Part shown: positions 1-42,449 of the stretch, piece after piece
How the letters are laid out: every line of letters starts with the position of its first letter
How positions within the stretch are numbered: position 1 is the first letter of the stretch
From: Bacteroidaceae bacterium
Lineage (GTDB): Bacteria > Bacteroidota > Bacteroidia > Bacteroidales > Bacteroidaceae
DNA length: 42,449 nucleotides
Direction: 5' to 3'
Assembly: GCA_017447625.1 (NCBI GenBank)
Contig: JAFSNB010000006.1
Coordinates: forward strand, 1 to 42,449
Program-made: the position numbers and the translations under genes
Notes under the pieces: model-generated
The model's input: the letters and a program-made list of their open reading frames with translations, nothing else
What the model was told of the DNA's origin: nothing
Databases searched by the model: none

Positions 1-2510
1 ATATACTCGGGAAGATTCGGCCAACCGTTGAACGTCATATTCGGCTCCGGGTTAACCTCGGGCGGTGTAATCGGCATCTGATATGTTATGCTGTCCGTCT
101 GCAGATATTCACCGTTGAGATAGTAGGTTATGCCATACTTATTGGGTTCATAGAAGCCGTGAATCTCAATGTCGTTGCCAGGCATCGTCTCAACCAAACC
201 GTCCCATCTTACTGAATAGCCGACCTTCTCAGGTACATCTGTCGGAGGAGTTACGGGGGCGCCGAAAACCAACGAATCCACCTTGTTGTAAGGCTCGTCA
301 CCACCTTCAAGCATCCAAGTAAGAGCATATCGGGTCGCGGATGTCTCGCCATAGATTGTCAGATCCTCAGCTGGCATAAACTCAGGAAGATTCTGCCAAC
401 CATTGAACGTTATATTCGGCTCCGGGTTAACCTCCGGTGGCGTAATCGGCGCCTGATATACGACGCTGTCCGTCTGCAGGAACTGGTTATCAAGATAGTA
501 TGTTATGGCGTACTTCCGGAGCTCATAGAAACCATGAATCTCAATGTCGCTTTCTGGCATCGTTGCGGGCACGTTGTCCCATCTTACTGAATAGCCGACC
601 TTCTCGGGAACAGCAGGAGTCGTTATCGGGTCGCCGAACGTCAGGGAATCCACTTGGTTGAAAGGCTCGTCGCCGCCCTCAAGAATCCAAGTCAAGGCGA
701 ACTTAGTTTGAGTGAACTCAGCCATAGCCGTCACGTCTGCATCCGGCATAACATCAACAAGGCCGTTCCAACCTGTGAATGTGAATCCGTCCTTGAAAGG
801 AGTATCTGCTGGCGGAACGATGGTTGTGCCAACTTCGACTGAATCTGTGTACCAGATGGTATCATCAACCATATAATATACATAATGTGTATTTATATTA
901 GGCTGTGGATTGCTCGTCTGAGACACACGTTCTAGATTGAAGCTGCGCCAACAGAGCCAGTGGTCTCCTGTGGTCTCGTCAGCTTTCAAACCGATTGTGA
1001 CAGGGGTACTTTCACTTAGATTAAAGTACAGTTGATTAACGCCATAGCCAGAATCGAACCAAGAGGAAGAAGCAGCTCTGCTATTAAGCTCTGAAGAAGG
1101 AACCGTGACGATATTCATCTGATCCGTATTGGCATATAAGAGCGCTGACATATCAGTGCGTGTGAATGCCTGAGCAGAGAGACGATATGAACCCGCAGGC
1201 AGAGTTACATTTTGAGTGATGGTAGCTCCAGATTTGTTCCAGTATTCAGCTACATTGTTCGTAGCGTCCGGTGTGGCACCATCGCTAATATTCCAACCAT
1301 TAAAACTTGCTGTTGGCGTTGAGTTTGTGATATAGTATTTGGTTACATCGATGTCTTCCAACACAGTTATGCCCTCGAAGAATATTCTGGCCTGCGCCCT
1401 AACCTGATTGCGAGCCTCAGTTATCTCATCAAGAGTAGTATAACCTGAAGCTTGGATTGCCATAAGATTTGTGCGTACGTTATCTGCCACACCCTGATCA
1501 TCCGTATATGTGGAGGGGTTATCGATTATAACAATCAAAGCATTTATCTCATCATTAAGCACAGCAAGCGAGTCAGCGATGTCTGTTTGTGGATTCATGG
1601 TATTTGAGGCTAACATGTCAATAGCTGTTGTAGGATCAAAGTCCGTAGCCTCAATAATGGCATGAAGATTACCATCGTCTGTATAACTCCAACCGTCAAT
1701 CACTACCGCCGGAGAAGCATTAACATTGATATTATGGCTTTCGTCGAAAGAGAAGAACCAAAGATAGTTGTCGCTACCCTGCGAAGTAATAGTGACGGGC
1801 TGCGGGTCGCCAAACGTATTGTCGCTTCGCAGGAAGGCGTTAGCCATCACACTATAGATGTAGTACTGCTCCTCATAGTTTATGATGGCAAACTGCTCCA
1901 TCGTGTCGTCACGGTCAAGTGACGTCTGCGCATTAAGACCTGATGATGGATCAGAGACGTACCAAGTGGCTCGACGGTTCGTAACCACATAGGCCTTGTT
2001 GTTACTTAACTCAGTCAACGTATTCACATAAGTGTAAGGCGTAAAGTTTGGGTCGGATATGAGGCTAATATTGAAGTTGGACACCTGCATATAACGGCCA
2101 GAAACCTTAGGAATCTGGAATGTCGTGGACTGTGCCTGAGTCACGGGAATATCATAATTATTCTGTACCGATGTCACGGTATAATCGCCTGTATCAAAAG
2201 TGATGGTTATATCAGAACCATCACTCGACACCGCGTCAAATGACAGGCCGCTTATGAAATAACCATCAGAGGCAGAAATGGTGTAAGTATCGCCATAGAA
2301 GCCTCCGTCAGCGACATTGATGTTATTAGCCGTACCGCTAATAGTCACAGTAGGCGTAGCGGTTGATACCCAAGTCGTGGCATAAGTGCCGGCTTGGTTT
2401 GTCACAGTATAAGAACCAGTTGAGGGGCCATATGTGACTACCTCGTCAGCCAGGAGATTTGTAGCCGTAATCAGGGCAACAATCATTGTTAGTACACGTG
2501 TTCGACTCAT
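1..2510 (-). CDS. Secreted repeat protein with InlB/Flg_new-type repeats (3' end outside window)
   Basis: The frame is open from an ATG at 2510 to the window edge, so at least 836 residues are present and the C-terminus is missing. It begins with a signal peptide (MSRTRVLTMIVALITATNLLA) and continues as Thr/Ser/Asn-rich beta-type sequence. A jelly-roll-like segment (VTLPAGSYRLSAQAFTR) lies near residues 430-520. From about residue 540 to the edge there are roughly five modules of about 60 residues of the form YxLxG..LQTDSxxYxxPITPPE...FNGWxNLPEFMPA, resembling Listeria-Bacteroides (InlB B / Flg_new) repeats. Modules alternate in type, giving a 125-residue (375-bp) higher-order repeat seen in DNA at 25-104 and 400-479. 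It is probably an exported surface protein; adhesion is only a guess. The start lies 24 bp from the leuB stop, so it may be read with leuB. Confidence 0.75.
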   Translation of the reverse strand, partial: MSRTRVLTMIVALITATNLLADEVVTYGPSTGSYTVTNQAGTYATTWVSTATPTVTISGTANNINVADGGFYGDTYTISASDGYFISGLSFDAVSSDGSDITITFDTGDYTVTSVQNNYDIPVTQAQSTTFQIPKVSGRYMQVSNFNISLISDPNFTPYTYVNTLTELSNNKAYVVTNRRATWYVSDPSSGLNAQTSLDRDDTMEQFAIINYEEQYYIYSVMANAFLRSDNTFGDPQPVTITSQGSDNYLWFFSFDESHNINVNASPAVVIDGWSYTDDGNLHAIIEATDFDPTTAIDMLASNTMNPQTDIADSLAVLNDEINALIVIIDNPSTYTDDQGVADNVRTNLMAIQASGYTTLDEITEARNQVRAQARIFFEGITVLEDIDVTKYYITNSTPTASFNGWNISDGATPDATNNVAEYWNKSGATITQNVTLPAGSYRLSAQAFTRTDMSALLYANTDQMNIVTVPSSELNSRAASSSWFDSGYGVNQLYFNLSESTPVTIGLKADETTGDHWLCWRSFNLERVSQTSNPQPNINTHYVYYMVDDTIWYTDSVEVGTTIVPPADTPFKDGFTFTGWNGLVDVMPDADVTAMAEFTQTKFALTWILEGGDEPFNQVDSLTFGDPITTPAVPEKVGYSVRWDNVPATMPESDIEIHGFYELRKYAITYYLDNQFLQTDSVVYQAPITPPEVNPEPNITFNGWQNLPEFMPAEDLTIYGETSATRYALTWMLEGGDEPYNKVDSLVFGAPVTPPTDVPEKVGYSVRWDGLVETMPGNDIEIHGFYEPNKYGITYYLNGEYLQTDSITYQMPITPPEVNPEPNMTFNGWPNLPEY
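25..600. repeat. 375-bp tandem coding repeat in the surface protein
   Basis: The block at 25-104 recurs at 400-479 with only scattered, mostly third-position changes (both contain cggctccgggttaacctc). The period of 375 bp equals 125 codons, so copy-number change keeps frame. The second copy is complete; the first runs off the window. Confidence 0.75.
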
Positions 2511-2534
2511 AGTATGTACATTAATTAATTATTA

Positions 2535-3602
2535 TTAGGAGTTATGATTGCTGATATAATCCACAAGCCAGGCTCCCACTTCCTTGGTGCCGTAATGCGC
2601 ACCGCCATCGACCTGAATCTCCGGGGTGCGGACGTTGGCATCGAGGCTGGCTTGCACGGCATCGCGGACAAGACGGCCTTCGGCTGCGAGACCGAAGTAC
2701 TCGAAGAACATCGCCACAGACAGAACCTGCGCCAGCGGGTTGGCTATGTTCTTGCCCTTGGCCTGAGGCCACGAACCGTGAACAGGCTCGAAGACGGGAG
2801 TGTGCTCGCCAGTGGAAGCCGACGGCAGCAGTCCCATAGAGCCGCTTATGCAGGAGCCCTCGTCTGTAAGGATGTCGCCGAAGGTGTTCTCCGTAACGAT
2901 GACATCGAAGAATCGCGGTTCCTGGATCATGCGCATCGAAGCGTTATCGACATACATGTAATCTGTGAGCACGTCGGGATACATCGGAGCCATTTCCTTG
3001 GCTATCTGGCGCCAGAGGCGGGAAGAGGCAAGAATATTGGCCTTATCAACTACCGTGAGGTGGTTGTGACGACGACGCGCATACTCATAACCGACACGCA
3101 GGATACGCTCGATCTCAGGGCGGGTATAAACGTTAGTGTCGTATGCACGCTCATCGTCCTGATACTTCTCACCGAAATACATTCCGCCCGTGAGCTCACG
3201 GATACACACGAAATCGGCTCCGCGCACCAGCTCGTCCTTCAGCGGCGATTTGTGTATGAGGCAGTCGAAGGTCTCTACCGGACGGATGTTCGCATAAAGA
3301 CCGAGACGCTTACGCATAGCCAGAAGGCCCTGTTCCGGGCGCACCTTGGCCGTGGGGTCGTTGTCATACTTCGGGTCACCGACGGCAGAGAAGAGTACAG
3401 CGTCGGCATCCATGCAAATCTGGAAGGTCTCCTCGGGGAAGGGATCTCCCACCTTGTCTATGGCATCTGCGCCACAGATGGCATATTCGTATGTCACTTT
3501 ATGTCCGAAGCGAGCAGCGACAGCAGACAAGACATCAACACCAACGGCTGATATCTCCGGGCCTATCCCGTCGCCCGCAAGGACTGCGATTTTCAGATTC
3601 AT
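2535..3602 (-). CDS. leuB: 3-isopropylmalate dehydrogenase
   Basis: This 355-residue protein is the cytoplasmic NAD-dependent decarboxylating dehydrogenase of leucine synthesis, converting 3-isopropylmalate to 2-oxoisocaproate via 2-isopropyl-3-oxosuccinate. The N-terminus [16 protein letters not shown] is the family nucleotide-binding start. The Arg-rich substrate region ([21 protein letters not shown]), the [10 protein letters not shown] loop, VDKANIL, the metal-binding Asp region ([12 protein letters not shown]) and the C-terminal [19 protein letters not shown] are all present, at full family length. The GSWPQAKG form rather than GSAPDIAG is, from memory, usual for Bacteroidetes enzymes. 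No leuA, leuC or leuD is adjacent; the neighbours are two secreted proteins. The only upstream space is 52 bp of tandem repeat, so its promoter is unclear. Confidence 0.95.
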
Positions 3603-3610
3603 TGTTTTGT

Positions 3611-3658
3611 AAGGTTATAAGGTTGTGAGGTTATGAGGTTGTGAGGTTGTGAGGTTAT
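3611..3658. repeat. 8-bp tandem array overlapping a stop codon
   Basis: Six copies of the 8-mer (g/a)aggtt(g/a)t run without interruption between leuB and the rhamnogalacturonan lyase. The last copy contains the lyase stop codon (tta at 3655-3657, read as TAA on the minus strand). Confidence 0.9.
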
Positions 3659-6600
3659 TTTACAGTTACTTTCTGACCTGCCACGACATAGACGCCGGGC
3701 TTGAGGCTGCGGCGGGCGCGCTGGTAATTGCGAGCCACCTGACGGCCGGAGAGGTCAAAGACAGGACCGTTGAACTCATCCAAAGACTGCGCATTCACGT
3801 CGCGGATTGCGTCAGGCACCTGATTGGTGACACGAAGAACGCCCTTTGTGGCCAGTTCGGAATCGTCCCAGAAGAGGCCAGCCTCGGCATTGATTACCTT
3901 GGACGCAAGCACTGGGGTTCCGGCGAAGGTGGTCACATCCTGGAAGAGTGTTATTTCGTCTCCGACAGCAGGCTGCCACGAATCGGAGATAATGATCTCT
4001 ATCGTTCCGTTCATGGTCAGTTTGCTGATGTTATTCAGAGTGGTATAGCTCTTTGAAGAGGTGATGCCAAGCTGAACGGTGGCTCCCTTTGATATCGTAA
4101 CGGCCTTGCCGCCGAAATTGATTTTACCTGTAGTGGATGTTACGGTAGAACCGACCTGAAGCGTAGATCCGGAGGAGAATGAATAACTGCTGTTTGTCAA
4201 AGCGCCCGTGCCGGTAACGCCGCTCAGTGTGGCATTCTTCTTCACGGTGAGCGTGCCGGTGCCGAGTTTTACGGTATTGCCGCTGATATGCAGTTCGCCG
4301 GCCTCAACGATTGTGTTACCGGTGTAGTCGTGAGCACCAGTGAGGCTTACCTTGCCGCTGCCAGTCTTGGTGAAGTTCGAGTTGTGCGTTATCGTGCCCT
4401 TCCAAGACCAGTTGGTGTCGTTACCCAACTTCCAGGTGTTCTGTCCGCTGCCGCCGTTATTGCTGAAAGAGGCAAAACCGCCCAGTTTACCGTTGCCGGA
4501 GACTTTACCGATAGCGAATGTCTTACCTGTGTTCAGTACGGTTGTGTTGTCGGCAATGTTCAGTGTACCCTTTGGCATTCCGGATTGGGCGTCCAGAGTC
4601 CAGCGCGGATCGGGATCCTTACTGCTGCTGCCTACGGCGTTGATTGTGCCCTCGAAGGCGCTGAAGTCATCGGAAATCGAAGTGCGGGTGGCGTACCAAC
4701 CGGAGCCTTCGACCACCGGGCAGTTGATGGTGAGCGTTCCTTCGCCTGTAATCTTGTTGGAATAGCCAGCGTTGTTGACCAAGGTCTGGGTGCCGCTCTT
4801 GCCCTTAGGAATATCGATTGTGTAGGACGAGCCTCCGTTCTCAAGCAGGGTGCCAGCCTGGAACTCTACAGTCTTGGCAGGTGTGTTACAGCTGATACAC
4901 TGTACCGTACCGGCGGCAATTACCAGACGTGTGACTGTGTTGTTCACGTTCAGTTTCATCCACCCGTTGCCCTTCTTCGTAAGCTTTGTGCCGCCTATGG
5001 GCTTATTGACCACAAAGTCGCCTGCGTTATTGATTACACCGCCGTCGGCAGTCACCATCTGCATCGGAGAGCCCTGAGTGATGACACCACTGGTCTGCAG
5101 CTCGGCCCCGTTCTCAATTATGAAACGGCTGGCAGTTGATGTTACGCCGCCGAGCTGGCCGTAAGCCTGATTCTCATTACTGAGTAAGGTAACGACAACC
5201 GTACCTCCGCTGATGCGGGTTCCGCCTGTGTAAGTGTTGTCTGTGTTTATAGTCAGTTTGCCGGAGCCGCGCTTCACCAGTTTGGTATTGCCGACCAAGG
5301 CTCCTCTGCCGCTGAAGGTGAAATTCTTTGAGCCGTCAATGATGACGCTGTCGGGCTCGAGATTTCCCTTCAAGGTGATGCTCGCCTTCGTTGCATCGTC
5401 GTTGAAGGTAACGACATCACCCGTAACGAAGTACTCGCTCGTGGCTGTTGCATCGGAAGCGAGTGTGAAGTTCTCACTCTGACCGAAGTCCCAAAGGTTG
5501 CTTGAGTTACCGTTCCAAACAATATATCCGGCCTCACGCACATCCTCAACAACGAGATACAAGTTACCGTCGTCAAGCGAAAGGGTGGCTTTTTTACTCG
5601 TTCCGAGGCCCTCAATGATAATGTTCGAGAGGCTGCCCGTAAGTTTCTCTACGGAACCAAGCAGATAACGGCCATTAGTGGGAACTGCCTGATTTCCGAT
5701 ATTGAATTCAAAGACTGGGGATAGATACTTGGGGCCATAAGCCCAGTTCTTTATTTCAATGGTCAAAGCCTTTGTGACAATCCGGTCGGCGGTTATATCC
5801 GAAGTGAGGTCGAAGACCACGCGGCTGCCAAAGCCCAGTTTGAGGGTGTCGGCGGTCAAAACGCCAATCACGCCTTCGCCTGCAGGGCGGATTGTTGAGT
5901 TGTAGTCTGCCTTAATGCTGCGGAACGTACCCTTTGAATTCAGCGAGGTGTGGCGGTTGAGCCAGAGTGGAGAGTTCAGAAGCGTGCCGTCGAAGGTGAG
6001 TGTGCCGTTCCAGACGTCGGTGTTGCCTGAGTGGTTCATAGCCACAGCGGGAAGGATAAGCTCACCCTCGCCCTGCTTGACAAGACGGGTCGCACCGGCA
6101 AAGCCGCCACCGGAGGCAGTACACTTGTAATAAGTAAAGGTGGGAGCTGTCGTAGTGCTAACTTCAGACGGGTTATTACCCTGAACCCAAGCGGGGACGT
6201 TGAAGATAACCACCCAAGGCTCTGCGCCGTCGGTGATGGTTACGGTGTTATCGGCGTTCTCATAAACCAGAACCTGTTTGCCGTCCAAGTTCTTGCCAAT
6301 AGTGCCGCCCTTGGCGATTAGCTCGCGGCCTGTAGTGGTGAGCGAGGGAGGTGCGGCTGTGATGCCTTCAAGCTCTCCGAGGAAGAAGCTGGGGTGAGGC
6401 GGCTGGTTATAACCGATAGTCTCCCATACCATACCCTGCCGATAACCATGATCGTGCCAGAGAGACGGGATTCGGAAAGTAGTCGGGCGGGAAGTGGTAT
6501 AGAGTCGCATACCGGTGCCGTTGGCAACAAGCAGTTCCTCGCGCCAGTCGCCGAGGATATCACCCGTCAGGCAGGCGTTGTTCTTTGAGTCGTTGTTCAG

Positions 6601-8235
6601 ATGGCCTTCGGAATTGAAGATACGGCCCACGTCGAGCTTTTCTATCTTTGCGGCCTTGGCCGTGCCCGGACTGTCGAGGATCTCTGAGCAGAGGTCACCG
6701 TCCCAGTAAATGCGGAAATTGAGAGCGTAGCCGCTCTGGCCAGTTATCACCCTGTCGGCAGTGAGGCTCAGCACACCTGTCTGGGAGGACTGTCCCACGC
6801 TGCCAGGATACTTGTTTGTGAAGTTTCCTGCAAGAGCTCGTCCGTCATCACCTGTGCTCTTCATTCTGTAATAGAACTGCGATGTAGTCGCGTTGCGGTA
6901 GTTCATTGCAGGCTCGTCCTCATTGCAGGCGAAGAACTCCAAGCCCCAGCGATAGGGGTCAAGGTCTGAACAGTGTTGTGCATCGCCGTGCCCAAGGCCG
7001 GTAGTACTCAGACCTTTTCCGTTGTCGTCAATGACCATTGAGCCGAAGACAATCTCATCTCTGCCATCCATATCGACATCCTGAATACCGAAGTTGTGGT
7101 ATCCGTTGCCATACCACGGGCTACCCCAACCCTGATTGTTACTCCAGTACCAGCGTTGAGTCAGGGCGTGAGTCTCAGGATTGACATCCAAAGCCACGAA
7201 CTTATGGCGTGTGTAACAGCCACGACCCAGGAAGATGCTGGGCTTGCGTCCGTCGAGATACGGAGCGCCGAAATAGTGTTTCGTGGAGCGGTGGCCGCCG
7301 TCGCCGGCATTTCCCCAGACGCCGAGATCCGACTCACCAGATTCATAGCGTTTTAGAGGATAGGCGGGCGGAGTGTAGGTATCCTTGGAAGAATCCCAGT
7401 CGTAGGGTTCACCAGTCTCTCCGTTGAGATAGAGCAGGTATTCGTTGCCCTCGCAGGTGTATTGGGTGCGGGCTGCATAGTAGTTCATGTTCCCCACCTT
7501 GATATCGTGTCCGGTAGAAGTGTGGATATACATGTTGTCTGCGCCGCGAAGAAGTACCTCGGCTTTACCGTCCATGTCCCAGTCAAAGGCCACAGCATCC
7601 CACTGTTCATCCGGGCCTGCCATCATGTTCGGTCCGAGGTCTATCCACCACAGGCGGGTGCCGTTCAACTTAATGATTTCGATGCGATGGAAACGGGTCT
7701 TGTTGTTGGCGTCATTTACGCCACCGGTGTAGTTGCGCTTGCACACCAGTTCCACCTGACCGTCGCCATCAACGTCGGCTGCCACACAGTCGTTGAATTC
7801 ATACTGTGAAGTAGCGGTCTGTCCATTGCGGTCTATGGCAGGCTGACAGTTGATGTCGATATATCCCGTATGCGGATTATCGCTGACGCCATTGGTGAGA
7901 TTGGATATTCCAGACCAGCGTGTCACCTCTGCACATTTCTCCCCTTCAACTCCGCGAACGACTGGCGCAACCTGGTATTTGGTTGCAGCGTTTCCGCCAG
8001 AGTGAACGTAACTGCTCACACGCAGATTGGAGCCAACAAGCTTCCCATTGGCATAAAGGTTGTAGGTCACGTCATAGTATTCCTCACCGAGGATTCGCCA
8101 TGACACAAAATTACCTGATCCGGACATTGCGACGGTGGCGACAAGGCCACGGTCCATGCGATCCATGAAACGCTGAGCTCGCACGGATGCCAAACAGGTC
8201 ATCAGGCAGCACATAAGGATAAAAAGCTTCTTCAT
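3655..8235 (-). CDS. Secreted rhamnogalacturonan lyase (PL11-like) with beta-strand repeats and T9SS-type tail
   Basis: This 1526-residue protein starts with a signal peptide (MKKLFILMCCLMTCLASVRA). Residues about 21-610 match family PL11 rhamnogalacturonan lyases, which cleave the Rha-GalA backbone of pectin by beta-elimination: RFMDRMDRGLVA, NLYANGKLV, FNDCVAADVDGDGQVELVCKR, and repeated Asp-rich Ca-binding-like loops such as DWDMDGKAEV and DVDMDGRDEI. Residues about 640-1450 are Gly/Thr/Asn-rich with at least four autotransporter-associated beta-strand repeats, for example LVKRGSGKLTINTDNTYTGG (near residue 986) and FTKTGSGKVSL (near 1287). The last 60 residues end FDLSGRQVARN...KPGVYVVAGQKVTVK, a T9SS-type sorting tail. 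The enzyme is therefore probably exported and displayed. The catalytic part alone would be the normal PL11 length; the long repeat stalk is the unusual addition. Confidence 0.88.
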   Translation of the reverse strand: MKKLFILMCCLMTCLASVRAQRFMDRMDRGLVATVAMSGSGNFVSWRILGEEYYDVTYNLYANGKLVGSNLRVSSYVHSGGNAATKYQVAPVVRGVEGEKCAEVTRWSGISNLTNGVSDNPHTGYIDINCQPAIDRNGQTATSQYEFNDCVAADVDGDGQVELVCKRNYTGGVNDANNKTRFHRIEIIKLNGTRLWWIDLGPNMMAGPDEQWDAVAFDWDMDGKAEVLLRGADNMYIHTSTGHDIKVGNMNYYAARTQYTCEGNEYLLYLNGETGEPYDWDSSKDTYTPPAYPLKRYESGESDLGVWGNAGDGGHRSTKHYFGAPYLDGRKPSIFLGRGCYTRHKFVALDVNPETHALTQRWYWSNNQGWGSPWYGNGYHNFGIQDVDMDGRDEIVFGSMVIDDNGKGLSTTGLGHGDAQHCSDLDPYRWGLEFFACNEDEPAMNYRNATTSQFYYRMKSTGDDGRALAGNFTNKYPGSVGQSSQTGVLSLTADRVITGQSGYALNFRIYWDGDLCSEILDSPGTAKAAKIEKLDVGRIFNSEGHLNNDSKNNACLTGDILGDWREELLVANGTGMRLYTTSRPTTFRIPSLWHDHGYRQGMVWETIGYNQPPHPSFFLGELEGITAAPPSLTTTGRELIAKGGTIGKNLDGKQVLVYENADNTVTITDGAEPWVVIFNVPAWVQGNNPSEVSTTTAPTFTYYKCTASGGGFAGATRLVKQGEGELILPAVAMNHSGNTDVWNGTLTFDGTLLNSPLWLNRHTSLNSKGTFRSIKADYNSTIRPAGEGVIGVLTADTLKLGFGSRVVFDLTSDITADRIVTKALTIEIKNWAYGPKYLSPVFEFNIGNQAVPTNGRYLLGSVEKLTGSLSNIIIEGLGTSKKATLSLDDGNLYLVVEDVREAGYIVWNGNSSNLWDFGQSENFTLASDATATSEYFVTGDVVTFNDDATKASITLKGNLEPDSVIIDGSKNFTFSGRGALVGNTKLVKRGSGKLTINTDNTYTGGTRISGGTVVVTLLSNENQAYGQLGGVTSTASRFIIENGAELQTSGVITQGSPMQMVTADGGVINNAGDFVVNKPIGGTKLTKKGNGWMKLNVNNTVTRLVIAAGTVQCISCNTPAKTVEFQAGTLLENGGSSYTIDIPKGKSGTQTLVNNAGYSNKITGEGTLTINCPVVEGSGWYATRTSISDDFSAFEGTINAVGSSSKDPDPRWTLDAQSGMPKGTLNIADNTTVLNTGKTFAIGKVSGNGKLGGFASFSNNGGSGQNTWKLGNDTNWSWKGTITHNSNFTKTGSGKVSLTGAHDYTGNTIVEAGELHISGNTVKLGTGTLTVKKNATLSGVTGTGALTNSSYSFSSGSTLQVGSTVTSTTGKINFGGKAVTISKGATVQLGITSSKSYTTLNNISKLTMNGTIEIIISDSWQPAVGDEITLFQDVTTFAGTPVLASKVINAEAGLFWDDSELATKGVLRVTNQVPDAIRDVNAQSLDEFNGPVFDLSGRQVARNYQRARRSLKPGVYVVAGQKVTVK

Positions 8236-8271
8236 AGTTGTCGTGTTGTTAAATACTTAATATTTTGCGGC

Positions 8272-8279
8272 CAAAGATA
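8272..8279 (-). promoter_or_regulatory. Candidate -7 element of the rhamnogalacturonan lyase gene
   Basis: The minus strand reads TATCTTTG, matching the Bacteroidetes TAnnTTTG element, 36 bp upstream of the lyase ATG. No clean TTTG -33 element sits at the right spacing. Confidence 0.5.
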
Positions 8280-8360
8280 GGCATTTTTCATTAAAACAAT
8301 CGTTATTATTTGGCTATTAACAAAATTTTGCTTTACTTCGCGCCATCAAAACGCATAAAT

Positions 8361-8969
8361 ATGACTGAATTCACACAAATAGCGTGGCCTATCTTCGAGC
8401 GCGCAATCATTAATTACCATTTGCTGGACGATGTTGACCAACCGTTCAACAACCCTTACACTGAAGGCACGATTGAGGCTGACCTATACCGAAAATGCTG
8501 GATAGACACCGTTCAGTGGCATTTCGAAGATATAATCCGCGACCCGGACATAGACCCGGCAGAGGCTCTTGTGCTGAAACGCCGCATCGACAAAAGCAAT
8601 CAGGATCGCACGGATCTGGTGGAGACAATAGACAGCTACTTCTATACCAAGTTCCACGACGTCACTCCCCTACCCGACGCCACAATAAACACCGAGAGTC
8701 CGGCCTGGGCTGTGGATAGACTGAGTATCCTAAGCCTGAAGATCTATCACATGAAAGAGCAGGCTGAGCGCAAGGACGCCGACGAAGCACATCTCGAAGC
8801 TTGCCGCAAGAAATTGGCTGTGCTTCTGGAGCAAAAGGCAGACCTCAGCACTGCCATCGACCAGCTGCTGGAAGACATTGCAGCCGGACGCAAATGGATG
8901 AAGGTCTATAAGCAGATGAAGATGTACAACGACCCGAGCACAAACCCGGTGTTGTACGGAAAGAAATAG
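8361..8969 (+). CDS. DUF4254 domain protein
   Basis: This 202-residue soluble protein has no signal peptide. The N-terminal half carries the family pattern INYHLLDDVDQPFNNPY, then KCWIDTVQWHFEDIIRDPDIDP, rich in conserved His, Trp and Asp. The C-terminal half is helical and charged and may form a coiled coil (EACRKKLAVLLEQKADLSTAIDQL). I recognise it as DUF4254, whose function is unknown to me; relatives in Bacteroidetes often lie beside heptosyltransferase-type genes, but none is adjacent here. An in-frame TTG at 8310 would add 17 residues. The ATG at 8361 is preferred because family homology begins there. The gene converges on the lipoprotein at 8980 with only 10 bp between. Confidence 0.8.
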   Translation: MTEFTQIAWPIFERAIINYHLLDDVDQPFNNPYTEGTIEADLYRKCWIDTVQWHFEDIIRDPDIDPAEALVLKRRIDKSNQDRTDLVETIDSYFYTKFHDVTPLPDATINTESPAWAVDRLSILSLKIYHMKEQAERKDADEAHLEACRKKLAVLLEQKADLSTAIDQLLEDIAAGRKWMKVYKQMKMYNDPSTNPVLYGKK

Positions 8970-8979
8970 CAGAGTTCTC

Positions 8980-9627
8980 TTATTCTCCGCTGACGCGGTA
9001 ATGGCGCAGGCCGTCGAAGGTGACTACGGCCACGCTTATGCTGTCTGCGGCTGTACGGTTCTGAGCTATGCTATCCACAAAAGTGCTGGCATAGAGATTC
9101 TCATGGTAAGCCGCCACATCATCGCCCTGATCATGAATTAAGGAGATGTAATAGGTACTGCCGCCCAGGGAGTTAGCTCTCACCGAGTCCTTGAAGAACG
9201 CCCACGACTGTTCACCGCCGCGTGTCATCGGAGAGAGATGGAAATTCAGGAACGGTCCTCTACGCCAGATACTTATCACATCTGTCGGATCACGCTTTAT
9301 TTCACTGGCATCCTTGACTTCATGAAGGGCAGTCACTGGCATCAGGGTGAATATCTCTGCTTTACCGGAACCGTCCGGGACGAAACCGCACACACCCCGG
9401 TAAAGAGCCGAAGCGTGGTAGCCTGTCAACTGCTGTCCGCTGATATCATACTGAGTGCCGTCGTCAGTGACCATCTGGGTCATCGTCCCATCACGATCAG
9501 TATAGAGACACACCATCTCCGTGACGAGTGACGGGTAAGACTCATTCTCCTTGCCGCACGCTACAAGCAAGAACGCAACGGCAAGAAGCGCCACAATAGT
9601 CCTCGGCAAAGATCTTTCAGCACCCAT
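8980..9627 (-). CDS. Lipoprotein, probably NigD-like
   Basis: The 215-residue product has a lipoprotein signal peptide (RTIVALLAVAFLLVAC, lipobox LVAC with Cys near residue 24), so it should be anchored in the envelope. The body resembles NigD-like proteins of Bacteroidales: an N-terminal small beta domain with a TDDGTQYDI stretch, and a C-terminal domain with DPTDVISIWRRGPFLNFHLSP. NigD was named from a bacteriocin-linked operon, but most relatives have no known function and no bacteriocin gene is visible here. The assignment rests on recalled family pattern. The gene lies 28 bp upstream of nothing else on its strand; the acyltransferase stop is at 9656. Confidence 0.6.
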   Translation of the reverse strand: MGAERSLPRTIVALLAVAFLLVACGKENESYPSLVTEMVCLYTDRDGTMTQMVTDDGTQYDISGQQLTGYHASALYRGVCGFVPDGSGKAEIFTLMPVTALHEVKDASEIKRDPTDVISIWRRGPFLNFHLSPMTRGGEQSWAFFKDSVRANSLGGSTYYISLIHDQGDDVAAYHENLYASTFVDSIAQNRTAADSISVAVVTFDGLRHYRVSGE

Positions 9628-9634
9628 TGGTTTT

Positions 9635-9662
9635 CTAATCTTTAATCTTTAATCTCTAATCT
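9635..9662. repeat. 7-bp tandem array overlapping a stop codon
   Basis: Four copies of the 7-mer (c/t)taatct. The last copy contains the acyltransferase stop (cta at 9656-9658, read as TAG), and its final Asp codon is also inside the array. Confidence 0.9.
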
Positions 9663-10846
9663 TTTACCGCCTTTTCCTGATTGAACACTGGATTCGCATA
9701 CATGGTCAATATGCGCTCCGTAAGGAATTCCGTGTCGGGATTCGGGAGGTCGATGAGTGAGAGGCGTTGTGCCAAATACTTCTCAAAGGCCTCAACGTCG
9801 GCTGCCGTGTATCTATCCGAGCGGGCAGATGTTCCGTCAAGTCGGTCGGCAGCGATGTAATTAAACGGATAGAGGCGGTAAGAGCGGTGTATTTCTCGGT
9901 CAATATGACGTGCAACAGCGGAGTAGATTTCGCCGCGCGGCATATCGTCAGGCAGGGTATCAATCCACTCGTCTATACACGGAGCGGCCTCGAAGTGGAT
10001 GCGGCCCTTGGCGCCGAAGATACCAGTCTGCATATTCACCAAATCGTCCTCACGGCTCTTTTTGAAGCCTTCGATGTCACGCTTCTGCTGAAACTCCTTG
10101 GCTTTGAGGAAATCGCAAGGGTCTAACTCGTAACTGAGGGCCATCGGCACAATGTGCATGTCTTTCAGACGTTCTTTTATACTGCCTTCAGCACCCATAG
10201 CCATCATCTTCAGGATTGCATCCTGTGTGCAGTCGTTGCTGTCCTTGGCACGTCCCTCGCGCTGAGCTATCCAGATATTCTCGTGCTTCTCGTTAATGGC
10301 GAAATGCATGTAACGGCTCATAACGGCACTGGCGGCAAAGGCCTGACGCGGCGGCAGTGAGCGCTGCACAATGAAGCTCTTGTTGATGCGAGCCAGTTTC
10401 TTTATCCACGGGTAAATGAGCAGGTTATCACCGATGGCAATCTCCACTGTGGTCTGAAAGCCGTTCTCAATAAGCAGACAACTGAGGAAAGCCGAGTCCA
10501 AGACTATGTCCCGATGATTCGTCACAAATGTGTAATTACGCTGACGGTCAAAACCTTCCGGCAGCGTAAGGTCTATCCCCTGACTGCACTTCTGGATGAT
10601 ATTCTTCAGAAGCGGATAGAAGAATGTTTTCTGAACATCCAGCGATGTCAACCCGGGCGCAGCAGATGAGGCAGACTGGGCAAGGAAGGCAGGCAGCTGC
10701 TTTGCCATTTCAGGGGCCACTTTCTGAACAATTTGTACAAACTGCTCGTCTGCCATCAGTTCATTAAATACCTGAGGTAACTCGTCAGGTGCATAAGGCC
10801 GTATGTCCTTAAACTCTTCGGGAATCTGTGAACTCAACATAACCAT
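9656..10846 (-). CDS. PlsC-type phospholipid/glycerolipid acyltransferase family protein
   Basis: This 396-residue protein resembles the Bacteroidetes group annotated as 1-acyl-sn-glycerol-3-phosphate acyltransferase, which would add the second acyl chain of phosphatidic acid at the inner membrane. Support comes from NHRDIVLDSAFL (H111 in the conserved NH), followed by AQREGRAKD, in the place of the FPEGTRS motif. The spacing from His to Asp is HX5D (H111-D117) rather than the textbook HX4D, so the exact substrate is uncertain. The N-terminal 90 residues are extra relative to compact PlsC proteins. A second ATG two codons later is an equally good start. It follows ddl on the same strand, separated by repeats and a palindrome. 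Confidence 0.75.
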   Translation of the reverse strand: MVMLSSQIPEEFKDIRPYAPDELPQVFNELMADEQFVQIVQKVAPEMAKQLPAFLAQSASSAAPGLTSLDVQKTFFYPLLKNIIQKCSQGIDLTLPEGFDRQRNYTFVTNHRDIVLDSAFLSCLLIENGFQTTVEIAIGDNLLIYPWIKKLARINKSFIVQRSLPPRQAFAASAVMSRYMHFAINEKHENIWIAQREGRAKDSNDCTQDAILKMMAMGAEGSIKERLKDMHIVPMALSYELDPCDFLKAKEFQQKRDIEGFKKSREDDLVNMQTGIFGAKGRIHFEAAPCIDEWIDTLPDDMPRGEIYSAVARHIDREIHRSYRLYPFNYIAADRLDGTSARSDRYTAADVEAFEKYLAQRLSLIDLPNPDTEFLTERILTMYANPVFNQEKAVKD

Positions 10847-10860
10847 AAGTCTATGACCAA

Positions 10861-10935
10861 TGTAAAATGTAGAATGTAAAATGTAGAATGCAGGCTGCGC
10901 GCAGCTATAAATCGTAAATTGTAAATCGTAAAATT
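10861..10935. repeat. Composite repeat: 7-bp arrays flanking a 12-bp palindrome
   Basis: 10861-10888 holds four 7-mers (tgtaaaa/tgtagaa). A perfect palindrome GCTGCGCGCAGC follows at 10894-10905, then an aaatcgt/aaattgt array to about 10935 that runs into the ddl stop codon (10934-10936). Confidence 0.85.
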
Positions 10936-12004
10936 AACGTAGTTTGTCCTCAATTATATCAGTCAGAACATCCTTGATATCCAGACCGGCGGCACGCACC
11001 TGCTGAGGGATAAAGCTTGTGGCCGTCATCCCCGGAGTTGTATTGATTTCCAGCATATTGATACGGTCATGTCCTTTGCCGTCCTCGCCCTGCACTTTGG
11101 TGATGATATAATCTATGCGGATTATGCCATAGCAACCAAGAATGTCATAGATTGTGCTCGTTATTAGGCTTACACGTTCGGCCAGATCATCGCTGATGCG
11201 AGCAGGCGTAATCTCCTCCACCTGACCCTTATATTTGGCATCGTAATCGAAGAACTCATTGTGGGTTACTACCTCTGTGATGGGGAATACGACACTCTTC
11301 TTTGAAGTCTTGTAACAGCCGCAAGTGATCTCTGTACCAGGCATAAAAGCCTCGACCATCACTTCCGAGCTCTCGTCCATAGCCTTGCGGATAGCGGGAC
11401 GCAGCTGATCCAAAGTCTTCACTTTTGTGACACCGAAGCTGGAACCGCCTGCATTAGGCTTCACGAAGCAAGGCAGACCGATGTGATTAACAATCTCATC
11501 GTCCGTCACCATGTCCTCGTGCCCCTGACGAACCACGAGACTCTCGGAAACGCTCACTCCGAATCCCTTCAGATATTGGTTCAGTGTGAACTTATTGAAT
11601 GTCATTGCCTCGATGAGTACGCTGCTGGTGCTATACGGCATCTTTATGAGGTCGAAATAGCCTTGCAGGATACCGTTCTCACCCGGAGTGCCGTGTATAG
11701 TGATATAGGCGAAATCGGGACGTATGCGACGGCCATCTACCTCGAAGGAGAAGTCTTCGCGGCTGACTTTTGCCTTACTGCCGTCTGCCAGATGAGCCTC
11801 CCATACGAGGCCTTTAATCTCCACGATATAAGCTTCATAGCGTTCCTTGTCGATGAAGGACATTATTCCTGCAGCCGAACGCAAACTTACATCATGTTCA
11901 GAGCTGTCGCCGCCACAGACTATGGCTATAATTGGGGAAGACCCTCCCCCCTGCCCCTCCCTTGTAGGGCGGGGAGTAGAATGAGTATGAATGGATGAGT
12001 CCAT
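10934..12004 (-). CDS. ddl: D-alanine--D-alanine ligase with repeat-encoded N-terminus
   Basis: This cytoplasmic ATP-grasp enzyme makes D-Ala-D-Ala for peptidoglycan. Family features are IAIVCGGDSSEHDVSLRSA near the N-terminus, FVKPNAGGSSFGV in the ATP-grasp region, VEAFMPGTEITCG, and MLEINTTPGMT near the C-terminus. Total length is 356 residues. The family normally starts a few residues before the IAIV strand. Here about 25 extra residues (MDSSIHTHSTPRPTREGQGG...) precede it, and their DNA (about 11937-11990) is a copy of a GC-rich repeat found in noncoding DNA at 33890-33935. No ATG, GTG or TTG lies in frame between 12004 and the conserved core, so the repeat appears to be translated. The gene sits downstream of rluD in the rpmH cluster. 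Confidence 0.92.
   Translation of the reverse strand: MDSSIHTHSTPRPTREGQGGGSSPIIAIVCGGDSSEHDVSLRSAAGIMSFIDKERYEAYIVEIKGLVWEAHLADGSKAKVSREDFSFEVDGRRIRPDFAYITIHGTPGENGILQGYFDLIKMPYSTSSVLIEAMTFNKFTLNQYLKGFGVSVSESLVVRQGHEDMVTDDEIVNHIGLPCFVKPNAGGSSFGVTKVKTLDQLRPAIRKAMDESSEVMVEAFMPGTEITCGCYKTSKKSVVFPITEVVTHNEFFDYDAKYKGQVEEITPARISDDLAERVSLITSTIYDILGCYGIIRIDYIITKVQGEDGKGHDRINMLEINTTPGMTATSFIPQQVRAAGLDIKDVLTDIIEDKLR
11937..11990. repeat. GC-rich hairpin repeat inside the 5' end of ddl
   Basis: On the minus strand it starts cattctactccccgcccta and can fold on its CCCC/GGGG blocks. It matches the copy at 33890-33935 (cattctgctccctccctt...) in order of blocks, with substitutions and small indels. Confidence 0.75.
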
Positions 12005-12021
12005 ATTATATTATTCAGTTA

Positions 12022-12071
12022 TACATTATACATTTTACATTGTACGTACGTACATTGTACATTGTACATTA
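12022..12071. repeat. 7-bp tacatt(g/a) array overlapping the rluD stop codon
   Basis: Six tacattN 7-mers are interrupted by two tacg 4-mers. The terminal copy contains the rluD stop (tta at 12069-12071). Confidence 0.88.
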
Positions 12072-13166
12072 TGATCTGTTTTTCCACTTTTCAATCAGTT
12101 GGGTCAAATCTGCGGGCAATTCGCTGGTAAAGTCCATTTCCTCACCTGTTCTCGGATGACGGAAGCCGAGTGTGCGGGCGTGTAAGGCCTGACGGGGACA
12201 GATTTCAAAGCAGTTATGGATAAACTGACGGTAGGTGCCAGTGGGCTGTCCGCGCAATATCTCCATCCCTCCATAACGCTCGTCGGCGAAAAGCGGATGT
12301 CCGATATGCTTCATGTGAGCACGAATCTGATGTGTGCGACCTGTCTCCAGCACACATTCAACCCACGTGACATAACCAAAGCGTTCCAGAACGCGCCAGT
12401 GGGTCACGGCGTGCTTACCCACCTCGCTGTCCGGCGGGAAGACCGCCATCCGCTGACGGTCGCGCGGATCACGGCCGATGTTGCCCTCTATGCGCCCCTC
12501 GTCCTGTTCGAAGTGTCCCCAGACCAGGGCGTTATATCTGCGGCGGGTGCTCTTCACGAAGAACTGATGGCAGAGGTCTGTCTTTGCCTCCGGTGTCTTA
12601 GCGATAAGCAGCAGGCCACTCGTGTCCTTGTCTATGCGATGAACCAGCCCCACGCTTGGGTCGTTTGGGTCATACGATGGCATATCTCTCAGATGCCAGG
12701 CTATGGCATTCACCAGAGTACCGTGGTAATTACCGCAGCCCGGATGCACAACCAAGCCAGCCGGTTTATTTATGACCATAAGGTCGTTGTCCTCATATAC
12801 CACATCAAGCGGAATATCCTCCGGCTCAACCTCGAACTCAATACGAGGATGGTCAAGCTTGAGAGTCACAACGTCCAGCGGTTTCACCTTGTAGTTGCTC
12901 TTCACCGGGCGGTCGTTCACGAATATACAACCGGCCTCAGCTGCCCGTTGGATACGGTTACGACTGGTATCGCGCAGGTGATCCAGCAGGAACTTGTCCA
13001 CACGCAACGGCTCTTGCCCCTTGTCCGCCACTACGCGGCGGTGTTCATAAAGAGCAGACGACGGCTCCAGCTCGTCGCCCAAGTCGTCGTCAAGGTCGGC
13101 ATAAAGCTCCGTGTCAGCGCCGTCAGCCGGTGCTGCGCCAAGCTTTATGTCAAATCTCTCGTCCAT
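12069..13166 (-). CDS. rluD: RluD-family 23S rRNA pseudouridine synthase
   Basis: This 365-residue protein converts uridines of large-subunit rRNA to pseudouridine. An S4 RNA-binding domain spans about residues 52-115 (LRVDKFLLDHLRDTSRNRIQRA). The catalytic domain follows, with VINKPAGLVVHPG and the RluA/RluD signature HRIDKDTSGLL, catalytic Asp179, then RRYNALVWG and ETGRTHQIRAHM. The first 45 residues are acidic and outside the usual family length. It lies 9 bp downstream of the PASTA gene and is followed by ddl, an order I recall as common in Bacteroidales. Whether it modifies the RluD sites or those of RluC/RluA cannot be read from sequence alone. Confidence 0.9.
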   Translation of the reverse strand: MDERFDIKLGAAPADGADTELYADLDDDLGDELEPSSALYEHRRVVADKGQEPLRVDKFLLDHLRDTSRNRIQRAAEAGCIFVNDRPVKSNYKVKPLDVVTLKLDHPRIEFEVEPEDIPLDVVYEDNDLMVINKPAGLVVHPGCGNYHGTLVNAIAWHLRDMPSYDPNDPSVGLVHRIDKDTSGLLLIAKTPEAKTDLCHQFFVKSTRRRYNALVWGHFEQDEGRIEGNIGRDPRDRQRMAVFPPDSEVGKHAVTHWRVLERFGYVTWVECVLETGRTHQIRAHMKHIGHPLFADERYGGMEILRGQPTGTYRQFIHNCFEICPRQALHARTLGFRHPRTGEEMDFTSELPADLTQLIEKWKNRS

Positions 13167-13175
13167 TGTGTGTTG

Positions 13176-13784
13176 TCAGAAGTCGAACTCGTCGTTCACA
13201 TCTATTGAATCCTCGTCCATCTCCGTATCGCCAGGGTCGTTGCCTACCTGTAGGACGAGCGGGACATCAAGCGGGATACGGTCTCCCGTGCTTACGTTCT
13301 GCCCACGGCATTTGACGCCATAGACCCAGTCCTTATCACCGCTCACATATTCCACAGGCCCAAGCTTGAAACCCATTGCCAACAACTTGGCCTGAGCTTC
13401 GCGAAGACTGCTGTTGTCGGATATGTCGGGCAGAATTCTTGTGGGCGACTTTCCAGAGTTAATGGTCACATATATGACACGTCCGGCTTTGACCTTTGTG
13501 CCTGCTGCCGGAGTCTGGTCTATAATTGAGCCTCTGGGCTTGTCCTTCGTGTAGGCAGAGTCGGCCACCTCCATCTCAAGGTCGCTGCGGCCCAAGGCAT
13601 AGCGGGCATCGCTCTCCAGCATACCCGAAACATCGGGCACTTCAATACCTTGGCCATGCAGGGTGTAGTGGTCCAGTCCGATCCACGCACCTACAATAAC
13701 CAAAATCAGCACAACGGCCATGGCAATCAGATTGCCTACGACCATGGTGCTGAATAACTTGCCAAAGAATCCTTTCGGTGTCAC
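13176..13784 (-). CDS. PASTA-domain membrane protein
   Basis: The 202-residue product has a short cytoplasmic N-terminus, one membrane segment (about residues 14-38, VVGNLIAMAVVLILVIVGAWIGL) and a periplasmic part with two PASTA domains (about 46-112 and 113-187), seen in EVPDVSGMLESDARYAL and DQTPAAGTKVKAGRVIYVTIN. PASTA domains in other proteins bind peptidoglycan or muropeptides. There is no kinase or penicillin-binding domain, so this is a stand-alone PASTA protein as in other Bacteroidetes. It starts 3 bp after the rpmH stop and ends 9 bp before rluD, so it is almost certainly cotranscribed with them. The C-terminal 15 residues are acidic. Confidence 0.88.
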   Translation of the reverse strand: MTPKGFFGKLFSTMVVGNLIAMAVVLILVIVGAWIGLDHYTLHGQGIEVPDVSGMLESDARYALGRSDLEMEVADSAYTKDKPRGSIIDQTPAAGTKVKAGRVIYVTINSGKSPTRILPDISDNSSLREAQAKLLAMGFKLGPVEYVSGDKDWVYGVKCRGQNVSTGDRIPLDVPLVLQVGNDPGDTEMDEDSIDVNDEFDF

Positions 13785-13787
13785 TGC

Positions 13788-13946
13788 TTACTTCTTCCCA
13801 TGTACCTCATCAGAAACAGTCAGTTTCTTACGACCTTTGGCACGACGGGAGGCCAGCACGCGGCGGCCGTTTGCTGTGAGCATTCTCTGACGGAAGCCGT
13901 GCTTGTTGTGGCGACGGCGATTGTGGGGCTGAAATGTTCTTTTCAT
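13788..13946 (-). CDS. rpmH: 50S ribosomal protein L34
   Basis: A 52-codon frame reads [20 protein letters not shown] and continues [22 protein letters not shown], the unmistakable L34 sequence with its KRT(F/Y)QP start and Arg/Lys-rich body. L34 is a small structural protein of the large ribosomal subunit. The acidic-to-basic C-terminal extension of about ten residues is, from memory, normal in Bacteroidetes. It is first in the minus-strand run rpmH - PASTA - rluD - ddl and has a good promoter upstream. Confidence 0.97.
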
Positions 13947-13994
13947 TGCTATATTTTGTTTTGTTAATTACGCTCGATTTGCGAAAAGCGGGTG

Positions 13995-14026
13995 CAAAGG
14001 TACGGCGATTTAGGCTAACTTCCAAA
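13995..14026 (-). promoter_or_regulatory. Bacteroidetes-type promoter of the rpmH operon
   Basis: On the minus strand a TTTG (-33, 14023-14026) is followed after 20 bp by TACCTTTG (-7, 13995-14002). Both boxes and the spacing fit the primary sigma factor consensus of Bacteroidetes. The rpmH ATG lies 48 bp downstream. Confidence 0.8.
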
Positions 14027-14077
14027 CAAAAGGCAAAAAAAATCATTAATCAGCGTCGTTAATTCACAAATTATCAT

Positions 14078-14085
14078 TACCTTTG
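14078..14085 (+). promoter_or_regulatory. Candidate -7 element of the efp operon
   Basis: TACCTTTG lies 50 bp upstream of the efp ATG, back to back with the rpmH promoter. No clear TTTG -33 box is at 19-21 bp. Confidence 0.6.
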
Positions 14086-14135
14086 CGCCCGAAAAGCGAA
14101 AAAGTGTACAACATTAAACTAATAAGAATAAAAGA

Positions 14136-14702
14136 ATGATTAAATCACAGGACATCAAAAAGGGCACCTGCATCCGCATGGATGGCAAGCTCTATTTCTG
14201 CATCGACTTTCTGCATGTAAAGCCCGGAAAGGGTAACACCATCATGCGCACCACCCTGAAGGACGTTGTTTCCGGCAACGTGCTGGAGCGCCGCTTCAAT
14301 ATCGGCGAGGCTCTGGAAGATGTGCGCGTGGAGCGTCGCAGCTACCAGTATCTCTACATGGAGGGTGAGGATTACATCTTCATGAACAACGAGACCTTCG
14401 AGCAGATTCCCATCGCCAAGGATCAGATTAACGGCGTAGCATTTATGAAAGAGGGCGAGAACGTTGAAGTCGTTGTTGACGCTTCTTCTGAGACAGTGCT
14501 CTATGCTGACGTACCCGTGAAGGTTAAGCTGGCCATCACATGGACAGAACCAGGTCTGAAGGGCGACACCGCTACAAACACCCTCAAGCCCGCCCGCGTG
14601 GAGACCGGCGCCGAGATCCGCGTGCCTCTCTTCATCAACGAAGGCGAGATTGTCGAGGTTGACACCCGCGACGGCAGCTATCTGGGCCGTGTTAAAGCAT
14701 AA
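14136..14702 (+). CDS. efp: Translation elongation factor P
   Basis: EF-P (188 residues, full length) binds stalled ribosomes and relieves arrest at polyproline stretches. The N-terminal KOW-like domain has the exposed loop VKPGKGNT with Lys32 at the tip, the residue modified in many bacteria. Two OB domains follow, ending in the signature region PLFINEGEIVEVDTRDGSYLGRV. Because the tip residue is Lys, an EpmA-, deoxyhypusine- or 5-aminopentanol-like modification, or none, is possible; no modifying enzyme is visible in the window. The gene opens a five-gene plus-strand operon; the next ATG is 2 bp after its stop. Confidence 0.97.
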   Translation: MIKSQDIKKGTCIRMDGKLYFCIDFLHVKPGKGNTIMRTTLKDVVSGNVLERRFNIGEALEDVRVERRSYQYLYMEGEDYIFMNNETFEQIPIAKDQINGVAFMKEGENVEVVVDASSETVLYADVPVKVKLAITWTEPGLKGDTATNTLKPARVETGAEIRVPLFINEGEIVEVDTRDGSYLGRVKA

Positions 14703-14704
14703 AA

Positions 14705-15790
14705 ATGAAATACTCCGTCATAATCCCCGTCTATAACCGGCCTGACGAGGTTGGCGAACTGTTGGAAAGCCTGTGTAAGCAGGCTTTCTCCGATTTTGAG
14801 GTGATTGTGGTCGAGGACGGCTCTTCCGTGACTTGCGAAGATGTAGTCCGACAGTTTCAGAATCAGCTGCAAATACAATACCTCACCAAGGAGAACGGCG
14901 GTCCCGGTCAGGCACGCAACTATGGTGCATCTCACACGCGCGGACATTATTATATTGTCCTGGATTCGGATGTCGTGTTGCCATCAGGCTATCTGCAGGC
15001 CATCGAGGACGAGTTGCAGGCTAAGCCATGCGACGCGTTTGGAGGCCCGGACAGCGCGCACCCGGACTTCACCACAATTCAGAAAGCCATCAGCTATTCC
15101 ATGACCTCGTTCTTCACCACCGGCGGCATTCGAGGTGGGAAGCGTAAGATGGACAAGTTCTACCCACGCTCGTTCAATATGGGCATCAAGGCAGAACTGT
15201 GGAACGAGCTCGGGGGCTTCTCCAAGATGCGGTTCGGCGAGGATATAGACTTTAGCATACGAATCTTCAAGAGCGGAGCCACCTGCCGTCTCTTCCCCGA
15301 AGCGTGGGTGTGGCACAAACGGCGTGCCACCTTCAGGCAGTTCTTCAAGCAGGTCCACAACAGCGGCATAGCCCGCATAAACCTATTCAAGAAATACCCC
15401 GACTCACTCAAGCTGGTTCATCTGCTGCCCGCCGTATTTACCGTAGGCGTGGCCCTGTTGACCCTTGTGTTCATCGTGGGACTGGTGTTCCTCATTGTAG
15501 GTCTGTTCGCAGGCTACTGCAGCGGTACCGGCTGCAACATGGGACTCGTCTTGGCTTATATCGGTGGAGCGATTATGGCTCTTGCCCTCACGCCTCTGGT
15601 GCTCTACTCACTGCTGTTATTCACGGACTCCGCCCTGCAGAACCGCAGCGTTCATGTTGGTCTCCTCTCAATTCCCGCCGCCTTCTGCCAACTCATCGGT
15701 TACGGTAGCGGTTTCATCCGTGCCTGGTGGCAGCGGTGTGTGTGCGGGCGCGACGAATTCTCCGCCTTCAAAGATAATTTCTATAAATGA
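14705..15790 (+). CDS. Family 2 glycosyltransferase, membrane-anchored
   Basis: The 361-residue protein has a GT-A fold catalytic domain at residues 1-220: YSVIIPVYNRPDEV, VVEDGSS, GGPGQARNYGA and the metal-binding DSD at 87-89, then FNMGIKAELWNELGGFSKMRFGEDIDFS. The last third has two to three membrane segments (about 235-320, with VFTVGVALLTLVFIVGLVFL). It probably transfers a sugar to a lipid-linked or envelope acceptor at the inner membrane; the substrate cannot be told. Its ATG is 2 bp after the efp stop and its end overlaps radC by 4 bp (ATGA), so the genes are translationally coupled. Confidence 0.88.
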   Translation: MKYSVIIPVYNRPDEVGELLESLCKQAFSDFEVIVVEDGSSVTCEDVVRQFQNQLQIQYLTKENGGPGQARNYGASHTRGHYYIVLDSDVVLPSGYLQAIEDELQAKPCDAFGGPDSAHPDFTTIQKAISYSMTSFFTTGGIRGGKRKMDKFYPRSFNMGIKAELWNELGGFSKMRFGEDIDFSIRIFKSGATCRLFPEAWVWHKRRATFRQFFKQVHNSGIARINLFKKYPDSLKLVHLLPAVFTVGVALLTLVFIVGLVFLIVGLFAGYCSGTGCNMGLVLAYIGGAIMALALTPLVLYSLLLFTDSALQNRSVHVGLLSIPAAFCQLIGYGSGFIRAWWQRCVCGRDEFSAFKDNFYK

Positions 15791-16467
15791 AAATCAAGGA
15801 ACAATCAGATGAAGACCGCCCGCGCGAGCGACTGATGCAACACGGGCCTTCCGTTCTGTCGCCAGCCGAGTTATTAGCCATCCTCGTGGGCAGCGGTTCA
15901 CAGGGTGAGAGCGCGGTGGAGCTGATGCAGCGCATCCTGGCAGACCACGACGGCAGCCTTCGCGAACTCGGCCGGATGAACATCCACGAGCTTACGGCAT
16001 ACAAAGGCATAGGAGAGGCGAAAGCCATCACCATCATCGCGGCCAGCGAACTGGGCAAACGGCGTATGCTCGAAGAAGCCCGTGAGAAGAAATACATCAA
16101 GTCGGGAATAGACATCTACCAACTGCTACACCACAGAATCGGAGACATCAGCCACGAGGAGAGCTACGCTATCTATCTCCGACAGGACAACAGTATATTG
16201 GGCCATCCGTACCTCATAGGCCGTGGAGGTATCAGCGAGACAACGGTGGATGTGCGCATCGTGCTGCGCGAAGCGCTACAACGCGGAGCAACCACAGTCG
16301 CCATAGCCCACAATCACCCCAGCGGCAACATCAAACCGAGCCGCGAGGACGACCAACTCACCGACCGCCTCAAACGCGCGTGCCAACTGATGCAACTGCG
16401 CCTGCTCGATCACGTCATAATCACCGACACCAACTACTACAGCTACCACGAACAAGGGAAACTATAA
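15787..16467 (+). CDS. radC: RadC family protein (JAB/MPN domain)
   Basis: The 226-residue product has an N-terminal helix-hairpin-helix-like segment (TAYKGIGEAKAITI, residues 70-83) and a C-terminal JAMM metalloprotease-like domain with HEESYAIYL (Glu124), the Zn-binding HNHPSG at 175-180 and D187. The start RPRERLMQHGPSVLSPAELLA is typical of RadC. The family was once called DNA repair protein, but the biochemical role of chromosomal RadC is unresolved. It overlaps the glycosyltransferase end by 4 bp and is followed 12 bp later by the DUF59 gene, which is why it is likely expressed with envelope and Fe-S genes. Confidence 0.93.
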   Translation: MKIKEQSDEDRPRERLMQHGPSVLSPAELLAILVGSGSQGESAVELMQRILADHDGSLRELGRMNIHELTAYKGIGEAKAITIIAASELGKRRMLEEAREKKYIKSGIDIYQLLHHRIGDISHEESYAIYLRQDNSILGHPYLIGRGGISETTVDVRIVLREALQRGATTVAIAHNHPSGNIKPSREDDQLTDRLKRACQLMQLRLLDHVIITDTNYYSYHEQGKL

Positions 16468-16479
16468 GAAGTACACATC

Positions 16480-16791
16480 ATGGAAAAAATCGCCATAGAA
16501 GAGAAAGTCGTTGATATGCTGCGCACTGTCTTCGACCCCGAAATACCCGTCAACGTCTATGATCTCGGGCTCATCTACCGAATCGAGGTGAGCGACGACT
16601 GCAGCTCGTTAGACGTGGATATGACACTCACAGCCCCCAACTGCCCTGCCGCCGATTTCATTATGGAAGACGTTCGCCAGAAACTGATGACTATTGAAGG
16701 CCTGAAAGACGTGAACGTGAATCTCGTCTTTGAGCCTGAATGGACCAAAGAGATGATGACGGAGGAGGCACGCGAAGAACTTGGATTTTAA
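16480..16791 (+). CDS. MIP18/DUF59 family Fe-S assembly factor (SufT-like)
   Basis: A 103-residue single-domain protein with the family motifs DPEIPVNVYDLGLIY (residues 19-33) and TLTAPNCPAADF, whose Cys is the conserved reactive one. DUF59 proteins help mature Fe-S proteins, acting with or upstream of Mrp/ApbC-type carriers. A Mrp homologue lies 1.5 kb away at 18290-19390 on the other strand and carries its own N-terminal DUF59-like region, so the two may work in the same pathway (inference). It sits inside the efp-lpxH operon with gaps of 12 and 6 bp. Confidence 0.88.
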   Translation: MEKIAIEEKVVDMLRTVFDPEIPVNVYDLGLIYRIEVSDDCSSLDVDMTLTAPNCPAADFIMEDVRQKLMTIEGLKDVNVNLVFEPEWTKEMMTEEAREELGF

Positions 16792-16797
16792 ACCGTT

Positions 16798-17565
16798 ATG
16801 AAACCCATCTATTTCATCGCCGACGCACATCTCGGCAGCCGCGTCATCGCTCACGCGCGCACTCAGGAACGCCGTCTCGTCCGTTTCCTCGACAGCATAA
16901 AGGACAAAGCCGGAGCCGTTTATATGCTCGGTGATATGTTCGATTTCTGGTACGAATACACCACCGTAGTGCCGCGTGGCTACACGCGCTTCCTCGGTAA
17001 GATCAGCGAGCTTACGGACCTCGGTGTGGAAGTTCATTACTTCACCGGCAACCACGATATCTGGTGCTATTCGTATTTGGAACAGGAGTGCGGAGTTATC
17101 ATGCACCGCGAGCCACTCACCATCGAACTAGCCGACCAAGTCTTCTTTCTGGCTCACGGCGACGGCCTCGGACAGGAGAAGAAATCCTTCCGTTTCATCC
17201 AAAGCATATTCCATAACCGCTTCTGTCAGATTCTATTCTCTGCCCTTCATCCGCGCTGGGGAATAGAATTCGGACTGCGTTGGGCTGCCAACAGCCGTCG
17301 CAAACACGAGCGTCTTGGGGGCGAGCCTCCCTATCAGGGTGAGAACGACGAGAACCTTGTCCTATTCGCCAAAAAGTACCTCGCAACCCACCCTGATGTA
17401 AACTATTTCCTCTTCGGTCACCGCCACATCGAGCTTGACCTCATGCTCTCCCACTCCACACGCCTCTTCATTCTCGGCGACTGGATAACCAAGTTCACCT
17501 ACGCTGTCTTCGACGGCAATCAGCTATGGATGGAAAACTACATTGAGGGAGACACACAGCCCTGA
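16798..17565 (+). CDS. lpxH: UDP-2,3-diacylglucosamine diphosphatase
   Basis: This 255-residue calcineurin-like phosphoesterase would cleave UDP-2,3-diacylglucosamine to lipid X and UMP in lipid A synthesis, at the cytoplasmic face of the inner membrane. Metal-site motifs are all present: DAHLG (D9, H11), GDMFDFW (D46), GNHD (85-88 region), HGDG and GHRHIE. The FDFWYEY stretch and length favour LpxH over generic phosphoesterases. It is the last gene of the efp operon and is followed directly by a hairpin. The stop codon lies within the first stem of that hairpin. Confidence 0.88.
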   Translation: MKPIYFIADAHLGSRVIAHARTQERRLVRFLDSIKDKAGAVYMLGDMFDFWYEYTTVVPRGYTRFLGKISELTDLGVEVHYFTGNHDIWCYSYLEQECGVIMHREPLTIELADQVFFLAHGDGLGQEKKSFRFIQSIFHNRFCQILFSALHPRWGIEFGLRWAANSRRKHERLGGEPPYQGENDENLVLFAKKYLATHPDVNYFLFGHRHIELDLMLSHSTRLFILGDWITKFTYAVFDGNQLWMENYIEGDTQP

Positions 17566-17583
17566 GCTTAAGGCCCAGGGCTG
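17557..17583. terminator. Hairpin at the end of the efp-lpxH operon
   Basis: CAGCCCTG (17557-17564) pairs with CAGGGCTG (17576-17583) around an 11-nt loop. The stem begins inside the lpxH stop region. No T-run follows on either strand, so efficiency as an intrinsic terminator is unsure; its position between convergent genes supports the role. Confidence 0.6.
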
Positions 17584-17611
17584 ATGTCCGTTTTGTATCT
17601 ACAAAAGCTTA

Positions 17612-18085
17612 CTAGTCTTCAATTTCAGGATGCTGAACTGCGAGAGGCAGATCCTTCTGCGAGAGATAGAACATATATAGGATTACGGGCTTTGTGCCGC
17701 GGTTCTCGCCGTGATGGATTGTTCCTACCATCTCCACAACAGCCTCGCCCTCGTGAACGACCTTCTCCTTGCCATCCTGACCGATGATAGTCAGCTCGCC
17801 CTGAACGAGAACGCCGTAGTTCATTGCAGGATGGTGATGCCACCCCAACTTCTGTCCGGCCGGGAATACATATTTAACGGCCACGAGTTCGGGACGGCCC
17901 TGGAAATAATCGGGGAGCTCAACCCCGTCCCAGCTCTGAGATGTACGGATGAGTTCGGTCTTCTCCACCTCCTGCGGGGCAGCGGCTTCCTCCTGTGGGG
18001 CGGTAGCTTCTTCCTGCGGGGCAGAGTTCTTGCAAGCAGTAAACATGGCCAAAACGGCCACCATTAAAAACACGTTTTTTTTCAT
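17612..18085 (-). CDS. Cupin-domain lipoprotein
   Basis: The 157-residue protein has a lipoprotein signal (MKKNVFLMVAVLAMFTAC, Cys18), an Ala/Pro/Gln/Glu-rich linker with three imperfect APQEEA units (residues 22-40), and one cupin domain. The cupin metal motifs are visible: GWHHHPAMNYGVLVQGELTI and later HEGEAVVEMVGTIHHGENRG. Cupins of this small type bind a metal and either act as isomerases or dioxygenases or just bind small molecules; nothing here says which. The envelope location and the flexible linker are the distinctive points. It is convergent with lpxH. Confidence 0.82.
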   Translation of the reverse strand: MKKNVFLMVAVLAMFTACKNSAPQEEATAPQEEAAAPQEVEKTELIRTSQSWDGVELPDYFQGRPELVAVKYVFPAGQKLGWHHHPAMNYGVLVQGELTIIGQDGKEKVVHEGEAVVEMVGTIHHGENRGTKPVILYMFYLSQKDLPLAVQHPEIED

Positions 18086-18114
18086 AATCTATAGGATTTA
18101 GATAAGTTTGCTGT

Positions 18115-18180
18115 TTAATTTACGATTTGACGATTTACAATTTACGATTTATTTACTATTTAGATATTTAACTATTTACA
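18115..18180. repeat. AT-rich 7-8 bp array (tttacgat type)
   Basis: Degenerate copies of tttacgatt/tttacaatt lie in the noncoding stretch upstream of the cupin lipoprotein. They are the reverse complement of the aaatcgt arrays seen at 10908, 37856 and 38944. Confidence 0.8.
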
Positions 18181-18238
18181 GCATACCCCATGGAGGCTTA
18201 TAGTGGGCCTTTACTCTTTTGGGGCAGGACATTCGTCC

Positions 18239-18292
18239 CTTTAACTTCCTTTCAAATCCCCTTCAATTCCCTTTAACTTCCCTTTAACTTCA
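18239..18292. repeat. 12-bp ccctttaacttc array overlapping the mrp stop codon
   Basis: About four degenerate copies of ccctttaacttc run up to the mrp gene. The last copy provides the Thr-Ser codons and stop (tca at 18290-18292, read TGA). Confidence 0.85.
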
Positions 18293-19390
18293 TGAAGTCT
18301 TAACAACCTGTGTACGTTCCCGCTCAGCGTTGCGCTTGTCTGTTTGTGTGACTACGCGGGCGGCGAGCTGCAGGAAGGCGTTGCCTGTGGGAGTTGAGGG
18401 GTCGAGGACGGCGGGGGCGCCTGAGTCGCCTCCTTCGCAAACACTCTGAACCAGTGGAATCTGTGCGAGCAACGGCACATTCATCTCTTCGGCGAGATGT
18501 TTCACACCCTCACGCCCGAAAATGTAATAGCGGTTCTCGGGCAGTTCGGCAGGGGTGAACCAAGCCATATTCTCCACGAGACCGAGAATCGGCACATTCA
18601 CCTTCTCGTTCGCGTACATATTTATACCTTTGCGCGCGTCCGCGAGAGCCACCTGCTGGGGTGTGGATACTATTACGGCTCCTGTGATGGGGAGAGTCTG
18701 GACAAGGGTAAGATGGATGTCAGACGTTCCGGGAGGCGTGTCAAGTATGAAATAGTCGAGATCTCCCCAAAGAGCCTCACCGATAAGCTGTTTGAGTGCG
18801 TTGGATGCCATCCCGCCGCGCCACAAGGTCGGCGTGTCCGGGTCAACAAAGAAGCCTATACTCAACATCTTGACCCCGTATTTCTCTATAGGAACAATGA
18901 GCTGCTTGCCATCTACCTCCTCGGCATACGGACGTTCATCCTCAACGTCGAACATCTTCGGCATCGATGGCCCGAAAATATCGCAGTCAAGCAGACCCAC
19001 GCGGTGACCGAGACGAGCCAGTCCGATGGCCAAGTTGGCCGCCACAGTGCTCTTCCCCACTCCGCCTTTGCCAGACGAGACCGCAATGATGTTAGCTCCA
19101 CCGAGGAGCCCATTCTCCTCTGTTTCTGCAGTGGGCTGAGAGATAGTCTTGGTCTTGATTTCCACCTCAATGTCCTTGGAGACAAATGCATGGATGGCGG
19201 CCTCTGAAGCCTTGATAAGAGACTTCAGAAAGGGGTTGGTCGGTTTGTCGAATATCAGTGAGAAGGAGACATGAAGGCCGCTGATGCGCATGTCGTCTTC
19301 CAGCATCTCCATTTCGATTATATTCTTGCCTGTTCCGGGATAACGCACGGTTTTGAGTGCGTCTATGATGAGCTGAGGATAAATTTCCAT
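18290..19390 (-). CDS. Mrp/NBP35-type Fe-S carrier ATPase
   Basis: The 366-residue protein is a cytoplasmic P-loop ATPase that carries Fe-S clusters to apoproteins. Residues 1-80 form a DUF59-like domain. The deviant Walker A GKGGVGKS is at 107-114, followed by LLDCDIFGPSMPKMF, DYFILDTPPGTSD and GLVENMAWF. The C-terminal CxxC that bridges clusters in many Mrp proteins is missing: after ENMAWF the sequence is TPAELPENRYYIFG without cysteines. The start is set at the ATG at 19390; an upstream in-frame TTG at 19426 would add 12 residues but lies inside the promoter -7 box. The stop codon is formed by a 12-bp repeat. Confidence 0.9.
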   Translation of the reverse strand: MEIYPQLIIDALKTVRYPGTGKNIIEMEMLEDDMRISGLHVSFSLIFDKPTNPFLKSLIKASEAAIHAFVSKDIEVEIKTKTISQPTAETEENGLLGGANIIAVSSGKGGVGKSTVAANLAIGLARLGHRVGLLDCDIFGPSMPKMFDVEDERPYAEEVDGKQLIVPIEKYGVKMLSIGFFVDPDTPTLWRGGMASNALKQLIGEALWGDLDYFILDTPPGTSDIHLTLVQTLPITGAVIVSTPQQVALADARKGINMYANEKVNVPILGLVENMAWFTPAELPENRYYIFGREGVKHLAEEMNVPLLAQIPLVQSVCEGGDSGAPAVLDPSTPTGNAFLQLAARVVTQTDKRNAERERTQVVKTS

Positions 19391-19423
19391 TGTGTTCTGA
19401 CGGTCACTTGTAAAAATCGGGTG

Positions 19424-19431
19424 CAAAGTTA
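19424..19431 (-). promoter_or_regulatory. Candidate -7 element of mrp
   Basis: The minus strand reads TAACTTTG, 33 bp upstream of the ATG at 19390. It overlaps the TTG that could be mistaken for a longer start, which supports the shorter protein. Confidence 0.55.
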
Positions 19432-19438
19432 GTGATTT

Positions 19439-19471
19439 TAATTCATAATGCTTAATTCATAATTCATAATT
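19439..19471. repeat. attcata-type 7-bp array
   Basis: Degenerate attcataatgctta / attcataattcata units lie between the divergent mrp and DUF3332 genes. The same 7-mer recurs at 30928, 33814 and in coding DNA at 37457. Confidence 0.8.
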
Positions 19472-19545
19472 TCTCTTTTTCTCTGTTTTTTCTCTTCCAT
19501 TTTTAATTTTTACTTTTTAATTTTTCCTTTTTAATTAAATTATTC

Positions 19546-19553
19546 TACCTTTG
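19546..19553 (+). promoter_or_regulatory. Candidate -7 element of the DUF3332/PI-PLC operon
   Basis: TACCTTTG lies 28 bp upstream of the ATG at 19582, within a very T-rich stretch. A distinct -33 TTTG is not seen. Confidence 0.55.
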
Positions 19554-19581
19554 TGCCGTATTTAACGATAAAAAGCATCCA

Positions 19582-20145
19582 ATGAACATAAAAACTATGA
19601 AAAAGAACATCCTTTACGTTGCCATTCTTCTCATGGCCGGATCGCTTCTGACGACATCATGCATCGGGTCATTTGCCCTGTTCAACAAGTATGAGAAATG
19701 GCAGTGCAACATGTCTGGAAGCAAAATCTTAAACGGAATCGTGGGATTCATCCTGCAGCCTATCTGTGCTCCTGTCTGCGGTGTGGTTGACGCCCTCGTC
19801 CTGAACACCATCGAGTTCTGGAGCGGCAACAATCCGCTCTCGGCCAGCGTCACACGCGAGGTTCTTGGCAGCGACGGACGCCTTTACGCCATCACGAAGA
19901 CCTCCAAAGGTTATCAGATTACAGACCCGGAGGGTGTGAAGACTATGCTGACTCACAACGAGGAGACCGACACTTGGTCGCTGACCCTGAACGGAGAGAC
20001 CCGTGAGCTGTTCCGCTTCAAGGAGGACGGCACGATAGAGGCAATCATGAAGAACGGTCAGGTCATCACCGTCACCAACGACGAGTCCGGCCTGCAGGCA
20101 ATGCGCGAGGCTGTCTGGGATGACAACTGCTTCGCCATGAATTGA
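19582..20145 (+). CDS. DUF3332 family lipoprotein
   Basis: The 187-residue product has a lipoprotein signal (MKKNILYVAILLMAGSLLTTSC, Cys27 counted from the first Met) followed at once by the family pattern IGSFALFNKYEKWQ and a hydrophobic, Pro/Cys-containing segment (FILQPICAPVCGVVDALVLNTIEFW) that could span or dip into a membrane. The C-terminal half is beta-rich (YAITKTSKGYQITDPEG). I recognise it as DUF3332, of unknown function. An internal ATG at 19597 is as good a start. It is the first gene of a three-gene envelope operon; the PI-PLC-like gene begins 43 bp downstream. Confidence 0.8.
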   Translation: MNIKTMKKNILYVAILLMAGSLLTTSCIGSFALFNKYEKWQCNMSGSKILNGIVGFILQPICAPVCGVVDALVLNTIEFWSGNNPLSASVTREVLGSDGRLYAITKTSKGYQITDPEGVKTMLTHNEETDTWSLTLNGETRELFRFKEDGTIEAIMKNGQVITVTNDESGLQAMREAVWDDNCFAMN

Positions 20146-20188
20146 AGAAAGCCTAATTGCTAAACTTTATATTTTTAGACTAACTATA

Positions 20189-21430
20189 ATGAATGGGAAA
20201 TTTATGAAAAGAAAACTAATGTATGCCATTATGGCCTTAACGGCCATAACAGCGCTGAACAGTTGCTCTGTAGAAGACTTTGAGAAAGCCTACGACGAGA
20301 ACTCACTTGACGATCCCTACATCTTCTCTGAAGGCTACCAGGACAGCATCCAGTACCCGTGGGACATGGCCACGCCTCTCACCGATTGGATGAGTATGGT
20401 TAGGAACGAGGTAAAGGTGTGCAAGATGAGCATACCAGGCACTCACGACACCATGACTGGTATGGGTTTCTACCAGCCCACACTGGAGTACATCTTCAAC
20501 ATGACGGCTATCAGCCAGTTGTCAACGCTTGAAGAGCAGATGAATTGCGGCCTGCGATTCTTCGACATTCGCCCCGTGGTGAGCATCGACACATTGGCTC
20601 AGAACCCGGCTGACAAGAAGATTTTACGTCTGGCACACGGCATGAGCGAGATTGACGTGACTTTCGAGGAGGCCATAGACCAGCTGCTAAGCTTCCTTAC
20701 AGCCCATCCGTCGGAGTTCTTCATTGCCAAACTGCAGGCCGACAACGGTATGGAAGACCAGAAGGACTGGCCGATACTGCTCAATAAGGTGATGAGCAAG
20801 CCGAAGTATCAGGGTAAGTTCATAGTGAACTGGCACCCCGGCATCACCGTTGCTGAGATGCGCGGTAAGATTCTGTGGCTGAGCCGCTACGACCTGCGCT
20901 CGATGAATTCCGCTTTCCACTACCCCATTGTGTATTGCGACTGGCCCGACGAAGATCCTGACGTAAAGGAAGATCTCGATCCCGTAGCCCAGCGCAACTG
21001 TGCCATGTATAACATGGAAGACACTACGATAAAGGCTAAGCTCTACAAGCAGGACTACTACAAGACCACCACCGAGCAACGCATGAGGAACAAGCAGGAG
21101 ACTGTCATCGCCATGATGCACAGCGCACGCGAGGTAACCGCTACGGACGAAAACATCTGGATTGTGAACCACTGCTCGGCTTATACCGAGGTGTCACCGC
21201 GCGGATACATCACCAACGCCGCCAACCTGCACCCGCTGGTCATCGAAGACCTGCTGAAGAACACGGGAACAGTTGGTATAATACCGATAGATATGGCCTG
21301 CCACGATTACGTACACTGCGTTATCAACGGCGGTATGCCCTATACCAGCGACTACCTGTACGGCTTCTACCCGTTGAGCCAGTCGCTCACCAACCTTATT
21401 ATCAAGTCGAACCAATCACTCTTTAAGTAA
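20189..21430 (+). CDS. Phosphatidylinositol-specific phospholipase C-like lipoprotein
   Basis: The 413-residue protein begins with a lipoprotein signal (MYAIMALTAITALNSC, Cys26), so it is predicted to be an envelope lipoprotein. The PI-PLC X domain is clear: KMSIPGTHDTMTG with first catalytic His86, GLRFFDIRPV, then LRLAHG with second catalytic His150, and HPSEFFIAKLQ. Bacterial enzymes of this family cleave phosphatidylinositol or its glycans to inositol cyclic phosphate and diacylglycerol. No Ca-binding set as in eukaryotic enzymes is obvious. The ATG at 20204 would give a more standard signal peptide. It lies 6 bp before a beta-barrel protein gene. Some Bacteroidetes make inositol lipids, so a self-lipid substrate is as possible as a host GPI anchor. 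Confidence 0.85.
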   Translation: MNGKFMKRKLMYAIMALTAITALNSCSVEDFEKAYDENSLDDPYIFSEGYQDSIQYPWDMATPLTDWMSMVRNEVKVCKMSIPGTHDTMTGMGFYQPTLEYIFNMTAISQLSTLEEQMNCGLRFFDIRPVVSIDTLAQNPADKKILRLAHGMSEIDVTFEEAIDQLLSFLTAHPSEFFIAKLQADNGMEDQKDWPILLNKVMSKPKYQGKFIVNWHPGITVAEMRGKILWLSRYDLRSMNSAFHYPIVYCDWPDEDPDVKEDLDPVAQRNCAMYNMEDTTIKAKLYKQDYYKTTTEQRMRNKQETVIAMMHSAREVTATDENIWIVNHCSAYTEVSPRGYITNAANLHPLVIEDLLKNTGTVGIIPIDMACHDYVHCVINGGMPYTSDYLYGFYPLSQSLTNLIIKSNQSLFK

Positions 21431-21436
21431 ACAGTT

Positions 21437-22297
21437 ATGAACAAAGATATGAAACACAATATTTACAGACTCGCTATTCTCTTCGCGATAATGATTTCGG
21501 CAGCCGGAGCTCAGGCTCAGGAGGCTCCGAAGACCAGCAAGTTACATTCCGAGGCTGGCCTGTTCAACCACCTCTCTGTAGGTCTGAACATGGGACTGAC
21601 TGGTTTGGGGCTCGATGTGGCTATGCCAGTTCACAAGATTGTTACTGTAAGAGCAGGTTTTGCCGGTTTGAACTTCGGCGACATCAAGTTCGATGCTATC
21701 AACACCGCCTCTGAAATCTCTCAGATGCAGATGGTTGAAGAGGATGCCGTGAGACGTGCACAAATGGTAGATAAGGTAGAACTGGGCCTCAAGCCCAGAT
21801 TCTGGAACTTCTACGTGTTGGGCGAGGTACATCCCTTCAAGGACCTGCCTTTCTACTTCTCTGCAGGTCTGTTCGCAGGCAGCCAGAACTTTATCCACTT
21901 CCGCAACACCAACGACGGTGCCCTGATGTTTCTCCATGATGCCAATCAGAAGGTGGAAGACTACAACCGCCTCTTCCAAACCAACTATCAGCCCATCGGT
22001 GTTAAATTCGGCGACTATGTGTTCACAGCCGACGAGAACGGAAACATTGACGTGCGTCTGAAGACGAATGCCGTGAAGCCTTATGTCGGCATCGGTTTCG
22101 GTCAGCACCTCGCTAAGTCACATCGTGTCAGCGTAGCCGTAGATGCAGGTCTTATGTTCTGGGGCACACCGAAATTCTTGCTGAACAACGACACAGAGAT
22201 CAAGGCTTCGGGTAAGAATTCTGGCATAGGCGGTGCGATTTCCTGGTTGAAGGCTTGGCCCAATCTGGAGATACGCGTAGCCTGCAAGATTTTCTAA
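21437..22297 (+). CDS. Outer-membrane beta-barrel protein
   Basis: The 286-residue product has a cleavable signal peptide (MKHNIYRLAILFAIMISAAGAQAQ from the ATG at 21449). The mature chain has alternating hydrophobic strands (HLSVGLNMGLTGLGLDVAMPV, ITVRAGFAGLNF-like, FWNFYVLGEVHPF, PFYFSAGLFAG, KPYVGIGFGQHL, VSVAVDAGLMFWG) and ends in an aromatic residue (CKIF), as expected for a small outer-membrane barrel of about 10-12 strands. No OmpA peptidoglycan-binding domain is present. It starts 6 bp after the PI-PLC stop and is followed by a strong hairpin, so the two are almost certainly made together. Confidence 0.82.
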   Translation: MNKDMKHNIYRLAILFAIMISAAGAQAQEAPKTSKLHSEAGLFNHLSVGLNMGLTGLGLDVAMPVHKIVTVRAGFAGLNFGDIKFDAINTASEISQMQMVEEDAVRRAQMVDKVELGLKPRFWNFYVLGEVHPFKDLPFYFSAGLFAGSQNFIHFRNTNDGALMFLHDANQKVEDYNRLFQTNYQPIGVKFGDYVFTADENGNIDVRLKTNAVKPYVGIGFGQHLAKSHRVSVAVDAGLMFWGTPKFLLNNDTEIKASGKNSGIGGAISWLKAWPNLEIRVACKIF

Positions 22298-22319
22298 GAA
22301 AGGCCGCAAGAAGAAACTA

Positions 22320-22351
22320 AGAGGCTGTGTCAGCGATTTGGCACAGCCTCT
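22320..22351 (+). terminator. Terminator hairpin after the PI-PLC/porin operon
   Basis: AGAGGCTGTG (22320-22329) pairs with CACAGCCTCT (22342-22351) around a 12-nt loop. The following bases (aattgttt) are only moderately T-rich. Confidence 0.75.
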
Positions 22352-22475
22352 AATTGTTTAAAATATGCAGATAATCTGTTCGAAACAAGAACTAATCTGA
22401 CATAAATTCTAATGACCGATTTGGGTTGAACTGTACTATTGCTATTCGTTCAATCAGTACAATTCGTTGCGGTGC

Positions 22476-23492
22476 TTACTTCTTGTTCAGAGCGAGGTCA
22501 ATAGCAACGGCAATGGCTACGGTTGCGCCAACCATCGGGTTGTTGCCGATGCCGAGGAAGCCCATCATCTCCACGTGTGCGGGAACGGAGCTTGAACCGG
22601 CGAACTGAGCATCGCTGTGCATACGGCCGAGAGTGTCGGTCATACCGTAGGAAGCGGGACCGGCTGCCATGTTATCGGGATGCAGCGTGCGGCCTGTGCC
22701 ACCACCTGAAGCTACGCTGAAGTAGGGCTTGCCAGCGAGTACGCGCTCCTTCTTGTAGGTGCCGGCCACGGGGTGCTGGAAGCGTGTGGGGTTGGTGCTG
22801 TTGCCAGTGATGGAAACATCCACGTTCTCGTGCCAGAGGATAGCAACGCCCTCACGAACGTCGTCAGCGCCGTAGCACTTAACTTTCAGACGGCTGGGGT
22901 TCTTGCCGTAAGGCACTTCCTTCACAATCTTCAGCTCAGAGGTGTAGTAGTCGAACTGAGTCTGCACGTATGTGAAGCCGTTGATTCGGCTGATAATCTG
23001 TGCAGCGTCCTTGCCCAGACCGTTGAGGATAACGCGGAGTGGCTTCTGGCGAACCTTGTTAGCCATCTCGGCAATCTTGATGGCACCCTCGGCAGCAGCG
23101 AAGCTCTCGTGTCCTGCGAGGAAGGCGAAGCACTCTGTCTCTTCGCGCAGCAGACGGGCAGCGAGGTTACCGTGGCCGATACCGACCTTACGGTCGTCAG
23201 CCACAGAACCGGGAATGCAGAAGCTCTGCAGGCCGATACCGATGGCCTCGGCTGCGTCGGCAGCTGTCTTCACGCCCTTCTTGATGGCGATAGCGGCACC
23301 GCAAACGTATGCCCACTTGGCGTTCTCAAAGCAGATGCGCTGTGTGTCCTCACACATCTGGTAGGGATCAACGCCTGCCTTTTCACAAATCTCGTTGGCC
23401 TCTTCAATACTGTTGATGCCATTCTCTTTCAGAGCTGCCAGAACCTGATTGATGCGGCGCTCCTGACTCTCGAAATATACTTTTCTAATCAT
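22476..23492 (-). CDS. GGGtGRT family protein
   Basis: The 338-residue protein has the name-giving motif GGGTGRT at residues 263-269 within YFSVASGGGTGRTLHPDNMA, followed by TLGRMHSDAQFAGSSSVPAHVEMMGFLGIGNNPMVGATVA, which identifies the family. There is no signal peptide or membrane segment. Several conserved-looking Cys occur early (residues 35, 47 and 54 region: ANEICEKAG, PYQMCEDTQRICFE, WAYVCGAA), which could bind metal or be redox active. Function is unknown. It lies 91 bp downstream of a NifU-like scaffold gene on the same strand, an association I recall as common in anaerobic Bacteroidales, pointing to Fe-S or cofactor chemistry. Confidence 0.85.
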   Translation of the reverse strand: MIRKVYFESQERRINQVLAALKENGINSIEEANEICEKAGVDPYQMCEDTQRICFENAKWAYVCGAAIAIKKGVKTAADAAEAIGIGLQSFCIPGSVADDRKVGIGHGNLAARLLREETECFAFLAGHESFAAAEGAIKIAEMANKVRQKPLRVILNGLGKDAAQIISRINGFTYVQTQFDYYTSELKIVKEVPYGKNPSRLKVKCYGADDVREGVAILWHENVDVSITGNSTNPTRFQHPVAGTYKKERVLAGKPYFSVASGGGTGRTLHPDNMAAGPASYGMTDTLGRMHSDAQFAGSSSVPAHVEMMGFLGIGNNPMVGATVAIAVAIDLALNKK

Positions 23493-23496
23493 AGTT

Positions 23497-23580
23497 TAAT
23501 TTGACGATTTTACGATTTTACAATTTTAAGATTCTGATCTTTCAATTTGTCCAATTGTTCAACGGTGAAATTGTTCAATT
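23497..23580. repeat. tttacgat array between the two genes of the GGGtGRT operon
   Basis: tttgacgattttacgattt-type units are followed by an imperfect dyad (caatttgtccaattg ... gaaattgttcaatt). The array separates otherwise cotranscribed genes and could act as an mRNA processing or differential-expression site, but this is only inferred from position. Confidence 0.65.
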
Positions 23581-23583
23581 AAA

Positions 23584-24285
23584 CTACTCTTTGCGTGGGT
23601 CAATAGCCTTGACAGCACCCTGCTCCTCGGTGGTACGACCGTAGGAACCGGTGAATTTCTTCATTGCTTCGTTGGCATCCATACCGCCCTTGATGGCTTC
23701 CATCATCTTGCCGAGATGTACATACTCGTAACCGCAGACCTCGTTGTTCTCGTCGAGATACTGCTTTGTGATGTAACCCTCGGTGAGTTCCAGATAGCGG
23801 GTTCCCTTGGCAACGGTGCCGTAGAGAGTACCGGTCTGTGAGCGCAGGCCCTTGCCGAGGTCTTCCAGTCCGGCGCCGATGGCGAGACCGCCCTCTGAGA
23901 AGGCGCTCTGTGTGCGGCCATAGACAATCTGCAGGAAGAGCTCGCGCATTGCGGTGTTGATTGCGTCGCAGACGAGGTCTGTGTTCAGGGCTTCGAGGAT
24001 GGTCTTACCCGGCAGAATCTCGCTGGCCATAGCGGCTGAGTGGGTCATACCCGTGCAGCCGATGGTCTCAACAAGAGCCTCCTGGATCACGCCGTCCTTC
24101 ACGTTGAGGCTCAGCTTGCAAGCGCCCTGCTGGGGAGCACACCAACCGATGCCGTGAGTGTAGCCCGAAATGTCCTTAATCTCTTTTGCCTGAATCCATT
24201 TGCCCTCTTCAGGGATTGGAGCAGGTCCATGGTAAGCGCCTTTGCAAACGCTACACATGTTCTTCACTTCTGTTGAGTAAATCAT
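23584..24285 (-). CDS. NifU-like Fe-S scaffold partner of the GGGtGRT protein
   Basis: The 233-residue protein resembles the N-terminal (IscU-like) part of NifU scaffolds, on which Fe-S clusters are built. Cysteines are at 11 and 14 (MCSVC), 49 and 56 (GWCAPQQGAC), 77 (IGCTGMTHS) and 106 (LVCDAIN). C49, C77 and C106 could form the three-Cys scaffold site, though their spacing differs from IscU. The C-terminal 90 residues are extra (VHLGKMMEAIKGGMDANEAMKKF). No sulfur donor (NifS/IscS) is in the window. A well-formed promoter precedes it and the GGGtGRT gene follows, so this is the first gene of a two-gene operon. Confidence 0.78.
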   Translation of the reverse strand: MIYSTEVKNMCSVCKGAYHGPAPIPEEGKWIQAKEIKDISGYTHGIGWCAPQQGACKLSLNVKDGVIQEALVETIGCTGMTHSAAMASEILPGKTILEALNTDLVCDAINTAMRELFLQIVYGRTQSAFSEGGLAIGAGLEDLGKGLRSQTGTLYGTVAKGTRYLELTEGYITKQYLDENNEVCGYEYVHLGKMMEAIKGGMDANEAMKKFTGSYGRTTEEQGAVKAIDPRKE

Positions 24286-24330
24286 ATTAAGTAATTGATT
24301 AAAAAGGTGTAGTCTGTTCTCATTGGGTCA

Positions 24331-24362
24331 CAAATTTACCGCGATAATCCGAATCCACCAAA
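24331..24362 (-). promoter_or_regulatory. Bacteroidetes-type promoter of the NifU-like/GGGtGRT operon
   Basis: On the minus strand TTTG (24359-24362) and TAAATTTG (24331-24338) are separated by 20 bp, a near-consensus arrangement, with the start codon 45 bp downstream. Confidence 0.75.
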
Positions 24363-24399
24363 GCCTTCTTCCATTATTTAAGAACAATTAACAAGTTCG

Positions 24400-25824
24400 T
24401 CACTTTGCGCCCCCGCCCAAGGCGATGTAAAGGGCTATGACTGCCTGTGCGCCGTTGTACATATTCATAGCCTCGCTGAGCTGCGAACTGAGCAGCGACT
24501 CCTGCGCGGTGAGCACTTCGATGTAGCTGGCTTTGCCGTTGTCCATCAGCTCATGTGTGCCTACGTATGCCTCGTGCAGCACTTGTACCTGACGGTGGTA
24601 ATACTGATGTTTCTCGCGCGCGGCCTGACAGTCGGCCATAGCCTCGTTCACCTGATTGCCGGCATTGATGACAGTCTGCACGTATTTCTTCTGCAAGTCT
24701 TCCTCTGTCAGCTGCTGTATCTTCAGATTGGCTTTGAGCTGGCCACGAGCGAAGATGGGCTGCGTGAGCTGGCCAACGGCATTAAGCAGAATCTTACCCG
24801 GGTTCACCACTGCTCCGCCCCCGCTGTTCGTCCAACCTACTGTTCCCGAGAGGGTGAGCGTGGGGAAGAAGGCGGCGCGGGCGGTCTGTGTGTTGTAGAA
24901 AGCCTCCTCCATAGCGAAGTTGGCCATTCGGATGTCGGGGCGTCGCTCCAGCATAGTTGCGGGAACACCGATCTTCAGGTACTGAGTGTCGAACATACGC
25001 TGGCCGGTCTCGCCCTGTGCCTCGGGATGACGCAAGGCAGAGGTGCCCCATTTCGAACGAGTAATCTGCTGAGGCGTGATGGACAGCAGCTTGCACATCT
25101 CGTTCTCTGTGGAGCGGATGTTGCGGCGAACATCCACGATCTGCGTCTTCACGTTTAAATACGAGGACTCCATCTGGTTGACGGCTGTGCTGTATGCCTT
25201 ACCGTTCTCGTAGAGCGACTTCTGTGTCTCGAGAGAGGCGTTCCAGAGGCTGTCGGTCTGTGTGAGGATATCCAGCTGACGGTCGAGCAGCTGCAGCATA
25301 TAGTAGAGCTGGGCTACTGCGCTGACGAGATTCGAGCGGGTGGCCTCCTCGCCCATCTGCGCCTGCATGAGCACGGCCTGTGCAGCGCGCTTCTTGTTCG
25401 TAATGGAGCCGAAGACCTCCACGTCCCAATTCAGTTGCAGCGGCAGATTGTAGGTCTTGCTAAGCGAGCTGGAACCGAACTTGCTGAGAGCGCCCTGAGG
25501 TGAGAAGTAGAGCGACGGGAGATAGGCCAGTTTGGCCATCTTCAACGCAGACTCGGCCTTCTGCACGGCTATGCGGGCGGAGTTCAGGTCGGTGTTGTTT
25601 GCCAGCGCCTGCTCGATAAGCTGTTGAAGCATCGGGTCGTTGAAGAACTCACGCCACGACATCTGGGCCAGATACGCCTCGGCTGTGGCTTCGGTGATGT
25701 CCTGTGTCGCGCCGAAGACGTTGGCAGGCGTCTCCACCGTCTTGTCATATTTCTTATACAGGCCGCAGCCCGTGAGCATTAGGCTCACAGCTACAGCGAC
25801 AAAAATATATCTTGTTCTTTTCAT
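24400..25824 (-). CDS. RND efflux outer-membrane factor (OprM/NodT family lipoprotein)
   Basis: The 474-residue protein is the outer-membrane channel of a tripartite drug pump. It has a lipoprotein signal (VAVSLMLTGC, Cys20) and two OEP repeats (about 65-255 and 290-470), each a long helical hairpin plus beta strands: NNTDLNSARIAVQKAESALKMAK in the first, FFPTLTLSGTVGWTN and GKASYIEVLTAQESLLSSQL in the second. It is last in the order adaptor - pump - channel. A GC-rich hairpin (25840-25857) lies just upstream of its ATG and a 9-bp array separates it from the pump gene, which may lower or retune its expression relative to the pump. Confidence 0.92.
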   Translation of the reverse strand: MKRTRYIFVAVAVSLMLTGCGLYKKYDKTVETPANVFGATQDITEATAEAYLAQMSWREFFNDPMLQQLIEQALANNTDLNSARIAVQKAESALKMAKLAYLPSLYFSPQGALSKFGSSSLSKTYNLPLQLNWDVEVFGSITNKKRAAQAVLMQAQMGEEATRSNLVSAVAQLYYMLQLLDRQLDILTQTDSLWNASLETQKSLYENGKAYSTAVNQMESSYLNVKTQIVDVRRNIRSTENEMCKLLSITPQQITRSKWGTSALRHPEAQGETGQRMFDTQYLKIGVPATMLERRPDIRMANFAMEEAFYNTQTARAAFFPTLTLSGTVGWTNSGGGAVVNPGKILLNAVGQLTQPIFARGQLKANLKIQQLTEEDLQKKYVQTVINAGNQVNEAMADCQAAREKHQYYHRQVQVLHEAYVGTHELMDNGKASYIEVLTAQESLLSSQLSEAMNMYNGAQAVIALYIALGGGAK

Positions 25825-25839
25825 AGCAAGGCCCCCTGT

Positions 25840-25857
25840 AACCCCCCAAGGGGGGTT
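25840..25857. repeat. GC-rich hairpin upstream of the outer-membrane factor
   Basis: AACCCCCC and GGGGGGTT flank a 2-nt centre, 16 bp before the ATG at 25824. It belongs with the other GC-rich repeats at 25931-25990, 11937-11990 and 33890-33935. Confidence 0.75.
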
Positions 25858-25863
25858 GGGAGA

Positions 25864-25924
25864 GTTTAAGGGGTTTAAGAGTTTAAAGGGTTTAAGGGGT
25901 TTAAGAGTTTAAGGGGTTTAAGAG
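25864..25924. repeat. 9-bp gtttaag(g/a)g array supplying the pump stop codon
   Basis: About seven degenerate copies of gtttaaggg/gtttaagag. The RND pump stop (tta at 25918-25920) is inside the last copy. Confidence 0.88.
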
Positions 25925-28900
25925 AGTCCCCCCACCGGGGGGATTGAGGGGGGCCTCTCCCCACCGGGGGGATTGAGGGGGGCCTCTCCCTGAAATCGCT
26001 CATGCAGTCTCTGGAATACGATGAAGAACGCGGGAACAACGAAGAGCAGGGCAATGGTGCCTATGCTCATGCCGCCAATGACTCCCAGCGCAAGGGCGCG
26101 GTTACCGTTGGCACCGGCTCCACCCTCTATAACGAGGGGTATCATACCAATAATCATCGTGAGGACGGTCATCAGAATCGGGCGCAGGCGCTCCTTACAA
26201 GCCTCGAAGGCTGCTTCGGGGATGCTCAAGCCCTGTGCGCGGCGCTCGGAAGCGAACTCCGTGATGAGGATGGCTGTTTTGGCCAAGAGGCCGATGAGCA
26301 TAATAACACCCGTCTGCAGGTAGATATTGTTGTCCATGCCCGGAATCTGATACTTGTAGCCAATAAAGGCAAACACGAAGGCACCCATCAGTCCGAAGGG
26401 CACACTGAAGAGCACAGCCCACGGTGTGAACCATGAGTTGTAGAGCGAAGCCAGGATGAGATAGATAAGGATAGCGCACACGAGGTAGATGATGGCCGTG
26501 GCATTGGAACCGGAAGCTTCCTCCAACTCACGCGACATGCCGCTGTACTCATAGCTGGCAGTTGCGGGCATCTCTTCCTTGAACACCTCGGCAATAACCT
26601 TGTGGACGTCGCCCTCGGTGTAGCCGTTGCCCGGAGTCACGTAGCAGGTGATGCTCTGGAACAGGTTGAAGTGTTCAATGTTGGAAGGACCAACAATCTG
26701 CTTCAGAGAGACGAACTCAGAGATGGGGGCCATCTTGCCGCCCTTCACCTGCATGAAGATGTTCTGCAGTGACTGCGGGTCGAGGCGGTATTCGGGCGAG
26801 GCGGCGGCCATGATGCGATAAACCTTGCCGAACTGGTTGAAGTTGCCGATGTAAGCGCCACCGCAGTAGGCGCCAAGCGTGTTGAGCACATCGGCGGGCG
26901 ACACTCCAGCACGGTCGCACTGTGACGCATCGACATCGACCTGATACTTGGGGAATCGCTCCGAGTAGGTAGACATAGCAGAGGCTATTTCCGGACGCTC
27001 AGACAGCTTTGCCATGAAGCGCTCCGTCTGGCGGGCAAATTCAGAGAGATTGCCATCGGTGGGATCCTCCACAACGAGGTTGATGTCGTTGCTCGTACCG
27101 TAGCCGGGAATCTGCGGCATCACGAAGGGGACAACCACCAGTTCCTTGATGTCATTACAGTCCATGACGAAACGCTCTGCTACGAAGGCGAGCATGTGGT
27201 CTATACCCTCGCGCTCGTCCCAGTTCTTCAGGCGCACAACCATCGTGGCGTAGTTGGAACCGGCACCCGTAAGCATAGCGTAGCCGCAGCTTACGGCATA
27301 GCTCTCCAGCTCAGGTATCTTCTTCACCTTTTCCTCCACTTTCTTCACAATCTCGCGGGTCTGCTTCAGCGTGGTACCCTCGGGGGCGTGAATCTCAACG
27401 AGGAACACGCCCTGGTCCTCCTGAGGCACGAGGCCTGAGGGCAGGCTCTTCATGAAGAACACGAGAAGCCCGGCTGCTACGGCCAGCAGCACCCACGAGA
27501 ATATGGGGCGTTTGATGAATTTCCGCACAGCACCGCTGTATTTGTTGGAGATGGCGTTGTAACTCACCTCGTAAGCTTTCTTTGTGTAATAGGTGAGGCT
27601 CTTGCCGGATTCTTTGCCCTCCGTCACGCGCATCATGATGGCGCAGAGCGCCGGGCAGAGCGTGAGAGCCGAAATGCAAGACAGACCCACTGACGAGGCT
27701 ATCGTGACGCCGAACTGAGTGAAGAACGTGCCCGATGTGCCTGGCATGAACATCACGGGAACAAACACAGCCATGAAGACCAGGGTACATGAGACCACAG
27801 CCACCGACACCTCATTCATGGCCTGGCGAGTAGCCTCGCGGGCATCCGAGATGCCGTTCTCCATCTTCGCCATGACAGCCTCAACCACCACGATGGCATC
27901 ATCCACTACCGTACCGATAGCCAGCACCAGCGCGAACAGTGTCAAGATGTTCAGCGAGAAGCCTGCCATCTTGACGATGGCGAAGGTACCAAGCAGCGAC
28001 ACAATGATGGAGATGGACGGGATAAGCGTGGCCTTGAAATTCTGAAGGAAGAAGAACACCACCAGAATCACGAGTATGACGGCAATGACAAGCGTCTCTA
28101 TCACGTTGTGGAAGGCGGCGAAAAGGAAGTCGTCGCTGGTCATCAGCGTCACGAATTCAATTCCCGCAGGCATCGTCTGCTTCATCTCCTCAAACGTCTT
28201 GTTGATGCTGGCGTTCACCTCCGTGGCGTTGGCACCCGGAGCAGCAAACACCAGGAACATGGCGCCCGGACGGTCCATGATGCTAGACGTAAAGTTGTAG
28301 CTCATGGCACCTATCTTCACCTCAGCCACATCGCTCAGATGGAGCAGATGGCCTCCGTCGCTGGTGCGCACAACGATGTCGTTGAACTCCTCAACCGTCT
28401 TCAGTGTGCCCTTATACTGCATGGAGTACTGGTATGAGTTCTCCGACTGCTCACCCAGTGAACCCACTGCCGCCACGAAGCTCTGCCCGCCGATGGCGGC
28501 GAAGATGTCGTTGGGCGTAAGTCCGTATTGGGCCATTACATCGGGCTTCATCCAAATGCGAAGGGCATAGGTGTTACCGAAACTCTGCACGTTACCAACG
28601 CCGGTGATACGCATCAGGCGCGGCTTAACGTTGATATCGACATAGTTTGACACGAAGTCCTCATCGTACTTGCCGTCGGAGCTGCGCACGGCAAAAATCT
28701 GCAGGATGTTATTCTGGCGCTTCTCCACTTTCACGCCGACCTTGTTCACATCGGCCGGCAGCAGGGCCTGCGCGCGGCTAACGCGGTTCTGCACGTTCAC
28801 AGTTGCCATGTCCGGGTCGGTGCCTTGCTTGAAATAAACATTGATTTCCACAGAACCGTCGGACGACGCCTTGGAGGTCATGTAAGTCATGTCTGTCACA

Positions 28901-29115
28901 CCGTTGATGGCTTCTTCCAGAGGCTGGATGACCGACTTCATAATGGTGTTCTCATCGGCTCCGGAATAACTGGTGGATATCTGCACCGTGGGAGGCGCAA
29001 TATCGGGGTATTGCTCGACAGGCAGCGTATTAATCGATATGTAGCCCACCAGCGCAATCACAATCGAGAGGGCGCACGCCATCACATATTTATTGATAAA
29101 TATATTGTTCTTCAT
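25918..29115 (-). CDS. RND multidrug efflux pump (AcrB/HAE1 family), repeat-encoded C-terminus
   Basis: The 1065-residue inner-membrane antiporter would export drugs or bile-like compounds using the proton gradient. The first membrane helix (VMACALSIVIALVGYISI), the duplicated porter regions, and 12 membrane segments are apparent. The proton-relay Asp pair is at 405-406 in GTVVDDAIVVVEAV, equal to D407/D408 of E. coli AcrB. The natural C-terminus should end near FFIVFQRLHERF. Here about 25 more residues (GEAPLNPPGGERPPSIPPVGG) follow, encoded by two copies of a 29-bp GC-rich repeat read in different frames, and the stop is contributed by a neighbouring 9-bp array. Adaptor and channel genes flank it. 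Confidence 0.94.
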   Translation of the reverse strand: MKNNIFINKYVMACALSIVIALVGYISINTLPVEQYPDIAPPTVQISTSYSGADENTIMKSVIQPLEEAINGVTDMTYMTSKASSDGSVEINVYFKQGTDPDMATVNVQNRVSRAQALLPADVNKVGVKVEKRQNNILQIFAVRSSDGKYDEDFVSNYVDINVKPRLMRITGVGNVQSFGNTYALRIWMKPDVMAQYGLTPNDIFAAIGGQSFVAAVGSLGEQSENSYQYSMQYKGTLKTVEEFNDIVVRTSDGGHLLHLSDVAEVKIGAMSYNFTSSIMDRPGAMFLVFAAPGANATEVNASINKTFEEMKQTMPAGIEFVTLMTSDDFLFAAFHNVIETLVIAVILVILVVFFFLQNFKATLIPSISIIVSLLGTFAIVKMAGFSLNILTLFALVLAIGTVVDDAIVVVEAVMAKMENGISDAREATRQAMNEVSVAVVSCTLVFMAVFVPVMFMPGTSGTFFTQFGVTIASSVGLSCISALTLCPALCAIMMRVTEGKESGKSLTYYTKKAYEVSYNAISNKYSGAVRKFIKRPIFSWVLLAVAAGLLVFFMKSLPSGLVPQEDQGVFLVEIHAPEGTTLKQTREIVKKVEEKVKKIPELESYAVSCGYAMLTGAGSNYATMVVRLKNWDEREGIDHMLAFVAERFVMDCNDIKELVVVPFVMPQIPGYGTSNDINLVVEDPTDGNLSEFARQTERFMAKLSERPEIASAMSTYSERFPKYQVDVDASQCDRAGVSPADVLNTLGAYCGGAYIGNFNQFGKVYRIMAAASPEYRLDPQSLQNIFMQVKGGKMAPISEFVSLKQIVGPSNIEHFNLFQSITCYVTPGNGYTEGDVHKVIAEVFKEEMPATASYEYSGMSRELEEASGSNATAIIYLVCAILIYLILASLYNSWFTPWAVLFSVPFGLMGAFVFAFIGYKYQIPGMDNNIYLQTGVIMLIGLLAKTAILITEFASERRAQGLSIPEAAFEACKERLRPILMTVLTMIIGMIPLVIEGGAGANGNRALALGVIGGMSIGTIALLFVVPAFFIVFQRLHERFQGEAPLNPPGGERPPSIPPVGGLS
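25931..25990. repeat. 29-bp GC-rich tandem repeat in the 3' end of the pump gene
   Basis: Two near-identical units (ccaccggggggattgagg...) are offset by exactly 29 bp (25934 and 25963). They are translated as the last residues of the pump. Each unit can pair CCCC with GGGG. Confidence 0.9.
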
Positions 29116-29164
29116 CTTTGGGAATTGCGTTATAACGGAATTAAGGTATTACGAGATGACTCTG

Positions 29165-30268
29165 TCAGAACAGAACCTTTTGACCCTCCATTACGTTGTT
29201 AGCTCCAGTGGTCACAATCTTGTCACCCTCCTTGAGACCACTCCTGATGATAAAGTCCTTGCCGTTGCCAGTGTCTTCCATTGTCACGTCAACGGCGGTT
29301 GCAGTGCTGTCAGGCAGTACCTTATACGCGAAAGACTTGTCTTGCAAGCGCACTATGGCAATCTGGGGAACCACTATAACGCCCTTCTCTTCGTAGGGCA
29401 TCACGACCGAGCCCTGCACGCCAGAATAGAGATGGCCGTCGGGGTTGGGGAACGTGGCCTTACAGGACAAAGAGCCCGTGGCGGCATTCACCATGCCGGT
29501 AGCACTGGTGATACGGCCCTTGTGCGGATACTCCGTGCCGTTCTTCATCACGAAGGTCACGTCGGGGAAATTCTTCAGCGCGTCCTCAAGCTTGCCCTTG
29601 TAGCCGGCAGCCACAGCCTCTTCAAGCAGTGACTCCGTGACGCTGAACTCCGCGTCCATCATCGTGTTGCCGCTGACTATGGTCAGGAGTGTGCCCGGCG
29701 ACACCTGATCGCCTGTGCGTACGGGGACTTCGCCGATAAGACCTGCCACGGGAGCCGTAATTGTGCAGAAACCGAGATTCACTTTCGCACGGTTCACCGA
29801 CGCGCGGGCCTGAGCCACAGCCGCCTGAGCCTGCTTGTACGAGTTCTCGGAGTTGTCCAGCATATACTGGCTCACGATATTCTTCTCTATCAGTTTCTTG
29901 TTGCTCTCGAACTCCATGCGGGCGCTGTTCTCCGAGGCCAGAGCAGCCTGCAGATTGGCTTCGGCCGCCTCCAGATCCAGTTGCGCGTTGCGCTGGTCTA
30001 TCACGAAGAGCGTCTGCCCCTTCTTCACCTGCTGACCCTCAGTGACGCATATCTGCATCAGCTGTCCGCTCACCTGCGGTGAGATAGTCACGTCGGTCTG
30101 TCCCTTCAGTCTTGCGCTGAACTTAATCGGCACGGTGATGTCCGTCTTCTCCACAGTCATAGTTTCGAACGACGACTGCGTCTGCTTGGGCATATCGATG
30201 CCGCAAGCGGTCACTCCGACCAGCGTGGCTAGCATCATGGCCCACGTAATTACATTGTTTCTTTTCAT
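29165..30268 (-). CDS. RND efflux periplasmic adaptor (AcrA family lipoprotein)
   Basis: The 367-residue membrane-fusion protein links pump and channel across the periplasm. It carries a lipoprotein signal (WAMMLATLVGVTAC, Cys22), the biotinyl-lipoyl-like first half (RLKGQTDVTISPQVSGQLMQI), a helical hairpin (NLQAALASENSARMEFESNKKLIEKN ... QAQAAVAQARASVNRAKVNLGF), the second lipoyl half (TITAPVAGLIGEVPVRTGD) and the beta-barrel and membrane-proximal domains ending GANNVMEGQKVLF. It is the first gene of the operon; the pump begins 49 bp downstream. No regulator gene (TetR/MarR) is adjacent. Confidence 0.93.
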   Translation of the reverse strand: MKRNNVITWAMMLATLVGVTACGIDMPKQTQSSFETMTVEKTDITVPIKFSARLKGQTDVTISPQVSGQLMQICVTEGQQVKKGQTLFVIDQRNAQLDLEAAEANLQAALASENSARMEFESNKKLIEKNIVSQYMLDNSENSYKQAQAAVAQARASVNRAKVNLGFCTITAPVAGLIGEVPVRTGDQVSPGTLLTIVSGNTMMDAEFSVTESLLEEAVAAGYKGKLEDALKNFPDVTFVMKNGTEYPHKGRITSATGMVNAATGSLSCKATFPNPDGHLYSGVQGSVVMPYEEKGVIVVPQIAIVRLQDKSFAYKVLPDSTATAVDVTMEDTGNGKDFIIRSGLKEGDKIVTTGANNVMEGQKVLF

Positions 30269-30311
30269 GTTTTAGGCTTTATTTCTTAAGTTTGATTGCT
30301 CTTTGTGGGCG

Positions 30312-30319
30312 CAAAGATA
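30312..30319 (-). promoter_or_regulatory. Candidate -7 element of the efflux operon
   Basis: The minus strand reads TATCTTTG, 43 bp upstream of the adaptor ATG. A -33 TTTG at the right distance is not evident. Confidence 0.5.
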
Positions 30320-30414
30320 CAATAATTTAGATAAAAGAGAAAAGAGAAGGATGAAAAATGAAAATTGACACAAAAATTCCCTACGGCCGTGAGCAAGTTG
30401 TCGGGATTTTATTG

Positions 30415-30454
30415 TACTTTTGCCGCAGAAAACGATAACGATAACGATAACGAT
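30415..30454 (+). promoter_or_regulatory. -7 element and 6-bp repeat leader of the C_GCAxxG gene
   Basis: TACTTTTG (30415-30422) is a candidate -7 box. It is followed by four perfect AACGAT hexamers (30431-30454) that end 5 bp before the ATG at 30460, so the mRNA leader would consist almost only of this repeat. Confidence 0.65.
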
Positions 30455-30459
30455 AAATT

Positions 30460-30942
30460 ATGAGTGACAAGGAATTGGATGAGCGCGTGGCTCGGGCTGT
30501 GGATAACTTCATGGCGGGCTATGGCTGCTGTCAGAGTGTGGTGGCAGCGTTCGCAGATATCTACGGGCTGGACGAAGTGATGGCCAAGCGCATCGCGGCG
30601 GGTTTCGGCGGCGGCGTGGGCCGTCTGCGTATGATGTGCGGCGCGGTGTCGGGCATAGTGATGCTCGTGGGACTGGAGTGCGGACAGACAGAAGGAAGCG
30701 ACCGCGCCGGGAAGTCGGCCTGCTACAAGGTGGTGCAGGAACTTCTGGCACGGTCGGAACGTGAGAACGGCAGTCTTATCTGTGCAGAAATCTTAGGGCT
30801 GAACGGGCACGACAAGGCTCATTGTACCTACGAGGCTTCGCCCCGCACAGCTGAGTACTACAAGACGCGGCCCTGCGCTGCTAAAGTGGAAAGCGCTGCA
30901 CGGATTTTCGCCGACTACCTTAAATCAATTCATAATTCATAA
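30460..30942 (+). CDS. C_GCAxxG_C_C family protein
   Basis: The 160-residue protein shows the family cysteine pattern: GYGCCQSVVAAF (C23, C24), then GFGGGVGRLRMMCGAVSGIVMLVGLECG with the CGAxxG core, then LICAEILGL and a final RPCAAKV. There is no lipoprotein lipobox or convincing signal peptide. The family is thought to be redox-active or metal-binding because of its conserved Cys set; its role is not established. The last residues SIHNS and the stop codon (30940-30942) are encoded by an attcata-type 7-bp array, so the native C-terminus probably ended near FADYLK. Confidence 0.85.
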   Translation: MSDKELDERVARAVDNFMAGYGCCQSVVAAFADIYGLDEVMAKRIAAGFGGGVGRLRMMCGAVSGIVMLVGLECGQTEGSDRAGKSACYKVVQELLARSERENGSLICAEILGLNGHDKAHCTYEASPRTAEYYKTRPCAAKVESAARIFADYLKSIHNS

Positions 30943-31180
30943 TGCATAATACATAATTTGCTGCGCGATGCTTTTGTTTTTTTACATGTAATTACCACGA
31001 GATTTGTCGCAGACCCACGACCTTGGAGTAATTTGTCCATATATTAATGATAAATTAACGGGTTAATTAATGGCAATTAATGTTGAAGATTTAAATCCGT
31101 TGAATCCGCGTAATCCGTTGTTTGAATTATTGCGGTGCGCAGCTCAATTATGCATTAAGAATTAAGAATTAAGAATTATG
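30928..31180. repeat. Composite intergenic repeat element with inverted ends, copy 1
   Basis: The left end has attcataatgcataat-type units then GCTGCGCGATGC (30960-30971). The right end has the same modules inverted: TGCGCAGC then aattatgcattaagaatt units. Inside lie ACATGTAATTACC (30984-30996), a 30-bp core (30997-31026) shared exactly with 37714-37743, an AT-rich ttaatgataaattaa stretch and AATCCGTT-type units (31094-31121). Its two ends supply the stop codons of both flanking genes (30940-30942 and 31169-31171). Confidence 0.75.
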
Positions 31181-32122
31181 CATTAGTCTGAGTTCTTCGC
31201 CCACATACTCCAGTTCGGCGATCTTGACGCTGCGGAGCCAGGTGCGGCCGCCGGAGGGAACGCTGTCGTGGTGTAGGAGGAAGACGCGACCGCGCCATTC
31301 AACTATGCTGTGGTGGGTGGTCCAGCCTACTACGGGCTGAAGCAGCTCACCGCGGAAGCGGAAGGGGCCGTAGGGCGAACGACTGGTGGCGTAGCAGAGC
31401 AGATGAGAGTCGCCTGTGGAATAGCTGAAATAATAGATGCCGTTGTGCTTGTGCAGCCACGATGCCTCGAAGAATCGGTGCGGGTCGTCGGCACGCAGGG
31501 GTTGGCCGTTGTCGTCAGTGATGATGACGGGACGGGGCTCCTCGGCAAACTGGGTGACATCCTCAGTCATACGGACCACACGTGAGGGCAGAGCGGGCTC
31601 TGCTCCCTCGGGCAAGATGGCGCTCTCCAGAGCTTTGTTATCGCGATAACGCTGCAACTGACCGCCCCACAAGCCGCCGAAATAGACATAGACCTCGCCG
31701 TCGTCGTCCTTGAAGGCGCAGGGGTCGATGCTGTAACTGCCGCGAATGGGGTCAGCGAGCGGTTTGAACGGGCCTGCGGGTGTGTCGCTTACGGCAACGC
31801 CGAGACGGAAGATGTCGGTCTGATCCTTGAGGCAGTAGATGAGGTAGTACTTACCGTTCTTCTCCACGACATCGTTGTCCCAGAGCTGGCGTCCGTGCCA
31901 GGGGATTTCGTCTTTATCCAGAACGCAGCCGAGGTCTTTTGCCTCTAACTGGTCGGGGTCGTCGAGACAGAGCACGTGGTAGTCGCGCATGTCGAAGTGG
32001 TCGCCGTTGTCATTCTCGGGGATTCCACTCTCGCGGTCGTGTGACGGATAGATGTAAAGGCGGTCGCCAAAGACGTGACCCGAGGGGTCCGCCATGTAAT
32101 CGGATGGAAATAGGTAACGCAT
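31169..32122 (-). CDS. Cytoplasmic glycoside hydrolase family 43 enzyme
   Basis: The 317-residue five-bladed propeller enzyme has no signal peptide. GH43 catalytic residues are visible: base Asp12 in YMADPSGHV, the pKa-modulating Asp in YSIDPCAFKDDDG, and acid Glu219 in HRFFEASWLHKHNG. GH43 enzymes are mostly beta-xylosidases or alpha-L-arabinofuranosidases; which one applies cannot be decided here. It starts 81 bp downstream of a GPH sugar symporter on the same strand, so it probably hydrolyses imported oligosaccharides. The last residues LMHNS and the stop are encoded by an intergenic-type repeat. Confidence 0.88.
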   Translation of the reverse strand: MRYLFPSDYMADPSGHVFGDRLYIYPSHDRESGIPENDNGDHFDMRDYHVLCLDDPDQLEAKDLGCVLDKDEIPWHGRQLWDNDVVEKNGKYYLIYCLKDQTDIFRLGVAVSDTPAGPFKPLADPIRGSYSIDPCAFKDDDGEVYVYFGGLWGGQLQRYRDNKALESAILPEGAEPALPSRVVRMTEDVTQFAEEPRPVIITDDNGQPLRADDPHRFFEASWLHKHNGIYYFSYSTGDSHLLCYATSRSPYGPFRFRGELLQPVVGWTTHHSIVEWRGRVFLLHHDSVPSGGRTWLRSVKIAELEYVGEELRLMHNS

Positions 32123-32197
32123 AGATTGAATTTACGATTGGACTATTTACGATTTACTATTTATTTACGATTTTACGATTTTACATTTTACATTCTG
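32123..32197. repeat. tttacgat/tttacatt array between symporter and GH43
   Basis: Degenerate 7-8 bp units (tttacgatt, tttactatt, ttttacatt) fill the 81-bp gap between the two cotranscribed genes. Confidence 0.8.
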
Positions 32198-32203
32198 CAC
32201 AGA

Positions 32204-33622
32204 TTACCCTTTCGCCTCGATCTCTTTGTTGATCTGGTCGATGACGTCGTCGGTGAGTTCGTAGCGGGAGATGATGAACATAGCGAGGAGGAGCAGGGAG
32301 GCGGGTATAACGCACATCAGCCAGAGGATGCCCTCTTCAGCCATCGGAGTCTGATCTATGGTGTCGGGGTTGTAGCTAACGTATGCCAGGATGGCGGGAG
32401 CAACGACGCTGCCAAGGGTCATTCCAGCCTTGAAGAAGATGCCTGTGAGGGCGTTCACGATACCGGCGATGCGCTTGCCGCTCTTATATTCGCCGTAGGA
32501 GATAACCTCGGGAACAAGCGCCCACATATAACCGGTGGCCACGATGACACCGGTGGACTTCACGAACTGAGCCACATAAACCAGCCACATATCGGGATTC
32601 TCCATCTTAGCCACGACGTAGAGGAACGCCATTCCGAAAATGGCCACGCTGAGGAAGATATAGAACATGTTCTTCTTGCCGACCAGACGCTTGATGGCGG
32701 GAACGAGCGGCATAAAGATGAAGGCCGGAGCGGAACCGAGACCCATGAAGAGGGCCAGCTGGTCGGCTGTGGCGTGCATGTTACTGTTCATGAAATAGGC
32801 TCCGGCGGCGTTGCCTATGGACATCATGGAGAAGGCGGTGATGAAGAAGAAGGCGATGACGCGCAGCGGACGGTTGTGGAAGAACTCCATCCACAAGTCG
32901 GACACCTTCACCTTGGCGCTCTCTTCGGCGCTCATAACCACACGCTCCTTACACTGTGTGAAGCAGAAGAGGAGCAGGGCGAGACCCACGCAGGCGTAGA
33001 TGGCCATTGTCGTGAACCAAGCCGTAGGGTCTTTGGGCAGTCCGTCGGTCTCCTCGGTGGTGAAGTGGGAGATAAGCAGGGGAAGGCCCGAAGCCACAGC
33101 CAGACCGCCGCAGTTGGCCATAAACATACGTACGGAGGTGAGTATGGTGATCTCGTTGGTGTCGCGTGTGAGCGAGGAGTTCAGGGCTCCGTAAGGCACG
33201 TTGACAAAAGTGTAGAGCAATGTCATCGCAATATAAGTGATGTAGGCATAGAGCAGCGAGGGCGCAAAGCCGTTCCAGAAACACAGAATGGCGAAGCCCG
33301 AGAGGGGTATGCCGACGAATACGAGGTAGGAGCGGTACTTGCCGAGCCGTGGGTTGTGCTTGTCGATGAGGGCTCCGACGATAGGGTCCCAAATCACGTT
33401 GGCCACGTTGCCTACGGTGAACATCACCGATACATCAACGGCGTCGAGGCCGTAGATGTCGGTGTAGAAGAACAGCAGGTACATGCATGTGACCTGGAAG
33501 ATGAGGTTCTGCGCGAGATCGCCTGATCCGAAGCCGATGCGCTGCAACCATGAGAGGTGATAGAAGCCGCTGCCCTGAGCGCCAGTGGCGGGGTTAGCGC
33601 TTGTCTGAGTGTTGTCTTGCAT
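32204..33622 (-). CDS. GPH-family glycoside:cation symporter
   Basis: The 472-residue inner-membrane protein has about 12 membrane helices and belongs to the glycoside-pentoside-hexuronide (MFS_2) transporters, which import sugars with Na or H ions. Family marks are LIFQVTCMYLLFFYTDIYGLDA, GNVANVIWDPIVGALIDKHNPRLGKYRSYLVF (the conserved D-P-x2-G-x3-D and G-K-YR loop) and GYMWALVPEVISYGEYKSGKRIAGIVNA. By position its likely cargo is a xylo- or arabino-oligosaccharide handled by the downstream GH43. It is divergent from the secreted GH5-GH43 enzyme, sharing the 324-bp upstream region. Confidence 0.9.
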   Translation of the reverse strand: MQDNTQTSANPATGAQGSGFYHLSWLQRIGFGSGDLAQNLIFQVTCMYLLFFYTDIYGLDAVDVSVMFTVGNVANVIWDPIVGALIDKHNPRLGKYRSYLVFVGIPLSGFAILCFWNGFAPSLLYAYITYIAMTLLYTFVNVPYGALNSSLTRDTNEITILTSVRMFMANCGGLAVASGLPLLISHFTTEETDGLPKDPTAWFTTMAIYACVGLALLLFCFTQCKERVVMSAEESAKVKVSDLWMEFFHNRPLRVIAFFFITAFSMMSIGNAAGAYFMNSNMHATADQLALFMGLGSAPAFIFMPLVPAIKRLVGKKNMFYIFLSVAIFGMAFLYVVAKMENPDMWLVYVAQFVKSTGVIVATGYMWALVPEVISYGEYKSGKRIAGIVNALTGIFFKAGMTLGSVVAPAILAYVSYNPDTIDQTPMAEEGILWLMCVIPASLLLLAMFIISRYELTDDVIDQINKEIEAKG

Positions 33623-33946
33623 TGATTATTAGTTTTGATTGATTTTCGCTACAAAGGTATATGTTTTTGCGCAAACGACATTAAAGCCACGTCACAAACT
33701 GTTTTATTTTTGTCTCTTTTTCGCAAAAATGGACAATTTACATATAATATTCTAAGAATTTTGTGCTTGAGTTCAGAATTACTTTGTACATTTGCGGCGA
33801 TTATTGCAATTCTTAATTCATAATTTATAATGCATAATTAGGCTGCGCACAGCCTATAACCAAAGATATATAAAAACAACACTCGTCCTCATTCTGCTCC
33901 CTCCCTTCAGGGAGGGCGGGGGGAGAGTCCTCAAATTCACAATAAC
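33623..33946. promoter_or_regulatory. 324-bp divergent control region of the symporter and GH5-GH43 genes
   Basis: Leftward, CAAAGGTA (33652-33659) reads as TACCTTTG for the symporter. Rightward, TACATTTG (33787-33794) with TTTG at 33760-33763 (23 bp apart, slightly wide) fits the GH5-GH43 gene. Between them an AT-rich stretch (33690-33750) is the likely place for operators. After the rightward -7 come an attcata array (33814-33840), the palindrome-like GGCTGCGCACAGCC (33841-33854) and a GC hairpin (33899-33916), all of which would lie in the 5' leader of the GH5-GH43 mRNA. Confidence 0.6.
33814..33935. repeat. Composite repeat in the leader of the GH5-GH43 gene
   Basis: Order: attcata/atgcata units, GGCTGCGCACAGCC, then the GC-rich repeat with stem CCCTCCC (33899-33905) and GGGAGGG (33910-33916) closing a TTCA loop. 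The hairpin ends 30 bp before the ATG. Confidence 0.8.
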
Positions 33947-36900
33947 ATGAAACGAATCTTACTTTTGGCGGCGGTCGCAATTCTGACCTCCGTAACCTGG
34001 GCACAGATGAGCAAGCCTCTGCCTACGCTGCACGTCGAAGGCAAGTGGCTGGTGGACACCCACGGAAATCACGTCGTGCTGCACGGCGTAATGGACACAC
34101 CCAGCGCTTGGTTCAACGGCGGACGCTGGGGCTGGAGCTACGACGACGCCGGCCGTCAGCGCTGTCTCAACTACTTTGAGAAGATGTTCGCCGGATTCGA
34201 GAAGGCCCATTGCACCATCTTCCGTCTGCACTTGGAGCCAGCCTGGACCAACGACCCGTCGAGCAACTACAAATACTCGGTTGCTGCCGACCAGCCCGCT
34301 GGCATAAGCGGCGAGGCTGACATCTCGAAGTTCAACCCCACCCGACTGAAGACCTATCTCGGCAACCTTTACTTCCCCCTGATGCAGAAGGCCATGAACC
34401 ACGGACAGTATGTCGTGGTGCGCCCGCCGGGAGTATGCCCCCCGAACCTGAAGGTGGGCGACTACTATCAGCAGTATCTGTTGGAAGTCTGGGACATAGT
34501 CTCCAAGAACTCCAACATAAAGAAATACGCCGGACAGATCATGATTGAGCTGGCCAACGAGCCCATCAACGTCCGCAACGCCAGCAATCAGGACGACGCA
34601 AAGGCTCTGCATGACTACTTCCAGCCCATCGTGGACAAAATCCGCGAGAATGGCTTCACGGGTGTCATCTGGGTGCCCGGCACAGGCTATCAGTCCAACT
34701 ATAGAAGCTATGCTTCCTACCCCATCGAAGGTTACAATATCGGCTATGCTGTGCATGACTACTGCGGTTGGTACAACTGCAGCGATACCCACTGTAACCC
34801 GACGGACAAGATCCGCAACTTCGGCGAGGCCGTACCTGTGGTGAAAACCAACCCTATATTCATCAGCGAAGTGGACTGGAGCCCCGAAAAACAGCCGAAG
34901 GAGTTTGACAAACTGAATGAGCACGGTGATTCCGTGTTTAAGAACATGGGCACCTGGGCCACCGGCTCCACTTCTAAGTGGGGAAAGGCGTTCAAGGCCA
35001 CTCTAGACTACTACGGCAACATCTCCATGACTCTGACTCATCCTCACGACTTCCTTGAGATCGACACCCTGATTCAGAAAGGCAAGGTGATAGCCGCTTT
35101 TGGTGGTCACCCCGAGGCCTGCGCTCAGGCTTGTATGGAGTGGTATGCAGACTACTACACCAAAGACTGGGCACATCCCGACTTCAAGAACCTCTCCATG
35201 AGCGACTTGGGCACGGGCAAGTACCGCAACCCCGTCATCTTCGCCGACTTCCCCGATCCCGACGTGATTCGCGTTGATGACACCTATTATATGGTGACAA
35301 CGACGATGCACCATTTCCCCGGAGCAACCATAGTGAAGTCCAAGGATTTGGTCAACTGGGAGTACTGCGCACAGCCGCTGCTGCAACTGGCCGACAAGGA
35401 CCGCTACAACCTGCAGAACGGCGAGAACGCCTACGCCGCCGGCATGTGGGCCTGCTCTATGAAGTACCACAACGGCAAGTTCTATCTGCTCATCAACGGC
35501 AACGACACGGGCGGCTGGCTCCTCACCAGCAGCAACCCTGAAGGCACTTGGGAAAAGAAGAAACTCTCACGCATCTACTACGACCCGGGAATGCTCTTCG
35601 ATAATGGTAAGGTGTATGTAGCCTGCGGCATCGGCAACATCCAGATGTGCGAGCTTGATGCTAACTTCAACTTCATCCAGGAGAAGAACGTGATTAGCAA
35701 CAAGGACGGATTGGAAGGCTGCCACCTCTACAAGATCGGCGAATACTATTATATATATGCTACCTATGGAGGCTGGCCCAGCGGTCAGGCTATATTCCGC
35801 TCCAAGAACATCTTCGGCCCCTATGAGGAAAAGATGCTCGTGGAGAAAATCATTAACGACAAGCCAAACACCGTTCACCAGGGCGCACTCTTTGACACCC
35901 CGACGGGCGAGTGGTGGACCATCATGCAGGAAGATCTCGGCTGTTTCGGACGTATGCCAAATCTCCAGCCTGTAAAGTGGGAGGAGGACTGGCCCATAGT
36001 AGGCAACAAGGGTGTTCCTTACGCCACACACAACAAGCCCGATGTCGGAACCATTGTGCCGCGCGCCGCCATGCCTACGAACGACAATTTCCGCACCTAC
36101 CCGCTCGGTATGCAGTGGGAGTGGAATCATAATCCAGACGATGCCGCCTGGAGCCTGTTCGAGCGTCCGGGATGGTTGCGTCTGAGGGCATCCGGGTCCG
36201 CTACACGCCTCACTCAGGCTCGCAATATGCTGACCCAGCGCATCTTTGCCTTCCACGGGAAACCCAACCAGGCTTCAACTGGCACGGTGCGTCTTGATGT
36301 GTCTCATCTGGCAGAGGGCGACCGCGCCGGTATCTGCGTGTTCCAAGACCCGTATGCCGCCATCGCCGTAGAGGTGAAGAACGGGCAGAAGCAGCTCGTA
36401 TGGTGGCAGGATACCCTGCGCGTACGTTCGGACTTCCAGCCCTCTGAGCAGACTTTGGCTCTTGATATAGACAGCGTAATCTACCTCCGTGCCTCACAGA
36501 CATACGGCACCAGTAAGACAAAGTTCTACTACTCGTTAGACAACGAGACATACACCGAACTGGGAGGCGAGACCGAGCAGAGCTTCAGCCTCACCGTATT
36601 CGTGGGCTCGCGCTTCGGCATCTTCTGCTATGCCCAAGATCCCGACAAGACGGAGTCCTCATACGCCGACTTCGACTGGTTCAGCACCGAGGAGGACTAC
36701 GAGGAGACCAAGTACTATCCCGCCACCTTCGAAGGCTACAACGCAGAGATGCTAACGGCCACGCAGCTGACTGTGGGAGCTGAGGATATGGAGATTATGG
36801 TCGGCGGCGGCACACCGCTGCAGCTCACAGCCACCTTCGCCGACGGACACAAGAAGGACGTGTCGGCTCAGGCTAAATACACCTCCGATGCCGGCGACGA

Positions 36901-37612
36901 CATCATAGCCGTTCAGAGCGGACAGATCCGCGGCCTCAGAGAAGGCACCGCCACCGTAACCGCCTCATATACCGACCCGATGGGCAACGAGCTGAGCGCT
37001 TCGTTCAACGTGCGCAGCACCTTCTTCCCCTTCGCCAGTCAGTTCATCAACACCTCGCTCTTCTCCAACGGAACTTACAACGAGAGCACCCATGAGTTCA
37101 AGCCCGGACAGTACGGACAGATGGGCTGGGTATATAGTAACGGGGCCGACATGTCCGCCTACAAGTACTTGGTCGTCAAGCTCAAGAGACAGCAGACCTG
37201 TGGAGGAGATGTGAGAATCTACACGGACAACAGCATTTGGGGCAACTGCCATCAGACCACCGGCTTCGGCTCTTCCCGCAGGAAAATCATCAAGCTGCAG
37301 GAAGCCAAATACACCTCCGGCGACAAGAAAGGTCAGCCCTTAGAGCTGGACAACATCCGCATCATCGCCTTCTGGGGCAACGGCGGCGGCACGATAGTCG
37401 TTGACGACATGTATCTGACCAACAACGACGACTACTCGCCCAGCGGAGTTGAGGAAATTCATAATTCACAATTCACAATTCATAATGAGGCTGGCGCAGT
37501 GTATGACCTCAGCGGACGCAAAATAATGGTCAATGGTCAATGGTCAATGGTCAATGGGAATCTCCCGAAGGGAGTTTACATCGTGAACGGCCGCAAAGTC
37601 GTGAAGAAATAA
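33947..37612 (+). CDS. Secreted GH5-GH43 bifunctional glycosidase with T9SS-type tail
   Basis: The 1221-residue protein has a signal peptide (MKRILLLAAVAILTSVTWA). Residues about 25-400 are a GH5-type TIM barrel: acid/base Glu205 in ELANEP, nucleophile Glu308 in FISEVDW. Residues about 425-710 are a GH43 propeller starting NPVIFADFPDPDV with base Asp437. A beta-sandwich (about 720-930) resembles the C-terminal domain of GH43 xylosidases, followed by an Ig-like Big_2 domain (about 945-1025), a further beta domain, and a sorting tail VYDLSGRK...LPKGVYIVNGRKVVKK. It probably attacks xylan or arabinoxylan outside the cell (endo cut by GH5, side-chain or terminal trimming by GH43; inferred). Two 7-bp repeat arrays are translated within the tail region. 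Confidence 0.88.
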   Translation: MKRILLLAAVAILTSVTWAQMSKPLPTLHVEGKWLVDTHGNHVVLHGVMDTPSAWFNGGRWGWSYDDAGRQRCLNYFEKMFAGFEKAHCTIFRLHLEPAWTNDPSSNYKYSVAADQPAGISGEADISKFNPTRLKTYLGNLYFPLMQKAMNHGQYVVVRPPGVCPPNLKVGDYYQQYLLEVWDIVSKNSNIKKYAGQIMIELANEPINVRNASNQDDAKALHDYFQPIVDKIRENGFTGVIWVPGTGYQSNYRSYASYPIEGYNIGYAVHDYCGWYNCSDTHCNPTDKIRNFGEAVPVVKTNPIFISEVDWSPEKQPKEFDKLNEHGDSVFKNMGTWATGSTSKWGKAFKATLDYYGNISMTLTHPHDFLEIDTLIQKGKVIAAFGGHPEACAQACMEWYADYYTKDWAHPDFKNLSMSDLGTGKYRNPVIFADFPDPDVIRVDDTYYMVTTTMHHFPGATIVKSKDLVNWEYCAQPLLQLADKDRYNLQNGENAYAAGMWACSMKYHNGKFYLLINGNDTGGWLLTSSNPEGTWEKKKLSRIYYDPGMLFDNGKVYVACGIGNIQMCELDANFNFIQEKNVISNKDGLEGCHLYKIGEYYYIYATYGGWPSGQAIFRSKNIFGPYEEKMLVEKIINDKPNTVHQGALFDTPTGEWWTIMQEDLGCFGRMPNLQPVKWEEDWPIVGNKGVPYATHNKPDVGTIVPRAAMPTNDNFRTYPLGMQWEWNHNPDDAAWSLFERPGWLRLRASGSATRLTQARNMLTQRIFAFHGKPNQASTGTVRLDVSHLAEGDRAGICVFQDPYAAIAVEVKNGQKQLVWWQDTLRVRSDFQPSEQTLALDIDSVIYLRASQTYGTSKTKFYYSLDNETYTELGGETEQSFSLTVFVGSRFGIFCYAQDPDKTESSYADFDWFSTEEDYEETKYYPATFEGYNAEMLTATQLTVGAEDMEIMVGGGTPLQLTATFADGHKKDVSAQAKYTSDAGDDIIAVQSGQIRGLREGTATVTASYTDPMGNELSASFNVRSTFFPFASQFINTSLFSNGTYNESTHEFKPGQYGQMGWVYSNGADMSAYKYLVVKLKRQQTCGGDVRIYTDNSIWGNCHQTTGFGSSRRKIIKLQEAKYTSGDKKGQPLELDNIRIIAFWGNGGGTIVVDDMYLTNNDDYSPSGVEEIHNSQFTIHNEAGAVYDLSGRKIMVNGQWSMVNGNLPKGVYIVNGRKVVKK
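37457..37486. repeat. Translated attcata/attcaca 7-bp array before the sorting tail
   Basis: Four 7-mers plus two bases encode the IHNSQFTIHN peptide. Directly after comes gaggctggcgcag, the same order (array, then GGCTGxGC-CAG module) as the noncoding copy at 33814-33854. Confidence 0.9.
37525..37552. repeat. Translated aatggtc 7-bp array inside the sorting tail
   Basis: Four perfect AATGGTC units plus a partial fifth encode MVNGQWSMVNG between DLSGRKI and LPKGVYI, where such tails normally have a variable short loop. Confidence 0.9.
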
Positions 37613-37632
37613 CCCCAACAACCAATAACGAA

Positions 37633-37670
37633 ACAGGGCTGCGCCACTCTCCGGCACAGCCCTGTTTTTT
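37633..37670 (+). terminator. Intrinsic terminator of the GH5-GH43 gene
   Basis: ACAGGGCTG (37633-37641) pairs with CAGCCCTGT (37657-37665) and is followed by a run of T to 37670. Confidence 0.85.
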
Positions 37671-37678
37671 ATTCAAAC

Positions 37679-37893
37679 AACGGATTAAACGGATTAAACG
37701 GATTTATTCTAACACGAGATTTGTCGCAGACCCACGACCTTGGGAGTAATTACCACGAATTGAACACGAATGACCATAAATAAAATAATTAATGATAAAT
37801 TAATGGGAAATTAATGGTAATTACATGTGAAAAATCCAAAGCATCGCGCAGCCCTTAAATCGTTAAATTGTAAATCGTTAAATCGTCAAATCA
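37679..37893. repeat. Composite intergenic repeat element, copy 2 (rearranged)
   Basis: It contains aacggatta units (37679-37704), the 30-bp core shared with 30997-31026 (37714-37743), ttaatgataaattaa stretches, GGTAATTACATGT (37816-37828) and AAAGCATCGCGCAGC (37838-37852). The last two are exact reverse complements of modules of copy 1. An aaatcgt array follows and runs into the AraC stop codon (tca at 37891-37893). Confidence 0.8.
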
Positions 37894-38760
37894 CATTGCT
37901 TGTACCTTATACGCTCTCGGGGTGACGCCGACGAAGTGCTTGAACAGACGGATGAAATAAGACATATCGCGGAAGCCCATCAGGAACGCCACCTCCTTTA
38001 CCGGCATATTCTCCGTGAAGAGCAGCAGCTGACTCTTCTCTATCTTCTTCTTATTAATATATTGTATAGGCGACATACCGAGCTCGCGGTCGAAAAGTCG
38101 GATAAGATAGTGCTTCGTCACGCAGGCCACTTCAGCCAACTTGTCCAGATTCATCTCGCTGTACAGATTATCGTGGATATAAGAGAGTACCCGCCTCATT
38201 CGCTCGTCGTTCGTCCACATCTTTGATACGGCCCCTTCCATAAACCGCGAGAAGAGCAGAAGCATCGCGCCGCGCAGACGCATCTTCCTCCAGAGCGGGA
38301 AATTGTTGTATCGCTGGACGTAGTTCGTGAAATGGCTTTTGTTGTCGTAAGTCTGCGGATTGCTCTCCGGCAGTTTTGCTTCCGGGTGCGCCTTGCAGAA
38401 GTTCTCAAAGATCAGCGCGTCTATAGGCTCTGCCTTCACCTCAGTCGGGAGAGTGTAGAACTCGAACACATTACTCTCGCTCTTAACCCGCTCATATACA
38501 TGCAGATAATACAGCGAGAAGTGGCCCTGACATTCGTAGCTGTGCTGAATATACGGCGGCACGATATACATGTGATGCGGCTTCAGCGTCACCGTTTTGT
38601 CAGAAAAAACCAGTTTGGCGTCCCCCTCGGTAACATAAAAGAAGCGGGTGAATGGAGAGACCACGTTCTTCCAGTTCCAGTCGCCGTTGTGTTTGGCGAA
38701 TCCCACATTCAGCATCTGCAGATTCAGGCTCTCAATCGGGAATTGTGTCATGTTATTCAT
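37891..38760 (-). CDS. AraC-family transcriptional regulator
   Basis: With the ATG at 38760 the protein has 289 residues. An N-terminal cupin-like sugar-sensing domain (FFYVTEGDAKLVFSDKTVTLKPHHMYIVPPYIQHSYE) is followed by a C-terminal pair of helix-turn-helix motifs: MNLDKLAEVACVTKHYLIRLFDRELGMSPIQYI and MPVKEVAFLMGFRDMSYFIRLFKHFVGVTP, the standard AraC signature. It probably binds a pentose or fucose-type ligand and controls the flanking glycosidase genes; the ligand is unknown. A GTG at 38793 would add 11 residues but the ATG is preferred because the conserved domain begins after it. It is divergent from the GH29 gene. Confidence 0.9.
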   Translation of the reverse strand: MNNMTQFPIESLNLQMLNVGFAKHNGDWNWKNVVSPFTRFFYVTEGDAKLVFSDKTVTLKPHHMYIVPPYIQHSYECQGHFSLYYLHVYERVKSESNVFEFYTLPTEVKAEPIDALIFENFCKAHPEAKLPESNPQTYDNKSHFTNYVQRYNNFPLWRKMRLRGAMLLLFSRFMEGAVSKMWTNDERMRRVLSYIHDNLYSEMNLDKLAEVACVTKHYLIRLFDRELGMSPIQYINKKKIEKSQLLLFTENMPVKEVAFLMGFRDMSYFIRLFKHFVGVTPRAYKVQAM

Positions 38761-38903
38761 ATCAGTTAGCAAAAAGTTCTCATTCTGTGGCACAAAGTAA
38801 GTGCTTTATTTGATAACAGACACAACAGCGAGCGGGAAAATATGACAAAATTGACTTCTTTTAGCATTATATGGACTTTTTGCTTGTTTTTCACTCACTT
38901 TTT

Positions 38904-38934
38904 TTTGCTGTTAGACATATGAAAACTACTTTTG
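38904..38934 (+). promoter_or_regulatory. Bacteroidetes-type promoter of the GH29 gene
   Basis: TTTG (38904-38907), 19 bp, TACTTTTG (38927-38934): a near-consensus promoter 55 bp before the ATG. The leader RNA would then consist almost wholly of the aaatcgt array. Confidence 0.8.
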
Positions 38935-38940
38935 TGGCGG

Positions 38941-38987
38941 AAAATCGTAAATCGTCAAATCGTAAATCTTTAAATCGTAAAATATAA
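38941..38987. repeat. aaatcgt array forming the 5' leader of the GH29 gene
   Basis: About six degenerate aaatcgt 7-mers lie between the promoter and the start codon at 38990. Confidence 0.88.
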
Positions 38988-38989
38988 TT

Positions 38990-41900
38990 ATGTACCTGAA
39001 GAATTTCTTTTTTGCCGCAGCGCTCTGCATGGCGTTGCCCGCAACAGCACAGTTGGAAGACGTGCCTGTGAAGACCGGGCAGTTTGAAGCCAACTGGGAG
39101 AACCTCTCCGCATGGCAGTGCCCCGATTGGTTCCGTGATGCCAAATTCGGCATCTGGGCTCACTGGGACCCTCAGTGTGAGGCCGAGGACGGCGACTGGT
39201 ACGCCCGCAGCATGTACGGCGAGAACAGCAGCCAGTGGAACACCTTCAAGAACATCTTCGGCGCTCCGCCCAGCAGAACCCTCGGATACAAGGACCTATG
39301 CAACCGCTGGAAAGCCGACCAGTTCGACCCCGAAGCCCTGATACAGCTCTACACCGACGCCGGAGCCAAGTACTTCATGACTATGGGCCAGCACCACGAC
39401 AACTTCGACTGCTGGGACAGCCCCTATCAGGAGTGGAACTCTACGAAGATCGGCCCCCTGCGCGACATCGTGGGCGACTGGGCAGAGGCCTGCCGCCGTC
39501 ACGGTCTGCGCGTGGGTGTTTCTATGCACGGCGCTCACGCCTGGACCTTCTTCGAGGTGGGCGATGCCTACGACGTTCACATGACTAAAGAGGACGGCCT
39601 CGAAAAAAATGCCGATGAAACCTACAAATATTGGTGGCACGGCCTCGACCCGCAGGAACTCTACGCCCAGAACCACACCCACAGCGCCAACTGGAGCGAC
39701 TGGGGCACAATCCACAACCAGTGGGGCTGGGGCAACGGCGTCTGCCCGCCCTCGGTGCCTTACATGCAGAAGTTCCAGAACCGCGTCCTGCAGTGCATCA
39801 ACAAGTACAACCCCGACATGATTTATTTCGACGACACCGTGCTCCCGTTCTACGGTGCCTCGACCAACACAAACGACCAATATAGCCTCAACATCCTTAA
39901 ACACTTCTACAACCACAGCGCAGAGCAGAACGGCGGTCAGCCTCAGGTGGTCGTCACCGGCAAGATCCTCGACGACACCCACAAGCAGGCCATGCTCTGG
40001 GACGTGGAGCGCGGCATCCCCGACCGCTGTCAGGATCTTCCCTGGCAGACCTGCACCTGCATCGGCGGCTGGCACTACAGCAAGTACGAGGGCGACAACA
40101 ACATGTACAAGAGCGCCGAGACCGTGATCCGTATGCTCGTGGATATTGTCTCCAAGAACGGTAACCTGCTGCTCTCTATCCCCATTCGCGGCAACGGCAC
40201 CCTGGACAACAACGAGAAGCGCATCGTAGCCGGCATCAAAGCCTGGATGGATGTCAACAAGGAGAGTATCTACGGCACTCGCCCCTGGAAGGTGTGCGGC
40301 GAAGGCCCCCTCTTCGACAGCGCCAACCCGCTCAACGCGCAGGGCTTCAACGAGGGTCTCAACTACTCCGCTCAGGACGTGCGCTATGTCGAGCGCCGCG
40401 ACACTGTCTATGCCACCATCATGCGCTGGCCCGCATCCGCCTCTCAGGAGTGCGTCTTCACCTTCAAGGCCTTCGGCAAAGCCGCTGCCTCCTACTACGG
40501 CGTGGTGAAGAAGGCCACTCTGCTCGGATACGGTGAGATAGACTTCGTTCAGGACATCGACGGCCTGCACGTAACTCTCCCCGCCAGTCACCCCAACGAG
40601 ATCGCGCCCGTGGTAGAGGTCACCTTCGACCTCACTCAACCCCGCACCCTCTCACTCAGCGAGGTCATAGAGATGTACCAGCAGAAGGCCAAAAACCTGA
40701 AGGAAATGGCCTCAAACAACACCGGCAAGCCCAACGCCGTCAAAGTGGCCGCCTTTGAGCAGCAGCTCGACGCCGCCAAGAGCGTACTCGACGCCTCAGC
40801 CGGTGAAGAGGAGCAGGCAGCTGCCATAGCCCGCTTGCATCAGGCTTACAACGTGCTGCAGCAGACGGGCTTCAACCCCGCAGGCAAACCCGAAGAGGTC
40901 GGGCAGACCGACGTCACGCTGGAATATCTCATCGAGCGCAGCAACTTCTCCGCCACCGAAATGGGCAGCCGCTTCGGCAAGCCCGTGAACTGGACCGTAG
41001 AATACTTCTCCATACCGCAGAACGACTCCTCCAAGGGAACCAAGAACGGCATCGACAACTATCCCGGGCGCAACGACCTGATGATGGGACGCTGGGACGG
41101 CGAGGACGGCACACCCGCCAAGACCATGACCAACGCCCGCATCTACCGCACCGTACACCTGCCCGCCGGACAGTACTACTTCGGCGCCAAGTTCAACGCC
41201 CTCTACCAGCTCCCGACACAGTCATTTATCTACGTGGCTTCGGCTCCCCTCATATCTTCGAATGTCCGTAGCAAGGCTATAGCCAGCTTGGCGATGTCGC
41301 TCTGCCGCACCGACGACCAGTTCTACGGCGTCACCTTCACTCTGGAGGAAGAGCAGGACGTCGTGCTCGCCTTCCAGAGCAATATGCAGGCCACTGGCAA
41401 CAAAGAATTCCGCGTAGATGAGGTGAAGCTGCTCTACAGCGCCAACGCCGCAGATATGGAGCAGACCGACCTGACCACAGACAAGCTCATTCAGGCCAAC
41501 GCCTTCTCACGTGTCTCCGGACAATCCACCTCCACACGCTACGGCTCACCCGCCAACTGGACCGTGGAGAACTACAAGATTCCCGCTGGCGGCGACGGCA
41601 CCCGCAACGGCCTCGACCGCTATCCTGGCTACGACTGCCTCACTCTGGGCATCTGGGGCGACCGCGGTAACAGCACCGAAGGTGACCTCTCCAACGCCCG
41701 CGTCTATCGCAAGGTCAGTCTCGGCGCAGGCCGCTACTACTTCGGCGCCACCTACGAGGCCAACTACCAGCTCAACGAAGCCTATATCTTCGCCTCAACC
41801 ACCACCCTCAACACCTCTGAGATCCCCGCTAAGTCCATCGCTTACGACAAGATCTCCGACGCAGGCAAGGACAACACCACCTACCGCGGCATCTATTTCG

Positions 41901-42178
41901 AGCTCCCCGAACCGCAGGAAGTCCTGCTCGGTTTCCAGGCCGACCTCTCCGCCGGCTCCGGTGAACAGGAGTTCCGCGCCAGCAAAGTGATGCTCGTCCG
42001 CTTCGGACTGGAAAACCACATTGATGAATTTCATAATGCACAATGCCTAATGCATAATGAGGCTGGCACAGTGTTCGACCTACACGGACGCAGAATCTCT
42101 GTGTCCTCTGTCTCCTCTGTGCCCTCTGTGCTCCCGAAGGGAGTTTACATCAAGGACGGACGCAAAATCCTCAAATAA
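38990..42178 (+). CDS. Secreted GH29 alpha-L-fucosidase-like enzyme with duplicated C-terminal modules and T9SS-type tail
   Basis: The 1062-residue protein has a signal peptide (MYLKNFFFAAALCMALPATA). Residues about 30-470 match family GH29: DWFRDAKFGIWAHWDPQC, the active-site MGQHHDNFDCWDS, and the nucleophile region NPDMIYFDD with Asp281 (possibly 282). A helical FIVAR-like segment lies at about 560-625. Two homologous modules of about 180 residues follow (about 640-825 and 828-1005), sharing NWTVE..xIP, Y(P)G..xLxxGxW, NARxYRxVxLxAGxYYFGA and FRxxxVxL, likely carbohydrate-binding. The tail FDLHGRR...LPKGVYIKDGRKILK is T9SS-type. A 7-bp array is translated just before the tail. GH29 enzymes release L-fucose; some plant-targeting relatives act on related sugars, so the substrate is not certain. 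Confidence 0.87.
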   Translation: MYLKNFFFAAALCMALPATAQLEDVPVKTGQFEANWENLSAWQCPDWFRDAKFGIWAHWDPQCEAEDGDWYARSMYGENSSQWNTFKNIFGAPPSRTLGYKDLCNRWKADQFDPEALIQLYTDAGAKYFMTMGQHHDNFDCWDSPYQEWNSTKIGPLRDIVGDWAEACRRHGLRVGVSMHGAHAWTFFEVGDAYDVHMTKEDGLEKNADETYKYWWHGLDPQELYAQNHTHSANWSDWGTIHNQWGWGNGVCPPSVPYMQKFQNRVLQCINKYNPDMIYFDDTVLPFYGASTNTNDQYSLNILKHFYNHSAEQNGGQPQVVVTGKILDDTHKQAMLWDVERGIPDRCQDLPWQTCTCIGGWHYSKYEGDNNMYKSAETVIRMLVDIVSKNGNLLLSIPIRGNGTLDNNEKRIVAGIKAWMDVNKESIYGTRPWKVCGEGPLFDSANPLNAQGFNEGLNYSAQDVRYVERRDTVYATIMRWPASASQECVFTFKAFGKAAASYYGVVKKATLLGYGEIDFVQDIDGLHVTLPASHPNEIAPVVEVTFDLTQPRTLSLSEVIEMYQQKAKNLKEMASNNTGKPNAVKVAAFEQQLDAAKSVLDASAGEEEQAAAIARLHQAYNVLQQTGFNPAGKPEEVGQTDVTLEYLIERSNFSATEMGSRFGKPVNWTVEYFSIPQNDSSKGTKNGIDNYPGRNDLMMGRWDGEDGTPAKTMTNARIYRTVHLPAGQYYFGAKFNALYQLPTQSFIYVASAPLISSNVRSKAIASLAMSLCRTDDQFYGVTFTLEEEQDVVLAFQSNMQATGNKEFRVDEVKLLYSANAADMEQTDLTTDKLIQANAFSRVSGQSTSTRYGSPANWTVENYKIPAGGDGTRNGLDRYPGYDCLTLGIWGDRGNSTEGDLSNARVYRKVSLGAGRYYFGATYEANYQLNEAYIFASTTTLNTSEIPAKSIAYDKISDAGKDNTTYRGIYFELPEPQEVLLGFQADLSAGSGEQEFRASKVMLVRFGLENHIDEFHNAQCLMHNEAGTVFDLHGRRISVSSVSSVPSVLPKGVYIKDGRKILK
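42030..42057. repeat. Translated tgcataa-type 7-bp array before the GH29 sorting tail
   Basis: Four 7-mers (ttcataa, tgcacaa, tgcctaa, tgcataa) encode FHNAQCLMHN, followed by gaggctggcacag exactly as in the GH5-GH43 gene. Confidence 0.9.
42097..42135. repeat. Translated tcctctgtg-type repeat inside the GH29 tail
   Basis: Units of (t)cctctgt(g/c) encode SVSSVSSVPSV between DLHGRRI and LPKGVYI, the same slot occupied by the aatggtc array in the other enzyme. Confidence 0.82.
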
Positions 42179-42200
42179 GCCATCTGCTACATACAATCAA

Positions 42201-42238
42201 AGAGGGTGTGTCAAAATAGGCACATCCTCTTTTTTTTC
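42201..42238 (+). terminator. Intrinsic terminator of the GH29 gene (or IS left end)
   Basis: AGAGGGTGTG (42201-42210) pairs with CACATCCTCT (42221-42230, one G-T pair) and is followed by an unbroken T-run. The GTGTCAAAAT sequence in the loop also resembles termini of some Bacteroidetes insertion sequences, so it could instead mark the edge of the downstream element. Confidence 0.75.
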
Positions 42239-42240
42239 GC

Positions 42241-42270
42241 AAAGCCCCGACTTTCTCAAGCCAGGGCTTT
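42241..42270. other. Inverted repeat upstream of the transposase
   Basis: AAAGCCC (42241-42247) pairs with GGGCTTT (42264-42270). It lies 47 bp before the transposase ATG and may shield it from outside transcription or belong to the IS end. Confidence 0.4.
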
Positions 42271-42316
42271 GTTATGTCGCAAAAATGTTGTACCTTTACG
42301 ACAGAATCCAAAAGTT

Positions 42317-42449
42317 ATGCAAAAGTACCACTTTCGTCCGTATTCACCAAACCAAATGGTGCTTTTTCCGCAAAGAATCGACAAAGATATTGCGGAAGAG
42401 GATCCCGTCCGCCTTGTCAGCGGCATTGTAGAGAGCCTTGATCTGAGTA
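42317..42449 (+). mobile_element. IS1182-family transposase, 5' part
   Basis: An ATG at 42317 opens a frame to the window edge (44 codons) reading MQKYHFRPYSPNQMVLFPQ and continuing RIDKDIAEEDPVRLVSGIVESLDLS. The FRPYxPNQ start and the DPVR.V..IVE.LDL pattern are typical of the N-terminus of IS1182-family DDE transposases. The catalytic part lies outside the window, so integrity is unknown. A longer overlapping frame starting near 42057 is a shadow. Confidence 0.82.

Follow-up and report, generated by a model that had tools for sequence, protein, structure and literature searches.

The window, a stretch of 42,449 bp, is contig C41 of a 2.56-Mb Bacteroidaceae assembly (G000; 46 contigs, 73% complete). 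Thirty-one genes were called in it, 30 of them with the stop inside the window, and Pfam agrees with the gene names that an earlier note on this DNA had given. The closest matches of the window ddl gene come from uncultured Bacteroidaceae and Prevotellaceae, many of them rumen-derived. No known RNA element was matched in the window at Rfam gathering scores. The earlier note had placed a short tandem array at the stop codons of nine genes, and Tandem Repeats Finder (TRF) recovers all nine: eight overlap the stop, and the array at ddl lies 1 nt off. Repeat units are imperfect in most TRF rows of the window. The arrays at the nine stops, together with a longer repeat in the RND gene and two array pairs inside coding sequence, are as follows, with arrays from TRF and gene families from Pfam.

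3607-3658: 8-nt-unit array (AGGTTATG/AGGTTGTG), overlapping the stop (3655-3657) of a rhamnogalacturonan lyase family gene, minus strand
9636-9664: 7-nt-unit array (TAATCTT), overlapping the stop (9656-9658) of an acyltransferase gene, minus strand
10859-10932: composite at ddl, made of array AATGTAA/AATGTAG (10859-10890), palindrome GCTGCGCGCAGC (10894-10905) and array TAAATCG (10908-10932), the last ending 1 nt short of the ddl stop (10934-10936), minus strand
12010-12072: 7-nt-unit array (ATTATAC, TACATTG variants), overlapping the stop (12069-12071) of an rluD-like pseudouridine synthase gene, minus strand
18236-18291: 11-nt-unit array (TCCCTTTAACT), overlapping the stop (18290-18292) of an mrp-like gene, minus strand
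25864-25924: 9-nt-unit array (GTTTAAGGG), overlapping the stop (25918-25920) of an RND transporter gene, minus strand
25930-25990: GC-rich tandem repeat with a 29-nt unit in 2.1 copies, within the final codons of the RND gene
30927-30958: 7-nt-unit array (AATTCAT), overlapping the stop (30940-30942) of a C_GCAxxG gene, plus strand
31146-31185: 7-nt-unit array (AATTAAG/AATTATG), overlapping the stop (31169-31171) of a GH43 gene, minus strand
37456-37557: arrays AATTCAC (37456-37486) and AATGGTC (37525-37557), near the end of the coding sequence of an open reading frame (33947-37612), plus strand
37855-37892: 7/8-nt-unit array (TTAAATCG), overlapping the stop (37891-37893) of an AraC-type regulator gene, minus strand
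42032-42134: arrays CATAATG (42032-42059) and CTCTGTGTC (42097-42134), near the end of the coding sequence of an open reading frame (38990-42178), plus strand

Three of the encoded proteins end beyond the reach of their best orthologue, which aligns only to residue 1045 of 1065 in the RND protein, to residue 156 of 160 in the C_GCAxxG protein and to residue 300 of 308 in the GH43 protein. For annotation, this means that the last 20, 4 and 8 residues, respectively, extend past the orthologue's alignment. Two near-identical copies of a 39-nt non-tandem repeat were also observed (30995-31033 and 37713-37751), in different spacers and each amid several arrays.

Our sample consists of 40 stretches of the same assembly together with the window, 840,449 bp and 617 genes in total. 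Genes were called with a hexamer-based caller and arrays with TRF, at a period of 5-15, a score of at least 40 and at least 2.5 copies. The 297 arrays found comprise 184 that are noncoding, 74 that straddle a gene edge and 39 inside genes; 258 are therefore not wholly within genes. An assembly artefact appears unlikely, given the short length of the arrays and their recurrence across many genomes that were assembled separately.

Repeat units and their families

Runs of at least 10 matches at a fixed lag describe the units of the noncoding DNA. They occur at 0-0.1 per 10 kb for lags 3-6, reach 7.15 at lag 7, continue at 3.85 (lag 8), 3.36 (lag 9), 1.64 (lag 10) and 1.75 (lag 11), and fall to 0.21 at lag 12 and 0 at lag 13; the 7.73 at lag 14 represents two units of 7. 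The lag-7 density compares with 0.23 in coding DNA and 0.1 in shuffled sequence, where values are 0-0.1 overall. Period 7 is the commonest class and lies mainly outside genes, as in heptanucleotide repeats, and period 9 is also common (48 mostly noncoding TRF rows). Loci from relatives likewise peak at lag 7. Eight Bacteroides loci (82.6 kb) gave no run at lags 3-11, a sample too small to prove absence.

The earlier note described the units as differing and unrelated. They do differ, with 33 distinct heptads among the 118 period-7 noncoding arrays of the sample, but they are not all unrelated. The unit carries AAT on one strand in 98 of these 118 arrays, where shuffled units give 73.1 (sd 4.7). 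For 68% of array bases, the noncoding DNA of the sample contains two or more similar copies at other places. The apparently unrelated units are therefore a set of recurring families.

These families were followed through 81 genomes of the genus with exact 19-nt patterns (2.7 units), for which overlapping matches count units rather than arrays. The GAATGAC family is present in 8 of the 81 genomes, with up to 34 matches, and is absent from G000. CATTGAA is found in 28 genomes, including 79 matches in G000 and 97 in G080, and AATTCAT in 42, with up to 50 matches. G059, the genome with the best-matching ddl and mrp genes, lacks all three. Reversed-pattern controls returned zero except for 4 matches in G059, 1 in G070 and 2 in G055. 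The unit families come in lineage-specific bursts. On contig C1 of G000, at about 23335-23535, a CATTGAA run of about 200 nt with short breaks goes far beyond the typical array length.

Families also differ in how they are oriented. In tandem spacers, AAATCGT arrays away from stops are forward in 16 cases and reverse in none (1 and 2 among those touching a stop), whereas other families, AATTCAT among them (12 and 12), are balanced.

The 39 arrays within genes are found more often in the last fifth of the gene (17) than in the first (4), and in 18 of the 39 the period is not divisible by three. The unit families of the junction arrays are also translated near protein C-termini, both in the window and at two other places in the sample (C35, 176139; C25, 27573). 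AATGGTC arrays end 18 codons before the end of three genes, where they are read, in a stop-free orientation, as MVNGQ-type repeats. This site, 18 codons from the gene end, may be a secretion-signal domain of type IX secretion.

Stop codons and the geometry of gene junctions

Across the sample, an array touches 61 of 613 stops. Uniform placement predicts 9.8, and array centres spread uniformly over noncoding bases predict 34.0, a null under which none of 200 shuffles reaches 61. Starts are touched in 20 of 607 cases, against 9.5 under uniform placement and 28.3 under the noncoding null, and the outcome for stops and starts is the same under two other array definitions. Relatives show a weaker enrichment in the same direction. 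After near-duplicates were dropped, leaving 74 of 80 ddl loci and 107 of 116 other loci, arrays touched 17 of 737 stops at ddl loci (11.6 expected; 7 of 200 shuffles reach 17) and 26 of 316 at the other loci (15.7 expected; 0 of 200 shuffles reach 26). The window itself is richer than the rest of the sample (8 of 30 stops against 53 of 583; Fisher p 0.006). The earlier note had judged nine of about 31 genes to be beyond chance; the excess is confirmed, but the sample-wide rate is about 10% rather than 29%.

Orthologous stops in relatives mostly lack an array. Distinct 3' contexts were counted for seven window genes, excluding orthologues below 65% identity, those whose gene end was not reached and those too near a contig end. 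Arrays were observed at 3 of 95 rluD stops, 6 of 98 for ddl, 0 of 8 for the acyltransferase, 1 of 28 for mrp, 0 of 19 for C_GCAxxG, 7 of 22 for RND and 0 of 12 for GH43, so that 17 of 282 stops carry an array and 265 do not. Where an array is present, the unit is often another one: the seven RND orthologue arrays represent five units, all different from that of the window gene (L220, L225 and L227 share one), and the six ddl arrays also represent five, with one shared by L145 and L146. RND orthologues with a touching array end 4-10 residues past position 1043 of the window protein, and those without one end 0-28 residues past it, with a mode of 6 (7 of 15). At ddl, 50 of 86 array-free orthologues end exactly at the conserved last residue, and in many relatives among the matches listed the gene overlaps the start of the next, with no spacer. 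Two sister RND arrays (L232 and L237) are related and differ in length by 14 nt, or two units, the one case of whole-unit copy-number change that we observe.

At the ddl-acyltransferase junction of L145, a GC-rich segment stands between AATTCAT-type arrays of opposite orientation, forming a long potential stem. A GC-rich palindromic dispersed repeat with many matches in the genome lies at window 11931-12041, where the long ddl reading frame has its first codons; in several relatives (L046-L051) the rluD stop, too, falls within a related palindrome.

Array edges in tandem spacers form two concentrations, one at the stop (-5 to +10 nt) and one 5-10 nt ahead of the following start, which implies that many arrays fill the spacer. 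Tandem spacers of at least 20 nt that carry a touching array (n=49) have a median length of 104 nt and a median non-repeat residue of 23 nt, compared with 71 nt for array-free spacers of that class (n=176). We built a junction-aware null on this geometry. Arrays are placed evenly over the native junction, taken as the length of the array-bearing spacer minus its arrays, or minus arrays and dispersed repeats, plus the last 6-12 nt of the gene (2-4 codons). This null predicts a stop-touching array in 35-61 of 135 tandem spacers, where 49 were observed, and in 4.2-8.6 of 18 convergent spacers, where 6 were observed. The 6-12 nt tolerance was chosen from a 0-30 nt range and not derived from genome-wide data; the expectation for tandem spacers is 20-41 at 0 nt and 63-76 at 30 nt. 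A cruder insertion simulation over array-free spacers matches the observed count (61 of 258 arrays) only at a tolerance of 60 nt, and the array edges it then predicts are more spread than those observed. Only the junction-aware null removes the stop excess; the cruder nulls leave one. Once the space available at junctions is taken into account in this way, at 6-12 nt tolerance, stops are no longer enriched, and the earlier note's proposal of preferential placement at 3' ends is not needed.

The reading we favor, with a probability of about 0.7, is that dispersed AT-rich families are filtered by what genes tolerate, and that stops are places where arrays are tolerated and reset the frame rather than targets. 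Several dispersed families of short AT-rich tandem repeats, with units of 7-11 nt and mostly 7, would arise or spread in lineage-specific bursts, and their arrays would change in length by whole units. We infer slippage or unequal recombination as the copying process, slippage from the L232/L237 pair and from 7-nt indels described in the available part of a published account (PMC4679880). Selection would then act as a filter on position, with arrays persisting mainly where they do little harm, at gene junctions and in the last few codons. Many junctions that bear arrays contain so little other DNA that any array there is forced up against the upstream stop or across it. The AT-rich composition of the units means that TAA, TAG or TGA occurs in nearly all of them, on one strand or both, and an array just inside a 3' end would for this reason usually close the frame within itself and create a new stop. 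Small gaps and repeats rich in stop signals would thus explain why arrays so often end the adjoining gene.

Some observations count against this explanation. Single arrays in spacers that have 60-400 nt of other sequence still lie close to the stop, at -14 to +10, in 17 of 39 cases; the 60-nt simulation spreads edges too widely; the model gives no account of the 16:0 orientation bias of AAATCGT arrays away from stops; and, whatever the residual-length bin, 19-48% of tandem spacers contain an array.

Alternative readings

The first of these observations, along with the excess over the noncoding-uniform null and the tightness of the edges around the stop relative to the simulation, would be expected if arrays were made or inserted preferentially at gene ends, with the stop neighborhood as target or seed, as the earlier note proposed. 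We consider this unlikely, since no targeting is required once the junction-aware null tolerates 2-4 codons, and array edges concentrate before starts too. Moreover, 39 of the 297 arrays are inside genes, the same unit families also occur in mid-spacer and just upstream of starts, and convergent spacers show no clear excess over the junction-aware null.

The stop triplets themselves could instead be the reason for the arrays. As functional stop or spacer elements selected behind genes, units with a period of 7 or 8 would give stops in all frames and insulate neighboring genes. Stop triplets are indeed favored in the sense orientation, in arrays that touch a stop (33 against 11) and in those away from it (71 against 45), and the published TAACTGA repeats, in the part of that account available to us, supply stops in all frames (PMC4679880). 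However, a stop triplet on at least one strand is present in 112 of 118 heptad units against 105.5 (sd 2.3) for shuffled units, which is close to the expectation from composition, and touching a stop itself selects stop-bearing orientations. The A/T skew of arrays beside stops (39 against 12) can be read in the same manner, as stop contact alone favors TAA-bearing orientations. The common period of 9 cannot cover all frames by one triplet, and the 265 array-free orthologous stops also speak against a selected element, which leaves this reading doubtful at best. The idea that an A-rich sense strand lets arrays act on starts found no support, as the skew within 15 nt of starts is not significant (34 against 22, p 0.14).

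A further alternative takes the gene junction, and not the base, as the substrate. Array density falls from 65 arrays per kb in the shortest residual-length bin to 0.6 in the longest, and even insertion per base does not predict the near-constant share of array-bearing junctions. A copying process acting on the transcribed, untranslated gap between stop and start could lay down 7-11-nt tandem copies, hardly ever shorter ones, from a lineage-specific repertoire of units. If this were so, its signatures would be the sharp 7-nt lower limit and the near-constant share of array-bearing junctions at any length. We offer this as a long shot.

Palindromes accompany some arrays. The 12-nt palindrome GCTGCGCGCAGC links two arrays of different families at window 10894-10905 and at places in contigs C35, C43 and C14, and these composites look as if arrays had paired around the palindrome. 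The sample holds 53 noncoding GCTGCGC/GCGCAGC motifs (a full palindrome counts as two), enough to qualify as a dispersed extragenic palindrome. Transport of the arrays with such a REP-like element, mobilized by a REP-associated Y1 transposase, would account for these links and for the placement of 39 of the 53 motifs no more than 25 nt from an array, in a zone that contains 7.1% of noncoding bases. We regard it as very improbable. A motif half occurs within 32 nt of only 53 of the 247 spacer arrays, and PF01797, the Y1 transposase family, has no match in G000 (73% complete) or G059, nor in the genomes richest in matches for each of the three unit families (G005, G062 and G080). PF01797 is matched in 31 of the 81 genomes of the genus. 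With no match in these array-rich genomes, and within the limits set by incomplete assemblies, the present data do not require a Y1 transposase as the mover.

Under the favored reading of tolerated, dispersed families, short repeats in this clade of gut Bacteroidaceae rewrite the stop codons and tails of genes as well as the spacers of operons. The junction-aware null provides a fairer model for claims that repeats target gene ends. The analysis also isolates two puzzles, namely why the lower limit of unit length is so sharp at 7 nt and why arrays go per junction and not per base.

Comparison with known repeat systems

We found no report of the arrays of this Bacteroidaceae clade in the open-licence papers searched. 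Related repeats have been described elsewhere, and the comparisons below draw on the available portions of the cited papers. The TAACTGA heptanucleotide direct repeats of Beggiatoaceae, Cyanobacteria and five Bacteroidetes are tandem and mostly intergenic; 13 sets overlap the stop of the upstream gene and many lie just before a start (MacGregor 2015, PMC4679880). Their length differs in 7-nt steps, by a mechanism not established in the text available, and related heptamers are seldom repeated (PMC4679880). Like these repeats, the arrays described here are mostly intergenic, with heptads the commonest class; some overlap stops, some lie before starts, and one related pair differs in length by whole units. 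Unlike that system, which has one unit sequence, they are imperfect, have periods of 7-11, form palindrome-joined composites and share no single conserved unit, as the 33 distinct heptads demonstrate.

The G-rich heptads GGGAATC and GGGGA(C/T)T of Xanthomonas and Nostoc lie between co-oriented open reading frames and are under-represented in genes and between divergent frames (Rehm 2015, PMC4692102). They occur near stops, some overlapping them, and at different genes in two related species; they form quadruplexes, with one family per genome (PMC4692102). The present arrays resemble them as heptads between genes, some at or over stops, with most orthologous sites not shared, but are AT-rich and belong to many families.

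In a general survey of long simple sequence repeats with units of 5-11 nt, heptanucleotides were the most abundant class in most genomes (Mrazek 2007, via PMC4679880 and PMC4692102). The survey is also cited for the proposal that heptads slip in connection with a polymerase contact of 7 nt (Mrazek 2007, as described in PMC4679880). Heptads lead here too, but multi-family bursts at gene junctions, as in the present clade, do not feature in the available descriptions of that survey. Borg tandem repeats evolve fast, form independently and occur in spacers and genes, some beginning at the end of an open reading frame; their units are perfect, of 18-21 nt in the examples available, in regions of at least 50 nt, and within open reading frames always divisible by three (PMC9879509). 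Our arrays share their rapid turnover and their presence in both spacers and genes, but the short, imperfect units and the 18 of 39 coding arrays with periods not divisible by three set them apart from the Borg type.

The earlier note knew of no described mechanism for such repeats. None is established, but slippage has been proposed, and heptads overlapping stops are already in print, each from a single family (PMC4679880, PMC4692102). As far as those accounts extend, the arrays of this clade are a multi-family version of the known intergenic heptanucleotide repeats already reported to overlap stop codons.
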